From the NCBI RefSeq assembly GCF_001713395.1, contig NZ_CP016452.1, positions 992,001-1,056,000 of the forward strand: DNA of 64,000 nt, in the 5' to 3' direction. Below are positions 1-64,000 of the stretch, piece after piece. Source of the DNA: Sinorhizobium sp. RAC02 (GTDB taxonomy: Bacteria > Pseudomonadota > Alphaproteobacteria > Rhizobiales > Rhizobiaceae). The translations under genes were made by a program, and so were the position numbers. Position 1 is the first letter of the stretch. Every line of letters starts with the position of its first letter. A model generated the notes under the pieces. It was not told the DNA's origin and did not search any database. It saw only the letters and a list, made by a program, of their open reading frames with translations.

Positions 1-1
1 G

Positions 2-376
2 CTGCGGATCCATTTCGCCGTCACGCTCCTGTCGGATCAGTTGTCGCCCAAATGGGTCGTGCGGTTGCGCGCGCTCGCCACCGGAACATCGCTGACCTTT
101 GCGATCGGTTTTGCGGTGGTGTGCTGGTTGTGGTTGGATCCGCTCGGCATCGCTTCCCACGGTTTTGATGCCCAGGCTTTTGCCTCGGAAACCTTCAACT
201 TCCTCTATACCGAGCGGACCCAGACGCTGGAATGGCCGAGCTGGATCGTCAACCTGATCCTGCCGATCTTCGCTCTCACTCCCACCGTCCACAACGCTGC
301 CAACTTGCTTGAAGACCTCGGGATCGCGCGCAAGCGCGAGCAGGCCCCGCTAACGACTGCCGAAGGAGCCGCTTGA
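2..376 (+). CDS. dctQ: TRAP transporter small permease, DctQ type (5' end outside window)
   Basis: This is the C-terminal part of a small membrane subunit of a tripartite ATP-independent periplasmic (TRAP) carboxylate transporter. The frame is open from the window edge, so the gene begins upstream. Residues near the edge match the DctQ cytoplasmic loop (LSPKWVVRLRAL), followed by a hydrophobic helix (FAIGFAVVCWLW) and another around WIVNLILPIFAL. The stop overlaps the dctM start (TGATG). It is the only one of the three TRAP genes still readable, but it cannot work without its partners, both of which are broken. The substrate is unknown. Confidence 0.75.
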   Translation: MRIHFAVTLLSDQLSPKWVVRLRALATGTSLTFAIGFAVVCWLWLDPLGIASHGFDAQAFASETFNFLYTERTQTLEWPSWIVNLILPIFALTPTVHNAANLLEDLGIARKREQAPLTTAEGAA

Positions 377-1319
377 TGTTTACCTTCGGCGCATTCGTTG
401 CCCTCATGTTGATTGGCCTGCCAATCTCCATCCTGTTGTGTCTCACGGCGGCGGCGTATATCTCGCAGAGCGATAACACGGTTCTGTTCGTCTCCTTTCC
501 CACCCAGATGTTCATGGGGCTGGACAGTTATGGATTGATCGCCATCCCGCTGTTCATTCTCATCGGCGAGATCATGAATGGCGGCGGCATCACGCGGCGC
601 ATCATCGACATGGCCATGGCTTTCGTCGGCGCGCTCAAGGGCGGTCTTGTCTATGTGAATCTGCTCGCCCACAGGTTCGTGGCCTCCATTCTCGGTTCCG
701 CGGCAGCACAGGTTGCGCTGATGTCGCAGATGATCGTCCCGGAAATGGAGAAGAAGGGCTAAGATAAGACCTTCGCTGCCGGCCTCACTGCCTATGCCGG
801 CATGCTTGGGCCGGTCATTCCGCCGTCCATCATGTTCGTTGTCTACAGCGTCATTGGCAAGTTCCCGTTGGAACCATGCTGGCCGCCGGCATCATTCCGG
901 GTGTCATTCTAACCATAGCCTTCTGCGTGGTGATCGCGCTCATGGGCTATGTCTACAACTATCCGCGCGGCACCAGCCTGCGATGCGCGAGCGTGTGCCC
1001 ATTACACTAAAGGCCGTGTCGACTCATCGGCACGGTGATTGACGGCGCGCCTGGCTTGATCATGACCATTCCAATCCTGCTTCCAATCGCGACGGAAGTC
1101 TACGGCATCGGCCCGGTGCATTTCGGCGTCGTCGCCGTGCTCAACTTGGTCCTCGGCTTTTTGTCCCCGCCGGTCGGACTGAACTTCTTCATCGCTGCCG
1201 CCGTGACGGGCGCGAAACCTGGAAAGATGTTCATTGTAACGCTACCGTTCTTCCTGATCTGCTGCGTCATCCTGGTGCTGCTTTCGATCTTCCCGGCACT
1301 CTCGACCTACTTCTCCTAA
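376..1319 (+). pseudogene. dctM: TRAP transporter large permease, DctM type, multiply disrupted
   Basis: Reading in segments gives clear DctM sequence: MFTFGAFVALMLIGLPISI at the start, GLTAYAGMLGPVIPPSIMF in the middle, and GAPGLIMTIPILLPIATE then LSPPVGLNFFIAA near the end. The lesions visible are a TAA at 760-762 where a tyrosine codon is expected (after EKKG), a frame change near 868-872, another near 980-984, and a join near 1015-1026 where roughly 110 residues of the usual 425-430 are absent. The final segment ends at the TAA at 1317-1319. With a nonsense codon, frame shifts and an internal deletion it cannot encode a working transporter. Confidence 0.85.
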
Positions 1320-1349
1320 CTCGCTAACTCATAAAAGAGGGAACCCACC

Positions 1350-2344
1350 ATGGACATTACACGTCGTGCTTTGATGAAAAGCGTCTCGCCTGGAGCAGCA
1401 ATGACTGTCTCCGCACCGTCGATCCTGCGTGCGCAGACCGCCAAGATCTACCGTCTCGGCATTACAGCGCCGCCCGGCCACCCGTGGAACGTCGCAGCTG
1501 AAACTGTCGGCAAGCGCCTTTCGGAAGAAACCAATGGTCGCCTTTCGATTCAGGCCTTCCTGTCGAATCAGCTGGGCAACGAAGGCGCGATGCTGCAGCA
1601 GATGCAATCCCGCGCGCTGGATCTCGGCTGGATCATGACCGCGGAACTCGGTTCGCGTATTCCTCAGATCGCTGCCATCAATGCGCCGTGGCTCGTCAAA
1701 AGCACGGAAAAAGTCGCTACGCTCGTTCGCCATCCCGCGGCCCTCAAGCTGCTCGACGTACTGCCTACCCAGAGCGGTACGATCGGCCTTGGTTACGGCA
1801 TCGCCACCCTACGCGTCGTCTTCACGGGCAAGGAAACCGCAGGCATCGAAGATATCAAGGGTATGAAGCTGCGCATCAACACAACGCTGGCGTACCGTGA
1901 TTTCTACCAGCTGCTCGGCGCAGCGCCGACACCAATGCCGACACCGCAGGTGTTCGACGCCATGTCCAACGGGCAGGTGGATGGACTTGAAGCCGATCTG
2001 GATCTCTCCTGGAATCAGCGCTACGACAAGGTCGCCAAGACAATGCTGCGTATGAACGCCATCTTCATGCCCTGTGTCGCCTTGGCGTCCGGTCGCGTAT
2101 AGAAGGGCGTTCCTGAAGCGGATCGTGAACTCATCACCCGCCTCACCCGTGAAGAGCTCGACAAGCAGATCGACGCTACCGTCGCAAAGGAAGCCCCCCT
2201 CCTGCAGAATTTCAAGGATGCCGGCATCAAGATCGTCGACGTAGACCTGCAGAACACCGCCGAAATTATCGCGGCCTATCACGAGATCTCGCTGCCGAAG
2301 GCACCGGTTCTGAAAAACTGCGGGAAGTCGGCGCAAGTCTCTGA
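1350..2344 (+). pseudogene. dctP: TRAP transporter solute-binding protein, DctP type, disrupted
   Basis: The open part (1350-2102) encodes a periplasmic DctP-family binding protein with a twin-arginine-like leader (TRRALMK) and family motifs such as LGITAPPGHPWN, the arginine region GMKLRINTTL and NGQVDGLEADL. A TAG at 2100-2102 replaces the tryptophan codon expected in GRVWKGVPEADR; the same frame then continues as clear DctP sequence (KGVPEADRELITRLT). A second lesion, an extra base in the A run near 2312-2317, shifts the frame. Correcting it restores the typical ending LREVGASL and a stop at 2342-2344. The leader has an RBS-like GAGGGAACC upstream. Confidence 0.85.
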
Positions 2345-2612
2345 CGGAAGCGGCTCACCTGTTTGCGGCTTTCCTGCCAAGGGAAGGCCGTATCGGCACA
2401 GTCCACCATGTAGGCACGATTATTTTCAGATCACGTGACAACATTCTGAGAGGCTGGCTTCTTTCCCTCTGATAGGAGCGGGGGTGTTGTTGTCTGCGAA
2501 AGACCTAAGAACTCGCAACACGATTGTGGACGAATCTTGATCGAAAGACCCGATGGCGGCGTCGGCCAGTTCTAGTGCGGGCACCGAAACGGTTGATAAG
2601 TCGTCATAGCTG
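2345..2612. other. Intergenic region, no gene seen
   Basis: This stretch lies between the dctP remnant and the nrd promoter. No frame with convincing codon usage, no RNA gene and no strong hairpin were seen. Confidence 0.5.
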
Positions 2613-2640
2613 TTGACGCATTTTTTACCTCGTCTACTAT
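2613..2640 (+). promoter_or_regulatory. Putative sigma70 promoter of the nrdHIEF transcript
   Basis: TTGACG at 2613-2618 is followed, after a 16-bp AT-rich spacer, by TACTAT at 2635-2640 (alternatively CTATAT with an 18-bp spacer). Transcription would begin about where the riboswitch sequence starts, near 2647, which supports the call. It is inferred from sequence only. Confidence 0.55.
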
Positions 2641-2647
2641 ATCTTGT

Positions 2648-2845
2648 GTTCGAGGTTCCTTCGATTCGAAAAAATCGAAGGCTAAGACGGGAATCCGGGG
2701 CGGCCATGATGGCCGCGTCAAACCGGAGCTGCCCCCGCAACTGTAAGCGGCGAGCATTCGTTCGATGAAGCCACTGAGGCGCAAATGCCTTGGGAAGGTG
2801 AACGGATGCCGCGACCCGCAAGCCAGGAGACCTGCCTCGTACATG
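2648..2845 (+). promoter_or_regulatory. Cobalamin (B12) riboswitch
   Basis: The conserved blocks of the cobalamin riboswitch occur in the right order and spacing: GGTTCC near 2652, GGGAATCCGG near 2690, the core GCTGCCCCCGCAACTGT at 2728-2744, GCCACTG then GGGAAGG between about 2770 and 2798, and the B12 box AGCCAGGAGACCTGCC at 2821-2836. It lies just after a promoter and about 260 nt before nrdH, on the same strand. By analogy with other B12-switched isoenzymes, bound cobalamin should turn off the class Ib reductase so that it is made when B12 is limiting. The off-direction is inferred; the RNA family is clear. Confidence 0.93.
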
Positions 2846-3102
2846 AATGTCCACGGGCGGGGTGTCCGGAAGGCGAGCGTTGGGTTGCGGAATGATGTCG
2901 CGCCCCGTCTCCCCGTATGTCCCGCATAATCACTTCGGGGTGAAGTTATGTCGATCCAGTTTCCAGTGCATCCACGCGAGTAAGCGGCGTTTCGTGTCCG
3001 GCCGTCTCAGGCGGCCATCTGCCTATCTCCAGTTTTTCGAACGGCCATCGGCGGATGGCTGAACGATTTGTCACGCCCAATTGTCCAATTACGAGGAAGA
3101 CC
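2846..3102 (+). promoter_or_regulatory. Long nrd leader / riboswitch expression platform
   Basis: The 257 nt between the riboswitch and nrdH hold no gene but several possible helices. GGGCGGGG near 2851 could pair with CGCCCCG near 2900. There are ACTTC-GAAGT near 2931, GGCCG-CGGCC near 3000, and GCCATC-GGCG-GATGGC near 3044-3060. The RBS GAGGAAG lies at about 3092. No hairpin with a clean U tract was seen, so translational control or Rho-dependent control is as likely as intrinsic termination. Confidence 0.4.
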
Positions 3103-3324
3103 ATGTCCATCACCGTCTACAGCAAGCCTGCCTGCGTCCAGTGCACCGCGACCACCCGCGCGCTCGACCGCCAGGGCATCGATTACAGCGTCGTCGACGT
3201 CTCCGAGGATGCCGATGCCTTCGCGCTCGTGCAGGGGCTCGGCTACCGGCAGGTCCCTGTCGTCATCGCCGGCGAGCAGCATTGGGCCGGCTTTCGTCCG
3301 GATATGATCAGCGCGCTGGCTTGA
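3103..3324 (+). CDS. nrdH: Glutaredoxin-like protein NrdH
   Basis: A 73-residue thioredoxin-fold electron donor for the class Ib ribonucleotide reductase NrdEF. It begins with the family pattern [12 protein letters not shown], giving the redox pair CVQC at about residues 11-14. The end [10 protein letters not shown] is the typical NrdH finish that fits its reductase rather than glutathione. The ATG at 3103 follows GAGGAAG at good spacing; upstream in-frame codons lack an RBS. It is the first gene after the B12 riboswitch, and nrdI follows 13 bp later. Confidence 0.95.
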
Positions 3325-3337
3325 AGCGAGCCAGGCG

Positions 3338-3729
3338 ATGGGCGGGCTCGTCTATTTTTCCACCCGGTCGGAAAACACCCGTCGGTTCGTGGAAAAGCTC
3401 GGCCTTCCAGCCTCCCGCATTCCTCTCCGCGCCGACGAGACGCTGAAGGCGAAGGCGGCCTTCGTGCTCGTCGTGCCGACCTACTGCGGTGAGGACGGGA
3501 AAGGCGCCGTTCCCAAGCAGGTGATCCGCTTCCTCAACGATGCGGAAAACCGCGCAAACCTTCGCGGCGTGATTGCCGCGGGCAACAGCAATTTCGGCGC
3601 GACCTTCGGGATCGCCGGCGATGTCATCTCCGCCAAATGCGGGGTGCCGTACCTCTATCGCTTCGAGCTTCTGGGCACGGATGAGGATGTCGCCAACGTC
3701 AAAGATGGATTGGAACGATTTTGGACACG

Positions 3730-3733
<4 letters not shown>
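3338..3733 (+). CDS. nrdI: Flavodoxin-like ribonucleotide reductase maturase NrdI
   Basis: A 131-residue flavodoxin-like protein that supplies the oxidant for assembling the dimanganese-tyrosyl radical cofactor of NrdF. Visible family features are the FMN phosphate loop near the N-terminus ([13 protein letters not shown]), the segment [14 protein letters not shown] and the isoalloxazine-contacting region [14 protein letters not shown]. Length and order match class Ib operons. Its stop overlaps the nrdE ATG by four bases (ATGA), suggesting translational coupling. Confidence 0.95.
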
Positions 3734-6881
<3,148 letters not shown>

Positions 6882-7014
6882 GTACGAGTAGGGTGGGTTT
6901 GGTATCGACGGCGTAGCGGCCCGGAAACGGAGGGCCGTTGCTTCGGTCCGCTATCTATGCCGATCGAGGGATTCAGCAGACCGCATTCCGCGTTTGCTGA
7001 ATCCCAAATAAGGC
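6882..7014. other. Post-nrd spacer with inverted repeats
   Basis: There is no gene here. Two inverted repeats are present: CGGCCC/GGGCCG at 6917-6937 and ATTCAGCA/TGCTGAAT at 6971-7002. Neither is followed by a T tract. They may be processing or weak termination signals for nrdHIEF. Confidence 0.4.
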
Positions 7015-7045
7015 AAGCGGCCAATTCGATGGCTTGGCCGCTTTA
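7015..7045 (+). terminator. Putative terminator hairpin after nrdHIEF
   Basis: A perfect 9-bp stem, AAGCGGCCA at 7015-7023 with TGGCCGCTT at 7035-7043, closes an 11-nt loop. The following bases are TTACCCTT, so the T tract is weak on the + strand; the other strand has no T tract either, since only two A's precede the stem. It sits between the convergent nrd operon and the small gene at 7151-7357. Confidence 0.5.
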
Positions 7046-7150
7046 CCCTTGAAGACGTCAAAGATGGTCTTGTCGAAATGGGCTTGCCTTTGAATGTCGG
7101 GCGAGCTGTCTCGATGCTTGGGCGTTTGCGCCCCTCACAGCCATCGCTGG

Positions 7151-7357
7151 CTATTTGCGCTTTCGCTTGGGAGCAGGAACCGGTTGAACCGTCTCCGCAT
7201 CCTGGGCCAGTCGCAACGCGCGCAGTTTCTCGGTCTTCTTTTCGCGGGCGGCGGCTTCCTGCTCGATGATGCCTTTCGCGACAGAGTTGGTCTCAGCCGC
7301 CTTCGTGGCAGCCGTCGCCTTTGTCGGCTTGAAAAATTGCTGTCGAGTCGCTGTCAT
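7151..7357 (-). CDS. Small conserved rhizobial protein of unknown function
   Basis: A 68-residue, Lys/Ala-rich protein beginning MTATRQQFFKPTKA and ending in a very basic tail (APKRKRK). The ATG at 7357 follows GAGGAG with a 7-nt gap. The middle (IIEQEAAAREKKTEKLRALR) is predicted to be helical and charged. I recall similar short proteins in other Rhizobiaceae but no proven role. It lies downstream of rpsU on the same strand, about 40 bp away, and may be cotranscribed with it. A nucleic-acid-binding role is possible from the charge but unproven. Confidence 0.65.
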   Translation of the reverse strand: MTATRQQFFKPTKATAATKAAETNSVAKGIIEQEAAAREKKTEKLRALRLAQDAETVQPVPAPKRKRK

Positions 7358-7398
7358 CGATCACTCCTCACCTGAGCCGGAAACTGGTCGCCACGCGA

Positions 7399-7635
7399 TC
7401 ACGCGCGAATGGGTTTCTTCTTGGGTGCCGGAAGCAAACCTTCTCGCTGCGCTTTCTTGCGGGCGAGCTTGCGGGCACGCCGGATGGCATCGGCTTTTTC
7501 TCGTACTCTCCGCTCGGAAGGCTTTTCGTAGGCGCTACGCGCCTTCATTTCCCGAAAAAGCCCTTCTCTCTGCATCTTCTTTTTCAGAACGCGGATAGCC
7601 TGCTCGATGTTGTTGTCCCTGACGAGAACTTGCAA
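7399..7635 (-). CDS. rpsU: 30S ribosomal protein S21
   Basis: A 78-residue S21 with the standard start [20 protein letters not shown] and basic tail [15 protein letters not shown]. It binds the platform of the small subunit near the anti-Shine-Dalgarno region and helps initiation. The start is TTG (7633-7635) preceded by AAGGAAGGACATAA; no in-frame ATG gives the correct N-terminus. Rhizobia commonly carry more than one S21 copy, and this one sits beside a cold-shock gene, so it may be a stress-type paralogue. Confidence 0.92.
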
Positions 7636-7672
7636 ATTATGTCCTTCCTTGGCGGGAGTACCCGCTGCTTGT

Positions 7673-7960
7673 TTACTTTTTGGTCCGGATGCTGGAGGCC
7701 TTGAACCAGGGCTCTTTTCCTCCGGAATGGGCGGTCGGCGTTTTGGGCCTTGTCACCACCGGCGTGTCCGGCGCCTCGATGTCGCTTGCGAGAATACGGC
7801 GTTCATGGGGCTCATCGCCGACACGAACGCGGTATTGCACTTCGCCACGATCAGAAGGCAGCACAGCGACGATCCGGCAAGCTCTCCCGCCATCGGCAGG
7901 ACGGCGCTGATCCGTCTTGAGCTTTACCGCGTCACCGATTGCGTAGACATTCCGGCTCAT
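7673..7960 (-). CDS. Small hypothetical protein, possible SH3-like barrel
   Basis: A 95-residue protein starting [18 protein letters not shown]. The ATG at 7960 follows AAAGGGGCACCT; an open frame extends further upstream to 8086 but crosses the cold-shock terminator and has poor codon character. Residues 5-60 ([28 protein letters not shown]) resemble a small beta-barrel of the kind found in KOW or SH3-like proteins. The tail is Pro/Lys rich. I do not recognise a named family. It lies between csp and rpsU on the same strand. Confidence 0.6.
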
Positions 7961-7995
7961 AGGTGCCCCTTTCAGGTTCCGACTTCCCGAATGCG

Positions 7996-8026
7996 AAAAA
8001 TAAAAAGGCCGGGCATCGACCCGACC
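7996..8026 (-). terminator. Intrinsic terminator of the cold-shock gene
   Basis: On the minus strand GGTCGGG and CCCGGCC form a 7-bp stem (one G-U pair) with a 6-nt loop, followed directly by TTTTTATTTTT. This is a classical Rho-independent terminator placed 66-96 nt after the csp stop. Confidence 0.85.
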
Positions 8027-8091
8027 TCTTCCCGTCGCTCTCCATTCGCTGCCAGTACATCCGTGGTCAGCGAAAAGGGGCAACAATTCTC

Positions 8092-8301
8092 TTATTCTGC
8101 GGTCAGGTTGTCGGCAGAAAGCTTGCCGGACTTGCGGTCCTGAACCACTTCGTAGTTGACCTTCTGGCCCTCGGCGAGCGAGCGGAGACCGGCGCGCTCG
8201 ACAGCGGAAATATGAACGAAAATGTCACTTGCGCCGTCATCCGGTGCGATGAAGCCATAACCCTTGGTGCCGTTAAACCACTTTACGGTGCCTGAACTCA
8301 T
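8092..8301 (-). CDS. Cold-shock domain protein (CspA family)
   Basis: A 69-residue single cold-shock domain. RNP1 (KGYGFIAP) and RNP2 (DIFVHI) are intact, giving the aromatic face that binds single-stranded RNA or DNA. The family pattern GTVKWFNGTKGYGF starts at residue 4. The ATG at 8301 follows GAAAGGATATCGTT. An upstream leader of up to 300 nt without genes fits the long 5' UTRs of csp genes, and a strong terminator follows, so it is probably monocistronic. Confidence 0.95.
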   Translation of the reverse strand: MSSGTVKWFNGTKGYGFIAPDDGASDIFVHISAVERAGLRSLAEGQKVNYEVVQDRKSGKLSADNLTAE

Positions 8302-8601
8302 AACGATATCCTTTCAATCGTTGAAAACGCGACGAAATCGGTCGCAGATAAATCGACAATGAGAGGAGATCTGACCGGGCCGGAAGGCGGAAGACAAAGG
8401 TCGCAAGCAAAGTTCGATACCACGAAGATAAGTATGTTTGCCGGCTTGGGCAACAAAATTCTCGCCGCCGCCCGAGATTTCTCAAAAAAAGTACTGAAAA
8501 AACATCGCGGAATCAGCGATATGCCGTCGATTTTATTTTTTCCTCGTCCGTAATTTTCTATCGACGGGTGTATGGCGGCCTGAAACGACGGCCTCGTCCT
8601 G
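8302..8601. other. csp upstream region, no gene
   Basis: This is the promoter and 5' leader of the cold-shock gene plus the space beyond the GGDEF-EAL stop. The part from about 8440 to 8560 is AT-rich. No convincing gene was seen. Confidence 0.5.
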
Positions 8602-10650
8602 TCATGCCGCGACCGGTCCGACGCCGATAGATGTCACCCGGCCCACCTTGTCGGCGATTTCCGATAGCGGTTCCGGCCGACCGTAGAAGAACCCCTGGGC
8701 TTCCCGGCACCCTTCTGCCTGCAGGAAATCAGCCTGCTCCTGACGCTCGACGCCTTCAGCAACGACGGACATTCTGAGGCTGGTGGCGAGAAGGATCGTC
8801 GCCTTGACGATTGCCATTGAGACCTCGTTGGTCGTCACCGCCTCGATGAAGGAGCGATCCAGCTTGACCTTGTCGAAGGGGAAGGTCTGCAACATGGAGA
8901 GCGAGGAGTATCCCGTGCCGAAATCATCCATGGCGATGGTCACGCCCAGCGTCTTCAACTGCCGAATGACACGCAGCGTCCGTTCCCTGTCCTCTATGAG
9001 GCTTGCTTCGGTGATCTCCAGTTCCAGACGCGATGCCGATAGGCCTGTAGATAAAAGGACCTCATGAACGGACTTCGGCAGGTCGGCCTGTGCGAGTTGC
9101 GCAGAGGCGATGTTGACGGCGATCCTGTACGGTTTGGCCCAACGCGCGGCTTCCTCGCATGCCGTCCTGAGCACCCAATCGCCGATCGAAAGGATCAGAC
9201 CGGTTTCCTCGGCGATCGGAATGAAGTCGGAAGGCGGCACGAGGCCGCGCGTGCGGTGCTTCCAGCGCACCAGCGCCTCGTATCCGATGACCTCGCCTGA
9301 TTGCAGGTTCAGCTGTGGTTGGTAGTGGAGTACAAGCTCATCGCGCTCGACCGCATGGCGCAGTTCCATGGCAAGCGAGCTGCGCTCCCGGCGCCCCTCG
9401 TCCATGGACGGCTCATAATAACAAACCGCGTCGCCAATCGCCCGCTTGGCGCGGTACATGGCGAGGTCTGCCCTTCCGATCAACTCCTCTGCATTGTCTG
9501 CGTCGCCCGGGAAACGGCTGATGCCGATACTCGCGCCTGCGGTAAGCGTCGTGGTGCCGCGTTGTACCGGCTCGGTAATGCAGTCACCGAGGCGCCGGGC
9601 GAATTCGTCCACATCGGCCTGTTCATGAACCGGATGCTTGATGGCGACAAACTCGTCACCGCCGACGCGGGCTATGATCTCGCCTGCTGTCATCTGCAAT
9701 GCGAACCGCTTTGCCAGCGTCTGCAGCAGACAGTCACCGGCATGGTGCCCGTGAACGTCGTTGATCTCCTTGAAACGGTCGAGGTCGATGACGACCACCG
9801 CTGCCTGCGCGCTGCAATCCCGCGCCTGCGCCAGCATGGCGGGCAGATGTTCCGACAGATAGGCCCGGTTTGGCAATCCCGTCAGCGGATCGTGGCGTGC
9901 CGCGTGCCGGAAGCTGTCGATCAACTCCCGCTGGGAACGGGTGTCCATCATGTAGAGTATCCACCCGGCGATGACCGCCATCGTTGCGAGCACCAGCACG
10001 GCCAGGAATTCGTTGGACATCGTGTGCGTCGGGGCGGCGGCGGTGGCGTCCGGCAACAATGTTGCCGCCCCCATGGCTGTGAAATGCATGGTGCAGATCG
10101 CAAGCACCAGCGTGAGCATCGCCAGAAGCCGGCTGAGGCCCGAATGGTATCGTGCCAGCAGATGGGCCGTCAGAGCGCCGAAACCCAGCGCAAACAGCAC
10201 GGCCGCGGTGACGAGGGTCTGGTCCCATTCGAGTTGCCCGGCATTTTCCAGGCCCACCATGCCGGTAAAGTGCATGGCGACGATGCCTATGCCGAAAACC
10301 AGGCCGCCGATCTCGGGAGGCAGGTTCCACGCCCGCTCCACCGTCATGTAGAAACCGCCGGCCGTGACGCTGATGGCAATGAGGAGCGAGCCGACCGTCA
10401 GGAATGCATCGAATGCGTGTTCAGCCGGAAGCTGAAAGCCCAGCATGGCGACGAAATGTGTGGTCCAGATGGCTGCACCACCGGCCATGCCGGACAAGAC
10501 AATCCAGGAGAACCGGCGGGCGGTGGGGATGCGATCAGCTCTATCAAACAAGCGCACCGTCATGATCGACGTCACGATGCAGACAATTGCCGCCGCGATG
10601 ACAAAGGCATAGTCGTGCTCGTAGGCTATACACGAAATCACTCTCAGCAT
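8602..10650 (-). CDS. MHYT-GGDEF-EAL cyclic-di-GMP turnover protein
   Basis: A 682-residue inner-membrane signalling protein. Residues 1-235 are an MHYT sensor with seven helices and the signature repeats TTHFVAM (63-69), AMHFTGM (125-131) and TMHFTAM (187-193); MHYT domains are proposed to bind copper and sense O2, CO or NO. The GGDEF motif is intact at 330-334 and would allow diguanylate cyclase activity; no RxxD inhibitory site is seen before it. The EAL domain keeps YEALVRW (457-463), DDFGTGYSS, KLDRSFI and the EGVE glutamate, so phosphodiesterase activity is plausible. Which activity dominates cannot be told. It is transcribed alone. Confidence 0.93.
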   Translation of the reverse strand: MLRVISCIAYEHDYAFVIAAAIVCIVTSIMTVRLFDRADRIPTARRFSWIVLSGMAGGAAIWTTHFVAMLGFQLPAEHAFDAFLTVGSLLIAISVTAGGFYMTVERAWNLPPEIGGLVFGIGIVAMHFTGMVGLENAGQLEWDQTLVTAAVLFALGFGALTAHLLARYHSGLSRLLAMLTLVLAICTMHFTAMGAATLLPDATAAAPTHTMSNEFLAVLVLATMAVIAGWILYMMDTRSQRELIDSFRHAARHDPLTGLPNRAYLSEHLPAMLAQARDCSAQAAVVVIDLDRFKEINDVHGHHAGDCLLQTLAKRFALQMTAGEIIARVGGDEFVAIKHPVHEQADVDEFARRLGDCITEPVQRGTTTLTAGASIGISRFPGDADNAEELIGRADLAMYRAKRAIGDAVCYYEPSMDEGRRERSSLAMELRHAVERDELVLHYQPQLNLQSGEVIGYEALVRWKHRTRGLVPPSDFIPIAEETGLILSIGDWVLRTACEEAARWAKPYRIAVNIASAQLAQADLPKSVHEVLLSTGLSASRLELEITEASLIEDRERTLRVIRQLKTLGVTIAMDDFGTGYSSLSMLQTFPFDKVKLDRSFIEAVTTNEVSMAIVKATILLATSLRMSVVAEGVERQEQADFLQAEGCREAQGFFYGRPEPLSEIADKVGRVTSIGVGPVAA

Positions 10651-10773
10651 GAGCTGGCCCCAGATCGCGTTGCAATCGAGGGTAGGCGCCTAATCGTAAA
10701 CAAACTCTAAAGCTATTTCGCTCAAAGTAGGCGTCTCCGACCGATCTCTGGCCATCGCGCTCCGGCGCTCGGG

Positions 10774-11844
10774 CTAAGCCGCCACCACTTCGCGCTCCCA
10801 ATACCAGGCCACATACATCCGCTTCCTGTCATGTTGCCGCCTCTTCAGGAAGCCGCGGATTATCCGCACGTCGTCTTTCTCGCAGGCCACCCAGACGAAG
10901 GTCTCACCATCGACGGAGGCAAAGGCCGCCTTCGCCGTTTCTGCGAGCATGTTCTTCGTGCCGGCGGGATAGGTCCCGCGGTGCAACCAGCGCACGTCGA
11001 GCGTGCCCGCGGTGGGAAGCGATTGCTCTTCCGCGGCATCCTGCACCTCGATGATGGCTTGCATATGTGTGCCCGTCGGCGCTTCGGCGGCGATGCGGGC
11101 AATGGCGGGCAGGGCGCTTTCGTCGCCAACGAGGAAAATGGAGGCTGCCTCCGGCATATTGCCGCCGCCCGGCCCGAGCAGCGCCAATCGGTCGCCCGGT
11201 TGCGCATCCCGGGCAAAGTCGGCGCCCGGGGTTGCTATGCCGGGCGTGGGATGTTGCAGGAAGTCGATCCACAGCTCCCGCCGTTCCACATCGACAGCGC
11301 GGATCGTATAGACACGGGACAGCAGCGTATCCTCGCCTTCCGGCCAGGCAATGCGGCCATCGTCGCGCGGACCCGGCCAGACCGGCTCCCGCCCCCGAGG
11401 CGGAATGAGCAGCCGCACATGCATGTCGCTGCTGACAAAGGGCGTGGCATCCGCACAGGCAACGATTACGCGCCGCATATGCGGTGTCACGTCCTTTGCC
11501 GACACGACCGTCACCTCGTGAAGGTTGGCGAGCCGCGTGCGGGGCGCCGGTTCGGACCAGGCAAGTTCGAACGGCTCGTCTCCGGCAAAGTAGAAGAGAT
11601 GCTCGGCGATGACGGTGCGGCTGATCTGGAGCGCATCCTGCGTCGGGCAGACCAGCTCGATCAGAAGCTTGCCATCCTCCAGGCGCATATGCGCAGTGCC
11701 GGTTTCGCTCGTGAGCAGCGCGGTACCAGCGGTGCGCTGAACCTCTGCGTGTTCGATGAAGTGCTCGCAGACCTCGTCGAGCATCCGTTCGGCATCCTTC
11801 GGCAGTGCTATGCCGGAAAGTTTGAATTCCGCGACTGCGGTCAT
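10774..11844 (-). CDS. Siderophore-interacting protein (ferri-siderophore reductase) with N-terminal DUF2218
   Basis: A 356-residue cytoplasmic flavoprotein of the ViuB/SIP family that reduces Fe(III)-siderophore after import. Residues 1-95 form a DUF2218 domain (MRLEDGKLLIELVCPTQDAL). The FAD-binding barrel follows (RVYTIRAVDVERRELWIDF) and then the NAD(P)H-type domain (FLVGDESALPAIARI). The C-terminus YVAWYWERE is typical. It is the last gene of the fep-type operon and its ATG overlaps the ATPase stop by four bases. Confidence 0.92.
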   Translation of the reverse strand: MTAVAEFKLSGIALPKDAERMLDEVCEHFIEHAEVQRTAGTALLTSETGTAHMRLEDGKLLIELVCPTQDALQISRTVIAEHLFYFAGDEPFELAWSEPAPRTRLANLHEVTVVSAKDVTPHMRRVIVACADATPFVSSDMHVRLLIPPRGREPVWPGPRDDGRIAWPEGEDTLLSRVYTIRAVDVERRELWIDFLQHPTPGIATPGADFARDAQPGDRLALLGPGGGNMPEAASIFLVGDESALPAIARIAAEAPTGTHMQAIIEVQDAAEEQSLPTAGTLDVRWLHRGTYPAGTKNMLAETAKAAFASVDGETFVWVACEKDDVRIIRGFLKRRQHDRKRMYVAWYWEREVVAA

Positions 11845-12710
11845 GACGGGTCCTCGCTCTCGAATGCCCGGATCGGGGCGGTATCGTTCTTGCCGGCAGC
11901 GCCGGCCTGTCCTGTGATCATCCGATGTCGTCCGATCGGCAACATGGTCGGCCGCCCGGATGTCGGGTCTGTGATGATGCGGCTTTCCAGGCCGAAGACC
12001 TGCCGCACGTTTTCTTCCGTCAGCACATCCTCCGGCCTGCCGGAGACATGCAGCCGGCCATCCGACATGGCGACGAGGTGGTCCGCGTAGCGTGCCGCCA
12101 GGTTGAGGTCGTGCAGCACCATGACGATCGTGGTGCCGCGCGTCTGGTTGAGATCGGTCAGGAGGTCCAGCACTTCGATCTGGTGGCTGATGTCGAGAAA
12201 GGTCGTCGGCTCGTCAAGCAGCAGGAGTTCCGTCTGCTGCGCCAGCGCCATGGCGATCCAGACACGCTGGCGTTGTCCGCCGGAAAGCTCGTCGACCGGT
12301 CTTTCAGCAAGATCGACGGTGCGGGTTGCCGCAAGTGCCGCCGCAACGGCTTCGTCGTCCTCGCGCGTCCAGCGAGAGAACACGCCCTGGTGGGGATGTC
12401 GCCCGCGGCTGACGAGATCGGCAACGGCTATGCCTTCCGGCGCAATCGGCGATTGGGGCAGGAGGCCTAGGGTGCGCGCCAACTCGCGCGAGGGGATGCG
12501 ATGGATCGATTTGCCATCGAGCAGCACATGCCCCTGCTGCGGAGACAAGAGGCGTGACATCGTACGCAGCAGCGTGGACTTGCCGCAGGCATTGGCGCCG
12601 ACGATTACGGTGATGCTGCCCGGGGGAATGGCGAGGTCCAGCCCCTCCAGAATGCGGGTGTCGCCATAGCCGGCGGAGAGCCGGCTTGCGACAAGGGCGT
12701 GGGGTTTCAT
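11841..12710 (-). CDS. Iron-siderophore ABC transporter ATPase, FepC/FecE type
   Basis: About 289 residues. The Walker A motif is GANACGKST (residues 38-46), with signature LSGGQRQRVWIA and Walker B LLLLDEPTTFLD, and the H-loop in MVLHDLNLAARYADH. Sequence character is that of siderophore/B12 importer ATPases. The start MKPHALV at 12710 overlaps the preceding permease stop (ATGA); a longer open frame upstream is only a shadow of the permease. A tail after TMLPIGRHR is longer than in most homologues. Confidence 0.93.
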   Translation of the reverse strand: MKPHALVASRLSAGYGDTRILEGLDLAIPPGSITVIVGANACGKSTLLRTMSRLLSPQQGHVLLDGKSIHRIPSRELARTLGLLPQSPIAPEGIAVADLVSRGRHPHQGVFSRWTREDDEAVAAALAATRTVDLAERPVDELSGGQRQRVWIAMALAQQTELLLLDEPTTFLDISHQIEVLDLLTDLNQTRGTTIVMVLHDLNLAARYADHLVAMSDGRLHVSGRPEDVLTEENVRQVFGLESRIITDPTSGRPTMLPIGRHRMITGQAGAAGKNDTAPIRAFESEDPS

Positions 12711-13744
12711 AGCGACCCTCCGGATCGGTTGACGCGCACGATCAGGAAAAGCAGGTAGGGGGCACCCAATGCGCCGGTGACCACGCCCACGGGATAGCGG
12801 CTCGGCAGCAGGAACTGGCCGCAATAGTCGCCCACCAGCACGAGCACGGCGCCCACCAGAGCGGCAGGAACGAGAAGCGATCCGTTGTTCCCGACGATCC
12901 GGGCGGCGATCGGCCCCGACAGGAAGGCGACGAAGGCGATCGGCCCGGATATGGCTGTGGCGCTGGCGATCATGCCGACGGCGGAAATGATGATCAGCAC
13001 CCGCGTTCGGGAGACCCGGACGCCCAGCGCTGCGGCGGTGTCATCCCCCAGTCTTAGGGCCTCGAGGTCGCGCGTACGGCTCAGCAGCAGGCCGCCGAAG
13101 ACGACAAGGGATGCTATCAGGGGCAGCGTCTGGCCAAGCTGCGCACCGTTGACGCTGCCGGCCAGCCAACGCAGGGCGTCCTGCAGGCTCCAGGCCGGGG
13201 CCGTGGAGAGGATGTAGGCGATGACGCTTTCCAGCATGGCGGAGACACCAATGCCGACGAGAATGAGGCGCGTGCCGGCAACGCCGTTGCGGAACGACAG
13301 TCCGTAGACCAGGAGTGCCACGCCGAGCCCGGCGCCGACCGCGAGGATCGATACCATCGGTCCCCTCAGGCCGAGGACGACAATGGCGAAGACCGCCGCG
13401 GCGCTGGCGCCCCAGCTGATGCCGATAATGTCGGGGCTGGCCAGCGGATTGCGCAGCATGATCTGGAAGGCGACGCCTCCCAGCCCGAAACTGAGGCCTG
13501 CGAGGATTGCCAGAACCGCGCGCGGCAACCGGAGCTGGCCGACCGTGAACGCAACGCCCGCCACGTCTTCGCCCATCAGGACCCGCAGGATATCCCGAGG
13601 CGGCGTGAACGATTGCCCAAGCAACAGGGTGATGACAAAGGCGGCGGCCAGAAGGGCGAGAAGAACAGCGACGACCAGCCTGTGCCGGCGGGTGCGGCGG
13701 CGGCGGTTGTCAACGATAATGTCGGTCACGGGCGCAAGAAGCAT
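12707..13744 (-). CDS. Iron-siderophore ABC transporter permease, FepG/FecD type
   Basis: A 345-residue FecCD-family permease with about nine or ten membrane segments. The family core LRLPRAVLAILAGLSFGLGG and QIMLRNPLASPDIIGIS is present, as is GPIAFVAFLSGPIAARIVG. The proposed ATG at 13744 lies 2 bp after the preceding stop; a GTG at 13750 overlapping that stop is an alternative. The N-terminal stretch is Arg-rich (NRRRRTRRHR), consistent with a cytoplasmic N-terminus. It pairs with the permease at 13747-14790. Confidence 0.93.
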   Translation of the reverse strand: MLLAPVTDIIVDNRRRRTRRHRLVVAVLLALLAAAFVITLLLGQSFTPPRDILRVLMGEDVAGVAFTVGQLRLPRAVLAILAGLSFGLGGVAFQIMLRNPLASPDIIGISWGASAAAVFAIVVLGLRGPMVSILAVGAGLGVALLVYGLSFRNGVAGTRLILVGIGVSAMLESVIAYILSTAPAWSLQDALRWLAGSVNGAQLGQTLPLIASLVVFGGLLLSRTRDLEALRLGDDTAAALGVRVSRTRVLIIISAVGMIASATAISGPIAFVAFLSGPIAARIVGNNGSLLVPAALVGAVLVLVGDYCGQFLLPSRYPVGVVTGALGAPYLLFLIVRVNRSGGSL

Positions 13745-13746
13745 GG

Positions 13747-14790
13747 TCACAGGTCCCGTACCCGCTGGCGGCGTACGATCCAGATGAAGAATGGTGCGCC
13801 GATGAACGCGGTGACGATGCCGACATCGAGTTCGCCCGGCCGCGCTATGATGCGGCCGACAATATCGGCGGCGAGCAGCAGGCCGGCGCCGCCGAGCGCG
13901 GAAAACGGCAGCAACCATCGATGGTCGCTCCCGACCAGCAGGCGGTTGAGATGCGGCACGATGAGGCCCAGGAAGGCGATTGGACCGCAGATCGCCGTTG
14001 TCGCTCCGCAAAGCAGGATGGCGCCGAATGCGGCGACCGCGCGGGTGAGCGCGACGTGCTCGCCGAGGCCGGCAGCGACGTCGTCGCCGAGGGCAAGAGC
14101 GTTCAGCTTGCGCGCACAAAGCAGGCTGATCACAAAGCCCACCGCCAGGAAGGGCAGAACAGGGTAGATGCGCTCGAAGGTCGCGCCGCCGACGCCGCCG
14201 ATCTGCCACGCCCGGATGCCGCCGGCGATATCGTTGCGCGGCAACACGACCGCGATGACCAACGACGAGAAGGCGACGGAGGTTGCCGCTCCGGCAAGTG
14301 CCAGCTTGAGCGGCGTCGCGCCGCCGCGCCCGAGCGAGCCGATGACATAGACGAAGACCGCCGCCGCACCGGCGCCGAGGATTGCCGTGAAGATGTAGGC
14401 ATGGATCGTATCGATGCTGAACCAGGCAACGCCGACCACGACCGCAAGCGAAGCGCCCATATTGACGCCGAGAATGCCGGGATCGGCAAGCGGATTGCGC
14501 GTGACACCCTGCATGATCGCGCCAGCGAGGCCGAGCGCGGCGCCCGCCAGAAGACCGAGCAGCGTGCGGGGAATCCGCATGGCCACCGCTGCCTGACCGA
14601 TCGTCTCGACCTGTCCACCGAGCGCGGCGGAGATATCGTCAAAGCCGACGTCGCGCGTGCCGACCGCGACGGACAGGGCCGAGAGCAGCATGAGCATAGC
14701 TGCAAGCGAGAACAGCCACAGGGTGTGCAGGCGACGCGAGCGCCCGGCAAGCCGCGGCATGCCCTGTGCCTTGGCAGCCTGCGCCGTCAT
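13747..14790 (-). CDS. Iron-siderophore ABC transporter permease, FepD/FecC type
   Basis: A 347-residue FecCD-family permease. Motifs include MRIPRTLLGLLAGAALGLAG, MQGVTRNPLADPGILGVN and GPIAFLGLIVPHLNRLL. It forms the heterodimeric channel with the next permease. The ATG at 14790 overlaps the stop of the binding protein gene by four bases, so the operon is translationally coupled throughout. Confidence 0.94.
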   Translation of the reverse strand: MTAQAAKAQGMPRLAGRSRRLHTLWLFSLAAMLMLLSALSVAVGTRDVGFDDISAALGGQVETIGQAAVAMRIPRTLLGLLAGAALGLAGAIMQGVTRNPLADPGILGVNMGASLAVVVGVAWFSIDTIHAYIFTAILGAGAAAVFVYVIGSLGRGGATPLKLALAGAATSVAFSSLVIAVVLPRNDIAGGIRAWQIGGVGGATFERIYPVLPFLAVGFVISLLCARKLNALALGDDVAAGLGEHVALTRAVAAFGAILLCGATTAICGPIAFLGLIVPHLNRLLVGSDHRWLLPFSALGGAGLLLAADIVGRIIARPGELDVGIVTAFIGAPFFIWIVRRQRVRDL

Positions 14791-15785
14791 TGCGCCTTCC
14801 CGGCGGCTTCGGCAAGAAGCCCGACATAGTCCTTTAGCACCCAGGAGATCGAAAGCGGTGTCGGGTTGGCGGCGGTTCCGACCGGATTCTGGCCAAGCAT
14901 GACGAGGGCATCCTTGCGGACCGCAGGCATGTGCGAAAGAAGCAGGTCGCCCTTCACGGCGTCGAGCAGCGGCGTGCTGCCATAGCTCACCACGATGTCG
15001 ACATCGCCGAAGGCATCGACCCGTTCCGCACTGACACTGGCTGCAAACTGGCCCGGCTTCGTCGCCTCCAGCACGCTTTTCGGGGATACCAACCCGAGAT
15101 CGGCGAAGAATTTCACCCGTGTGTCGTTGGCCGTATAGAAATTGACCGTGCTGAGGTTCGTCACGTCGAGATGGGTAACGAAGATGGCCGACTTGCCCTT
15201 CAGGATGGGGTAGTCCGCGACCGTATCGGCAATCTCTTTCTCGATGCGGACGATCAGCGCTTCGCCCTCGGCAGCCAGGCCGAGGCCCGTGCTATTGAGA
15301 CGGATCATCTCGCGCCAGTCCGTCGACCAGGCGGAGCCGGGATAGGCCACGACCGGGGCGATCTGGCTCAACGTATCGTAGTCCGACTGACTCAGTCCGG
15401 AATAGGCCGCGAGGATGACATCAGGCCTCGTCGCAGCGACTGCTTCAAAATCGATGCCGTCGCCCTCGTCGAACAGCACGGGCGCCGCACCCTTCAAATC
15501 CGCCAGTTTGTCGGCAACCCAGGGAAGCAGCCCGTCGCCATTGTCATCGCCGAAATTGGCTGCTGCAAACCCAACGGGCACGATGCCGAGCGCGAGCGGG
15601 ACCTCGTGGTTTGCCCAGGCGACCGTCGCCACCCGCTCAGGCTTTTTCGTGATCGTCGTCGTGCCGAAGGCGTGTTTGATGACGATGGGATAGATGGTGT
15701 CGTCCGAAGCCCGGGCGTTGCCGGAGGTGAATGCCCAGAGGCATGCGATGAGCAGTGCTGCGCAAAAACGCAAGAGCCGCGGCAT
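14787..15785 (-). CDS. Iron-siderophore ABC transporter periplasmic binding protein
   Basis: A 332-residue class III binding protein of the FepB/FatB/FecB group. A Sec signal peptide is seen at residues 1-26 (hydrophobic LLRFCAALLIACLWAF, then AxA cleavage at ARA). Family features are PERVATVAWANHEVPLALGI, TRPDVILAAYSGLSQSDYD and the end ISWVLKDYVGLL. It is the first gene of the leftward operon and is divergent from the TonB-dependent receptor. The exact siderophore cannot be read from sequence. Confidence 0.92.
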   Translation of the reverse strand: MPRLLRFCAALLIACLWAFTSGNARASDDTIYPIVIKHAFGTTTITKKPERVATVAWANHEVPLALGIVPVGFAAANFGDDNGDGLLPWVADKLADLKGAAPVLFDEGDGIDFEAVAATRPDVILAAYSGLSQSDYDTLSQIAPVVAYPGSAWSTDWREMIRLNSTGLGLAAEGEALIVRIEKEIADTVADYPILKGKSAIFVTHLDVTNLSTVNFYTANDTRVKFFADLGLVSPKSVLEATKPGQFAASVSAERVDAFGDVDIVVSYGSTPLLDAVKGDLLLSHMPAVRKDALVMLGQNPVGTAANPTPLSISWVLKDYVGLLAEAAGKAQ

Positions 15786-16085
15786 TGGCGAAACCCTCCA
15801 TGGTCCTTAAAGTGGAGTTTCCGTTTCAGGTTCACCGGGCGGCGTCAAGGCGAATGCCCATGTCTTTCCCGGAGAGCCGCGAAGTTTCCGTAGTTTCCTA
15901 CAAAACCGGGGGAATCTACAATACTAGACTAGATATCTCAAGTTATTGACGCTCCCAAGGAACATCGCGCACCGCTGCATCGGTCTGAGAGGGGCTTGAG
16001 GCTGTGAGGGCATTTGTGTTCCGGCTGGTATCGACATGCCAACGGTTTGCCGGCTGCCAGCGAGCGCAACTCAATTCTGGATTCG
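15786..16085. promoter_or_regulatory. Divergent promoter region for siderophore uptake genes
   Basis: This is the shared upstream region of the binding-protein operon (leftward) and the receptor (rightward). It includes an AT-rich stretch at about 15895-15955 with the 8-bp palindrome AGATATCT at 15931-15938. I looked for Fur, RirA and Irr type boxes and could not place one convincingly. Iron or AraC control is expected from function only. Confidence 0.4.
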
Positions 16086-18218
16086 ATGATGAACATCAAG
16101 CAAACTAGCGACGACAAGCGGCTGCATCTTACCCGGTGCCGAAACGTGATGCTTCTCGGCTGCACGGCCCTCGTCGCCCTGATACCAGCTTCTTTGCGCG
16201 CGCAGCAGGCGGAGGCGGGCTCCGCGACGGTTCTGGAAACGATTGTCATCGAGGGCACCGGCACCACCGTAAACTACGACAATGATGCGAAATCGATCGT
16301 GGCGACGAAGACCTCGAGCGGCAGCAAGATGGCGACCGAGATTCTCAATACGCCCGCCTCGGTTTCCGTGATCACCGCCAAGGAAATCCAGCAGCGTGGC
16401 GCGGAGACCGTCGAGGAGGTGCTGCAATATACCGCCGGCGTCACCACGGATTTCTACGGGTCGGATGATCGTTATGACTTTTTCAAGATCAGGGGCTTCG
16501 ACGCCTACACCTATCGCGACGGCCTGGTCCTCGGTCGCCCCTTCGGCGGGGTGCGCGAAGAGGCCTATGCCTTCGAGCGCGTCGAGGTGCTGAAGGGCGC
16601 GAATTCCACGGTCTTCGGTGTTTCCGATCCGGGCGGCGCGGTGAATTTCGTAACCAAGCGACCGAAGAGCGAGAAATTCGGCGAAGCCTATATCACGGGC
16701 GGGTCGTTCAACCGCAAGGAAGTGGGTTTCGATTTCGGCGACAACCTGACCAGCGACGACACACTTTCCTACCGTTTCACCGGCAAGCTCAGGGACGCCG
16801 ACGCCGAATACGACTATTCGCGCGACGATGAAAAGTTTTTCATGGGTGGCCTGACCTGGCGGCCGACCGACGCCACCAGCCTCTCCATCGTCTACGATCA
16901 CCTCAACAAGGATGGCGTGCCGGGCAGCGGTGGCCACCCGGTCGGGACGGATTTCGATCGCGACCGCTTCTTCGGTGAGCCGGATTACAACTACCGTGGC
17001 ACCAACAGGAACACAGTCAGCGTCATGCTAGACCATGATTTCGGCTCGGGCTTCACCTTCAACACGAATGCGCGCTACAGCAAGACGAACACCGATTTCG
17101 GCTACGCGTACATTTCCGGCACATCGACGGATGGCTCGAATACCGCGTCTCGCGCCTTCTTCGGCAATGAGGCATCCAGCCGCCAGTTCATCATCGACGC
17201 GCACCTGCAATATGAAGCAAGCTTCGACAATGTTGAAAGCCGCACCCTGATCGGTGCCGAGTACAACAGCATTGCCGGTGACAACGACACCTATTGGGGG
17301 CCGGCGCCGAGTATCGACTGGACGAACCCCATCTATACCGGTCGGCCGACATCGCTTCCGCTGATTGCCAGTACGAGCAATGACCAGAAGGGCAAGGCCC
17401 TCTATATGCAGCAGGAGCTGACCTTTGCCGATAAGATCATCGTTACGGCCGGGCTGCGCAATGACTGGCTGGATCTCAGCGAGACGAACAATCTGGCGTC
17501 CACGACAAAGGAAGCGGATGTCAGCGAACTGACGAAGCGTATCGGCCTGACCTATCGGCTGACCGATGAGATCGCGCCTTACGTGACCTATGCCGAATCG
17601 GTTGCACCCCCGGCCTTTGGCGTAGATCCCGAGCGTGGCGAACAGATCGAGCTCGGCATTAAATATCAGCCTGGGGCTTTTCCGGCCCTGTTCACGGCCT
17701 CCGTCTATGACCTGACCAAGACGGATGTATCGCGCTTCAACGCAGCGACGAACAGCTGGGAGAAGCTTGATGGCATGCGCGTGAAGGGCCTGGACCTCGA
17801 GGCAAAAGCTGAGCTGACGAACAACTGGAGCCTGACGGCCGCCTACTCCTATCTCGACGCCGAGATCATCGATCCAAAGGACCCGAACAGAGGCAATCGC
17901 CCCTATCACGTTCCCGAGCACATCGCCTCGCTTTGGGTCAATTACACGCTTGAAGGAAATGGCCGGCGCGGCGACATGACGTTCGGGCTCGGCGGACGCT
18001 ATACCGGCGCCTACTATTTCAACGACGCGAACACGGTAAAGACGGGCAGCAACTTCGTTGTCGATGCGGCCTTTACCTACAAGGTCTTTGAAAACACCGC
18101 GTTGGAACTCAATGTCAGCAACCTGTTCGACCGCAAGCATGTCGATTACGGCGGCTTTGGGGCCGATTTCTACAATCCGGGCCGTGCGGTCTACGCGACG
18201 CTGCGCCAGACCTGGTGA
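16086..18218 (+). CDS. TonB-dependent siderophore receptor
   Basis: About 710 residues forming an outer-membrane 22-stranded barrel with a plug. A signal peptide precedes ASLRAQQAEA, and a TonB-box-like ETIVIEG comes next. The plug is recognisable from NTPASVSVITAKEIQQRGAE, the IRGF motif in FKIRGFDAYTYRDGL and RVEVLKGANSTVFGVSDPGG. The barrel ends with LELNVSNLFDRKHVDY and a terminal aromatic residue (RQTW). Start is one of two adjacent ATGs (16086 or 16089). Its best functional partner is the ABC importer opposite; ferric hydroxamate is a guess only. Confidence 0.94.
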   Translation: MMNIKQTSDDKRLHLTRCRNVMLLGCTALVALIPASLRAQQAEAGSATVLETIVIEGTGTTVNYDNDAKSIVATKTSSGSKMATEILNTPASVSVITAKEIQQRGAETVEEVLQYTAGVTTDFYGSDDRYDFFKIRGFDAYTYRDGLVLGRPFGGVREEAYAFERVEVLKGANSTVFGVSDPGGAVNFVTKRPKSEKFGEAYITGGSFNRKEVGFDFGDNLTSDDTLSYRFTGKLRDADAEYDYSRDDEKFFMGGLTWRPTDATSLSIVYDHLNKDGVPGSGGHPVGTDFDRDRFFGEPDYNYRGTNRNTVSVMLDHDFGSGFTFNTNARYSKTNTDFGYAYISGTSTDGSNTASRAFFGNEASSRQFIIDAHLQYEASFDNVESRTLIGAEYNSIAGDNDTYWGPAPSIDWTNPIYTGRPTSLPLIASTSNDQKGKALYMQQELTFADKIIVTAGLRNDWLDLSETNNLASTTKEADVSELTKRIGLTYRLTDEIAPYVTYAESVAPPAFGVDPERGEQIELGIKYQPGAFPALFTASVYDLTKTDVSRFNAATNSWEKLDGMRVKGLDLEAKAELTNNWSLTAAYSYLDAEIIDPKDPNRGNRPYHVPEHIASLWVNYTLEGNGRRGDMTFGLGGRYTGAYYFNDANTVKTGSNFVVDAAFTYKVFENTALELNVSNLFDRKHVDYGGFGADFYNPGRAVYATLRQTW

Positions 18219-18224
18219 GGAATG

Positions 18225-18251
18225 CGCCGCCCGAAGCTTTTCGGGTGGGCG
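18225..18251 (+). terminator. Putative bidirectional terminator hairpin
   Basis: CGCCGCCCGAA (18225-18235) pairs with the region TTCGGGTGGGCG with one wobble and one bulge around a GCTT loop. It lies between the convergent receptor and AraC genes. There is no long T tract. Confidence 0.5.
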
Positions 18252-18259
18252 TGACGTCT

Positions 18260-19198
18260 TTAGTTGAACTGCTGCATCCGCCGCCACGCGGCGGGTGTTC
18301 CTCCGACGATCTGCCGGAAGGTTTTCGTCAGATGCGCCTGATCGGAGAAGCCGAGCTGGGCGGCGATGTCCGTTATGCTCAGTTCGCTTTCCACAAGCAG
18401 CTTTTGTGCAAGGTCGATGCGCCTGGCGAGCTGCCACTGTAGCGGTGTTTTGCCGGTCGTCTGCTTGAAGACATTGGCAAACCAGCTTTCGGAAAGACCA
18501 ACCGTTTCGGCCATTTCGGCGACGCTCAGCCGGCCATCGCTACGCGTGTTGACGTGCATGATGAGCTTGTTCAGCTGCGCCTGGGTCAACCTGCCATTGG
18601 GAAGTTCCGTTCCGTGGTCAGAAACATCGAGCAGGCCGCTGACGATGCTGCCAACAAGGCTTTCCGCATAAACCGCGTGTTTCGTCGGGGTGGAGACCTC
18701 GTCGACCAGCAGGCCCGCCAGTGTTTCGATCGCTCCGACATCCTGGATCTCGACCGGGCGGCGAAGGGCCGCAAGCGCGCAGGACATGCCGACCGAAGGC
18801 GACAGGAAGCGCAGCATCCGGTCCTTGTGCAGGTGCAGGTCCAGATGGGAAAAACGGTGCGAGGACGTGAAGCTGGTCCAGAGCGGCACGCCGGCAGGCA
18901 CGTAGACTGCCCGCGTCATGGGACGGGCGTGCGCAGCCATTCCGCCTTCGCGGTTGGTCATCTGGATGAAGGGCGACACGTCGCTGAAGAAAATCACGAT
19001 GCGTGGATCGGGGGACAGATAGTACCCCTTTGCGCCGGATTGGCCTTCGGCATCCCAGAATACACCCACCAGACCATCAAGGCTGCGCCATTTGACCGGC
19101 GCGAGGACCTTGATGCCCTCGGTATAGCAGGTCATCGCGTGCAGATAACTCACCGTTTGAAGCCGCTCTTCTTCATCGAATGCCGTGCGCCTCGTCAA
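18260..19198 (-). CDS. AraC-family transcriptional regulator of siderophore uptake (inferred)
   Basis: A 312-residue regulator. The C-terminal 100 residues hold two helix-turn-helix units: LSVAEMAETVGLSESWFANV and ITDIAAQLGFSDQAHLTKTF. The N-terminal 200 residues have no close named domain but resemble ligand-binding parts of PchR/YbtA-like AraC proteins in position. It sits directly after the receptor in convergent orientation, so regulation of the siderophore locus, perhaps by the ferri-siderophore, is a reasonable inference. Confidence 0.88.
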   Translation of the reverse strand: MTRRTAFDEEERLQTVSYLHAMTCYTEGIKVLAPVKWRSLDGLVGVFWDAEGQSGAKGYYLSPDPRIVIFFSDVSPFIQMTNREGGMAAHARPMTRAVYVPAGVPLWTSFTSSHRFSHLDLHLHKDRMLRFLSPSVGMSCALAALRRPVEIQDVGAIETLAGLLVDEVSTPTKHAVYAESLVGSIVSGLLDVSDHGTELPNGRLTQAQLNKLIMHVNTRSDGRLSVAEMAETVGLSESWFANVFKQTTGKTPLQWQLARRIDLAQKLLVESELSITDIAAQLGFSDQAHLTKTFRQIVGGTPAAWRRMQQFN

Positions 19199-19350
19199 TC
19201 TCGGCTGGCTTAAAGATGATGAAAACTATCATGTTTGCATGCTGAGACAAGGAAAGAATGCGATCCGCCTGCTGCCAAGCGTCTTCGTCCGGGATTATCA
19301 AGAGCAGCCACCCGGGTAGGCATTTGCAGCAATGACGCCTTCAGGCACCC

Positions 19351-19941
19351 TCAAGGACGTGAGAATTCCGCCTCCATCTCTGCAATGTCCTGGAAGCGAT
19401 CGGCAATGCGGGCGTGAGGACGCCCGCCGTCTGCGGCTGCGATGGCGACGACGATTTCGTCCGGATGCGGGGCGTCGGCGATCTGGTAGTTCGCAGTCAG
19501 GAAATGGGAACGCTTGCCGTTCTCGCTCTTGTGCATCATGGGCAGGGAAAGCAGGGCGCCGGGCGCGTTGCGCGTGTTGGCGAATTCCAGGTAGTTGGTG
19601 CCGCCGATCGCATCGCGGAACGGATTGCCGAAGCGAAGCGTGTGGATCATCGCCGAGGCATGTTCGATTTCGCCATTGACGCCGACGGCGGCGGCTTTCC
19701 CGCAGGCTTCGATGGTCTCCGCCGGCATCTGCGCCAGCAGGCGACGGGTCATTTCCGTGCTGAGCGGCCCGGCAATGCGGATGATCTCCGGGCGGAGGTC
19801 CTCAACGAAGCCCCGGCCGGCCCAGGGGTTGCGGATGATGGCGGCGACGACAACGACATTGAACGGTCGCGGCGCGGCTTTGCCGCCTTCGATATGGGTC
19901 TCCTCGAGGAAGGTGCAGATCTTTCGGATGTCGAGGGCCAT
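19351..19941 (-). CDS. Amino acid synthesis family protein (DUF1185-like)
   Basis: A 196-residue protein of the family often named 'amino acid synthesis' (PF06684), of unknown reaction. Typical stretches are FNVVVVAAIIRNPWAGRGFV, GVNGEIEHASAMIHTLRFGNP and GTNYLEFANTR. The name is historical and says little about the reaction. It is divergent from the PucR-type regulator 74 bp away, so it probably belongs to the same catabolic island. The ATG at 19941 has GGTGGAAATG upstream. Confidence 0.85.
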   Translation of the reverse strand: MALDIRKICTFLEETHIEGGKAAPRPFNVVVVAAIIRNPWAGRGFVEDLRPEIIRIAGPLSTEMTRRLLAQMPAETIEACGKAAAVGVNGEIEHASAMIHTLRFGNPFRDAIGGTNYLEFANTRNAPGALLSLPMMHKSENGKRSHFLTANYQIADAPHPDEIVVAIAAADGGRPHARIADRFQDIAEMEAEFSRP

Positions 19942-20015
19942 GTCATTTCCACCGTCTGTTGAACTTGCCGCAACCTAGCGTGTGATCGCGCCTGGTCTTC
20001 CTAGTATCCGGAGGA

Positions 20016-21911
20016 GTGGAGCAGCATGTCATCCTCCGAAAACAAGTAGATTTCAGCGCCGCCCCGCCGCATTATCACCGCTCTTTAACGAGGATGCGCA
20101 GCGCGTTGGACCAGAAATCACGGATACTGTCGCTTCGCGATGTCGCGAGCCAGATCAACAGCGGCGGCGATCTGTCGACCGTGCTGCAGCACCTGATCGC
20201 GGCCGCCTGCCGGCACGCCAACTGGGCGCTCGGCTCCATCATGGGCATCGATGCGGCGCACGGCTATGCCCATGTTATCGTGCGGCATGATCCGACGCTC
20301 CTCCAGCGCGACCTGCCGGACCGCTGGGAACTCGCGACCAGCCCATCGCTCATCGCGCTCCAGCGCAACGAACCCGTCTATATTCGCGATGCGCGCGAGA
20401 GTGAAGAATTCCCAGGCTACCGCAAGGAGGCGTTCGAGCGCGATTACCGGACAGTGCTCGTCATGCCGATGGACTGCGCGGATGCGGAAGGCCGACCGAT
20501 GGTGCTGAGCGTCATCGCCCGCACGGTGACCGAGGTCACGGAGGACGACCTCGCCTTCCTCGGAACGATCATCCACCTCGGCGCGATCGCCGTCGAAAAA
20601 CAGCACCGCCTGGCGGCGGAAAAGCGCGGGTCGGAGCGGCTCGTCCGGGCGCTTGCGGCACATACCTCGCTGCTGGAGCACGTGCTCAGCGACGGTTCCG
20701 TCTCTTCGCTCGCCGCGATGGTGGGAAGACTGTTGCCCAACCCGCTCGTCGTCGTGGACTTCACCGTCAACCAGGTGATCGCCGGGCGCTCGCCGCTGGC
20801 GACGGATTTCGACGATGCCGCCTGGCAGGCGGCGGCGCCCACGACCTTTGCCCGTGTGCTCATCCGCGCGGCGCGGGAGGCGGTGGAACGCGGCAGCACC
20901 GAAACCACACCGATCTTCCTTGAGGACGGCGCGCGACGGCTGCGCGTCTCCGCCCGCGCCGAACCGCTGATGGTCGACCGCCAGCTGGTCGGGGCGCTGG
21001 TGATCTTCCCCTTCGCGGCTGCTGAAGGCGAGCTGGACCAGTTAATGCTGGACAGTGCGAAATTCGCACTCAGCGTCCAGATGATGCGCAGCTTCCTGCG
21101 TTTCCGCTTCGAGACGCGCACGCAAAGCGAGCTTTTCTTCGAGATCGTCGAGCGGCGCTGGCGGGATGCGGCCGATATTGGCCAGCGTGCCGCGCGGCTC
21201 GGGCTTGATCTGTCGTTGCCGCAGCAGATGATCGTGGTCGATTTCCCGGAGCGGGCAAAGGCTTTTGGCGGCGGTTCCATCGATGTGGAGCACACGCTTT
21301 CGCGCATCATGCAACAGGCCTCGATCGAGGCCGGACTCGTGGCGATCGATGGCGGCGTCGTCTGCCTCATCAAACATGAGGCTGGACACCGGCAGGAACG
21401 CACCACGAAGCTCATGCGCCGTATCGCCGAGGAGCTTGGCCGTTATCTCGGCGAGCCGCCGATCGTGGTTGCCGGAAGCCGTTGCAGCGGTCTCGATGAT
21501 TATGCCACGGCCTGGGAACGATGCAGCCGGATGATCCGCATCGGCCGTTCCTTCGGGTTGACGGGCGCGCTCTCCACGCAGGATTTCGGGCCGCTGCCCA
21601 TGCTTGTTTCCGCAGCCGACGTCGGCGACGTGCGCAGCTTCGTGCGCGATAGTGTCGGGGCGATCGCCGAGCACGACCGGGAGAACGGCACGCCCTATCT
21701 GGAAACACTTTCCACCTATCTGGAGGAAGGTTGCCGCAGCCAAGCCTGTGCGGACCGGCTCGGCCTTCACGTCACGACGCTGCGCTACCGGCTGGCGCGC
21801 ATTCAGGAACTCTTCGGCATCGACGTGGAAACGCCGGAACGACGCTTTTCCGTGGAACTTGCGCTTCGTCTCCACAGTGTCATCGACAATCATGCCTTCG
21901 GCGAGCGCTGA
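20016..21911 (+). CDS. PucR/CdaR-type transcriptional regulator with GAF domain
   Basis: Up to 631 residues. Residues about 45-200 are a GAF sensor (HLIAAACRHANWALGSIMG, then VLVMPMDCADAEGRPMVLSV). The C-terminal 60 residues are the PucR helix-turn-helix (YLEEGCRSQACADRLGLHVT, then TLRYRLARIQELFGIDVE). Such regulators control aromatic or purine catabolism. The start is uncertain: a GTG at 20016 abuts GGAGGA too closely, an ATG at 20094 follows ACGAGG too closely, and between them an out-of-frame ATG (20026) opens a 7-codon frame with good RBS spacing. It probably controls the operon starting at 22057. Confidence 0.88.
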   Translation: MEQHVILRKQVDFSAAPPHYHRSLTRMRSALDQKSRILSLRDVASQINSGGDLSTVLQHLIAAACRHANWALGSIMGIDAAHGYAHVIVRHDPTLLQRDLPDRWELATSPSLIALQRNEPVYIRDARESEEFPGYRKEAFERDYRTVLVMPMDCADAEGRPMVLSVIARTVTEVTEDDLAFLGTIIHLGAIAVEKQHRLAAEKRGSERLVRALAAHTSLLEHVLSDGSVSSLAAMVGRLLPNPLVVVDFTVNQVIAGRSPLATDFDDAAWQAAAPTTFARVLIRAAREAVERGSTETTPIFLEDGARRLRVSARAEPLMVDRQLVGALVIFPFAAAEGELDQLMLDSAKFALSVQMMRSFLRFRFETRTQSELFFEIVERRWRDAADIGQRAARLGLDLSLPQQMIVVDFPERAKAFGGGSIDVEHTLSRIMQQASIEAGLVAIDGGVVCLIKHEAGHRQERTTKLMRRIAEELGRYLGEPPIVVAGSRCSGLDDYATAWERCSRMIRIGRSFGLTGALSTQDFGPLPMLVSAADVGDVRSFVRDSVGAIAEHDRENGTPYLETLSTYLEEGCRSQACADRLGLHVTTLRYRLARIQELFGIDVETPERRFSVELALRLHSVIDNHAFGER

Positions 21912-22056
21912 ACGCGTAAAGGCCATTGCCGCCCCCTATTGCCTCTCCTCCGAACCGCAGCAGAACAACACCATCGTCTCCTCCGTTCAGCGGGAAGCAC
22001 CCGCCGCCCGCGCCGGGTAGCGTCCTCCCAACGAAATGAGGAGAGAGATTGCGGGC

Positions 22057-23049
22057 ATGGCGGATGAGGCGACAGCACAGGACGCACCGATCGACCCCGT
22101 CGCGCTTCGCCGCGCCTTCGGCACCTTCGTCACCGGCGTTACGGTCCTCACCACCTGCGAGGCCGACGGCACGCCGCGTGGCATGACGGCCAATTCCTTC
22201 ACCTCCGTTTCGCTAGATCCGCCGCTCCTGCTCGTCTGTGTCGCCAAATCGGCGTCCAGCTATGCCACCTTCACCGCGGCGAACTGTTTCGCAGTCAATA
22301 TCCTGCATGAAGGTCAGGTCGATGTCTCGGCGACCTTCGCCTCAAAGTCGCCGGACAAATTCCAATCGGTCAATCATGACCGGGTGCATACGGGCGCGCC
22401 CGTGTTGACGGACAGCCTGACCTGGTTCGATTGCAGCCTCACCAGTTCCGTCGATGCCGGCGATCATGCGATCCTGATCGGCCAGGTGCGCGCCTTTGGC
22501 ACCAGCCCGACAGCACCGCTCGGCTTCTGCCGAGGGCGCTATGCCAGCGTGAAGGACCCGCTGCCGGCAGGATGGCTTGCTTCGCACGGCATGATCATCG
22601 GCTATCTCATCGAGGCTGGCGACGGGTTGTTGCTGTGCTCGGACGGCAAAGGGGGGTGGGTGCTGCCCTCTGCGCGGCGGCGCAAGGCCGACCGCGAACT
22701 GGTGCTGGACGGCGGCGATGCGCTGCGCCTCGTGCCGGAGGAAACCTTCCTCTATTCCGTCTTCGACGTTGCCGACAGCGATCCCGGATATCTCGTCTAC
22801 CGGGCGCGACTGGCCGGGGAGGGTGCGCAGATCAGCCTGCCCGACACCTTGCGTTTCTTTCCCGTCGAGGACCTGCCTTACGACGCGATCGCCACCCACG
22901 AACTGCGCTCCATGCTGCGGCGCTACGTGCAGGAGCGCCAGGCCGGTCGTTTCGGCATCTACATGGATTCTGACGATGGCGGCCGCGTCGCGATGATCGA
23001 CGGGCAGGCTCGCGCCTGGCTCCAGGCCTCCCAAGACCAAGGACAATGA
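22057..23049 (+). CDS. Flavin reductase fused to a degenerate Nudix-like domain
   Basis: A 330-residue two-domain protein. Residues about 12-165 are an FMN-binding split-barrel flavin:NADH reductase (FGTFVTGVTVLTTCE, GMTANSFTSVSLDPPLLLVC, CFAVNILHE), the kind that feeds reduced flavin to monooxygenases. Residues about 175-300 look like a Nudix fold (GMIIGYLIEAGDGLLLCSD, GGWVLPSARR, then FFPVEDLPYDAI) but lack the catalytic REXXEE box. Start ATG 22057 has GAGGAGAGAG upstream, which overlaps and disfavours the earlier ATG at 22036. The likely partner is the luciferase-like monooxygenase at 24587. Confidence 0.85.
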   Translation: MADEATAQDAPIDPVALRRAFGTFVTGVTVLTTCEADGTPRGMTANSFTSVSLDPPLLLVCVAKSASSYATFTAANCFAVNILHEGQVDVSATFASKSPDKFQSVNHDRVHTGAPVLTDSLTWFDCSLTSSVDAGDHAILIGQVRAFGTSPTAPLGFCRGRYASVKDPLPAGWLASHGMIIGYLIEAGDGLLLCSDGKGGWVLPSARRRKADRELVLDGGDALRLVPEETFLYSVFDVADSDPGYLVYRARLAGEGAQISLPDTLRFFPVEDLPYDAIATHELRSMLRRYVQERQAGRFGIYMDSDDGGRVAMIDGQARAWLQASQDQGQ

Positions 23050-23050
23050 C

Positions 23051-24565
23051 ATGAAGACGACAGTCAGCACCATCGAAGATTCGCGCCAGCAGCTGTTCAT
23101 CGGCGGTGAATTCGTGGCACCAAAGGGCGGCAATTATATCCGGAGCTACGATCCGACGACGGGCGAGCCTTGGTACGAGTTCGCCGAAGCCGATGCGGAC
23201 GATGTGGCGGTCGCTGTCGCCGCCGCCAGCGCCGCGTTCCGCAATCCTGACTGGCGGCGCATGACGCAGACCGACCGCGGTGCTCTGCTGCGGCGCCTCG
23301 CCGAACTCGTCCGCGCCAATGCCGATGCGCTCGCCGAAATCGAGACGCGCGACAATGGCAAGCTTCTGAAAGAGACGCGCGCCCAGATGCGCGCCATGCC
23401 CGACAGCTACCACTATTTCGCAGGCATGGCCGACAAGCTGCAGGGCGACACGATCCCGATCAACCGGCTCGACACGCTGAACATCAACCTGCGCGAACCG
23501 TTCGGCGTCGTCGGCATGATCACGCCGTGGAATTCTCCGCTGATGCTTTTGACCGGCACGCTGGCGCCGTGCCTTGCCATCGGCAACACCGTCGTCATCA
23601 AGCCGTCCGAGCATGCCACGGCGTCCACGCTGGCACTTGCCGAACTGATCCACGAAGCGGGTTTCCCGGCGGGCGTGGTCAATGTGGTGACGGGCACCGG
23701 CCAGAGTGCAGGCGAAGCGCTGACCCGTCATCCAGGCGTTGCGAAATACGTCTTCACCGGCAGCACGGCGACCGGCCGGCGCATCGCCAGCAATGCAGCA
23801 CAGAACCTCGTTCCCTGCTCCATGGAGCTTGGTGGCAAGTCGCCTCACGTCGTTTTCGGCGACGTCGATATCGAGCATGCGGTCAATGGCGTCGTCTCCG
23901 GCGTCTTTGCCGCGGCGGGCCAGACCTGCGTTGCCGGCTCGCGCTGCTTCGTCGAGGCGAGCGTCTACGACAGGTTCATCGATGCACTCGTCGCCCGCAC
24001 GCAGCGTATCCGGGTGGGTCTGCCAACTGCCGAGGATACCGATGTCGGCCCGCTGGCGCTTGCCGACCAACTGTCGAAGGTCGCGGCCTATGTCGCCTCG
24101 GGGGTGAAGGAAGGTGCGAAAGTCGCCGTCGGCGGCGGGCGACCGCAGAAGGCCGATCTCGCGCCGGGCGGCTGGTATTTCGAGCCGACGGTCATGGTCG
24201 ATGCCCAAAACGACATGGCGTTCATGCGCGACGAACTCTTCGGACCCGTGGTGGGCGTCATGCCCTTCCGCGACGAGGCGGAGATGATCGAACTGGCCAA
24301 CGACACGCGTTACGGCCTCGCTTCCGGCATCTGGACGAAGGACATCGACCGGGCGCTGCGCTTTGCCAACCGCATCGAGGCGGGCACCGTCTGGATCAAC
24401 ACCTACCGCTCAGCCTCCTTCATGTCGGCCAATGGCGGCTTCAAGGAAAGCGGTTACGGCCGGCGCGGTGGCTTCGAGGTCATGCACGAGTTCTCGCGTC
24501 TGAAGAACGTCATCATCGACTATTCCGGCGCCATGCAGGACCCCTTCGTCATCCGCCTCAAATAA
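23051..24565 (+). CDS. NAD(P)-dependent aldehyde dehydrogenase
   Basis: A 504-residue ALDH-superfamily enzyme oxidising an aldehyde to a carboxylate in the cytosol. The Rossmann region MITPWNSPLMLLTGTLAPCL, the general base E259 in MELGGKSP and the nucleophile C293 in GQTCVAGSR are all intact. It lies 1 bp after the flavin reductase gene and 21 bp before the LLM monooxygenase, so it probably removes a semialdehyde formed after ring or side-chain cleavage. The substrate is unknown. Confidence 0.95.
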   Translation: MKTTVSTIEDSRQQLFIGGEFVAPKGGNYIRSYDPTTGEPWYEFAEADADDVAVAVAAASAAFRNPDWRRMTQTDRGALLRRLAELVRANADALAEIETRDNGKLLKETRAQMRAMPDSYHYFAGMADKLQGDTIPINRLDTLNINLREPFGVVGMITPWNSPLMLLTGTLAPCLAIGNTVVIKPSEHATASTLALAELIHEAGFPAGVVNVVTGTGQSAGEALTRHPGVAKYVFTGSTATGRRIASNAAQNLVPCSMELGGKSPHVVFGDVDIEHAVNGVVSGVFAAAGQTCVAGSRCFVEASVYDRFIDALVARTQRIRVGLPTAEDTDVGPLALADQLSKVAAYVASGVKEGAKVAVGGGRPQKADLAPGGWYFEPTVMVDAQNDMAFMRDELFGPVVGVMPFRDEAEMIELANDTRYGLASGIWTKDIDRALRFANRIEAGTVWINTYRSASFMSANGGFKESGYGRRGGFEVMHEFSRLKNVIIDYSGAMQDPFVIRLK

Positions 24566-24586
24566 CCAGCATCGAAAGGCAGAACC

Positions 24587-25663
24587 ATGAAGTTCGCAGT
24601 CTCGCTCACGATGGAACGCTTCTCGCCGGATGTGCCGATGGCCACGGTGAAGAACAACCTCCTGACGCTGGCCCGCATGGCAGACGAGGGCGGTTTCGAG
24701 ATGCTCTGGACGGCGGAGCACCACACGCTCGAATGCACGATCTCGCCGAACCCGTTCCAGACGCTCGTCTGGCTGGCGCAGCACACGGACAATATCCGGC
24801 TCGGCACTTCGACGCTGGTCGCGCCGTATTGGAACCCGATCCGGCTCGCCGGCGAATCCGCGCTCTGCGACCACCTGACGAACGGCCGCCTGGAATTTGG
24901 CATCGCGCGCGGTTCCTACCAGTACGAATTCGACCGGATGGCCGGCGGCATGCCGCAGCAGGAGGGCGTCGCCTATCTGAAGGAGCTGGTGCCGGCGGTG
25001 AAGAAGCTGTGGGCCGGCGACTATGCCCATGACGGACACTACTGGAAGTTCCCGGTGACCGCCGCCGTGCCGAAACCGTTGCAGCAGCCGCACCCGCGCA
25101 TCTGGGTCGCCGCGCGCGATCCCGGTACCTTCGACTGGGCAATCGCCAACGGCGCCAGCATCCTTTCGACGCCGCTTTCCGCCCCGGCTGCGGAAATCCA
25201 GGTTCTTTCCGACAAGTTTCACCGCGCGGTGGCGGACCATCCGGAGGTGCCGCGTCCTCGTTTCATGATGCAGCGGCGCACCTGCGTCTACGATCGGCCG
25301 GACGGCTGGGAGAGGGCCGTGCAGCACAGCATGGACTATGGCCGCGCCTTCGAGAACCTGATGCAGAATGTCGGTACCGTGCAGGACGGTTTTCCGGAGG
25401 CCGTGCCTTATGAAGCGGTGCGGGGCAAGGAAAACTACAATCCGGAAAACATCCGCAAGAACCTGATGTTCGGCACGCCGGACGAGGTGATCGAGAAGCT
25501 GATGGTCTTCGAGGCGGCCGGTGTCGACCAATATTGCCTCGGCCTCACCTTCAACCTGCTCTTCGAACTGCAAAAGCGCACGATCGAGCTTTTCGTGAAG
25601 GAAGTCATGCCCGTCTTCGCCGCGCGCGAAAATGAGCGCAAACGGGCAGTTGCGGGGCGCTGA
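24587..25663 (+). CDS. Luciferase-like (LLM class) flavin-dependent monooxygenase
   Basis: A 358-residue TIM-barrel flavin-dependent oxygenase of the bacterial-luciferase superfamily. The start MKFAVSLTMERF, WTAEHHTLECTISPNPF and IRLGTSTLVAPYWNPIRLAG are typical; RLEFGIARGSYQYEF marks the substrate/flavin pocket. Such enzymes need reduced FMN from a reductase, and one is encoded two genes upstream. LLM monooxygenase plus flavin reductase plus aldehyde dehydrogenase is also the arrangement used for ring opening in bacterial pyridine degradation. The ATG at 24587 follows AAAGGCAGAACC. Confidence 0.92.
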   Translation: MKFAVSLTMERFSPDVPMATVKNNLLTLARMADEGGFEMLWTAEHHTLECTISPNPFQTLVWLAQHTDNIRLGTSTLVAPYWNPIRLAGESALCDHLTNGRLEFGIARGSYQYEFDRMAGGMPQQEGVAYLKELVPAVKKLWAGDYAHDGHYWKFPVTAAVPKPLQQPHPRIWVAARDPGTFDWAIANGASILSTPLSAPAAEIQVLSDKFHRAVADHPEVPRPRFMMQRRTCVYDRPDGWERAVQHSMDYGRAFENLMQNVGTVQDGFPEAVPYEAVRGKENYNPENIRKNLMFGTPDEVIEKLMVFEAAGVDQYCLGLTFNLLFELQKRTIELFVKEVMPVFAARENERKRAVAGR

Positions 25664-25665
25664 CG

Positions 25666-26478
25666 ATGGGCAAGGCGCTGGAGCACAGGGTCGGCGAGGT
25701 TACGCTCAACTATCGCATTGATGGCGACGGCGGCGAACCGCTCGTCTGCATCCATGGGGTCGGTTCCTATCTGGAGGCCTGGTCGGGCGTGGTGGAGCGG
25801 TTGAAGGACCGCTTCACGATCCTCACCTTCGATCTCAGGGGACACGGCCGGTCGAGCCGTATCAAGGGTCGCTACGAGATCGATGATTTTGTCGCCGAGA
25901 CTCTGGCACTTGCCGACAAGGCCGGTTTTTCGACCTTCAATCTCGCCGGTTTTTCGCTCGGCGGCCTGATCGCCCAGCGCCTCGCGTTGACGCATCTTCC
26001 GCGGCTGCGGCGGCTCGTGCTGCTCTCCACGGTCGCTGGCCGGACGCCGGAGGAGCGCGAACGCGTTCTGGCGCGGCTCGCGGCTTTGCAGGCCGGTACG
26101 CCATCCGACCACCACAATGCCTCGCTGTCCCGCTGGCTGACGGAAGGTTTCCAGGACGCGCACCCCGACACCATCGCCTGGCTTCGGGCGCGCGATGCGG
26201 AGAACGACCCGGATTGTTACACTTCCGCCTACCGGGTGCTCGCAGAAACGGATTTCGGCGGTTTTCTCGACCAGATCCGCTGCCCGACGCTGATTGCAAC
26301 CGGCGAGGACGATGTAGGCTCTAATCCGCGCATGGCCCGCTACATGCACGAGCGCATTCCCGGTTCGACGCTCGCCATCTTCCCCGGCCTGCGCCATTCC
26401 ATCCTGATCGAAGCCCCGGACGTCGTGGCCGACACCATGGCCACGTTCCTGACAAAGAAGGAGGCGGCCGATGGATGA
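25666..26478 (+). CDS. Alpha/beta hydrolase
   Basis: A 270-residue cytosolic hydrolase. The oxyanion region is VCIHGVGSY, the nucleophile S97 lies in GFSLGG, the acid is probably the Asp in ATGEDDVGSN and the catalytic His is in GLRHSILIEAP. It is similar in style to enol-lactone hydrolases (PcaD) and N-formylmaleamate deformylases (NicD). It starts 2 bp after the monooxygenase stop and overlaps the next gene by 8 bp. The exact bond cleaved is unknown. Confidence 0.92.
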   Translation: MGKALEHRVGEVTLNYRIDGDGGEPLVCIHGVGSYLEAWSGVVERLKDRFTILTFDLRGHGRSSRIKGRYEIDDFVAETLALADKAGFSTFNLAGFSLGGLIAQRLALTHLPRLRRLVLLSTVAGRTPEERERVLARLAALQAGTPSDHHNASLSRWLTEGFQDAHPDTIAWLRARDAENDPDCYTSAYRVLAETDFGGFLDQIRCPTLIATGEDDVGSNPRMARYMHERIPGSTLAIFPGLRHSILIEAPDVVADTMATFLTKKEAADG

Positions 26479-26860
26479 GGCGCTGCGCAAACAAGGCGAG
26501 GCCGTGCGGCGACGCGTGCTTGGCGACGACTATGTCGACCGCGCCACGAAAGGCGCCGATGCCTTCGCCGCGCCTCTGCAGGATCTCTTGAATGAGTATT
26601 GCTGGGGCATGGCCTGGACGGATGACGGCCTCGATCTCAAGCAGCGCAGTCTTCTCAACCTCGGCATGCTGGCGGCAAGCAACCGCATGCACGAATTCGG
26701 CCTTCATTTTCGCGGCGCGATCCGCAACGGCCTGACGGACAGGGAACTCCAGGCGGCGCTGGTGCAAATCGCGGTCTATTGCGGCGTGCCGGCCGGCGTC
26801 GAGGCTTTTCGCGTGGCGCGCGCGGTGCGGGCCGAGATGGCCGGGGAAGGACCGGCTTGA
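26471..26860 (+). CDS. Carboxymuconolactone-decarboxylase family protein
   Basis: A 129-residue all-helical protein with the CMD pattern EFGLHFRGAIRNGLTDREL and IAVYCGVPAGVEAFRVAR. The single Cys and lack of a CxxC pair point to the PcaC-like rather than the AhpD peroxidase branch. It is coupled by overlap to the hydrolase, so it probably acts on a product late in the same pathway. Confidence 0.88.
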   Translation: MDEALRKQGEAVRRRVLGDDYVDRATKGADAFAAPLQDLLNEYCWGMAWTDDGLDLKQRSLLNLGMLAASNRMHEFGLHFRGAIRNGLTDRELQAALVQIAVYCGVPAGVEAFRVARAVRAEMAGEGPA

Positions 26861-27007
26861 TTTCCGTCATTCCAGCGGAGACTGGCGGCAGGCGCTGCTT
26901 GGGAACGCCGGAAGACCGGATCGGCCACAGGCCGCAAGATTATTCACAACGGCGGGAAGAGGAAGCCGCGCCGTCCACGAAGCAACAATAGACAGAGGGA
27001 ACAACAC

Positions 27008-27841
27008 ATGATGAAAATTTCGACAGTTGCGGCGCTCGCCGCCTCTATTGCTCTTTCGCTTGCCGCCGTGCCCGCCAAGGCCGGCGAAGTGCTGGACCGC
27101 GTGCTCGCTGCCAAGACGCTGAAGGTCGCGACGGACGCCAACTGGGCACCACAATCCTTCGTCAACGACAAGAACGAGATGGACGGCTTCGACGTCGATG
27201 TCGCCAAGGAGATCGGCAAGCATCTCGGTGTTTCCGTCGAATTCGTGACGCCGGGCTGGGACATCATCACCGCCGGCAAGTGGCAGGGTCGCTGGGACAT
27301 GCATATCGGATCGATGACGCCGACCAAGGCGCGTGCCGAACTCTTCGATTTCCCAGCCGTCTATTATTACACCCCAGCAGCTGTCGCCGTGCACAAGGAC
27401 AGTAAGGCCGGAAAGCTCGAGGATATCGAGGGCAAAAGTGTGGGCGTGACGGCGACCTCTACCTTCGAGGCCTATGCCAACCAGGACCTGACGCTAGATG
27501 CCGCTGGCGCGCCGGCTTTTAACTACGCATTCAAGCCGGGTCAGGTGAAATCCTACGCCAACTCGACGACCGCCTTCGATGACCTGCGCCTTGGCGATGG
27601 CACGCGTCTCGACGCCGTCGTTTCGTCGCTGCCGAGCATTCTCGATGCTGAAAAGGCTGGTTACCCGATCAAGCAGCTCGGCAAGCCGGTGTTCTTCGAG
27701 CCGCTGGCGGTCGCCGTCGAACACGGCGACGCGGAGCTGAGCACAAAGATCGCCGAGGCCGTCAAGACCATGCAGGCGGATGGCACGCTGAGCAAGCTGT
27801 CTGTCAAGTGGTACGGCGTCGACTACACGGTCACCCAGTAA
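27008..27841 (+). CDS. Polar amino-acid-type ABC transporter substrate-binding protein
   Basis: A 277-residue family 3 extracellular binding protein. The Sec signal is ALAASIALSLAAVPAKAG, cleaved near residue 25. The mature start LKVATDANWAPQSFVND and GFDVDVAKEIGKHLGVSVEF are family hallmarks. It probably captures a small amino-acid-like or heteroaromatic acid substrate for the permease and ATPase that follow. The ATG at 27008 follows GAGGGAACAACAC. Confidence 0.92.
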   Translation: MMKISTVAALAASIALSLAAVPAKAGEVLDRVLAAKTLKVATDANWAPQSFVNDKNEMDGFDVDVAKEIGKHLGVSVEFVTPGWDIITAGKWQGRWDMHIGSMTPTKARAELFDFPAVYYYTPAAVAVHKDSKAGKLEDIEGKSVGVTATSTFEAYANQDLTLDAAGAPAFNYAFKPGQVKSYANSTTAFDDLRLGDGTRLDAVVSSLPSILDAEKAGYPIKQLGKPVFFEPLAVAVEHGDAELSTKIAEAVKTMQADGTLSKLSVKWYGVDYTVTQ

Positions 27842-27898
27842 CATCCACCGGCGCGCGGTTCGGCTTGCCGGATCGCGCCCAATCCTGAAGGAGCGGAG

Positions 27899-28873
27899 AT
27901 GCTGTATCCGGATACCGTCGAATCCGACGTTCTTGTCCACAAGCCCTGGTTCGTCGCCGGTCTTTTTGCGGTGGTTTTCGCCGTCTTTCTCGCGTTCGAC
28001 CTGACGGGAACGTCGCTTGGCGACCTGATGCGGCCGGTGATCGGCGATCCCGCTGAAAGCGGCGTGTACGGCCGCTTTGCCATCGCCTTCGTCATCGCGG
28101 TGACCTTGTGCCTCAACATCGTGCTGATCGGCTTTGCGCCGCTGAAGGTGCAGGTCGCGGTCGTCTGGTCCGAGCTGCTGCTGCTCTTCCTCGCCTTTTT
28201 CACGACCTTCAATCTCAGCCTGCCGTTCATGGCCGAAAAGCTGCCTTTCCTCATCACGCAGGGGCTTTTCACGACGATCTATGTCTCCGCGATCTCGATC
28301 GTCATCGCGTCAGCCATCGCCATCCTTGGCGCGGTCGCAAAATTGTCGACCAACGGCTTTGCCTATGCGATCGCGAGTTTCTACACGTCGTTCTTCCGCG
28401 GCCTGCCACTTCTGATGCAGGTCTATCTCATCTATCTCGGCCTGCCGCAGATCGGCTTCGTCATCGATGCCGTGCCCGCCGGCATCCTGGCGCTCTCGCT
28501 CTGCTACGGTGCCTATATGACGGAAATCTTCCGTTCCGGCATCCAGAGCATCGACCGCGGCCAGTGGGAGGCCTCGCGCTCCATCGGCTTCGGCTTCGGC
28601 GTCACCATGCGCAAGATCATCCTGCCGCAGGCGCTGCCCGTCATCATTCCGCCAACCGGCAACCAATTCATCTCCATGCTGAAGGACAGTTCACTCGTCT
28701 CGGTCATCGGGGTCTGGGAACTGATGTTCCTGGCACGCACGCTCGGCCAGAAAAGCTTCCAGCACATGGAAATGCTGATTTCCGCCGCCATGCTCTACTG
28801 GATCGTGTCGATTGGACTCGAACTCATCCAGTCGCGCATCGAACGCCACTACGCGAGGAGCAAAGTGCGATGA
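27899..28873 (+). CDS. Polar amino-acid-type ABC transporter permease with extended N-terminus
   Basis: A 324-residue permease. The C-terminal 210 residues are a standard HisM-type domain with the EAA loop ([19 protein letters not shown]). The first 110 residues add about three helices ([49 protein letters not shown]) not present in the simplest family members. Only one permease is present, so a homodimer is likely. Its stop overlaps the ATPase start by four bases. Confidence 0.92.
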
Positions 28874-29610
28874 GCGACACGATTATCGATGTGCGCAACG
28901 TTTCCAAATGGTACGGCGCCTTCCGCGTGCTGACCGATGTGAATCTCACCGTGCAAAAGGGCGAGCGCATCGTCATTTGCGGCCCATCGGGTTCGGGAAA
29001 ATCGACGCTCATTCGCTGCTTCAATCGGCTGGAGGCGCACCAGCAGGGCGACATCGTCGTCAACGGCATCACCCTGCACGACAAGATGCGTGAGGTCGGC
29101 GCGGTGCGAAAGAACGTCGGCATGGTGTTCCAGCACTTCAACCTCTTCCCGCATATGACGGTGCTGATGAACTGCATGGTCGGGCCGATGTGGATCAAGG
29201 GCGTTTCCCAGGCGGAAGCCCGCAAGACGGCGCTGCAATTCCTGGAGCGCGTGCGCATTCCCGAGCAGGCGAACAAATATCCGGTGCAGCTTTCCGGCGG
29301 CCAGCAGCAGCGCGTGGCAATCGCGCGCTCGCTTTGCATGCAACCGGCCGTCATGCTCTTCGACGAGCCGACATCGGCGCTCGATCCCGAAATGGTCTCG
29401 GAGGTGCTCGAGACCATGACGAGCCTTGCCCGGGAGGGCATGACGATGGTCTGCGTCACCCATGAAATGGCTTTCGCCCGCGCGGTTGCCGATCGGGTGA
29501 TTTTCATGAATGCAGGACAGATCGTCGAACAGGGCAAGCCGGAAGACTTCTTCAGCAATCCGCAGCACGAACGCACCAAGCTCTTCCTCAGCCAGATCCT
29601 CAAACACTGA
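28870..29610 (+). CDS. Polar amino-acid-type ABC transporter ATPase
   Basis: A 246-residue ATPase of the GlnQ/HisP group. Walker [10 protein letters not shown], the Q-loop [14 protein letters not shown], signature [14 protein letters not shown], Walker [13 protein letters not shown] and H-loop [10 protein letters not shown] are intact. The ATG lies in ATGA overlap with the permease. It ends the first operon of the island; a new promoter region follows. Confidence 0.95.
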
Positions 29611-29672
29611 GGCGGATTGCCCGTTTCCCGGCTCCAGAATTATCTCTTGACAAAATTTTAGACTTCAAACAG

Positions 29673-29696
29673 TTTCTTTACTCATGAGTAAAGAAA
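29673..29696. promoter_or_regulatory. Perfect 24-bp palindromic operator
   Basis: TTTCTTTACTCA at 29673-29684 is followed without a gap by its exact reverse complement. A TTGACA box at 29647-29652 lies just upstream, and the ring-cleavage gene starts at 29731. The size, symmetry and position fit an operator for a TetR dimer, most simply the TetR protein encoded four genes into the same operon (33406-34083). Confidence 0.7.
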
Positions 29697-29730
29697 TCGC
29701 TGAGGGGCGATTCAAATCTGGGAGAGGTCA

Positions 29731-30780
29731 ATGCTGCAGGAGCGCATTGAGGGGAAGTGGCTTGCCTGCTTCCGGCGCGTATTCGTGCTCAATGGAATTG
29801 GCCGCGCAACGCGCGTGGCGATCGTCGCGGAGACGCAGTCGCGGCCCGTGCTGGTCCAGCTTGCGGATATCGCTTGCCACGATCTCGGCGCGGACTATTG
29901 CATGATCACCATGCCGACGCCGCGGCAGACGGCGCCCGTGCCGGTCAAATCCACAGGCACCTCACTCGCCATCCAAGGCAACCGCGCGGCGATCGAGGCC
30001 ATGAAGCAGTGCGAGGTGATCGTCGACTGCACCGTGGAAGGCATGATCCATGCCGCCGAATGGCCGGAGATCGAGGCGGCCGGTGCACGCATCCTCGTGG
30101 TCTGCAACGAGCATCCGGAAATCCTCGAGCGTTGCGAACCCAAGGCCGAACTCGGCCCCAAGGTGGCGCTCGGCATCCAGATGCTGCGCGAGGCGAAGGA
30201 AATGCGCGTCACCTCGGCGGCCGGAACGGACCTCTTCATCGACCTTACGGATGCGCCCTGCGGCGGAACGCCGGGCTTCGGCACGACGCCGGGAGCCGTC
30301 GCGCACTGGCCGGGCGGCCTTTGCCTCGCATTCCCGGGGCCGGGCACCGTCAACGGACGCATCGTCATGGACGTCGGCGACATGAACCTGACCTTCAAGA
30401 ATTATCTGACCAGCCGCATCGATTTCACCGTCGAGAACGATTTCGTCAAGGAAATCAAAGGCGACGGATTGGATGCTGAACTGTTCCGCGACTACATGGA
30501 CGCCTGGGAGGACCCGTTGGCCTACGGGTTCTCGCATGTCGGCTGGGGCATGAACCCCGCTGCCCGCTGGGTGTCCGGCGCGCTCTACGACAAGCGCGAC
30601 ATGCAGGCCGTCGAGTTTCGCGCCTGGGCCGGCAATTTCCTCTGGTCGACAGGTGCCAACCAATATGCCGGCCGCTTCACCGAAGGGCATTTCGACCTGC
30701 CGATGCGCAAGTGCACGATTACGCTGGATGGCGTTGCCGTGGTGAGGGACGGCCGTCTCCAGGGCGACCTCGTTCTCTGA
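29731..30780 (+). CDS. NicX/PicD-type 2,5-dihydroxypyridine 5,6-dioxygenase-like protein
   Basis: A 349-residue protein resembling NicX, the mononuclear Fe(II) dioxygenase that opens 2,5-dihydroxypyridine to N-formylmaleamate. Segments shared with NicX as I recall it include MDVGDMNLTFKNYL, FRDYMDAWEDPLAYGFSHVG and GNFLWSTGAN. The three iron ligands of NicX have counterparts here: H269 (SHVGWG), H320 and D322 (GHFDLP). The first 60 residues diverge more, so the substrate may differ. The fold is related to M29 aminopeptidases, a possible misannotation. The ATG at 29731 follows GGGAGAGG. It is the first gene after the palindromic operator. Confidence 0.85.
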   Translation: MLQERIEGKWLACFRRVFVLNGIGRATRVAIVAETQSRPVLVQLADIACHDLGADYCMITMPTPRQTAPVPVKSTGTSLAIQGNRAAIEAMKQCEVIVDCTVEGMIHAAEWPEIEAAGARILVVCNEHPEILERCEPKAELGPKVALGIQMLREAKEMRVTSAAGTDLFIDLTDAPCGGTPGFGTTPGAVAHWPGGLCLAFPGPGTVNGRIVMDVGDMNLTFKNYLTSRIDFTVENDFVKEIKGDGLDAELFRDYMDAWEDPLAYGFSHVGWGMNPAARWVSGALYDKRDMQAVEFRAWAGNFLWSTGANQYAGRFTEGHFDLPMRKCTITLDGVAVVRDGRLQGDLVL

Positions 30781-30802
30781 CCGGATTTGACAAGGACTGA
30801 TC

Positions 30803-32113
30803 ATGAGCGAACCTGCAGATTATTACGACCTTTCCCGTATCCGGCCCGACGTGCTGGCGGTTCTCACACGCATCAACGAACTCGGCCGCGAACGCTTTGC
30901 GCCGCGCGCCAAGGGAATAGACGACGAAGCGTCCTTTCCGGTCGAGAACTACAGGGACCTGGCCGCCGAGGGCTTTCTCACCCTGACGGTTCCCAAGGAG
31001 TTCGGCGGCCACGGCTTCAGCCTCGGCGAATATGCAATGGTCGGGGCGGAAATCGGCAAATATTGCGGTGCCACCGCACTCACCTTCAACATGCACAATT
31101 CCTCGATGATGTGGTCGCGGTTCATGTATGAGCTGCCCAATCTGACGGACGAGGACCGTGCCGCCTTCGCGCCGCTGCGCGAACGCCAGTTCCGTCGTGC
31201 CGTCAAGGAACAGGGCATCTATTCGCAGCCGATTTCCGAGGCCGGGCAGAACTGGACCTCCAAGCCGGCGCAGACCGCCTGCCGCAAGGTCGATGGTGGC
31301 TGGCGCATCAATGGCTTCAAGAAGTTCGCCTCGCTCGCCGGCTATTGCGACTACTATTCCATCGTCTGCACCGAGCATTTCGAGGGCATCGAGCCACGCC
31401 ACGAGGACACGATGATCTTCGTCGTGCACAAGGACGCGCCGGGCCTCTCGGTCACCGGCAGCTGGGATCCGCTCGGCATGCGCGGCACCAACAGCCGCGA
31501 CCTCGTGCTCAAGGATGTCTTCGTCACCGAGGATGACCTGATGATGCCGCGCGGCATCTTCATCAAGACCCTGCCGCACTGGCCGCACATGATGGCAACG
31601 CTATCGCCCACCTATATGGGTGTGGCGCAGGGCGCCTTCGATTTCACGGTCGCCTATTTGCGCGGCGAGGTGCCCGGCCAGCTGGCCGCTGACCGGCGCA
31701 TGTTCGGCACGAAGCGCATCACCGTCGGCAAGATGTACACCCAGCTCGCCGCGATGCGGGCACTGTGGTGGCAGGCTTTCATGGAGGCCCAGGGGTTTCC
31801 GACAAAGGCGCAGGTGCTGCGCATGTACGCCGCCCAGTACACTGTCATGGAAGGCGTGCAGGAGATCGCAGCGCTCGCCATCCGGACCTGCGGCGGCCAA
31901 TCCATGCTGAAAACCCTGCCGCTGGAACGCATGTATCGCGATAGTCGCTGCGGGGCGCTGATGTTGCCCTACACGTCCGAAATCATGGAGGACTACCTTT
32001 CCGTCCTCACGCTCTATGACACGGACGAACTCGACAAGGCGCCCGGCGACGAGGGCGGTGCGCGCTCCTCGCTGTGGCGGGGTACGGGCGGCACGCTCAA
32101 GGGGCTTCGCTGA
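30803..32113 (+). CDS. Acyl-CoA-dehydrogenase-like flavoprotein, possible monooxygenase
   Basis: A 436-residue ACAD-superfamily flavoprotein. The N-terminal helical part, the FAD strand region (GWRINGFKKFASLAGYCDYY) and the C-terminal helices (RTCGGQSMLKTLPLERMYRD) are clear. At the usual catalytic glutamate (YEGT in classical enzymes) it reads LPYT, so the base is missing. This argues against ordinary acyl-CoA dehydrogenation and fits better with the flavin-dependent monooxygenase branch (DszC/HsaA-like), which uses a flavin reductase; one is encoded five genes downstream. It sits 22 bp after the ring-cleavage gene. Confidence 0.85.
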   Translation: MSEPADYYDLSRIRPDVLAVLTRINELGRERFAPRAKGIDDEASFPVENYRDLAAEGFLTLTVPKEFGGHGFSLGEYAMVGAEIGKYCGATALTFNMHNSSMMWSRFMYELPNLTDEDRAAFAPLRERQFRRAVKEQGIYSQPISEAGQNWTSKPAQTACRKVDGGWRINGFKKFASLAGYCDYYSIVCTEHFEGIEPRHEDTMIFVVHKDAPGLSVTGSWDPLGMRGTNSRDLVLKDVFVTEDDLMMPRGIFIKTLPHWPHMMATLSPTYMGVAQGAFDFTVAYLRGEVPGQLAADRRMFGTKRITVGKMYTQLAAMRALWWQAFMEAQGFPTKAQVLRMYAAQYTVMEGVQEIAALAIRTCGGQSMLKTLPLERMYRDSRCGALMLPYTSEIMEDYLSVLTLYDTDELDKAPGDEGGARSSLWRGTGGTLKGLR

Positions 32114-32116
32114 GAC

Positions 32117-33409
32117 ATGGCGACGGAGCAGGTTCACGTCATCGGGCATGTTGCGGCAGAACCTGCCGAGGTCTGGGCCGTTGTCGGCAATTTCTGCGGC
32201 GCCTGGCATCCGGCGATCGCGGAAATGCGCCTGGAGCGTGATGCGCGCGGCGCGCTCATCCGCGCCTTCACCGCGAAGGGTGAGGACACGCTGTATCGCG
32301 AGCAGCTCACCTACCGCTCCGACAGCGACCGGGTGCTCGCTTATACGCATCTGGAGGGTATTGCGGGCGCGGAACGCTACGATGCCCGACTACAGGTCTT
32401 TGCCGACGAAACGGGGGGCAGCCGCATCGAGTGGTCGGCACGGCTCTCCGCTTCCGCCGATCGCGCTCCGGCCATCGCCGCCGGCACGAAGGCGATCTTT
32501 GAGATGGACATAGCGGCTCTGGACGACATCGCCGGGACATCGGCCTCGGATGATATTCCCTCTGTCGAGCAGCCAGACGCCGCACTCGAAAGCGTCTTCA
32601 TCGCTGGCGAGCCGAAATTGGCGCTGACGGTCACGCCGCAAAGGCCGGGTCCGCTGGTACTTTTCCTGCACGGCATCGGCGGTGCGCGGACGAACTGGCT
32701 GGCCCAGCTCCACGCGGTCGCGCCGACCCTGCGGGCTGCGGCACTTGACCTGCGCGGCTACGGCGAGAGCCGGCTCGGCCCGTCACAAAGCACGGTGGAG
32801 GACTATTGCGACGATATCCGGCGTGTCGCCGAGGCGCTTGGCGCGACGCGCCTTGTGCTCTGCGGTCTCTCCTATGGATCCTGGATCGCTACGTCCTTCG
32901 CCATGCGTCATCCGGAAATGCTGGCGGGCCTCGTCCTGTCCGGCGGCTGCACCGGCATGTCTGAGGCCGAGGTGGCGGAGCGCGAGGCATTCCGAACGGC
33001 GCGCGAAGTTCCGCTCGATGCGGGCAAGACGCCGGCCGATTTTGCACCTGCGGTCGTGGATGTCCTGGCGGGTCCAAATGCGGGCGAGGCGGTGCGGCAG
33101 GCGCTGTTCACCTCCATGGCAGCCATTCCCGCTGCGACCTATCGCGATGCGCTCCATTGTTTCACCCACCCGCCGGAGCGTTTCGATTTCTCCCGGCTCA
33201 CCATGCCGGTATTGATGATGACGGGACGGTTCGACCGGCTTGCTGCCCCCGAGGAGATCCGCGGCGTTGCCAACCGGATCGCGGAAGTGGCGCCGCGCGC
33301 CTGTGTGCGTTTCGAGGTCATCGAGGACGCCGGGCATGTCTGCAATGTCGAGCGTCCCGGCGCCTATAACAGGGTGCTCGGCGAATTCCTGTCGGAGATC
33401 GCGCGATGA
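32117..33409 (+). CDS. Fusion of START-like (SRPBCC) domain and alpha/beta hydrolase
   Basis: A 430-residue fusion. Residues 1-145 form an SRPBCC/polyketide-cyclase-like domain (HVAAEPAEVWAVVGNFCGAW, RYDARLQVFADETGGSRIEW) with a hydrophobic ligand cavity. Residues about 165-430 are a complete alpha/beta hydrolase: oxyanion site FLHGIGGAR, nucleophile S252 in GLSYGS, acid Asp in TGRFDRLAAP and His in EDAGHVCNVERP. The hydrolase half is comparable to NicD-type N-formylmaleamate deformylases. It starts 3 bp after the ACAD-like gene and overlaps the TetR gene by 4 bp. Both domains are intact; no frame break at the join. Confidence 0.88.
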   Translation: MATEQVHVIGHVAAEPAEVWAVVGNFCGAWHPAIAEMRLERDARGALIRAFTAKGEDTLYREQLTYRSDSDRVLAYTHLEGIAGAERYDARLQVFADETGGSRIEWSARLSASADRAPAIAAGTKAIFEMDIAALDDIAGTSASDDIPSVEQPDAALESVFIAGEPKLALTVTPQRPGPLVLFLHGIGGARTNWLAQLHAVAPTLRAAALDLRGYGESRLGPSQSTVEDYCDDIRRVAEALGATRLVLCGLSYGSWIATSFAMRHPEMLAGLVLSGGCTGMSEAEVAEREAFRTAREVPLDAGKTPADFAPAVVDVLAGPNAGEAVRQALFTSMAAIPAATYRDALHCFTHPPERFDFSRLTMPVLMMTGRFDRLAAPEEIRGVANRIAEVAPRACVRFEVIEDAGHVCNVERPGAYNRVLGEFLSEIAR

Positions 33410-34083
33410 CCGCTCTACCGAAACGCCAGCAGAACCGCATTCTTCGCGAACGCCGCATCCTCGACGCCGCGCTCAAGATCTTCTCGGAGAAGGGTTTCGT
33501 CAGCGCCTCGATGGACGACATCGCGGCCGAGGCGGAGCTGACCAAGCCGACGCTCTACCAGTATTTTCCGTCGAAAGACGAGCTCTTCACCGCCATGATG
33601 ACCCAGGAACGGGACCACATGCTTGAATCCTTCGAGTATCCCTCCGCCTCGGGCATGGTGGCCGAGCTCTATGCCTTTTCGTGGCATTATGCCGATGTCG
33701 TGCTGCGACCGGACATGCTGAACCTCGCCCGGCTGATCATCGGTGAAGCGCAGCGCTTGCCCGATGTCGGCCGTGCCTATCAGGCGTCGGGTCCTGACCG
33801 GGTGCTCGCCGGCATGATCACCTATCTCGAACGGCAGCGCGGGGCCGGCCGGCTCGTCTTTGACGATGCCGAGCTCGCGGCAGAAGACCTCTGGGGCCTG
33901 ATCCTCTCGGCACCACGCAACAAGGCGCTGCACATTCCCGATGCCGTGCCCGACCGGGCGACCATCGAACGCTACATCCGCAACGGGCTCGGCGTGTTCC
34001 TGCGCGCCTATTCCACCGCTTCAGAAAAAGACCTCGCCGTCCTCTCATCCCTCAAGCCGCCGCCGGCCACCGAAACGGAGTGA
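33406..34083 (+). CDS. TetR-family transcriptional regulator
   Basis: A 225-residue regulator. Residues about 12-60 hold the TetR helix-turn-helix (ILDAALKIFSEKGFVSASMD, then DIAAEAELTKPTLYQYFPSK). The rest is a helical ligand and dimer domain of the AcrR/C-terminal type. It is embedded in the operon it probably controls, with a 4-bp overlap upstream and a GTG/ATG start of the next gene at its stop. Its likely operator is the 24-bp palindrome at 29673. Confidence 0.92.
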   Translation: MTALPKRQQNRILRERRILDAALKIFSEKGFVSASMDDIAAEAELTKPTLYQYFPSKDELFTAMMTQERDHMLESFEYPSASGMVAELYAFSWHYADVVLRPDMLNLARLIIGEAQRLPDVGRAYQASGPDRVLAGMITYLERQRGAGRLVFDDAELAAEDLWGLILSAPRNKALHIPDAVPDRATIERYIRNGLGVFLRAYSTASEKDLAVLSSLKPPPATETE

Positions 34084-34085
34084 CC

Positions 34086-35429
34086 ATGACCCTCGACGCC
34101 TACATCGCCGACCCGGAAAGCCGCTTCGCCACCGTTGCGATGACCGATACGAACGGCCTGCTTCGCGGCCAGATGGTGTCGGTCCGCTCGCTGGCCGGTA
34201 TAGCGCGCAGCGGCATGGGCATGTCTCCCGTCACGTTCGCGCTCGATCCGACCGATGTCGTCCTCAATATTCCCGGCGTCTCGGATGACACATCGGATTT
34301 CCACGACGATCCGCTGGTGCTGGACCCCTCCACCGTGCGCCGCCTGCCCTGGTCCAAGCCCGGCCACGACCTGCTGGTACTGTCCAACTATGGCGGTGCG
34401 ACTGCAGAACTTTGCCCGCGCTCGCTGCTGAAGCGCGTGCTGGCCCGCGCCGGGGAGGCGGGCTATGCGCCGCGTTACGGCATGGAGCTGGAATACACGC
34501 TGTTCGACGAGACGCCGGAAAGCGCGCGTGAAAAGGGCTATCGCAATCTCAAGACGGCGACGCTGCACAAGAGCCATGACCTCGTGCTCTACCAGGTGCA
34601 GCAGACGGAATGGTACGAGGCGCTGGCCGAGATCTGCGAACCACTGAAGATCGACCTCGCCAAGATGCACGAGGAAATCGGCGGTGGTTTCCTCGAAGCC
34701 TGCATCGCGGCGGGCACGGGGCTGGAACCTGCCGACCAGCTCGTCCTCCTGAAAAACTTCGTACGCGCACTCGCACAGCGCCAGGGCAAATGCGTCACCT
34801 TCATGCCGCGCTGGACGGAGACTGCCGACAGCCAGTCGATCCACCTTCATGTCAGCCTCATCGACGGGGAGGGCCGGAAGGTCTTCCATGATCCCGCCGG
34901 CAAGAACGGCATGTCGCAAACCTTCCGGCACTTCATCGGCGGTCTGCAACGCTACATCGGCGACATGACGCTGATCTTCCAGCCGACGGTGAATTCCTAC
35001 CGCCGCTTTGCGCCCGGTACCTTCGCGCCGCCCGGCCTGACCTGGGGTTTCGAGAACCGCACGACCTGCTTCCGCGTCGTCGGGCACGATGCGGGGTCGC
35101 TGCGCGTCGAAAATCGGTTGCCCGGCGCCGACACCAATCCCTATCTGACGGTCGCCGCGACCGTCGCGGCCGGTGTTGCCGGCATCATGGAGGGCATCGA
35201 GCCCGAGCCCGAAGTGATCGGCAACGGCTATGTGCAGGCGGGTGAGGGACCTGATTTCGCCCGTTCGATGCCCGAGGCAATCGGCCGGCTTCGGACCTCT
35301 GCTTTTGCCAAAGACTGGCTTGGCGAGCGCTTCGTCGAAGCCTTTGCCGCCAGCCGCCAGAGCCAGCATGACGAATTCTGCAAGAAAGTACCCGATGTAG
35401 AACTGCAACGCTTCTTTGACCTGGGGTAG
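34086..35429 (+). CDS. Glutamine-synthetase-like ligase (gamma-glutamyl-amide forming)
   Basis: A 447-residue member of the glutamine synthetase superfamily. Metal and substrate motifs are present: YGMELEYTLFD, EIGGGFLEACIA, SIHLHVSL, RRFAPGTFAPPGLTWGFENR and RVENRLPGADTNPYL. The gene context of catabolic enzymes and an APC permease resembles enzymes that attach glutamate to amines (PuuA, IpuC, TdnQ) rather than ammonium-assimilating GlnA. The ATG at 34086 is 2 bp after the TetR stop; a GTG at 34080 overlaps that stop. Confidence 0.88.
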   Translation: MTLDAYIADPESRFATVAMTDTNGLLRGQMVSVRSLAGIARSGMGMSPVTFALDPTDVVLNIPGVSDDTSDFHDDPLVLDPSTVRRLPWSKPGHDLLVLSNYGGATAELCPRSLLKRVLARAGEAGYAPRYGMELEYTLFDETPESAREKGYRNLKTATLHKSHDLVLYQVQQTEWYEALAEICEPLKIDLAKMHEEIGGGFLEACIAAGTGLEPADQLVLLKNFVRALAQRQGKCVTFMPRWTETADSQSIHLHVSLIDGEGRKVFHDPAGKNGMSQTFRHFIGGLQRYIGDMTLIFQPTVNSYRRFAPGTFAPPGLTWGFENRTTCFRVVGHDAGSLRVENRLPGADTNPYLTVAATVAAGVAGIMEGIEPEPEVIGNGYVQAGEGPDFARSMPEAIGRLRTSAFAKDWLGERFVEAFAASRQSQHDEFCKKVPDVELQRFFDLG

Positions 35430-35433
35430 TGCC

Positions 35434-35940
35434 ATGAAACCAGAGCTTCGCATGCAATTCCTCGAAGGCATGAGCCGTGCGGCGACGTTCGTCGCGGTGG
35501 TGACGACGGATGGCGAAGCGGGGCGCTTCGGCGTGACGATCAGCTCGCTCACCTCGGTTTCCGCCGATGGCGACCATCCCTCGCTGCTCGCGTGCTTACA
35601 CCACATGAGCCCGGTCGCCACGGCGATCCTGAAAAACCGCGCCTTCTGCGCCAATCTCCTGCATGAGGACCAGCATCCGGTGTCCGATCTCTTCGCCGGC
35701 CGGCTTTCGGCGGGCGAACATGCGGAGCGCTTCGAGCGCACGCCCTGGTCATCAGGAAAACTCGGGCAACCCGCACTGGAAGGCGCGACGGCTAGCTTCC
35801 AATGCCAGGTCGCAACCTCCGTGTTTTGGGAAACGCATCACATCATCATCGGGCGTGTCATGGACGTCCGCTTGTCGGAAAACCCGGCCTCTCTGCTCTA
35901 CGGCCACCGCGCCTATCACCGGGCCGTTCAACTGTCGTAG
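35434..35940 (+). CDS. Flavin reductase (FMN-binding split barrel)
   Basis: A 168-residue flavin:NAD(P)H oxidoreductase. Family motifs are FVAVVTTDGEAGRFGVTISS, ILKNRAFCANLLHEDQ and the end YGHRAYHRAV. It is a single-domain protein, unlike the fusion at 22057. It is the last gene of the NicX-type operon before the permease and would supply reduced flavin to the ACAD-like enzyme. The ATG at 35434 is 4 bp after the ligase stop. Confidence 0.92.
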   Translation: MKPELRMQFLEGMSRAATFVAVVTTDGEAGRFGVTISSLTSVSADGDHPSLLACLHHMSPVATAILKNRAFCANLLHEDQHPVSDLFAGRLSAGEHAERFERTPWSSGKLGQPALEGATASFQCQVATSVFWETHHIIIGRVMDVRLSENPASLLYGHRAYHRAVQLS

Positions 35941-36018
35941 CGCACAATAAAAACGAAAAGGGCTGTGGATGCCGGCGGGGTGAGCCGGCGAATTGGGGAA
36001 CGAAAACTGGAGAGACCA

Positions 36019-37464
36019 ATGACTGACGTGACAATCGCGGGGGCGAACCAACTCCGCAGAAATTCGCTGGGCCTGATCGCGGTGACCTTCATGGTGATCT
36101 CGGCCGCAGCACCGCTTACGGGCGTTGCCGGCGCCGTGCCGATTTCCTTCCTGCTCGGAAACGGCACCGGCATTCCGGCAACGTTTCTGTTGATGACGCT
36201 GATCATGCTGGCTTTTTCGGCTGGTTACGTGGCGATGTCGCGCCACGTAACCAATGCCGGCGCCTTCTACGCCTATGCGGCACGCGGCCTCGGCGGGCGC
36301 ATGGCCGGCGCCGTCGCCATCATCGCGCTGGTGGCCTATAACGCCATGCAGTTCGGCCTGATCGGCCTGCTGGGCGGCATTGCAAGCGGCGTCTTCTCCG
36401 GCTTCGGCATCGACCTGCCATGGTACCTGTGGAGCCTCATCGCCATCGCCCTCGTCGGTATCCTGGGCTACCGTCAGGTCGATCTCTCCGCCAAGGTCAT
36501 GATCGTGCTGGTCGTGCTCGAATATCTGATCGTGCTGCTGGTCGATTTCGCCATTCTGGCAAAGGGTGGGGCAGGTGGCCTCTCCTTCAATTTCTTCGAC
36601 ACGACAGCCATGTTCTCCGGTTCGCTCACCGCCGCCGTGCTGTTCTGCCTCGGCTCGTTCATCGGCTTCGAGGCGACGACAATCTATGCCGAGGAGGCGC
36701 GCGATCCGGAAAGGACCATTCCGCGTGCAACCTATCTGTCCGTGCTGATGATCGGCCTGTTCTTCGTCTTCACGACGTGGCTGATGATCGTCGGCGTCGG
36801 CGCCGACAAGCTCGTGTCGACGATTGGCGCGCTACCCGACCCGACATCGTTCTTCTTCGATCTTGCCGGCACCTATGTTGGCGGGCCGGTTCCGGCCATT
36901 GCCGGCCTGCTGCTCGTCTCGAGCCTGTTTGCCGCGATCAGCGCCTTCCACAACTACATCGCCCGCTACAGCTACGTGGCTGGCCGCGAAGGCTTGCTGC
37001 CATCCGCCTTCGGCCGCACCCACGATGCGCACCAGAGCCCGCATGTCGGGTCCGTCATGCAGACGGTGATGGCGCTTGCCGTGCTCGCGGTCTTCGCCGG
37101 CCTCGGCCTCGATCCGGTGCTCAACATGTTCACCTGGATCAGCCAGGTCGGCACGCTCGGCGTGCTCGGCATGATGACCATCACGTCGCTCTCCGTCATC
37201 GTCTTCTTCCGCAAGACGCCCGGCGCACATCCACCCCTGACGACGCTCGTCCTGCCGGCCGTGTCGGGCCTCATCATGGCGGCGTTGTTCGTCTATATCT
37301 TCATCAACTTCGGCGACCTCACCCAGACGGCTGGCGGCACGCTCGGCATCATCCTGCCGGCGCTGATCCCGGTTGCCGGCCTTATCGGTTTCGCGATGGC
37401 AAGCAGGCTCAAGGCCACGAACCCGGCTGCCTATGCCCGCATGGGACAGAACCGCGCCGGCTAG
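36019..37464 (+). CDS. APC-family amino acid/amine permease
   Basis: A 481-residue, 12-helix secondary transporter. It shows the APC N-terminal pattern (GLIAVTFMVISAAAPLTGVA, FLLGNGTGIPATFL), the loop FIGFEATTIYAEEARDPERT and HNYIARYSYVAGREGLLP. The start MTDVTIAG at 36019 follows CTGGAGAGA; the frame extends upstream without an RBS. It lies 78 bp after the flavin reductase and together with the ligase recalls PuuP-PuuA pairs. The substrate is unknown. Confidence 0.92.
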   Translation: MTDVTIAGANQLRRNSLGLIAVTFMVISAAAPLTGVAGAVPISFLLGNGTGIPATFLLMTLIMLAFSAGYVAMSRHVTNAGAFYAYAARGLGGRMAGAVAIIALVAYNAMQFGLIGLLGGIASGVFSGFGIDLPWYLWSLIAIALVGILGYRQVDLSAKVMIVLVVLEYLIVLLVDFAILAKGGAGGLSFNFFDTTAMFSGSLTAAVLFCLGSFIGFEATTIYAEEARDPERTIPRATYLSVLMIGLFFVFTTWLMIVGVGADKLVSTIGALPDPTSFFFDLAGTYVGGPVPAIAGLLLVSSLFAAISAFHNYIARYSYVAGREGLLPSAFGRTHDAHQSPHVGSVMQTVMALAVLAVFAGLGLDPVLNMFTWISQVGTLGVLGMMTITSLSVIVFFRKTPGAHPPLTTLVLPAVSGLIMAALFVYIFINFGDLTQTAGGTLGIILPALIPVAGLIGFAMASRLKATNPAAYARMGQNRAG

Positions 37465-37482
37465 AAACCGGCTTTACCCTTG

Positions 37483-37512
37483 CGTGGTCGGTCCGGTCAA
37501 AGACCGGCCACG
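37483..37512. terminator. Putative bidirectional hairpin between convergent genes
   Basis: CCGGTC-AAA-GACCGG at 37493-37507 is flanked by CGTGG (37483-37487) and CCACG (37508-37512), giving a two-part stem. No T tract follows on either strand. It is placed exactly between the APC permease and isomerase ends. Confidence 0.45.
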
Positions 37513-38472
37513 TCAGGCCGCGATGGGGGCTTGCGCGGTTTGCGCCGAATGCGCCAGAACGCGCGTTGCGTCCACACATTCCGTCGCCGCATACCAGTAG
37601 CGCTCATTGAGCTCGATGTTGAACAGGGTGCCTTCGGGGAACCTGCATTCGGCCATCAGCGCCTGCCAGGGAATGTCGCCCCACCCGACCGGCAGGTGGA
37701 GATCGCCATGGCCGTAGGCCAGGCGTTCGCCTTCGGTATACATCCATATGTCGTCCTGACGGCCAAAGCTGTCATGGACATGCAGGTGCTTGGCATAGGG
37801 CGCCAAGGTGGCGATCTCATCCACGAAACGATCCCGGTCACCGTCGAAGTCGAGCTTGAGATAGGAGTGGCTGAAATCGATGGTTGCCATGACGTGCCGA
37901 TGCGCAATGGCGGCAAGTTCTTTCGCCAGGCGCCGCGGCGACGAGGCGTAGCCATCTCCCTTGTAGTCGGCAAACAGCGTTTCCACGCACAGGATCAGGC
38001 CGTGTTGCCGCGCCATATCCCCAGCCCGCGAAAGCGCTTCGCGCTGCCGGTCGTAGGCAGCTTCCGTGCCCGCGGCCTGCTGGCGCGGTGCCAGCCCGGA
38101 ATGCATGACGTAGTGCTCCGCGCCGATTTCCGCGGCGACTTCCAGCGATGCTTCCAGCACCTCGAAATGGCGGGGCAGACGCCAGGCTTCGTCCATGAAG
38201 TTGATGGCGAGCGGGCCATGCACCGAATAGAGCACCCCGCGGCCGCGGCATGCGTCGAGCAGCCGGGCGAGTTGGGGGCGACGGACCCGCCCGCCGACGA
38301 CGACATCGAGGTCGAAGGTGGGAATCTCGATCGAGTCCACGCCAAGCGCTTCGATCATGTCGAGTTCCGCCCCGAAGTCCGAAAGATCATGCGCCCTCTT
38401 GTGCGCGGAAATACCGATGCCTTTGACGCCATTGGAAAACATGACAGCGAACCTCATTGATGACTTGGGCAT
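37513..38472 (-). CDS. Sugar phosphate isomerase/epimerase-like TIM-barrel protein
   Basis: A 319-residue protein of the xylose-isomerase-like TIM-barrel (AP endonuclease family 2) group. Metal-binding patterns are SIEIPTFDL, HYVMHSGLA, LCVETLFAD, ATIDFSHSYL, KHLHVHDSFG and FNIELNERY, giving the usual Glu, Asp and His set. It is divergent from the polyamine-type ABC operon. The start could also be the internal ATG at 38457 (MRFAVMFS). The substrate cannot be told. Confidence 0.88.
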   Translation of the reverse strand: MPKSSMRFAVMFSNGVKGIGISAHKRAHDLSDFGAELDMIEALGVDSIEIPTFDLDVVVGGRVRRPQLARLLDACRGRGVLYSVHGPLAINFMDEAWRLPRHFEVLEASLEVAAEIGAEHYVMHSGLAPRQQAAGTEAAYDRQREALSRAGDMARQHGLILCVETLFADYKGDGYASSPRRLAKELAAIAHRHVMATIDFSHSYLKLDFDGDRDRFVDEIATLAPYAKHLHVHDSFGRQDDIWMYTEGERLAYGHGDLHLPVGWGDIPWQALMAECRFPEGTLFNIELNERYWYAATECVDATRVLAHSAQTAQAPIAA

Positions 38473-38682
38473 GAACCTGCCCGGATGCCCCTCCCGCTAG
38501 TCAGCGAATGTGTCAGTCAGCCGACAGACGGATGACCGTTCGATGAAGTTTGCCTTCGCGCCGTGCCAGGTGGGGCGGAAGCTGCTTCAGGCGCGGAATC
38601 CTTCGCATACCTGTCACAGACCAGCCCTATGAGCGGTGCCCTGACGGCGGCCGATAGTGGCGCCGAAAAGGAGAACCTTTCG

Positions 38683-39810
38683 ATGACCCACGTTAGTCGA
38701 CGCATCCTGATGAAGGGCACCATGGCGGCTGCCGGACTTGCCTTGGCAGCACCGTTTGTCTCCCGCACGGGATTTGCCGCCGGTTCGTCCGGCTCGGTCA
38801 ACATCTTCGCCTGGGCCGGCTACATTTCCGACGAGATGCTGGCTGCGTTCGAGAAGGACACGGGCATCAAGCCGGTCTACACGCCCTATGGCACCAACGA
38901 CGAATTGCTCAACCAGATGCGCGCGAGCAACGGCTCGGGCTATGACGTCATCTGGCCGGCCGTCGACCGCGTGCCGAACTATGTCGAATTCGGCCTCATC
39001 CAGCCGATCGACGAAAAGAAGGTGCTGTGGGATCGCGTGCTGGCAAGCGCCCTCAAAGGTTCGGAAACGCTGGGCGCTGTGATCGACGGAAAACGCTACC
39101 AGGTGCCGACCGACTGGGGCACGGAAGCAATCACCTTCGACAAGAACACCACGCCGCTGGAATACGGCACCGCCTCCTACGGCGATATCTGGAAGCCGGA
39201 AATGGCCGGCAAGGCAACCGTCCGTGGCCATTCCGGCCTCGTCGGTCTCGGCCTCTGGCTGGAGACACAGGGCAAGCTGCCGAAGCCGATGCGCGACAGC
39301 TTCAAGGACGAAGCGACGATGCGGACGAACTACGACGCCATCCTCGCCGAAGCCATCAAGAACAAGGGCAACATCGCGCAGTTCTGGTCGAATGAAAACG
39401 AAGCGCAGGGTGCTTTCCGCGCGAACGGCGTGACGATCGGCCAGACCTGGGATTCGTCCGCTGCCGGCCTCGCCAAGGAAGGCCTGCCGGTTGGCTTCGT
39501 GGCCCCGAAGGAAGGTGCGCTGACCTGGATGGAGGGTGTTTCCATTCCCGTTGGCGCCGCCAATGTCGAACAGGCCTATGCCTTCCTGAACTGGGTGCTG
39601 ACGCCGGAAGCCGGCGCGCTTTATGCTAACCACACCTCGATCAACACGACGGCGGTCGGCGCGGAAAAGTTCCTTTCCGAAGCGTCGCAGAAGTTCTTCG
39701 CCGCCGCCTATCCGGGCGACGCGCTCGAAAAGCTGTGGTGGTGGCCGGTTCAGGAAAACTGGTTCGTCGCCCTGCGCAACGAGTACCAGGACAAGTTCCT
39801 CTCGGCTTAA
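38683..39810 (+). CDS. Polyamine-type ABC transporter substrate-binding protein (PotD/PotF-like)
   Basis: A 375-residue periplasmic binding protein. A twin-arginine leader (SRRILMKG followed by a hydrophobic stretch AAAGLALAAPFVS) suggests Tat export. The mature part begins NIFAWAGYISDEMLAAFEKD, and the family segments SGYDVIWPAVDRVPNY and EGVSIPVGAANVEQAYAFLN are present. The ATG at 38683 follows AAAAGGAGAACC. A hairpin terminator separates it from the ATPase gene, which would allow excess binding protein. Confidence 0.92.
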   Translation: MTHVSRRILMKGTMAAAGLALAAPFVSRTGFAAGSSGSVNIFAWAGYISDEMLAAFEKDTGIKPVYTPYGTNDELLNQMRASNGSGYDVIWPAVDRVPNYVEFGLIQPIDEKKVLWDRVLASALKGSETLGAVIDGKRYQVPTDWGTEAITFDKNTTPLEYGTASYGDIWKPEMAGKATVRGHSGLVGLGLWLETQGKLPKPMRDSFKDEATMRTNYDAILAEAIKNKGNIAQFWSNENEAQGAFRANGVTIGQTWDSSAAGLAKEGLPVGFVAPKEGALTWMEGVSIPVGAANVEQAYAFLNWVLTPEAGALYANHTSINTTAVGAEKFLSEASQKFFAAAYPGDALEKLWWWPVQENWFVALRNEYQDKFLSA

Positions 39811-39828
39811 GCCCGTCTGTGGACATTG

Positions 39829-39863
39829 GGCGGCGGGACAGGATCCCGCCGCCGCTCTTTTTC
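39829..39863 (+). terminator. Intercistronic terminator / attenuator
   Basis: GGCGGCGGGA (39829-39838) and TCCCGCCGCC (39844-39853) form a perfect 10-bp stem with a CAGGA loop, followed by GCTCTTTTTC. It lies in the 66-bp gap between the binding-protein stop and the ATPase start. Confidence 0.8.
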
Positions 39864-39876
39864 AAGGAAGTCCTGC

Positions 39877-40947
39877 ATGTCCCGTTCTGTCGAACTGATC
39901 GATGTCGAAATGACCTTCGGCAAGGCCCGCGCGGTTGAGAAACTCTCCGTTGCCATAGAGGGCGGCGAGTTCTTTTCGATCCTTGGCCCTTCCGGCTGCG
40001 GCAAGACGACCATCCTGCGACTGATCGCCGGATTCATACAGCCGACGGGCGGCCGGATCCTGATCGGCGGGCGCGACATGGTCGGCATCGGCGCCGACCA
40101 GCGGCCGACCTCGATGATCTTCCAGTCGCTGGCGCTCTTTCCCCTTATGCCGGTGTGGGAGAACATCGCTTTCGGGCTGGAAGTTCGTGGTGTCCGCAAG
40201 GCCGAACGGAAAAAGCGTGCCGAGGAGCTGCTCGAACTCATTGCCCTGCCCGGCTATGGCGAGCGCATGGTGCATGAACTCTCGGGTGGGCAGAAGCAGC
40301 GCGTCGCAATCGCCCGCGCGCTGGCTGTCGAGCCCCAGGTGCTGCTGCTCGACGAGCCGCTCTCGGCGCTCGATCTGAAGCTGCGCCAGCACATGCGCGC
40401 AGAGTTGCGCAGCCTGCAGAAGCGCACCGGCGTCACTTTCATCTATATTACCCACGACCAGTCCGAGGCGCTTGCCATGTCGGATCGTGTCGCCGTGATG
40501 AGCGCCGGCGTCTTGCAGCAGGTCGCGCCGCCGCTCGAACTCTACACCAATCCGGCGACGTCCTTCGTCGCGCGGTTCGTTGGGGAAACCAATGAGTTCC
40601 CCGGCCGCGTTGAGCGCCTCGCCGATGGCATGGCCGCAATCGAGACCGCCCATGGCCTATTCACGGGGCGGAGCAGCGCTGGACTCAAGGTCGGCGACCA
40701 GGCGGTTGTCTACGTTCGGCCCGAAGCGATCTCGCTTTCGGCGGGAGCCGATGCCAATGGCCTGCACGCCGTTGCCGAGCAGCTCGAATTCGAAGGTGCA
40801 ACCGCCATGCTGCACGCCAAGACCGATGACGGATACCGGCTGGCGGCGGCATTGCCGCACCATCGGCTTGCCGAGGCACCGACGGCCGGAACGAATGTGC
40901 GGCTGTCCTTTGCCGCTTCGCAGGCGCTGGTCCTGGCCCATGCATAG
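39877..40947 (+). CDS. Polyamine-type ABC transporter ATPase (PotA-like)
   Basis: A 356-residue ATPase. Walker A GPSGCGKTT, signature LSGGQKQRVAIARA, Walker B VLLLDEPLSALD and H-loop ITHDQSEALAMSDR are intact. The last 110 residues form a TOBE/OB domain (VVYVRPEAISLS). Start MSRSVEL at 39877 follows AAGGAAG. It overlaps the next permease by 8 bp. Confidence 0.95.
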   Translation: MSRSVELIDVEMTFGKARAVEKLSVAIEGGEFFSILGPSGCGKTTILRLIAGFIQPTGGRILIGGRDMVGIGADQRPTSMIFQSLALFPLMPVWENIAFGLEVRGVRKAERKKRAEELLELIALPGYGERMVHELSGGQKQRVAIARALAVEPQVLLLDEPLSALDLKLRQHMRAELRSLQKRTGVTFIYITHDQSEALAMSDRVAVMSAGVLQQVAPPLELYTNPATSFVARFVGETNEFPGRVERLADGMAAIETAHGLFTGRSSAGLKVGDQAVVYVRPEAISLSAGADANGLHAVAEQLEFEGATAMLHAKTDDGYRLAAALPHHRLAEAPTAGTNVRLSFAASQALVLAHA

Positions 40948-41821
40948 CCTGTTTCAGCGATTTGGCGTTGGCCTCGGCAGCGTGATTCTGATCTGTGTCG
41001 CAACCTGGTTGCTGGGCATGGTTCTGGCGCCCAACCTGATGATGCTGGATTTCTCGTTGCGGCCTAACCTGATGCCGGCGCAGATCGGCGGCCCGGACGA
41101 TCGCTACACGCTGGTCAACTTTACCGCGCTTTTCTCCGATCCAGTCCACAGGGGCATCTTCTTCAAGACCATCTGGGCAAGCGCGCTCGTCATGGCGGCG
41201 ACCTTCGTCGTCACCTATCCCATGGCTTACTGGCTGGCCAAGGTCGCCCAGCGCAAGGCCGTCGCCTTCGTGACGGTCGCGCTGATTATCCCGTTCTGGA
41301 TCAACGAGGTGCTGCGAACACTGGCCTGTTACATCCTCCTCGCCTTTAACGGGCCGCTCAACGTCGTGCTCACGTCGCTCGGCGTGATCGACGCGCCGGT
41401 GCGCTGGTTCGGCGATGTCGGGGTGCTGGCGGGCATGGTCTATGCCTACATTCTGTTCATGCTCTTCCCGGTCTGCAATTCCATCAGCACGCTGGATTCG
41501 GCGCAGATAGAGGCGGCCCGCAATCTTGGCGCCTCGACAATCCAGATCCATCGCAGAATCGTCATCCCGCATGCCAAGGCGGGCATCGCAACAGGCTGCG
41601 TCTTCACCTTCATGCTGGCGGCCGGAAGCTACGTGGCGCCGGCGCTTCTCGGCGCGCCGGGCAGCCGCTGGTTCACGGAGATCATCTACAACTGGTTCTT
41701 CGAAGGCGGCAATTGGAACCGTGGTGCTGCCTATGCGCTGGTTCTTCTCGCGCTGTGCATGGCTGTCGTGATGGCCGCGCTCAGGATTTTCCGGGTCAAT
41801 CTCGCGGATGTGGCAAAATGA
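40940..41821 (+). CDS. Polyamine-type ABC transporter permease (PotB-like)
   Basis: A 293-residue membrane protein with six helices and the EAA loop (AQIEAARNLGASTIQIHRRI). The start MHSLFQRF at 40940 lies inside the ATPase gene end. A helix near residues 15-30 is followed by a periplasmic segment, as in PotB. An open frame running further upstream is a shadow of the ATPase. Confidence 0.92.
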   Translation: MHSLFQRFGVGLGSVILICVATWLLGMVLAPNLMMLDFSLRPNLMPAQIGGPDDRYTLVNFTALFSDPVHRGIFFKTIWASALVMAATFVVTYPMAYWLAKVAQRKAVAFVTVALIIPFWINEVLRTLACYILLAFNGPLNVVLTSLGVIDAPVRWFGDVGVLAGMVYAYILFMLFPVCNSISTLDSAQIEAARNLGASTIQIHRRIVIPHAKAGIATGCVFTFMLAAGSYVAPALLGAPGSRWFTEIIYNWFFEGGNWNRGAAYALVLLALCMAVVMAALRIFRVNLADVAK

Positions 41822-42675
41822 CTGTTTCCTATAAGGCCACTGCGGGTGCAGCACCCTCGGCGAGCGGGTTGGCGGCCCTCGCAAGCGTCCTGCCAAAGGT
41901 GATCTTCGCCATCTACATGGTGCTGTTCTTCGCGTATCTGTTCCTGCCGCTGCTCGTGATGGCGGCGGCGACATTCAACACCAGCAAGTTCCCGACGGTC
42001 ACGCCCTGGCTCGGAACGACGCTCGACTGGTTTTCGGCGCTGTGGGCGGATAGCGCCATGTGGCAGGCTCTCCGGCTGTCCATTCTCATCAGTCTGGGTG
42101 TGATTGCCATTTCCCTGCCCGTCGGAACCGCGGCGGCCCTTTTCCTCAACAGCCTTCAGGACCGCTCGCGAAGCCTCTTCTATGCCGTGATGGTCTCGCC
42201 GCTCCTGACCCCTGGCGTTGCCATCGGCATCGCGACGCTGGTGCTCTGGCGCCAGGTCGGGGTCGGCGGTGGCACGGCGCTGATCATCCTCGCGCAGTCG
42301 AGTTTCATTTCCGCCTATGTGATGCTCATGGTCGCCGCCCGCATGCAGCGCTTTGACCGCACGCTGGAGGACGCCGCCGTGGATCTCGGCGCGTCCCGCA
42401 TCGTGGTCTTTCGCCGCATATTGTTGCCCTATCTCAAGCCGTCGCTTCTGGCCGCGACCTGCATCGCCTTCCTGCAATCCTTCGAGAACTACAACACCAC
42501 GCTTTTCGTGCGCGGCACCGAGACGCCCTTGACGGTCTACATCGCGACGAAGGTGCGCACCGGGCTGACACCCGCGGTCAACGCTCTCGGGCTCGTGCTC
42601 ATCGCCGCGACGGTCCTCGCGGCCGTCGCCTATGAGCTTGCACGAAGACGGCAATCGAGCGCATCCCGGGCTTGA
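41818..42675 (+). CDS. Polyamine-type ABC transporter permease (PotC-like)
   Basis: A 285-residue permease with six helices and the EAA loop (LEDAAVDLGASRIVVFRRIL). Its ATG overlaps the previous stop (ATGA), completing a binding protein-ATPase-permease-permease operon. The C-terminus is basic (ELARRRQSSASRA). It is convergent with the LysR gene 38 bp away. Confidence 0.93.
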   Translation: MTVSYKATAGAAPSASGLAALASVLPKVIFAIYMVLFFAYLFLPLLVMAAATFNTSKFPTVTPWLGTTLDWFSALWADSAMWQALRLSILISLGVIAISLPVGTAAALFLNSLQDRSRSLFYAVMVSPLLTPGVAIGIATLVLWRQVGVGGGTALIILAQSSFISAYVMLMVAARMQRFDRTLEDAAVDLGASRIVVFRRILLPYLKPSLLAATCIAFLQSFENYNTTLFVRGTETPLTVYIATKVRTGLTPAVNALGLVLIAATVLAAVAYELARRRQSSASRA

Positions 42676-42713
42676 TATCCACTCCGAGGATTTCCACGTT
42701 CCGCCGTGCGGGA

Positions 42714-43595
42714 TCATCCACCTGCGGCCAGATGCGTGAGGAGTTGCTGGGCGGCCGGATCAAGCGGTTGCGTTTCCTGGAAACACAATAGAAGTTGGCG
42801 TGTCGCCCAGGGATCGCTCAGTCGCACGCAAGCGATCGGCAGGCTGCGCCGGCACCGCCGGGCGGCGACCTCCGGAACAATGCCGAAGCCGACGCCCGCA
42901 GCCACCTGCCGGCAGATCCCTTCGAAGGTGCGCAGGCGCACGCGTGGGTGAAGCTTTTGCCCAATACGCAGAGCTTGCTGGTCGATATGATCCTGCAACG
43001 CACCCGCGAAGCCGACATAGTCTTCGCCGAGCATGTCAGAGAAGGCGACCTGTTTTTGCAGCGCCAGCGGATGGTCCCGCCGCAGCACGACGACGAGGCG
43101 GTCCACGGCAAAGGGCAGGGTGGCAAGTGGCGCCGTATCAACGGCGTCGGAGACGATGCCGAACGCTGCCGCCCCGCGAGCGACCGCGGCAATCGTCTCG
43201 CGGCTCGGCCGCTCGGCAAGATCGACATCGACTTGTCGGTGGGCGGCAAGCCACGGTGCGAGTCGCTCCGGCAGGAATTCGGTGATGGCGGCCGTATTGG
43301 CCAGGATGCGGATCGACGACCGTAGGCCCCGAGCGTGTTCGGACATTTCCACATGCATGGTGCCAACCTGGTGCAGGACGAGGCGGGCATGATGCGCAAG
43401 CGTGTCACCGGCACGGGTGGGCGTCACGCCGCGGCGTCCGCGTTCGAGAAGCTGCACGCCACCGGATGCCTCCATGTCGCGCAGCCGTTCACTTGCCGCG
43501 GCCACGGACAGGTTCGCCGCCTGGGCACCATGCGTGATGCTGCCGGCCTCCACGATGGCCAGAAAGAGACGCAGGTCGGCAAGGTCGAAGCGCAT
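42714..43595 (-). CDS. LysR-family transcriptional regulator
   Basis: A 293-residue regulator. The N-terminal winged helix is clear (LRLFLAIVEAGSITHGAQAA, then NLSVAAASERLRDMEASGGV), followed by the effector domain (IRILANTAAITEFLPERLAP). The start MRFDLADL at 43595 is preferred over a longer open frame. It is divergent from the TauE-type permease, with an LTTR box between them, and probably regulates it. Confidence 0.92.
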   Translation of the reverse strand: MRFDLADLRLFLAIVEAGSITHGAQAANLSVAAASERLRDMEASGGVQLLERGRRGVTPTRAGDTLAHHARLVLHQVGTMHVEMSEHARGLRSSIRILANTAAITEFLPERLAPWLAAHRQVDVDLAERPSRETIAAVARGAAAFGIVSDAVDTAPLATLPFAVDRLVVVLRRDHPLALQKQVAFSDMLGEDYVGFAGALQDHIDQQALRIGQKLHPRVRLRTFEGICRQVAAGVGFGIVPEVAARRCRRSLPIACVRLSDPWATRQLLLCFQETQPLDPAAQQLLTHLAAGG

Positions 43596-43620
43596 TTTCA
43601 GGGCGTAACACAAATCAGCT

Positions 43621-43635
43621 TTCGGATAAACCGAA
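43621..43635. promoter_or_regulatory. LysR-type operator (LTTR box)
   Basis: TTCGG-ATAAA-CCGAA is a 15-bp interrupted palindrome of the T-N11-A kind, in the 97-bp gap between the divergent LysR and permease genes. Flanking CT/GG extend the symmetry slightly. Confidence 0.6.
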
Positions 43636-43692
43636 GGCTGTTGTTGGATCTTCCCGCTTGTGACGGACCCCGGCAGGCCGTTAGCTCCCGGC

Positions 43693-44439
43693 ATGGATCA
43701 GAACGACGTCGTCATCATTATCGCAACTTTCCTTCTTGCCGGCATCGTCAAGGGCGTCACCGGCATGGGCCTGCCGACCGTCGCGATGGGCGTGCTGGGG
43801 GCGGTGCTGTCGCCGCTGACGGCGGCGACATTGCTGCTCGTGCCTTCCTTCGTCACCAATGTCTGGCAATTGCTGACCGGCCCCCGCTTCAAGCCGCTCT
43901 TATGGCGGCTATGGCCCATGATGGGCGCGGTGATTGCCGGCACCCTGGTCGGTTCGACGCTGCTTGCGGACGGTGCTTCCGCTCGCACCACGGTCGCGCT
44001 TGGCCTCACCCTCGTCGCCTATGCCGCCTATACGCTTTGCGCAGCTCCAAGGCGTGTGCCGTCGTTTTGGCAGCCCGTTGCAACGCCGCTGGTTGGCCTT
44101 GTGACGGGTCTGGTGACGGGCGCCACCGGCGTCTTCGTCATTCCAGCCGTGCCCTATCTTCAGGCACTCGACCTGGAAAAGGACGAACTGGTCCAGGCGC
44201 TTGGGCTGTCCTTTACCGTCTCCACCATCGCCCTTGCCCTGGCGCTCGGATTTCACGGTGCGCTGCCCGCCGAAAACCTGGTTCCCTCGCTTCTCGCCGT
44301 CGTCCCGGCTCTGATCGGCATGGCGGTCGGGCAGGCGATCCGCCAGCGGATCAGTCCATCGGCCTTCCGGCGTGGTTTCCTCGTCTGCCTGCTGCTGCTG
44401 GGATGTGAAATGGCGCTTCGGCCGCTCTTCGTCGGCTGA
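43693..44439 (+). CDS. TauE/SafE-family sulfite/anion exporter-like permease
   Basis: A 248-residue membrane protein with about seven to eight helices. Two internal halves each carry a Gly-rich motif (GIVKGVTGMGLPTVAMGVLG and GLVTGLVTGATGVFVIPAVP), the duplicated signature of this family. These transporters move sulfite, sulfoacetate or other anions. The ATG at 43693 is preferred; a GTG at 43660 is in frame. The LysR gene opposite is its probable regulator. Confidence 0.9.
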   Translation: MDQNDVVIIIATFLLAGIVKGVTGMGLPTVAMGVLGAVLSPLTAATLLLVPSFVTNVWQLLTGPRFKPLLWRLWPMMGAVIAGTLVGSTLLADGASARTTVALGLTLVAYAAYTLCAAPRRVPSFWQPVATPLVGLVTGLVTGATGVFVIPAVPYLQALDLEKDELVQALGLSFTVSTIALALALGFHGALPAENLVPSLLAVVPALIGMAVGQAIRQRISPSAFRRGFLVCLLLLGCEMALRPLFVG

Positions 44440-44466
44440 GGCCTTCGGCGACCTCGCGGGCGATCC

Positions 44467-45096
44467 TCATTCCGGTTTGTAACCGTGCCGCGCAAAGAAG
44501 CGGTCGAGTTCTCGCTGCTGGGGAGCTTGGCCGGTATAGATCGCGATATATTCCGGGATACGCTTCATGCGGAGCGCGAGATCCTCCGTAGACTGCATGG
44601 AGATATATCCGATCTGCACCAGGTAGGTCGTTCGCGCGCGAACGTCCGCTGCCCCGTCATCATAACCGAACCGCATGAACATGCGGCCGATCGCGTCCAT
44701 TCTCGTCTGGTCGGCCGCATGGACCTCTGCCTGGATTTCCGGCGACTGTAGCGCCCAGCTGCGGACTGCGAATTCGAGCTGAGAGTCGAACAACTCCTTG
44801 TTCAGCCAGCAGTCGAAGACGTTCAGCATCGCTTCGGCGAGCGATTCCGCATAGGCCCCGGCGAGCTTCACAAGATTGCCGGTGTTCTTTTCCCGCCAGC
44901 GCGCAATCAGCGCACTCAACAGTTCCTCCCGGTCCTTAAAGAACCAGTAGAAACTGGTCCGGGAGAGATTGAGCCGCTTTGCGAGCGGCAGAATCTTGAC
45001 CGAATCCACGCCGGATTCGAGCAGCGCGTCGTAGGCCGCGTCCAGCCATGCCTCATGAGAGCCCCGCCACCCGCTGTCGATCGTCGCTTGTTCCAT
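44467..45096 (-). CDS. TetR-family transcriptional regulator
   Basis: A 209-residue regulator with the TetR helix-turn-helix at about residues 15-62 (DSVKILPLAKRLNLSRTSFY, then WFFKDREELLSALIARWREK). The C-terminal domain has YISMQSTEDLALRMKRIPEY. It is divergent from the trimethylamine-dehydrogenase-like gene; two copies of an 11-bp element lie between them. It probably represses that gene. Confidence 0.92.
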   Translation of the reverse strand: MEQATIDSGWRGSHEAWLDAAYDALLESGVDSVKILPLAKRLNLSRTSFYWFFKDREELLSALIARWREKNTGNLVKLAGAYAESLAEAMLNVFDCWLNKELFDSQLEFAVRSWALQSPEIQAEVHAADQTRMDAIGRMFMRFGYDDGAADVRARTTYLVQIGYISMQSTEDLALRMKRIPEYIAIYTGQAPQQRELDRFFARHGYKPE

Positions 45097-45131
45097 GTTT
45101 GCTTCCTAACAAAACCCGGGCGTCGCCACAA

Positions 45132-45200
45132 GGGAATGTACAGTGCTGTCGATATTATAAACGATACTGTTTTCAAATGTTGACACATATGTACATTCCC
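45132..45200. promoter_or_regulatory. Paired inverted operator elements
   Basis: GGGAATGTACA at 45132-45142 and its exact reverse complement TGTACATTCCC at 45190-45200 lie 47 bp apart in the 145-bp gap between the divergent TetR and flavoprotein genes. Each contains the self-complementary core TGTACA. The region between them is AT-rich (ATATTATAAACGATAC) and probably holds the promoters. Confidence 0.65.
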
Positions 45201-45241
45201 GCTTACCGTCATGACAAAGTCCCTCAATCCGGAGCCGTCGC

Positions 45242-47278
45242 ATGTCGAACGATCCCCTGCTTCAACCCTACCAGCTGAAGCATCTGACCCTCCGCAACCG
45301 CATCATCGTCACGTCGCACGAGCCGGCCTATCCGGAAGATGGCATGCCGAAAGGCCGCTACCGTGCCTATACCGTGGAGCGGGCGAGGGGCGGGGTGGCG
45401 TTGACCATGACGGCGGGTTCGGCCGCCGTCTCGAAGGATAGTCCGCCGGTCTTCAACAACTTGCTCGCCTACAAGGACGAGATCGTTCCGTGGATCCGGG
45501 AGATGACTGACGCCGTGCATGAAGAGGGTGCGGCGATCATGATCCAGCTCACCCATCTCGGCCGCCGTACGCGCTGGGACAAGGGCGACTGGCTGCCCGT
45601 CGTCGCGCCGTCGCATCATCGCGAGGCGGCGCACCGGGCGTTTCCCAAGAAGCTGGAAGATTGGGACATCGAGCGCATCATCAAGGATTTTGCCGATGCG
45701 GCCGAGCGCATGAAGGCCGGCGGCATGGATGGCGTCGAGCTGGAGGCCTATGGCCATCTCATCGACCAGTTCACCTCGCCGCTTACCAACGAGCTCGACG
45801 GCCCCTATGGCGGCTCGCTCGACAATCGCATGCGTTTCTGTTTCGACGTGTTCAAGGCGATGCGCAAACGGGTCGGCGACGACTTCATCCTCGGTGTGCG
45901 CTACACGGCTGACGAATGTCTTCCCGGCGGGACCGGAAAGGCCGAAGGCCTGGAAATCTCCCGCCGTCTCAAGGAAAGCGGCCTGATAGATTACCTGAAC
46001 GTCATCCGCGGGCATATCGATACGGACCCGGGCCTGACCGACGTCATCCCGATCCAGGGCATGGCGAGCGCACCGCATCTGGACTTTGCCGGCGATATCC
46101 GCGCCGCGACCAAGTTCCCGACCTTCCACGCAGCGAAGATCCAGGATGTGGCGACCGCGCGGCACGCTATTGCCGCCGGCAAGGTCGATATGATCGGCAT
46201 GACGCGGGCCCACATGACCGACCCGCATATCCTGCGCAAGATCATCGAAAAGCGCGAGGACGATATCCGTCCCTGCGTCGGCGCGAACTACTGTCTCGAC
46301 CGCATCTACCAGGGCGGTCTCGCCTTCTGTATCCACAACGCCGCGACCGGCCGCGAGGAGACGATGCCGCATACGATTGCGAAGGCGGATACGCGCCGGA
46401 AAGTGGTGATCGTCGGCGCCGGTCCGGCGGGCCTCGAGGCGGCGCGCGTCTCCGCTGAGCGCGGGCACGAGGTCGTGGTTTTCGAAGCGGCGAACAATCC
46501 GGGTGGCCAGATTCGCCTGACGGCACAGAGTGAGCGCCGCCGCGAAATGATCGGCATTATCGATTGGCGCATGCGCCAGTGCGAAAAACACGGCGTCACC
46601 TTCCGCTTCAATACCTGGGCAGAAGCCGATGCAATCAAGGCGGAAAAACCCGATGTCGTCATCATCGCGACGGGCGGTCTGCCGCATACGGATGTGCTCA
46701 CCAAGGGCAACGAGCTGGTCGTCTCTTCCTGGGATATCATCTCCGGCGACGTGAAGCCGGGCAGCAACGTGCTCATCTATGACGATGCCGGCGACCATGC
46801 CGGCCTGCAGGCGGCCGAGTTCATCGCCAAAGCGGGCGGCAAGGTTGAGATCATGACGCCGGACCGCGCCTTTGCGCCGGAAGTCATGGCGATGAACCTC
46901 GTGCCCTACATGCGTTCGTTGCAGAAGCTCGATACGACCTTCACCGTCACCTACAAGCTGGACGCTGCGGAAAAGAGCGGCAACCAGATCATTGCCCATG
47001 TCGGTAGCGACTATGGCGGCATCGCCAAACAGCGCGTGGTCGACCAGATCGTCGTCAACCACGGCACTATCCCGCTGGACGACCTCTATTTCGAGCTCAA
47101 GCCGGGATCGAGAAACCTCGGGGAGGTTTCCTATGACGAGCTGCTTTCCGGCGCACCGCAGACTGTCGAGCGCAACCCGGACGGCACGTACCAGCTCTAC
47201 AGGATCGGCGATGCCGTCGCAGCGCGCAACACGCACGCGGCCATCTACGATGCACTGCGCCTTGCCAAGGATCTGTGA
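45242..47278 (+). CDS. NADH:flavin oxidoreductase, trimethylamine-dehydrogenase/N-methylproline-demethylase-like
   Basis: A 678-residue multidomain flavoprotein. Residues 1-335 form an Old Yellow Enzyme TIM barrel with FMN (IQLTHLGRR at 101-109, GVELEAYGHLIDQFTSP at 164-180). Residues 340-370 bind an iron-sulfur cluster: C345, C351 and C363 are seen, but the place of the second Cys in CxxC is A348. The rest has two nucleotide-binding folds (GAGPAG at 392-397, and VLIYDDAGDHAGLQAAEF). Such enzymes oxidatively demethylate small N-methyl compounds. The substrate is unknown; stachydrine or dimethylglycine-type compounds are candidates. Confidence 0.9.
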   Translation: MSNDPLLQPYQLKHLTLRNRIIVTSHEPAYPEDGMPKGRYRAYTVERARGGVALTMTAGSAAVSKDSPPVFNNLLAYKDEIVPWIREMTDAVHEEGAAIMIQLTHLGRRTRWDKGDWLPVVAPSHHREAAHRAFPKKLEDWDIERIIKDFADAAERMKAGGMDGVELEAYGHLIDQFTSPLTNELDGPYGGSLDNRMRFCFDVFKAMRKRVGDDFILGVRYTADECLPGGTGKAEGLEISRRLKESGLIDYLNVIRGHIDTDPGLTDVIPIQGMASAPHLDFAGDIRAATKFPTFHAAKIQDVATARHAIAAGKVDMIGMTRAHMTDPHILRKIIEKREDDIRPCVGANYCLDRIYQGGLAFCIHNAATGREETMPHTIAKADTRRKVVIVGAGPAGLEAARVSAERGHEVVVFEAANNPGGQIRLTAQSERRREMIGIIDWRMRQCEKHGVTFRFNTWAEADAIKAEKPDVVIIATGGLPHTDVLTKGNELVVSSWDIISGDVKPGSNVLIYDDAGDHAGLQAAEFIAKAGGKVEIMTPDRAFAPEVMAMNLVPYMRSLQKLDTTFTVTYKLDAAEKSGNQIIAHVGSDYGGIAKQRVVDQIVVNHGTIPLDDLYFELKPGSRNLGEVSYDELLSGAPQTVERNPDGTYQLYRIGDAVAARNTHAAIYDALRLAKDL

Positions 47279-47312
47279 CGATGGTGCGCCGGGCTCTGGT
47301 ATTGTCTGTCCG

Positions 47313-47987
47313 TTAGGACACGCCCAGCCAATCAAGCTCCCCGATTGGCGTGAATTGCAGGCCGGTGATTTTTGCAGTTTCACACGCCTGGCGAAACTCG
47401 GCCGAGACGAAATGCACCGGCACAAGAAAGTACTTGTCCACCCAGAAATGCCTGCCCGCCACCTTGGATGAATCGATGACGAAGCGTGCCTGCGGGATCG
47501 ACTTGTCCTGGCGGCTGGGATCGTCCCGCCAGCTCCATCCGCGCGCCGTGTTGGTCGTGAAGACATAGGTCGTCTGCGTACGGTCTGCGGTGTCGATCCG
47601 TTGTGTGGGATGGACGATCCAGCGGTCCGGCGCAGCACTGTCGTCCTTCCACATCATCGTCAGAGGGTGAAGTTGATGCATGCCCGGCTCCATGGCTTCA
47701 ACGACATCGCGAAACCGCGCCGTGGCCAGGTATTGTGGGACTTGGTATAGAACGTCGGGCAGAGGCCTGACCCGCTGCGTGGCCAGAAAGCGGATTCTGT
47801 TCGGCAGCGTCGCCGGGATCAGCGGTATGCCGTATCCGAGGACGCCTTTCTTCTGACCTTGAAAGCCGGCTCCACCATCGAATGCGCCGTCAACATAGCG
47901 TATCTGGCGGGACCAGTCCGCTATAGGACGGCCCTCGTCATCTATGATCTCCTGGTTGATGATGGGGAGCAGCATTGGCGAACTCAT
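47313..47987 (-). CDS. Imm11-type immunity-like protein (DUF1629)
   Basis: About 224 residues. The C-terminal third carries the pattern of the DUF1629/Imm11 group: FVIDSSKVAGRHFWVDKYF followed by a segment ending ACETAKITGLQFTPIGE. Members are found beside polymorphic or contact-dependent toxins and are presumed to neutralise them. Here no toxin, Rhs, VgrG or secretion gene lies nearby. The start MSSPMLLP at 47987 lacks a strong RBS, and the open frame extends to 48197, so the N-terminus is uncertain. Confidence 0.75.
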   Translation of the reverse strand: MSSPMLLPIINQEIIDDEGRPIADWSRQIRYVDGAFDGGAGFQGQKKGVLGYGIPLIPATLPNRIRFLATQRVRPLPDVLYQVPQYLATARFRDVVEAMEPGMHQLHPLTMMWKDDSAAPDRWIVHPTQRIDTADRTQTTYVFTTNTARGWSWRDDPSRQDKSIPQARFVIDSSKVAGRHFWVDKYFLVPVHFVSAEFRQACETAKITGLQFTPIGELDWLGVS

Positions 47988-48208
47988 CGTGTAGATCAAT
48001 GTTTGCGTCCTCGACAAAGGGTATCCAGAACCATCGACGTGGGATGCCGGCGATGATGGGTAAAACGGCAGGCGAATGATGGCGACTGGCGGGAAATATT
48101 TCGTTATTGGTCGAAAAGAGTGCGATGGGACAACCGATGCCCTCGGGGTCGATCGAAGATCATGCCGCCACGTCAAGGCATGAAGGTGTCCCTCCAAATG
48201 GCATCACC

Positions 48209-50779
48209 TCATGGACGTCGGGCAGGAGACAGGATCGCCTGGATCATTCCACCTGATGTGAGGATATCGGCCTCCCGCTCTGTTTCCACCGCGGCCCTTC
48301 CTGCCAGATGCTGGCAATCGCCGTTTGCACGCCGGACGGTCAAGGCCACCGTGCATCTGGGCTCCACGACAGCTGCGTAGACCTGGAGCATGTCCTGCAC
48401 GCCGATGGAAAATGGCACATCGCGCGCAAGCTCGATGGGAAGGATACCCATGCCGATGAGGTTCGTGCGGTGAATGCGTTCGAAGCTGCGCGCGATGACC
48501 GCGCGCACGCCGAGGAGCGCCACGCCCTTCGCGGCCCAGTCGCGCGAGGAGCCGGTGCCGTACCGCTCGCCTGCAACGATGACGACCGAGCGGCCCTCCT
48601 GCCGGTAGCGCTCGGCTATCTCAGAGAGCGGCCCCTCCTCCATCGTGGGTGCGTGGACGGTTCGCGAGGCCGGCCGGTTATCGATCAGCAGGTTGCAGGC
48701 GCTGCGATTGTCGAACAGGCCGTGCACCATGACCTCCCAGTTCCCGCGCCGGGCGGCATAAACGTTAAGATCGTTTGATGGTGCGCCCCGCGCAACGAGG
48801 TGTTTGCCGGCAAGGCTGCCGGCACTGATCTGGCCGGCCGGCGAGATATGGTCCGTGGTCATGTCATCGCCGAGGACAAGCAATGGATGCGCTGAATAGG
48901 TTCCGAGACGACTTGCCGTGCGGGTGTCGGCGAAGGGCGGCCGGCGGATATAGGTAGACGCTTCGTCCCACGGGAAGCGCGGGGACGCAGGAGCATCGAG
49001 CGCCTCCCAAGCGGTATTGGCTGCGGCTTGTGAGAAGGCTTGCCCGAAATCGGCAGGATCAGAAAAGGCGTGCATGATGGCATCGATTTCCGCGCGGGAG
49101 GGAAGAAGGTCGCCAAGAACGAATGGTTCGCCGTTCCGTCTGCGGGCGATTTTACGGCTCATGGGGTCCGGTACCAGTTTGCCGATAAGGGAGAGCGCGA
49201 CGACGAGCGGGGGTGCTGCGAGAAAGCCGAATTGCAGGCTTGGATGGACACGCCCGGGAAAGTTCCGGTTTCCGGAGAGAAGGGCTGCTGCGACAGTTCC
49301 CTCCTCGACCGCCGTTGCCATGTCAGCTTGCAGGGGGCCGGAATTGCCGATGCAGGTCGTGCATCCGTGGCCGACGATGCCGAAGCCTAGGGCCTCCAGA
49401 TCACCCAGCAGGCCGCTGCGGGCCAGGAAACGTTCGGCAGATGGCGAGCCCGGCGCCAGCGAAGTCTTCACCCAGACCGGCGGTCGAAGGCCGAGACGCC
49501 GCGCTTTGCGCGCAACGAGGCCGGCCGCAGCGAGCAGGTGTTGATCGGACGTGTTGGTGCAGCTAGTAATGGCGGCAATGGCAATGGCACCGTCCGGTAT
49601 GGTTTTCCCCTCTTGGAAGAGGCGACCACTCACAGCCTCCAGCGCTTCGGCGGCCGCCGCGACGGGCAATTTGTCCTGCGGACGACGCGGTCCGGCAAGG
49701 AGGGGCTCGATCGCGGACAGATCGAGATCGATCACCCGGCTGTAGCGCGGCTCGACTACTGGGTCGAACCACAGGCAGAGCGCTTTTGCAGCGTTTTCAA
49801 CGAAGGTACAATGCTCGGCCGCGCGGCCGGTCTGGCGAAGATAGCTGATCGTCTGTTCATCGACCGGAAAGAAGCCGGTCGTCGCACCGTATTCAGGTGC
49901 CATATTGGCGACCACGGCACGGTCGCCGCCGGTCAGCGTCGAAATGCCTTCGCCGAAAAATTCGACGAATTCACCGGATAGGCCGTGTTTTCTAAGCAGG
50001 TGCGTGACATCCAGCGCAAGATCCGTCGAAAACACACCCGGCCCCAACCGCCCCCGCAGCCTAACGCCAACGACGTCAGGCAGGCGGATCGTCACCGGCA
50101 TTCCGAAGAACACGCTTTCCGCCTCGAGGCCCCCGACGCCCCAGGCGAGAACGCCGATGCCGGCGATCATCGGGGTGTGGCTGTCCGTTCCGATCAGCGT
50201 GTCCGGTGCCGCCCATCGCTCGCCGTCCCGGTCGACAATGTCCATGATCGTGGCAAGCTGTTCGAGATTCAGCGTATGCATGATGCCGGTGCCGGGCGGG
50301 TGGACCCGCACGCCGGGCAGGGCGGCGGTCGCCCATTTCATCAGCCGGTAGCGTTCGCTGTTTCGCTCCATCTCGCGACGCATATTGTGTTCGCGCGCTC
50401 CGCTTCGGCCGTACCAGTCGACGGCGACGCTGTGGTCAACCGAAACGTCGACGGGCAGAACGGGCGTCAGCGTCGAAGGGTCGCCGCCGGCTTCAGCGAT
50501 GGCGTCGCGCATGGCCGCGATATCCACCAGCGCCGGCACGCAGGTCGTATCGTGCATGAGCACGCGGGATGGATGAAAATCGACCGCCGCTTCACTGGTC
50601 CCGTCACGTAGCCAGATGCGCAAGGCTTCGGTGAAAGCGAAGAGGTGGCCCGGATCCCTTCGGGCCACGTTTTCAAGCAGGATACGCAGCACGAACGGCA
50701 GGCGATGGACCTCTCCGAAAGCGCTTCGGAGGTCGACGGCATTGACGGGGCCGGTCGCTGCTTCGATCCGTAAAGCCAT
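48209..50779 (-). CDS. Aconitase-superfamily hydratase (AcnA-like paralogue)
   Basis: An 856-residue [4Fe-4S] hydro-lyase. Cluster ligands are C407 (TSCTNTS), C473 and C476 (GCTTCIGNSG). Also seen are GTDSHTPMIAGIGVLAWGVG, NYNG-type replacement SGNRNFPGRVHP, and the mobile domain with AGERYGTGSSRDWAAKG. It is somewhat shorter than housekeeping AcnA (about 890 residues) and lies in a catabolic island, so it may act on a different 2-hydroxy acid. The start MALRIEAATG at 50779 follows GAGAGGG; upstream codons lie within an operator palindrome. Divergent from the GntR gene. Confidence 0.92.
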   Translation of the reverse strand: MALRIEAATGPVNAVDLRSAFGEVHRLPFVLRILLENVARRDPGHLFAFTEALRIWLRDGTSEAAVDFHPSRVLMHDTTCVPALVDIAAMRDAIAEAGGDPSTLTPVLPVDVSVDHSVAVDWYGRSGAREHNMRREMERNSERYRLMKWATAALPGVRVHPPGTGIMHTLNLEQLATIMDIVDRDGERWAAPDTLIGTDSHTPMIAGIGVLAWGVGGLEAESVFFGMPVTIRLPDVVGVRLRGRLGPGVFSTDLALDVTHLLRKHGLSGEFVEFFGEGISTLTGGDRAVVANMAPEYGATTGFFPVDEQTISYLRQTGRAAEHCTFVENAAKALCLWFDPVVEPRYSRVIDLDLSAIEPLLAGPRRPQDKLPVAAAAEALEAVSGRLFQEGKTIPDGAIAIAAITSCTNTSDQHLLAAAGLVARKARRLGLRPPVWVKTSLAPGSPSAERFLARSGLLGDLEALGFGIVGHGCTTCIGNSGPLQADMATAVEEGTVAAALLSGNRNFPGRVHPSLQFGFLAAPPLVVALSLIGKLVPDPMSRKIARRRNGEPFVLGDLLPSRAEIDAIMHAFSDPADFGQAFSQAAANTAWEALDAPASPRFPWDEASTYIRRPPFADTRTASRLGTYSAHPLLVLGDDMTTDHISPAGQISAGSLAGKHLVARGAPSNDLNVYAARRGNWEVMVHGLFDNRSACNLLIDNRPASRTVHAPTMEEGPLSEIAERYRQEGRSVVIVAGERYGTGSSRDWAAKGVALLGVRAVIARSFERIHRTNLIGMGILPIELARDVPFSIGVQDMLQVYAAVVEPRCTVALTVRRANGDCQHLAGRAAVETEREADILTSGGMIQAILSPARRP

Positions 50780-50792
50780 ACGCCCTCTCAAA

Positions 50793-50820
50793 ATTGATTT
50801 TTTAAGTTTAAAAAAGCAAT
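50793..50820. promoter_or_regulatory. AT-rich palindromic operator, copy 1
   Basis: ATTGATTTTTTAA and TTAAAAAAGCAAT form a 13-2-13 inverted repeat matching at 12 of 13 positions. It lies between the divergent aconitase-like gene and GntR gene. Two close relatives occur at 51889 and 53077. Confidence 0.75.
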
Positions 50821-50960
50821 TAATGGAAGATGTCAACGGTTTTCCGCCAATTCATTGGCTTTTAACCGGGCGCATATGCAAAAATCGGACATCTTGTTTA
50901 TTTCGGGACAGGCATGAATTAACGTGCCGCGAATGCCCCCCAGAGGATCGGACACGAACC

Positions 50961-51887
50961 ATGCGCTCCAGCCAGCTCGCCCAGACCATCGCGAACGAAA
51001 TCACTCTTCTCGTCACATCCGGCGAGCTTTTGGTTGGCGAGCACCTGAAGACCCAGCAGTTGGCCGACCGCTTCGGGGTTTCGCGGTCTCCCGTGCGCGA
51101 GGCGATGGAGATGCTGGCGAGCCAGGGGCTCCTGGAGCAGAAGGAGAATCGCGGCTTCTTCGTCAAGGAGGCGAACGACGGTGTCGTCGAGCAAGTGCGT
51201 GACGACCCCGAACCCTTCGAGATTGCAAACGACTACCAGCGGCTGGCGGAAGACTGGCTGACGGACCGTATTCCTGCCGAAGTGACTGAGCAGATGCTGC
51301 GTGAGCGCTACGCGCTGACGAAGTCGCAGCTCAACGATGTCCTCATGCGTGCCACCCGCGAGGGCTGGGCGGAGCGCAAGCAGGGTTATGGCTGGCGCTT
51401 CCTGCCCGTCGCCAAGACACCGGAGGCTTTCGAGCAGATCTATCGCTTCCGCATGCTGATCGAGCCCGCCGCCATGCTGGAGCCGGAATTTCGGCTTGAC
51501 CGGAAAATCATCGAGGAGCAGCGACGTGTCCAGCTACGCATGCTGGAGATTGATATAGAGCGCCTGCCTGCCGAACGGCTGCTGCACAACGGCGCGCTCT
51601 TCCATGAAGAGCTGATCAAAATGTCGAACAATCCTTTTTTCCACATCTCCCTGGTTCGCGTGAACCGGATGCGGCGCCTTCTGGAGTATCGCTCGCGCGT
51701 CGACCGCAGTCGCACGGTGCGGCAGTGCCGGGAGCATCTCGAAATCCTCGATCTTCTGGAACGCGGTGAGGTCGTGGAGGCCTCCTATGCGATGCGCCGT
51801 CACCTCGGTGGCGCGCTCTCCAAAAAGTCGCCCGTTACCTGGTCCTGGTCCCATCAGGCACATGAAAAAGACGATCCAGAAAAATGA
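50961..51887 (+). CDS. GntR/FadR-type regulator with two winged helices
   Basis: A 308-residue regulator. Residues 5-70 are a normal GntR winged helix (TQQLADRFGVSRSPVREAME). Residues about 90-150 look like a second winged helix (LAEDWLTDRIPAEVTEQM, TKSQLNDVLMRATREGWAE, RKQGYGWRFLP). Residues 155-290 are an FCD-type effector domain. The start MRSSQLAQTI at 50961 is preferred; upstream frame is a shadow of the aconitase gene. Three matching palindromes flank it, so it probably represses the whole island and itself. Confidence 0.88.
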   Translation: MRSSQLAQTIANEITLLVTSGELLVGEHLKTQQLADRFGVSRSPVREAMEMLASQGLLEQKENRGFFVKEANDGVVEQVRDDPEPFEIANDYQRLAEDWLTDRIPAEVTEQMLRERYALTKSQLNDVLMRATREGWAERKQGYGWRFLPVAKTPEAFEQIYRFRMLIEPAAMLEPEFRLDRKIIEEQRRVQLRMLEIDIERLPAERLLHNGALFHEELIKMSNNPFFHISLVRVNRMRRLLEYRSRVDRSRTVRQCREHLEILDLLERGEVVEASYAMRRHLGGALSKKSPVTWSWSHQAHEKDDPEK

Positions 51888-51888
51888 T

Positions 51889-51916
51889 ATTGCATTTTTG
51901 AATTTAAAAAGCCAAT
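51889..51916. promoter_or_regulatory. AT-rich palindromic operator, copy 2
   Basis: The arms ATTGCATTTTTGAA and TTTAAAAAGCCAAT are complementary at 11 of 14 positions. It lies between the GntR gene and the dehydrogenase gene and shares the ATTG...TTTTT...AAAAA...CAAT layout of copy 1. Confidence 0.7.
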
Positions 51917-51974
51917 AACCTGCTCGTGACGTTGCGCGGCGATCTTGCTTGCCGCCTCATGGGAGATTGGTTTG

Positions 51975-53069
51975 ATGAGAATATTCGTGACGCCGTGTGA
52001 TGGGATTGGCCCGGAGATCACCGCGGCAACTATGGACGTCCTGAAGGCGGCGGATGCGGCGTTTTCGCTTGGTCTCGACTTCCATTTTGAAGAAACGGGC
52101 TTTGCGAGCCTGGAGAAGTACGGTTCAACTCTGCGAGACGAGACGCTGGACCGGGCGCGCACCTTCGACGGCATCATCCTCGGACCGCAATCCCACATGG
52201 ATTACCCTGCGCGCGACAAGGGCGGCGTCAACGTCTCGGCCGGCTTCCGCGTCAAGCTCGATCTCTATGCGAACGTACGCCCGGCGCGCTCGCGCCCGTT
52301 CCTGAACGATGCCAAGACGATGGACCTCGTTATCATGCGCGAGGCGACGGAAGGCTTCTATCCCGACCGCAACATGTATGCCGGTACGGGCGAATTCATG
52401 CCGACACCGGATGTGGCGCTTTCCGTGCGCAAGATCACGGCGTCGGCCTGCGAGCGCATTGCGCGCCAGGCCTTCCTGCTTGCCATGAAGCGCAACAGGA
52501 AGGTGACCGCGGTTCACAAGGCCAACAATTTCATTCTCACGGACGGCCTGTTCCTGCAGCAGGTGCGGAAGGTCGCGGCCGAATTCCCGGAGGTCACGCT
52601 CAACGAACTCATCATCGATGCGATGGCCGCCCATCTGGTGCGCGACCCGTTCCGCTTCGACGTTATCGTCGCAACGAACTTCTATTCGGATATTCTGTCA
52701 GATCTGGCGAGCGAACTGTCCGGCAGTCTCGGCCTTGCCGGCTCGATCAACGCCAATGCCGAGACCGGCCTCGTCTGCGCCCAGGCGCAGCACGGTTCGG
52801 CGCCGGATATCCAGAACCAGAACATCGCCAACCCGACCTCGCTCATCCTGTCTGCGGCAATGATGCTGAGCTGGCTCGGTGAATGGCGCGGTCTGCCGCA
52901 GTTTGAGGCGGCTGGTGCGGACATCGAGCGGGCAGTCGACGCGGTTCTCGCGGACCCGGCGTCGAGGACCCGCGATCTCGGTGGCAACACCAGTACGGAC
53001 GCATTCGGCGCGCTTGTCGCCGGCGCGGTTCAATCGGGAGACGGCGAGCGGAAATTCGCCAGCGCCTGA
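51975..53069 (+). CDS. Isocitrate/isopropylmalate dehydrogenase-family enzyme (tartrate dehydrogenase-like)
   Basis: A 364-residue NAD(P)-dependent beta-decarboxylating 2-hydroxyacid dehydrogenase. Family motifs are PCDGIGPEI, RVKLDLYANVRPARS, MREATEGFYPD, the catalytic K182 in VHKANNF and the adenine loop HGSAPDIQNQNIANP. The substrate-selecting region differs from LeuB, as expected for tartrate, malate or acid-sugar enzymes. The ATG at 51975 follows GGGAG. It is flanked by operator copies 2 and 3 and is upstream of kinase and aldolase genes of acid-sugar type. Confidence 0.9.
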   Translation: MRIFVTPCDGIGPEITAATMDVLKAADAAFSLGLDFHFEETGFASLEKYGSTLRDETLDRARTFDGIILGPQSHMDYPARDKGGVNVSAGFRVKLDLYANVRPARSRPFLNDAKTMDLVIMREATEGFYPDRNMYAGTGEFMPTPDVALSVRKITASACERIARQAFLLAMKRNRKVTAVHKANNFILTDGLFLQQVRKVAAEFPEVTLNELIIDAMAAHLVRDPFRFDVIVATNFYSDILSDLASELSGSLGLAGSINANAETGLVCAQAQHGSAPDIQNQNIANPTSLILSAAMMLSWLGEWRGLPQFEAAGADIERAVDAVLADPASRTRDLGGNTSTDAFGALVAGAVQSGDGERKFASA

Positions 53070-53076
53070 GAAGGTA

Positions 53077-53106
53077 TTTTGTATTTTAAATTTTTAAAAT
53101 CCAAAA
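53077..53106. promoter_or_regulatory. AT-rich palindromic operator, copy 3
   Basis: TTTTGTATTTTAAA (53077-53090) and TTTAAAATCCAAAA (53093-53106) are complementary at 13 of 14 positions. It lies before the ABC transporter operon and matches copies 1 and 2 in size and layout. Confidence 0.75.
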
Positions 53107-53198
53107 TGCAAAACATGGGGAAAGCGAGGGCAGGGAGTGGCCCTCGCGTGGCTGCTTGCGCTCGCTTTGGAGTGCGGGCCTATCTTTTGGGAGAAGAG

Positions 53199-54308
53199 AT
53201 GATGAATAGCAATGTATCCGCCCGCACGGCCGTCTTCGCCGTCAGCACGGCGTTCATGACGGCCTTCGGCGCATCCGCATTCGCACAGGAAGTACCCGCC
53301 GGCTATCCGGCCGACTACGCTGGCATCATTGCCGCGGCGAAGGAGGAGGGAACAGTCTCGGTCTATACCTCGACCGACGCCGCCCAGTCGCAGAAACTGC
53401 AGGATGCCTTCACCAAGAAGTACGGCATCAAGATCGCCTACAATGACCTGGGTACGAACGGCTCCTACAATCAGGTGATCTCGGAAGCCGCTGCCGGCCA
53501 GACGACGGCGGACATTGTCTGGAGCTCGGCCATGGACCTTCAGATGACGTTGGTCCAGGAAGGCTATGCTGCCGATTATGCCACCCCGGAAGCGGCCAGT
53601 CTCCCGGCTTGGGCGAACTACAAGAACATGCTGTTCGGCACGACCGTCGAGCCGATCGGCATGATCTACAACACCAAGGCGCTGTCGGAAGACAAATTGC
53701 CGAAGACCTATGCGGAGCTGATCAGCTTCCTCAAGGACAACAAGACCGAGCTTCAGGGCAAGGTGGCGACCTTCGATCCTGAAAAGAGCGGCTCTGGCTT
53801 CCTGCATCACTCCAACGATGCCCGCAACCGACCCGACTTCTGGGACCTCGCCAAGGCCATGGGCGAGGACGGTGCAAAAATCTATTCAAGCTCCGGCGGC
53901 ATGAAGGAAACGGTGGTTTCGGGCGAAAACGTCATCGCCATCAACATTATCGGCTCCTATGCGCTGGATTGGGTGAAGGAAAGCCCGAACCTCGGCGTAC
54001 ATTTCGCCGCCGACTATACGCCGGCCTTCTCGCGCCTCGCGCTGATCACCAAGGATGCTCCGCATTCGAACGCCGCCAGGCTCTTCGTCGATTTCATGCT
54101 GTCAAGCGAGGGCCAGTCGCTTCTCGCGGAAGGCGGGCTGCCGTCGGTGCGCGAGGACGTGACCGCCGGTCTCAATATCAAGACGCTAAACGAGCGTGTC
54201 GGCGGCGGCCTGAAGCCGATCACCGTGGACGAAGGCGTGCTCGAATACATGGAGCCGACGAAGCGCGTGCAGTTTTTCGACGACTGGAAAGCCGCCCTCG
54301 GCCGCTGA
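53199..54308 (+). CDS. Fe3+/organic-anion-type ABC transporter substrate-binding protein
   Basis: About 369 residues. The Sec signal ends near AFGASAFAQE. The mature part (IIAAAKEEGTVSVYTSTDAA, ADIVWSSAMDLQMTLVQEGY, VEPIGMIYNTKALSEDKLP) places it in the FbpA/AfuA-like group, which binds iron, phosphonates, sugar phosphates or organic acids. Given the neighbours an acid sugar or hydroxy acid is more likely than iron. The start is one of two adjacent ATGs (53199, 53202) after GGGAGAAG. Confidence 0.9.
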   Translation: MMNSNVSARTAVFAVSTAFMTAFGASAFAQEVPAGYPADYAGIIAAAKEEGTVSVYTSTDAAQSQKLQDAFTKKYGIKIAYNDLGTNGSYNQVISEAAAGQTTADIVWSSAMDLQMTLVQEGYAADYATPEAASLPAWANYKNMLFGTTVEPIGMIYNTKALSEDKLPKTYAELISFLKDNKTELQGKVATFDPEKSGSGFLHHSNDARNRPDFWDLAKAMGEDGAKIYSSSGGMKETVVSGENVIAINIIGSYALDWVKESPNLGVHFAADYTPAFSRLALITKDAPHSNAARLFVDFMLSSEGQSLLAEGGLPSVREDVTAGLNIKTLNERVGGGLKPITVDEGVLEYMEPTKRVQFFDDWKAALGR

Positions 54309-54369
54309 TGCTTAGCCGGTCGCGGCGCGCCAGCGCCGCGACCCCGCCACGTTTTGCGAGAGGCATAGA

Positions 54370-55242
54370 ATGTCCACCCCCATCCAAGCGCCGGCTGCAG
54401 TCCCGTTGACGAAAGCCGCGGCCGAAAAGAAGTATCCGGCGAAGATGCCGCGGCACGGCAATGCGACTGCCTACCGGCGCATCGTCATTGGTCTGCTCGC
54501 ACTCGCCGTGCTGGCACCCGTCGGCCTGATCATCTACCAGAGTTTCCTGACGGCGGCGTTCTTCAGCCCGCGTGCGCGGTTCGGGTTCGATGCATACGGA
54601 TACGTCTTCACCGACAAGAATTTTTACAAGGCGCTCGGTACGACTGCGGTCTTCTCCTTCGGTATGGTGTCGATTGCCGTGCCGCTAGGCGGCCTGCTTG
54701 CCTTCCTGATCACACGCACGGATATCAAGGCAAAGCGCCTGCTCGAAATCCTCGTGCTCGTGCCGATGTTCATTTCATCCATCGTGCTCGCCTTCGGCTA
54801 TACGGTCTCTGTGGGCCCAACCGGTTTCGTTTCGCTCTTCATCCGCGATATGATCGGGATCGTGCCCGGGAACATCTACAGCCTGCCGGGCATGATCCTG
54901 ATTGCCGGCCTCAGCCATGTGCCGCACGTCTATCTCTATGTCTCCTCGGCCATGCGCAACCTGCCGTCGGATCTCGAGGAGGCGGCCCGCACCACCGGCG
55001 CTTCCATCTGGCAGGTCTCGCGCGATGTCACACTGCCCATGGTGCTGCCAGCGCTGATCTTCGCCGCCGCGCTCAACATCCTGCTCGGTTTCGAGACCTT
55101 CGGCATTCCGCTGGTGCTTGGCGATCCGAACGGCATCATGGTGCTCACCACCTATATCTACAAGCTCACTAGCGCCGACTGTTGCGCAATACCCGCAAAT
55201 ATGCCGCGATGGGTGGCAAGGGTGCGCGTGTCTCCACTTTGA
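54370..55242 (+). CDS. First half of a fused ABC permease, truncated after helix 5
   Basis: Open for 290 residues. Five membrane segments and an EAA loop (LPSDLEEAARTTGASIWQVS) are clear up to VLTTYIYKLT. The expected sixth helix is missing; after LTS the frame runs through 30 unrelated residues (ADCCAIPANMPRWVARVRV) that are the second half read out of frame. In related FbpB-type permeases both halves are one protein of about 550-600 residues. A deletion of roughly 75 bp with loss of frame near 55168-55172 explains this. The second half is at 55182. Probably non-functional unless the two pieces assemble. Confidence 0.8.
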   Translation: MSTPIQAPAAVPLTKAAAEKKYPAKMPRHGNATAYRRIVIGLLALAVLAPVGLIIYQSFLTAAFFSPRARFGFDAYGYVFTDKNFYKALGTTAVFSFGMVSIAVPLGGLLAFLITRTDIKAKRLLEILVLVPMFISSIVLAFGYTVSVGPTGFVSLFIRDMIGIVPGNIYSLPGMILIAGLSHVPHVYLYVSSAMRNLPSDLEEAARTTGASIWQVSRDVTLPMVLPALIFAAALNILLGFETFGIPLVLGDPNGIMVLTTYIYKLTSADCCAIPANMPRWVARVRVSPL

Positions 55243-56045
55243 AGCTCGGCACGAGCGGCCAGGTCATCGCGCTATCGATCATCGGATTCTGGCTGTTCGC
55301 CTCGGTCGTCCTGCCGATTGGCGGCATTACGGTGCGTGCCTTCGTGGATGCCTGGGGCGAGGGCGTCAATCTGTGGGATCATCTTACGCTCTCCAATTTC
55401 GATCGTATGCTGGAAGTCCCGAGCCTTGTGCGCGGTATTACCAACACGGTGCTTCTCTCCGTCGTCGGCGGCGCCGTCGCGGTCGGCATCTACCTGATGG
55501 TCGGTCTTGCGGGACATCGCAACTGGGGCCTGTCGAACACCGTGCTCGACTATCTCGTGCTCCTGCCACGCGCTTTGCCGGGCCTTGTCATCGGCCTTGC
55601 GTTCTTCTGGGTCTTCCTCTTCGTGCCGCTGTTGACGCCGCTGCGCCCGACGCTGGTCAGTCTTTTCATCGCCTATGTCGTCGTCGGCCTCTCCTATGGC
55701 CTGCGCCTCCTTCAGGGCACGCTCATCCAGGTCGCACCGGAACTCGAGGAATCCGCGCGCACAACCGGCGCTACGATCGGCCGGACCTGGATGGACGTGG
55801 TAATCCCGATCGTTCGGCCCGGCCTTGCCGGTGCCTGGGCGCTCATCATGATCATCTTCCTTCGCGAATATGCGACAGGCGTCTACCTCATGAGTGCGGG
55901 CACGGAAGTGATCGGTTCGCTGATGGTTTCGCTTCTGCAGACCGGCGCCATGAACACGATCGCCGCCCTTTCCCTCATCAGCATCGTCTTGACGGGCGCA
56001 GGCCTCGCACTCGCCCTCCGTTTGGGAGCAAAAATCCATGACTGA
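55182..56045 (+). CDS. Second half of the fused ABC permease
   Basis: Open for 287 residues from a TTG at 55182 (ATG at 55209). The linker NTRKYAAMGGKGARVSTLKL is the typical mid-protein linker of fused FbpB-type permeases, so this piece was once internal. Six helices and an EAA loop (LEESARTTGATIGRTWMDVV) follow. An in-frame TAG at 55170-55172 lies just before it. No RBS was seen at either start, so expression is doubtful. It overlaps the ATPase start by 8 bp. Confidence 0.8.
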   Translation: MRNTRKYAAMGGKGARVSTLKLGTSGQVIALSIIGFWLFASVVLPIGGITVRAFVDAWGEGVNLWDHLTLSNFDRMLEVPSLVRGITNTVLLSVVGGAVAVGIYLMVGLAGHRNWGLSNTVLDYLVLLPRALPGLVIGLAFFWVFLFVPLLTPLRPTLVSLFIAYVVVGLSYGLRLLQGTLIQVAPELEESARTTGATIGRTWMDVVIPIVRPGLAGAWALIMIIFLREYATGVYLMSAGTEVIGSLMVSLLQTGAMNTIAALSLISIVLTGAGLALALRLGAKIHD

Positions 56046-57114
56046 ACTCGTTGTCAGCAATGTCCAGAAGTGGCTGGGCGGCTTGCAGATCCTGAAGGGC
56101 GCTTCGTTTACCGCGCAACGCGGCTCCATCGTCGCCTTGCTCGGCGCCTCGGGCAGCGGCAAGACAACCCTTCTTCGCTGCATCGCCGGCCTAGAACAGC
56201 CGGAAATCGGCCAGATAATCATCGGTAGCAAGACCGTGCTCGACGGCGACAAGAAACTCGCCCTGCCGCCCGAGCAGCGTAATATCGGTCTCGTCTTCCA
56301 GTCCTATGCGCTCTGGCCGCACCGCACCGTCAAGGAGAATGTCGGCTACGGCTTGAAGCTGCGCAACGTCGCGCAAGCCGACATCGAGAAACGCGTGCAG
56401 GCCATCCTTGATCGCATGGGGCTTGGCCATCTTGCCGATCGCTTCCCCTCGCAGCTTTCGGGCGGCCAGCAGCAGCGCGTCGCAATCTGCCGGGCGCTGG
56501 TCTATGAGCCGCGTGTTTTGCTGCTGGATGAACCGCTGTCCAACCTCGATGCGAAGCTGCGCGAGGAAGCGCGCTACTGGATCCGCAAACTGATACTCGA
56601 CCTCGAAATCTGCGCCATCTTGGTCACGCACGACCAGAGCGAAGCGCTCGCGGCTGCCGACAACATTCTCCTCCTGCAGGACGGCCGCATTGTCCAGCAG
56701 GGAGGTCCGCAGGAAATCTACTCCAATCCGAACAGTTTCTATTCGGCAGATTTTCTGGGCGCCAACAACATCGTCAAGGCCAAGGTGAAGACCGTCGAGG
56801 GCAAGGCGGCCGTCATTGGCGGCGAAAGCTGGAGCCTCGACGGCTCGGTACGCGAAGCGGCGGGGTTGAGTGTCGGGCAGGACGTCCGGGCGGTCATCCG
56901 CGTTGAGCAGATCAGCGTCAACGACCGGCCCGAGGCTGGCGGCATCGAGATGAATCTCGACGACAGTATCTATCTCGGCGACCGCTGGGAATACCGTCTT
57001 CGCCGCGGCGATTTCGTCGCCAGGGCACACGGCGCCAAACAGCTTTCGTCTGGAACGGTCTGGGCCCGCATACCCTCGGAAAGCGTCTGGGTGTTTTCGG
57101 CCAGCCAGCAATAG
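56038..57114 (+). CDS. Fe3+/organic-anion-type ABC transporter ATPase (FbpC/PotA-like)
   Basis: A 358-residue ATPase. Walker A GASGSGKTT, Q-loop VFQSYALWPHRTV, signature [14 protein letters not shown], Walker B VLLLDEPLSNLD and H-loop VTHDQSEALAAAD are all intact, with a C-terminal TOBE domain (VRAVIRVEQISVN). Unlike its permease partner it carries no lesion, so either the transporter was lost recently or the ATPase still works with the split permease. Confidence 0.94.
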   Translation: MTELVVSNVQKWLGGLQILKGASFTAQRGSIVALLGASGSGKTTLLRCIAGLEQPEIGQIIIGSKTVLDGDKKLALPPEQRNIGLVFQSYALWPHRTVKENVGYGLKLRNVAQADIEKRVQAILDRMGLGHLADRFPSQLSGGQQQRVAICRALVYEPRVLLLDEPLSNLDAKLREEARYWIRKLILDLEICAILVTHDQSEALAAADNILLLQDGRIVQQGGPQEIYSNPNSFYSADFLGANNIVKAKVKTVEGKAAVIGGESWSLDGSVREAAGLSVGQDVRAVIRVEQISVNDRPEAGGIEMNLDDSIYLGDRWEYRLRRGDFVARAHGAKQLSSGTVWARIPSESVWVFSASQQ

Positions 57115-57173
57115 CTAGCCGTCTATGGTGGCCGCTACATCTTCCAGCGGCCGCTGCCATCAAAGGAAATCAC

Positions 57174-57839
57174 ATGTCGAAATCGCCACGGATCACCCTC
57201 ATCCATGCGGCACCGATCGCCATGGAGCCCATCAAGCTGGCCTTCGCAGCGGCTTGGCCGCATGCGGATGTCGTCAACCTGCTCGAAGACAGCCTGTCAC
57301 CCGACCGGGCAAGAAGCAGCGACATTACCGAGGCGTTGGCGGCCCGCATCGCGGCGCTGACACACTATGCATGGCAGATTGGCAGTGACGCCGTATTGTT
57401 CACCTGCTCGGCCTTCGGGCGGGCCATCGAGCAGGCAGCGGCGAGCGTCGATATTCCGGTGCTGAAGCCGAACGAGGCAATGTTCGAGGCCGCGATCCGC
57501 AGGGGCGGACGCACGGCCATGCTCTACACTTTCCCGCCGGCGCGCGAGGGTATGGAAGCCGAGTTTGCAGAAGAGGCCGCAAGGCTCGACCCTACGGCCA
57601 CGATGGAAGGCGTCTTCATAGAGGGCGCGATCGAGGCGGTTCGGGCCGGAGATACGGAGACGCACAATCGCCTGGTCGCCGAAGCGGCGGCTCGCCTTAC
57701 TGGCTTCGACAGCATCGTGCTTGCGCATTTCTCCATGGCGCGTGCCGTGCCGGCCGTACGGGCGGCGACGGACATTCCAGTCCTGTCGAGCCCAGACGCC
57801 GCTATCGACAAACTCAAGCGCCTTATCGGTGCGGTCTGA
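57174..57839 (+). CDS. Asp/Glu racemase-superfamily protein
   Basis: A 221-residue protein of the Asp/Glu/hydantoin racemase fold. The first catalytic Cys is in LFTCSAFGRAIE. The second, usually in a motif like LACT, is replaced: the segment reads VLAHFSMARAVP. A one-Cys member is more likely to be an isomerase of another kind, a decarboxylase (arylmalonate decarboxylases use one Cys) or inactive. It lies between the ABC transporter and the kinase gene, 18 bp before the latter. Confidence 0.8.
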   Translation: MSKSPRITLIHAAPIAMEPIKLAFAAAWPHADVVNLLEDSLSPDRARSSDITEALAARIAALTHYAWQIGSDAVLFTCSAFGRAIEQAAASVDIPVLKPNEAMFEAAIRRGGRTAMLYTFPPAREGMEAEFAEEAARLDPTATMEGVFIEGAIEAVRAGDTETHNRLVAEAAARLTGFDSIVLAHFSMARAVPAVRAATDIPVLSSPDAAIDKLKRLIGAV

Positions 57840-57857
57840 TTTCGGGAGTACTATTCG

Positions 57858-59129
57858 ATGCTGCTTGGCGTCATTGCAGACGGTTTTACCGGAGCGAGTG
57901 ATATTGCGAATACCCTTGCAAAGGGCCGGCCGGGGCAGGGCGGTCTTCGCACCGTGCAATATCTCGGCATTCCGGATGGAATGGCGGCTCCGGACGTCGA
58001 GGCCGGTGTTATCGCGCTGAAGAGCCGGTCGATCGAAGCGGCGGCGGCCGTCGAACAGTCGCTCGCCGCCCTCCGCTGGCTCCTCGAACAGGGTTGCCGG
58101 CAGATCGTCTTCAAATACTGCTCGACCTTCGATTCCACATCCGCCGGCAATATCGGTCCCGTCGCCGAGGCACTGGCCGAGGCGCTGGACGTCAAGGGCG
58201 TGGTTGCCTGCCCTGCCTTCCCCGGCGCGGGTCGCACCGTGTATCAGGGCCACCTCTTCGTGAAGGACCGGTCGCTCAACGAATCCGGCCTGCAAAACCA
58301 TCCGCTCAACCCGATGACGGATGCAGACATCCGGCGCTGGCTTCGGCTCCAGACGACAGCCGACGTCGGCCATGTCGATATCGGGGTCGTTCGACAAGGT
58401 CCGGCTGAAATCGAAGCAGCCTTGCAGGAAGACGCTGCTCGGAACCGCACTCTCGTCATCGTCGATGCGATAACGGATGACGACCTTGTCGCGATCGGCC
58501 GCGCGGTGGTATCGCACCGTCTTGTCACGGGCGGCTCGGGTATCGCGATCGGCCTTGCCGCGAACTTCGTTGAACACGGCCTTGCCGTCGGTACAGGCGC
58601 GGCGGCGATCGGCGTCGAGGGACCGGAAGCTGTTCTCGCAGGAAGCTGCTCCGGGGCAACGCGCGAACAGATCGAAGTTCATCGCAGGAACCATCCGACT
58701 TTCGCCATCGACGTCGACGCCGTCATGGACGGATCGATCACGACCAAGGACGTGACATCCTTCCTGCTCGCGAACCAGGGGCGGGCGCCGCTGGCCTATT
58801 CTTCCTGCACACCCGACGCGGTCCAGGCGATCCAGGTGCGCTTCGGGCGAGAGAAGGTTGCCAAAGCGCTCGATGACCTGTTCGCGCAGATCGCCCAGCA
58901 ACTGGTGCGAGCGGGTATTCGCCGGCTCGTCGTCGCAGGTGGCGAAACGTCGGGCGCCGTCGTTTCGGCGCTCGATCTTGGTGCACTCACGATCGGGGCC
59001 GAAATCGATCCCGGTGTGCCCGTGCTCCTGTCGGGCGGGGAATGTCCTATCGCGCTCGCCCTGAAGTCCGGCAATTTTGGCGCGCCTGATTTCTTCATCA
59101 ACGCAGTGAAAAGGCTCGCGGGCAGATGA
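57858..59129 (+). CDS. otnK: Four-carbon acid sugar kinase, OtnK-type (DUF1537)
   Basis: A 423-residue kinase of the former DUF1537 family, which phosphorylates 3-oxo-tetronates or related acid sugars. Typical features are GVIADGFTGASDIANTLAKG near the N-terminus, KYCSTFDSTSAGNIG, CPAFPGAGRTVYQGHLFV and the C-terminal nucleotide site VAGGETSGAVV with LSGGECPIALALKSGNFGA. Its stop overlaps the aldolase start by four bases, the usual OtnK-OtnC pairing. The name rests on family and context; the exact substrate is not known. Confidence 0.88.
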   Translation: MLLGVIADGFTGASDIANTLAKGRPGQGGLRTVQYLGIPDGMAAPDVEAGVIALKSRSIEAAAAVEQSLAALRWLLEQGCRQIVFKYCSTFDSTSAGNIGPVAEALAEALDVKGVVACPAFPGAGRTVYQGHLFVKDRSLNESGLQNHPLNPMTDADIRRWLRLQTTADVGHVDIGVVRQGPAEIEAALQEDAARNRTLVIVDAITDDDLVAIGRAVVSHRLVTGGSGIAIGLAANFVEHGLAVGTGAAAIGVEGPEAVLAGSCSGATREQIEVHRRNHPTFAIDVDAVMDGSITTKDVTSFLLANQGRAPLAYSSCTPDAVQAIQVRFGREKVAKALDDLFAQIAQQLVRAGIRRLVVAGGETSGAVVSALDLGALTIGAEIDPGVPVLLSGGECPIALALKSGNFGAPDFFINAVKRLAGR

Positions 59130-59764
59130 GTCTGGAAAACAGGATACGCGACGATATCGCCCGCTTGTCGAAGTCGCTCTTCGATCGTGGCTTTTCAGTG
59201 GGGTCCGCCGGCAATATCAGCGCCGCGGTCGAAGACGGGATCCTGATAACCCCGACGAATTCATGCCTCGGTTTCCTGGATCCGGCGCGGATCTCGAAGC
59301 TCGATCGCAGCGGTAACCATGTTTCTGGCGACAGGCCATCCAAGGAAATCTTCCTGCACCGGGCTTTCTATGAAACACGCCCGCAGACGGGGGCCGTGGT
59401 CCATCTCCATTCGACGTTCGCGACGGCTCTTTCCTGCCTTTCGGATATCGACCCGGACGACTGCATTCCGCCGCTGACGCCCTACGTCGTCATGCGTGTC
59501 GGCGTGGTGAAGCTGCTGCCCTATGTCAAACCGGGCGACGAACGGATGGGCGATATGATCCGTAACCTTGGGGGATGCTACGCTGCCGCGCTGCTCGCAA
59601 ATCACGGGCCGGTCGTCACGGGTAAAGATGTTATCTCTGCGGTCTTTGCCGCGGAGGAGCTCGAAGAAACAGCAAAACTGCTGGTTCTCCTGCGCGGTGT
59701 GCCGGTGCGGATGCTTTCTCCGGAAAACGTTGCGCAATTGAAAGACGTCTTCGGCGGCTTCTGA
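59126..59764 (+). CDS. otnC: Class II aldolase, OtnC-type 3-oxo-tetronate 4-phosphate decarboxylase
   Basis: A 212-residue class II aldolase/adducin-family enzyme. Zinc ligands are in VVHLHSTFAT (two His) and LLANHGPVVTG (third His); the acid Glu is in DRPSKEIFLHRAFYE. GSAGNIS and LITPTNSCLG bind the phosphate. In acid-sugar pathways OtnC decarboxylates the phosphorylated 3-oxo acid to dihydroxyacetone phosphate. It ends the operon. Confidence 0.88.
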   Translation: MSLENRIRDDIARLSKSLFDRGFSVGSAGNISAAVEDGILITPTNSCLGFLDPARISKLDRSGNHVSGDRPSKEIFLHRAFYETRPQTGAVVHLHSTFATALSCLSDIDPDDCIPPLTPYVVMRVGVVKLLPYVKPGDERMGDMIRNLGGCYAAALLANHGPVVTGKDVISAVFAAEELEETAKLLVLLRGVPVRMLSPENVAQLKDVFGGF

Positions 59765-59918
59765 GCAAGAACTCGCGAAAGCGGCTCAGTTCCCACATCG
59801 TCATCGACGGTGCGGCCTTCTGCCGGTCGGTGACGCCCAAGAAACCAACAGAGAACGCCACCACAAATCCAGGCCCCTTGTCCTGCCGGAAGACGACCTG
59901 AAGGCCCTTCTGCTCCGA

Positions 59919-61724
59919 TCAGATCACCAGGAAATCCGCAGCGCTGAGGTTGAGGCCGGCCGACAGCGACGCAAACTTGACAGCCCTGAACGCCGAACCG
60001 CCGCCATCGGCGTCATAGAACAGCGAACCGGTGTTCGAGTTGTAGATGATGAAATCGTCTGCATCGCGTGGCGCGCTGGCATTGTCCTTGAACGCCGACG
60101 CATCCAACCCCCCGAGATCGAGCGCTGAAAAGATCGCGCTGTCGAGCTGGATCTGGTCATCGGCGACGTTGAAATCGCCGATGCGGGCGACACCGCCGGA
60201 GCCCAGCGCGCTCGAGAACAGGAACGTGTCCGCCCCCCCCATTCCCCACAGCGTGTCGTTGCCGCCACCGCCATCGATCACGTTGCCACCGTCATTGCCG
60301 CGCACCAGCTGCGCCAGTTCGTTGCCGGTCAGATTGGTTGCACGGGTGCCCTGCAGGGAGGTGGTGTTCAGATATTCGACGCTGGCGCCGCTGGCGAGCA
60401 CATAGTTCACGCCGGCGCTGACGCGGTCATTGCCTTCACCGCCAATTTCGACGATTGCCGTTCCGGCGTTATAGACCGAATAGGTATCGTTGCCGGCACC
60501 TCCAGTCAAAATGTCGGCAGCGCCGACCCCACCATCGGTGAAAATGTTGTCGTTGGCGTCACCGGTGATGATGTCAGCGAAAACGGAGCCCCTGATGATT
60601 TCTATGCCGGTCAACGTGTCGCCGTTGGCGTCACCGGATGATACTTGCGGCCCCAACAGCCGAAGATCGATCGTGACACCGGCCGAAGACGCCGCATAGC
60701 TTACCGTGTCGATACCTGCGCCACCATCAAGCGTGTCAGCCCCGGCCCCGCCCTGGAGCACGTCGTCACCGTTGCCGCCGGACAGAATGTTCGCCGCGGA
60801 ACTGCCGGTCAGTGTGTCGTTGAAGGCCGAGCCGATGAGGTTCTCGATGTTGCTCAGGGTATCGCCCTGGGCCTCGCCGCCGGACCCGCTGCCAGCGGCG
60901 AGGTCGACATTCACCGCCGCCGACGAACCGGAATAGTCGGCGGTGTCGATACCGGCGTTGCCGACGAGAACATCGGCTCCCGCACCGCCGATGATGGTGT
61001 CGTTGCCGGCCGAACCGGCAAGCGTGTCGTCGCCAGCTGAGCCGATCAGGCGTTCTATGCCAGTCAGCGTGTCGCCTTGGGCGTCGCCGCCGCTACCGGT
61101 GCCGGACATTAGGCTAATGGTTACCGCGTCGACGGAGGTGGAATAGTCCGCCGTATCGAAGAGGCCCGCCCCTCCTTGCAGAGAATCGGCGCCTGCGCCG
61201 CCAATAAGCCAATCGTCTCCAGCGCCGCCAAGCAATATGTCATTGCCGCCCATGCCATTGAGCACGTCGTTGCCACCTTGGCCGTTGAACGTATTGGCAC
61301 TCACAGTGCCGGTGAGATTGTCGCCGCCGGTGTTGGAGCCGATAAGATTGGTTATACCTTGCAGGTAATCGCCCTGGGCGTCGCCGCCGAAGCCCTGTGA
61401 TGCGCTGACGAGCTGCAGGTTGATACCAAGCATCGGCAGAGTAAGGCTGACCGTCAGCGACAGATCGATGGTCACACCGTCAACAGAGGTCGTGTAGTCG
61501 GCGGCGTCAATGCCCGATGGTGTTACTATGCCTGCAGCGTTGAGCAACCCACCGATGATGACGTCTGCGCCGGAGCCGCCACGGATGACATCATCGCCGG
61601 ACCAGCCGATCGCGATGTCGTCACCGCCCAAAGCATCAACGAAATCGTTGCCAATGCCTTGGATAGGGCCGATTATGAGGTCAGATAATATTTCGCTGGC
61701 GTTCGAGCCGGTAAAAGTGGCCAT
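59919..61724 (-). CDS. RTX-type calcium-binding protein, probably secreted
   Basis: A 601-residue acidic protein of GGxGxDxx nonapeptide repeats (GGAGDDWLIGGAGADSLQGG). These alternate with four longer modules of the form ADYS..AVTI.L..G.GGDAQGDTL..IE.LIGS.., roughly 60 residues each. The C-terminus ends in DFLVI, typical of a type I secretion signal; no N-terminal signal peptide is present. It starts at 61724 with AGGAAAAATC upstream. No HlyB/HlyD genes are nearby. No enzyme domain was seen. The role is unknown; surface or matrix functions are common. Confidence 0.88.
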   Translation of the reverse strand: MATFTGSNASEILSDLIIGPIQGIGNDFVDALGGDDIAIGWSGDDVIRGGSGADVIIGGLLNAAGIVTPSGIDAADYTTSVDGVTIDLSLTVSLTLPMLGINLQLVSASQGFGGDAQGDYLQGITNLIGSNTGGDNLTGTVSANTFNGQGGNDVLNGMGGNDILLGGAGDDWLIGGAGADSLQGGAGLFDTADYSTSVDAVTISLMSGTGSGGDAQGDTLTGIERLIGSAGDDTLAGSAGNDTIIGGAGADVLVGNAGIDTADYSGSSAAVNVDLAAGSGSGGEAQGDTLSNIENLIGSAFNDTLTGSSAANILSGGNGDDVLQGGAGADTLDGGAGIDTVSYAASSAGVTIDLRLLGPQVSSGDANGDTLTGIEIIRGSVFADIITGDANDNIFTDGGVGAADILTGGAGNDTYSVYNAGTAIVEIGGEGNDRVSAGVNYVLASGASVEYLNTTSLQGTRATNLTGNELAQLVRGNDGGNVIDGGGGNDTLWGMGGADTFLFSSALGSGGVARIGDFNVADDQIQLDSAIFSALDLGGLDASAFKDNASAPRDADDFIIYNSNTGSLFYDADGGGSAFRAVKFASLSAGLNLSAADFLVI

Positions 61725-61950
61725 GATTTTTCCTATTCAAATACGGATGGCGTAATCGTCTTTAAATATTGCGAGCTGCTTGGGCAGCTACGTCACCGAT
61801 CGTAGCACTCAATCCGAAAGTGTTAAATGCATCCGGCTATGGTTGTGTCGGTTGTATCCACGCGATGGCTAACAAAAGGTGAAGGGGCCGCCGACTACGA
61901 AGCCCGACAAGGGCTTGGCAGACGCCCAAGAAACATGGCTCTGCCCGGCC
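61725..61950. other. Upstream region of the RTX gene
   Basis: No gene was seen. The first 60 bp, which lie just upstream of the RTX start, are AT-rich and should include its promoter. Confidence 0.45.
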
Positions 61951-62073
61951 CGGCTGCCGATCAACGTGGTTTATTCCTCACGCCGCAACATGCCGTTACG
62001 CATAAGGACGGTGGTGGAGTTCCTGATCGCCGCTGTCCAGGACGATCCTCTCATGGGAGAGTCGGAAGCTTAG
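61951..62073 (+). pseudogene. C-terminal remnant of a LysR-family regulator
   Basis: A short frame reads LPINVVYSSRRNMPLRIRTV then VEFLIAAVQDD and ends at TAG/TAA spacing expected for a protein end (stop 62071-62073). This is the usual last 40 residues of LysR effector domains. Nothing upstream continues the protein, so it is a leftover of a deleted gene. Confidence 0.65.
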
Positions 62074-62108
62074 CTAAGGGGCGCGAGGGATTGTGCAGTT
62101 TGTCGCCG

Positions 62109-63539
62109 TCAAGCGGTGTTCCTGCTGCGCGCCTCTGCCGGAACAGAGCTGCTCTGTTTCGTTGCGCCTTCGGCAAGGTCTTCGAGGAACGTGTCGCACC
62201 AGGTAAACACGTCGTTGGCGCGCAGGACGGTCATCATGCTTTCCCAGCGTTCGCGGCGTTCCTGTAACGGCATGACGAGACTGCGCGCTATGGCCTCGGC
62301 CGTGCCCTCGACATCGTAGGGATTGACGAGCACGGCATCCTTCAACTCCTGTGCGGCGCCGGCAAAACGCGAGAGCAGGAGGACGCCGGGGTCGTCCTCG
62401 CTCTGCGCCGCGACGTATTCCTTGGCGACGAGGTTCATGCCGTCGCGCAGCGGCGTCACCAGCGCGAGCTTGGCCATGCGATAGAGACCTGCCAAAGCGG
62501 GGCGGCGCAGGGATCGGTTGACGTAGCGGATCGGCACCCAGTCCACGGTTCCAAGCGCGCCGTTCACCCGGCCGGCCTGCTCCGCCACCGCGCGCTGCAT
62601 GGCCTCGTATTCCGGCACCTCGGAGCGCGATTTCGGCGTGATCTGCAGCAGCGTCACCTTGCGCTGGCTGTCCTCGTGCCGAGTGAGGAAGGTCTCGAAG
62701 GCATCGATGCGCTGGGTGATGCCCTTGGAGTAGTCGAGCCGGTCGACGCCGATGATCAGTTCCTTGCCGTCGAGGCTCTGCAGCATGCGCTTGTGCAGCG
62801 TGGTCTCCGACGCCCGCTTTGCCAGGCTGGCAAATTCAGCTGTCTCAATGCCGATCGGATAGGATTTCGTGGTGAAGGTGCGCTCGCCCACGACGAAGCG
62901 GGTCGTGTCCAGCCGGTCCCCGATGCCGAGGCGTGCGAGGCAACCGGCGAAATTTTCCCGGTCGTGATCGGTCTGGAAGCCGATCACATCATAGGCCGTG
63001 AGGCCGTTCAGCAGTTCGTCGTGCACGGGCATGGTGAGGAACACATCCGGGGAGGGCCAGGGGATGTGCAGGAAGAAGCCGATGCGGTTTTTCACGCCCA
63101 GTCGGCGCAGTTCTGCTGCGAGCGGGATGAGATGATAGTCGTGGATCCAGATGAGGTCGTCTTCCTCGATCAACGGCAGAAGACGGCTTGCAAAGAAGCG
63201 GTTCACGCGGAAATAGCCGGTCATTTCCCGCCTGCCATATTCGGCAAGATCCAAGCGGTAGTGGCAGATCGGCCAGAGCACACGGTTGGCAAAGCCCTGG
63301 TAGTACTCCTCGACGTCGCGTTCGGTCAGATCCGTCAACGCGTATTCGATATTGCCATCCTTCATCGTTCGGAGCGGGCCTACCGCGTCCTCGGCGCAGG
63401 ATTGGCCGGACCAGCCGAGCCATAAGCCTCCGCGTGTCTTGAGGGCGGATTGGAGGGCGACCGCCAGGCCACCGGCAGGGGCCGCTCCGCGTTTGTCAGG
63501 AACGGGAACGCGATTGGAAACGACGATAAGACGACTCAT
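62109..63539 (-). CDS. otsA: Alpha,alpha-trehalose-phosphate synthase (UDP/GDP-forming)
   Basis: A 476-residue GT20 glycosyltransferase making trehalose 6-phosphate from UDP-glucose and glucose 6-phosphate. Motifs are [60 protein letters not shown] and [16 protein letters not shown]. Length is standard. No otsB partner lies in the window. The product trehalose protects from osmotic and desiccation stress. Confidence 0.96.
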
Positions 63540-64000
63540 GATTTACGACACCAGACTGACGGGTACTTCGATCACGCTGCGGGAAACCTTCACGAGAGGG
63601 CAGGCGGAATGCCAGCAGGAAGGAGGGCGTTTCGGGATCGAACATTGCCGTCGAATTTATTTTGCGACGCAACATAAACCCGTCCGGGCCGGGAATGTTC
63701 CGTTACATGTGGATATCTCCGTCCACGGCTCGCCCTTTCTTTGGAAGGTGGAGACAAAGATGCAGCCTGTTCGCGGTGTGTGGCCGAAGGGTCGTAACAG
63801 GCTCGCCAGCGCATAATCCGTCTGGAATCCATCTCCGCGCTGTCGCCTTCATCGTGCGTAAATGTCGGACGCGGAAGCGGATCACGCCTCATGTCCACAA
63901 TCATTGCACGGCTGTGCAATATCGTATTGACAGCACCGACTGCGAATGATTGACTGCACATGTTGCCATGTTGCGAATGGGAGGAAACTTTCGCAATTCC
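63540..64000. other. Right-edge non-coding region with inverted repeats
   Basis: This is the otsA upstream region and beyond. No convincing gene was found on either strand. ATTGCAC-GGCT-GTGCAAT lies at 63903-63920, and TTGCGAA/TTCGCAA at 63971-63996 flanks a GGGAGGAA that looks like an RBS. These may belong to a gene starting beyond the window. Confidence 0.4.

Follow-up and report, generated by a model that had tools for sequence, protein, structure and literature searches.

Adjacent catabolic-looking operons in a Shinella-type genome are most likely two pathways: a predicted paralogue of the trigonelline operon and a predicted variant NicX-like ring-cleavage module

Two gene clusters that lie side by side in the Shinella-type genome of a soil bacterium raise the question of whether they encode one catabolic pathway or two. 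The window, i.e., the whole stretch of 64,000 nucleotides that was analysed, contains operon 1 (19351–29610) and operon 2 (29647–37464), which are adjacent and on one strand with the exception of the PF06684 ('AA_synth') gene. All genes named by the initial annotation are present between 19351 and 37464 as long open reading frames with family matches (Table 1). In line with that annotation, each operon looks like a degradation route for an N-containing (hetero)aromatic compound. The co-location in operon 2 of a NicX-type enzyme with a ligase of the gamma-glutamyl-amine type was also confirmed, as was the absence of NicE and NicF from both operons. Three features are additional to that list: the PF06684 gene, an SRPBCC domain in the second hydrolase, and an extended C terminus in the first flavin reductase. 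The explanation favoured here, with slightly more confidence than doubt, is that an insertion or deletion made neighbours of two independent operons, with operon 1 performing the chemistry of a trigonelline (tgn) paralogue and operon 2 the cleavage of a glutamyl-tagged ring.

Table 1. Features of operon 1 and operon 2, with positions in the window and the basis of each assignment.
Operon	Feature	Position	Strand	Basis
1	PF06684 (DUF1185/AA_synth) protein, TgnF family	19351..19941	-	Pfam 212 bits; 51% to Acinetobacter junii tgn-type copy
1	PucR-type regulator with GAF domain	20016..21911	+	HTH_30, GGDEF_2, GAF_2
1	Flavin reductase, C-terminal extension (tgn-type)	22036..23049	+	PF01613; 37% over 319 aa to A. 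junii copy
1	Aldehyde dehydrogenase (TgnC-like)	23051..24565	+	PF00171; 45% to A. junii
1	LLM-class flavin monooxygenase, oxygenase component	24587..25663	+	PF00296; 41% to A. junii; separate clade, split 100/100
1	Alpha/beta hydrolase (TgnD-like), GFSLG nucleophile motif	25666..26478	+	PF00561; 31% to A. junii
1	Carboxymuconolactone-decarboxylase-family (CMD) protein	26471..26860	+	PF02627; 45% to A. junii copy
1	ABC substrate-binding protein, polar amino acid type	27008..27841	+	PF00497
1	ABC permease	27899..28873	+	PF00528
1	ABC ATPase	28870..29610	+	ABC_tran; R. etli layout; start set from 4-base overlap annotated in R. etli
2	TTGACA motif (29647-29652) and perfect 24-bp palindrome (29673-29696)	29647..29696	+	Promoter/operator candidate, operon 2
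2	NicX-like non-haem Fe(II) ring-cleavage dioxygenase (predicted), Glu177 to Thr	29731..30780	+	Match to PDB 7cn3 NicX; residue alignment, tree
2	ACAD-like flavoprotein, likely flavin monooxygenase	30803..32113	+	PF02770/PF02771; motif LMLPYTSEI
2	SRPBCC domain fused to alpha/beta hydrolase (GLSYG)	32117..33409	+	PF10604 + PF00561; motif
2	TetR-family regulator	33406..34083	+	PF00440 + PF14246
2	Glutamine-synthetase-like (GS-like) amine ligase (GoaS-like), predicted	34080..35429	+	PF00120 278 bits; D50 to S, E327 to F
2	Flavin reductase, candidate partner of ACAD-like protein	35434..35940	+	94% to flavin reductase annotated in Ensifer
2	APC-family permease	35965..37464	+	PF13520

Among 21 Shinella genomes, operon 1 was found in 7, operon 2 in 6 and both in 3 (chance of at least three shared genomes, P = 0.30); only in the genome of the window are the operons adjacent, and the two remaining genomes that have both carry them on separate contigs, far from any contig end. 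Operon 1 DNA had some match in 338 plasmid records, many of them perhaps to single genes only, and at least 78% of the query was covered in each of the 30 listed; for operon 2, at least 78% was covered in four of the five matching records, and no plasmid record was common to both lists among the matches listed. One genome (G007) carries operon 2 with the same flanks as here, and operon 1 is missing. The region upstream of operon 2 is conserved in 8 orthologues. The 16-bp core of its palindrome, with at most 3 mismatches, is expected 0.01 times in the window; a consensus promoter scan called no plus-strand promoter at 29647–29696, as a good second hexamer is missing.

The initial annotation had read both operons as a single pathway, which would serve an unusual N-heteroaromatic compound or aromatic amine, one operon processing the product of the other in either direction. 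Adjacency, the nearly uniform strand and the joint presence in 3 of 21 Shinella genomes speak for this reading; however, the mostly separate occurrence, the different contigs, the unremarkable co-occurrence, the presence of operon 2 at the same place in G007 without operon 1, and the conserved upstream region that operon 2 owns make it very improbable, and a single pathway was rejected on distribution, the empty site and that upstream region. The operons most likely represent two pathways brought together by insertion or deletion. The annotation had also named, as the observation that would speak against one pathway, separate operons each with a known unrelated function: separate occurrence was indeed found, and a known function was found in part, operon 1 having an enzyme set of the trigonelline type, though as a separate paralogue, and operon 2 having no known function. 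Within operon 1 itself, a different doubt concerns the substrate. The operon could simply be another trigonelline operon, sharing its substrate with the tgn cluster elsewhere in this genome; in favour are six enzyme families shared with a tgn-type cluster of A. junii and the name 'trigonelline monooxygenase, oxygenase component', which a source gives to 6 of 120 listed relatives of the LLM protein. This is doubtful given an LLM identity of just 41% and a clade split of 100/100 (branch 1.51); moreover, both cluster types co-exist here, in Shinella sp. WSC3-e and in R. etli CFN 42 (p42f; NC_007764), and the regulator and transporter types of the two clusters differ.

The comparison with tgn was made against the cluster on A. 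junii plasmid CP077416.1, which is named tgn-type by its gene set rather than by assay and fits the published tgn pathway; the tgn cluster of Acinetobacter is known from A. baylyi ADP1. The families common to operon 1 and this cluster are the LLM oxygenase, long flavin reductase, aldehyde dehydrogenase, alpha/beta hydrolase, PF06684 and CMD proteins, at 31–51% identity only, and the operon 1 reductase has 337 aa, compared with 310 and 319 aa in two tgn-type reductases. TgnF is a DUF1185 homologue according to the accessible text of PMC7913881, and the PF06684 gene of operon 1 points to the tgn pathway. A nearer counterpart of tgn exists elsewhere in this genome: a second cluster whose LLM protein is 72% identical to that of A. 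junii, with 44–76% identity across the five proteins compared. In a tree of 40 LLM rows, 18 of them chosen from 122 listed proteins, the LLM protein of this second cluster fell inside the clade of the Acinetobacter/Sinorhizobium enzyme and that of operon 1 outside it. Judged by these relationships among protein sequences, operon 1 is a deep paralogue of the tgn operon. Because of the family-by-family match, the deep paralogy and the nearer tgn cluster in the genome, its substrate is probably a related N-substituted pyridine, opened by tgn-like chemistry. With the steps modelled on tgn and the family matches observed, the ABC transporter would import a zwitterionic N-substituted pyridine, the LLM oxygenase and its partner flavin reductase would open the ring, the aldehyde dehydrogenase would oxidise the ring-opened product, and the alpha/beta hydrolase would then break down the N-formyl enamide, releasing an amine together with formate, CO2 and succinate semialdehyde. 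Plain pyridine degradation was rejected for operon 1, as the PF06684 gene and the Acinetobacter match favour tgn; the pyridine LLM enzyme lay outside this comparison. The literature on tgn relatives provided side information only.

In operon 2, the NicX-like protein matched NicX (PDB 7cn3) at E = 3e-57, with 117 of 329 aligned positions identical; at E 0.001 it fell into no family of Pfam or NCBIfam. It keeps the Fe ligands His265, Ser302, His318 and Asp320 and retains His105 and His189; the substrate contact Glu177 is missing, with Thr at this position. As stated in the accessible text of PMC7910607, Glu177 of NicX binds N1 and O1 of 2,5-dihydroxypyridine, and the mutants E177A and H189A have residual activities of 2.7 and 6.9%. 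The Fe ligands and R293 are conserved in 50 of 50 rows of the NicX tree and alignment, from which the loci L081, L121 and L140 are absent, and Glu177 is present in 9 of 12 NicX-side rows versus 0 of 38 NicX-like rows (tree split 100/99). All eight canonical loci keep Glu177; these were picked for carrying nic genes, so their nicE and nicF counts arise by selection.

Of 385 alphaproteobacterial genomes, 26 had a NicX-like match, counting that of the window. There were 33 distinct matches outside the window's own type (9 plus 24 more), and 32 loci were fetched; G164, at a contig edge, was left out, and L121 is a 6.9-kb stub. Within 7 kb, at identity thresholds of 25–40% by family, these sister loci contained an ACAD gene (26/32), a hydrolase gene (27/32) and a CoA ligase gene (23/32), and GS, nicE and nicF genes were found at none of the 32. 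The six loci without ACAD are L076, L121, L124, L134, L139 and L142. Matches below the thresholds were not counted, among them nicE in L134 (26%), nicC in L135 and L136 (29–30%), and CoA ligase in L130–L132 and L054 (26–31%); the nicC match of L136 is part of a salicylyl-CoA-hydroxylase-like gene. The salicylyl-CoA-5-hydroxylase-like gene near some sister loci (above the NCBIfam cut-off in L136, and in the same gene cluster in L135 and L138) points to aryl-CoA chemistry there. As far as its predicted proteins indicate, operon 2 is a variant of a ring-cleavage module that is uncharacterised within the literature searched, in which the enzyme combination of operon 2 yielded side information only.

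The ACAD-like protein, whose fold is assigned from sequence families only, lacks a Glu at what we take to be the catalytic position of acyl-CoA dehydrogenases, and a flavin reductase is encoded nearby. The GS-like protein retains the metal ligands and most ATP/glutamate residues, but in its ammonia site D50 is replaced by S and E327, which we take to be the Glu-flap residue of glutamine synthetase, by F; two glutamate-site neighbours are also changed (N264 to D, G265 to S). Losses of ammonia-site and Glu-flap residues are reported for glutamyl-organic-amine synthases in the accessible part of PMC11335346, which names the lost flap residue as Glu357; in the operon 2 protein, position 357 is kept while E327 is lost. 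The nearest relatives outside the operon 2 type (55%) are from Sagittula and Novosphingobium, and no NicX-like gene lies beside them in the stretches fetched; the Sagittula gene precedes genes for a glutamine amidotransferase and a P450, amid ring-oxidation genes. In operon 2, an aromatic amine may be glutamylated ahead of ring opening, and aniline-, aminopyridine- and anthranilate-type substrates were considered. The amine would enter through the APC permease and be gamma-glutamylated by the GS-like ligase, the ACAD-like flavoprotein and flavin reductase would hydroxylate the tagged ring, the NicX-like dioxygenase, whose pocket lacks Glu177 and has acquired small residues, would cleave it, and the SRPBCC/hydrolase fusion would hydrolyse the fission product. 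Observed here are the classes of enzyme and the loss of Glu177; the substrate, the order of steps and the tagging are what we infer, and a NicX-like enzyme that takes a tagged ring is a guess.

Operon 2 might instead open its ring without any tagging of the amine, the GS-like enzyme re-assimilating amine or ammonia freed afterwards. GS-like ligases are in use in alphaproteobacterial methylamine routes, and the sister module does without a GS-like gene within 7 kb at 32 of 32 loci; the lost ammonia-site residues and the setting of the Sagittula homologue argue against re-assimilation, which we regard as plausible but the less probable course. A 2,5-dihydroxypyridine dioxygenase activity of the NicX-like enzyme, with operon 2 serving nicotinate or hydroxypyridine degradation and maleamate being processed by genes outside it, is quite unlikely: the identity to the solved NicX and the intact Fe ligands, His105 and His189 would suit such an enzyme, but Thr replaces the Glu177 that the eight selected canonical loci all keep, and a close NicE was not found genome-wide, where a search at E 1e-10 gave a single weak match (28%). 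A nicotinate route was rejected for operon 2, with Glu177 lost and NicE and NicF not next door, and a mimosine route (PydA/PydB type) did not fit. A fuller proposal is advanced tentatively, as rather unlikely in all its parts: the gamma-glutamyl tag would stand in for the CoA thioester expected in the sister operons on an arylamine or aminopyridine substrate, the ACAD-type monooxygenase would hydroxylate the substrate in its tagged form, a NicX-type dioxygenase with a pocket remodelled for the tagged ring would cleave it, and operon 1 would separately open a pyridinium other than trigonelline by tgn chemistry.

Altogether, one puzzling locus becomes two testable pathways. With at least 30 plasmid records carrying most of operon 1, a larger paralogous family of tgn-type operons is suggested in rhizobia and other soil bacteria, and the name 'trigonelline monooxygenase' may therefore be wrong for the operon 1 LLM clade. 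The broad NicX-like clade is without a NicX substrate contact, and the label of 2,5-dihydroxypyridine dioxygenase should await a test there. That a GS-like ligase stands in place of the CoA ligase suggests a novel way of activating aromatic amines.

In comparison with known systems, operon 1 differs from the A. junii tgn-type cluster in its regulator (PucR rather than GntR-like, by inspection by eye) and in its polar-amino-acid ABC transporter and, unlike tgn, has no succinate-semialdehyde-dehydrogenase-like gene, several of which occur elsewhere in the genome (best 57%). Operon 2 has in common with the nicotinate nicCXDFE cluster a ring-cleavage Fe(II) enzyme of the M29 type as well as an alpha/beta hydrolase; however, NicC, NicE and NicF do not adjoin, and its NicX-like protein belongs to a separate clade that has lost Glu177. 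The NicX-like clade, ACAD-like protein and hydrolase are common to operon 2 and the alphaproteobacterial module of NicX-like, hydrolase, ACAD-like and CoA-ligase genes, but here a GS-like ligase and an APC permease replace the CoA ligase and the TRAP transporter (at 9 of 32 sister loci), and the hydrolase carries a fused SRPBCC domain. The ligase, 28% identical to E. coli PuuA, resembles GoaS enzymes (NpaA1, AtdA1, PuuA), as covered by the available part of the source, in the loss of Asp50 and E327 and the retention of metal ligands; it is tied to a NicX-like/ACAD system, whereas GoaS systems are tied to a Rieske dioxygenase or an amine oxidase.

All of the genes listed in the initial annotation were found in the window, whose genome comprises 6.63 Mb in three contigs, together with two features missing from that list: a minus-strand PF06684 gene in operon 1 and the SRPBCC domain that forms one protein with the second hydrolase. 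The initial annotation had proposed one degradation pathway for operons 1 and 2; this is not supported, as the operons mostly occur apart and one compared genome (G007) has operon 2 without operon 1. Among 21 Shinella genomes, operon 1 (LLM identity of at least 93%) was present in seven, operon 2 in six, and both in three, and the hypergeometric probability of co-occurrence in at least three of the 21 was 0.30. In genomes G013 and G015, the operons lie on different contigs, and neither was found within the stretches fetched around the other; in five more of 121 relatives (G019, G048, G095, G107, and G108), each query had a match of 31-50% identity, but the two matches were on different contigs. 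G007 is colinear with the window in three segments on both sides of the operon 1 gap, the left side ending at 19236 by finer comparison. These data indicate that operons 1 and 2 are independent. Next to this gap, the G007 site also lacks about 12.1-19.1 kb of the window, which is most of a block encoding an FecCD-type iron/siderophore ABC transporter together with an AraC regulator.

Locations of features, and amino acid identities of cluster members to the Acinetobacter junii cluster
Feature	Location	Operon 1 vs A. junii L085	L050 vs A. junii
PF06684 gene	19351-19941, minus strand	51%	76%
Flavin reductase		37%	44%
ALDH		45%	72%
LLM		41%	72%
Alpha/beta hydrolase		31%	50%
CMD		45%	
Operon 1	19351-29610		
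Operon 2	29647-37464		
Palindrome	29673-29696		
FecCD/AraC genes	11841-19198		
Segments colinear with G007	2634-12102; 19097-19261; 29610-39902		
Second LLM cluster (L050)	G000:C3:1957000-1976000		
Third tgn-like type (L058)	G011:C50:38000-57900		
M81-family (MlrC) genes	L130:3449-7551; L142:10717-12177		
Genes beside the tgn-type cluster in L085	L085:1453-8407; L085:20909-23299		

Upstream of operon 2, a TTGACA motif is invariant across eight orthologues, and the window carries a perfect 24-bp palindrome, of which the orthologues have less perfect versions; the palindrome core has a chance expectation of 0.01 in the window. A general scan showed no excess of promoter-like sites (4 observed, 3.4 expected) and did not call the TTGACA motif as a plus-strand promoter, while terminator-like sites were in mild excess (19 observed versus 13.2 expected, s.d. 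3.7), with none between operons 1 and 2. Given these scan results, transcription may read through from operon 1 into operon 2.

For 32 of the 33 distinct NicX-like hits outside the window type, neighbors were counted within 7 kb at set identity thresholds. These sister loci commonly carry an alpha/beta hydrolase (27/32), an ACAD-like gene (26/32; absent within 7 kb from L076, L121, which is a stub, L124, L134, L139, and L142), and an AMP-binding CoA ligase (23/32), and less often a MarR regulator (12/32), a TRAP large permease (9/32), a flavin reductase (8/32), or a P450 (3/32); GS-like, nicE, nicF, and nicC genes were found in none of the 32 within this distance and at these thresholds. Seven further copies of the window-type operon 2 were fetched (five from Shinella, one each from Ensifer adhaerens and Aminobacter), and all seven contain the ACAD, hydrolase, SRPBCC domain, GS-like, and APC genes, and none contains the CoA ligase; the flavin reductase is conserved in six, Aminobacter having a different one upstream. 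In the window type, a GS-like ligase and an APC permease thus stand in place of the sister module's CoA ligase and, where present, TRAP transporter. Operon 2 is a new variant of an uncharacterized module, of which no description was found in the literature searched. The orthologue on Aminobacter aminovorans pAA02 is flanked by a gentisate/5-aminosalicylate-dioxygenase-like cupin, FAH-family and nitrilase-like hydrolases, and OYE- and GcvT-like genes. At two other loci, L130 and L142, M81-family metallopeptidase genes adjoin the NicX-like genes, and L130 additionally has an MTTB-family gene.

Residues 13-341 of the NicX-like protein align with the solved NicX (PDB 7cn3; E=3e-57, 117/329 positions identical), and the Fe ligands His265, Ser302, His318, and Asp320 are retained, as are Arg293, His105, and His189. 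In NicX, Glu177 is described as contacting N1 and O1 of 2,5-dihydroxypyridine (PMC7910607); the NicX-like protein has Thr at this position, and Val175 and Thr176 are both replaced by Gly. The Fe ligands and Arg293 are present in all 50 aligned sequences. Glu177 occurs in 9 of the 12 sequences that fall with NicX in the tree (the other three have Gln) and in none of the 38 that fall on the NicX-like side. The tree of these 50 sequences supports the split at 100/99, with a program warning that long branches meet there, including L084 and the L134/L139/L142 group. A deep NicX-type branch with Gln at 177, from a Rhodococcus pyridinivorans plasmid, adjoins genes for a Rieske dioxygenase, an isochorismatase-family protein, and an Asp/Glu racemase, and likely represents another N-heteroaromatic route.

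The GS-like protein retains the metal ligands and the ATP/glutamate-site arginines, while Asp50 is Ser and Glu327 is Phe (Pro and Tyr, respectively, in PuuA), and Asn264 and Gly265 are also altered. The roles of these residues (metal, ATP/glutamate sites, Asp50) are those of GS in general, and E327 is taken to be its Glu-flap residue; the likeness to glutamyl-organic-amine synthases is drawn from Asp50 and this reading of E327. In Sagittula stellata, a 55% identical homologue precedes glutamine amidotransferase and P450 genes, with ring-oxidation genes nearby, and a NicX-like gene is absent from the Sagittula and Novosphingobium stretches around GS-like homologues. One source gives the mark of these synthases as loss of Asp50' and of the Glu-flap residue, the latter printed as Glu357 (PMC11335346), which the window's protein keeps. 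The same source shows that a ring dioxygenase acts directly on a glutamylated arylamine (PMC11335346). The ACAD-like protein is missing the catalytic Glu from its C-terminal motif. Together, the GS-like, ACAD-like, and neighborhood evidence points to a scheme in which operon 2 would tag, hydroxylate, cleave, and hydrolyze its substrate, in that predicted order.

Maximum-likelihood analysis of 40 LLM proteins placed the operon 1 and L050 types on either side of a 100/100 branch of length 1.51. The window's genome holds a second LLM cluster, L050, that is closer to the A. junii cluster than operon 1 is; L050 also has a NIPSNAP-family gene and a PotD-like (spermidine/putrescine-type) ABC transporter. 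Its LLM is 81% identical to one on Sinorhizobium meliloti pSymA, whose gene is separated from noeB and nodL by about 10-14 kb; S. meliloti catabolizes trigonelline. Both cluster types occur in the window's genome, side by side in Shinella sp. WSC3-e, and on separate plasmids of R. etli CFN 42; G011 and G018 also have a second LLM at 41%. G011, which also carries the operon 1 LLM (94%), contains a third tgn-like type (L058) with an LLM 71% identical to that of the window, a NIPSNAP-like gene (50%), and a transporter of a different type. No Acinetobacter was among the names of the 120 best window-LLM relatives or of the relatives of a Pseudomonas homologue, many of these entries being nameless.

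The details of the individual tgn (trigonelline degradation) steps are taken as general background, and the PF06684 gene served as the clue linking operon 1 to them. TgnF of Acinetobacter baylyi is described as homologous to a DUF1185-family (PF06684) protein and as stimulating succinate-semialdehyde oxidation by TgnE (PMC7913881), the trigonelline ring is opened by the TgnA/TgnB oxygenase system (PMC8269262), and TgnB is named in the figure legend of a luciferase-like domain network (PMC11354265). By BLAST, one stretch of an unannotated A. junii plasmid (L085) contains LLM and long flavin reductase genes, two ALDH genes (one of them succinate-semialdehyde-dehydrogenase-like), and genes for PF06684, alpha/beta hydrolase, and CMD proteins; regulator, transporter, and porin-like genes were judged by eye. 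Beside this cluster are formyl-tetrahydrofolate and sarcosine-oxidase or N-methylglutamate enzyme look-alikes (by eye, weak matches only), which perhaps serve methylamine released by the adjoining cluster. Six members of L085 have counterparts in operon 1, and the CMD protein, odd-looking in the initial annotation, is matched in the Acinetobacter cluster. Unlike L085, operon 1 is without its own succinate-semialdehyde-dehydrogenase-like gene; several are present elsewhere in the window's genome (best 57%), and in R. etli an annotated succinate-semialdehyde dehydrogenase lies near the operon 1 type cluster. The locus is ordinary in part, operon 1 being a new paralogue within an already known kind of operon; from its sequence, operon 1 probably applies tgn chemistry to a related but different N-substituted pyridine.
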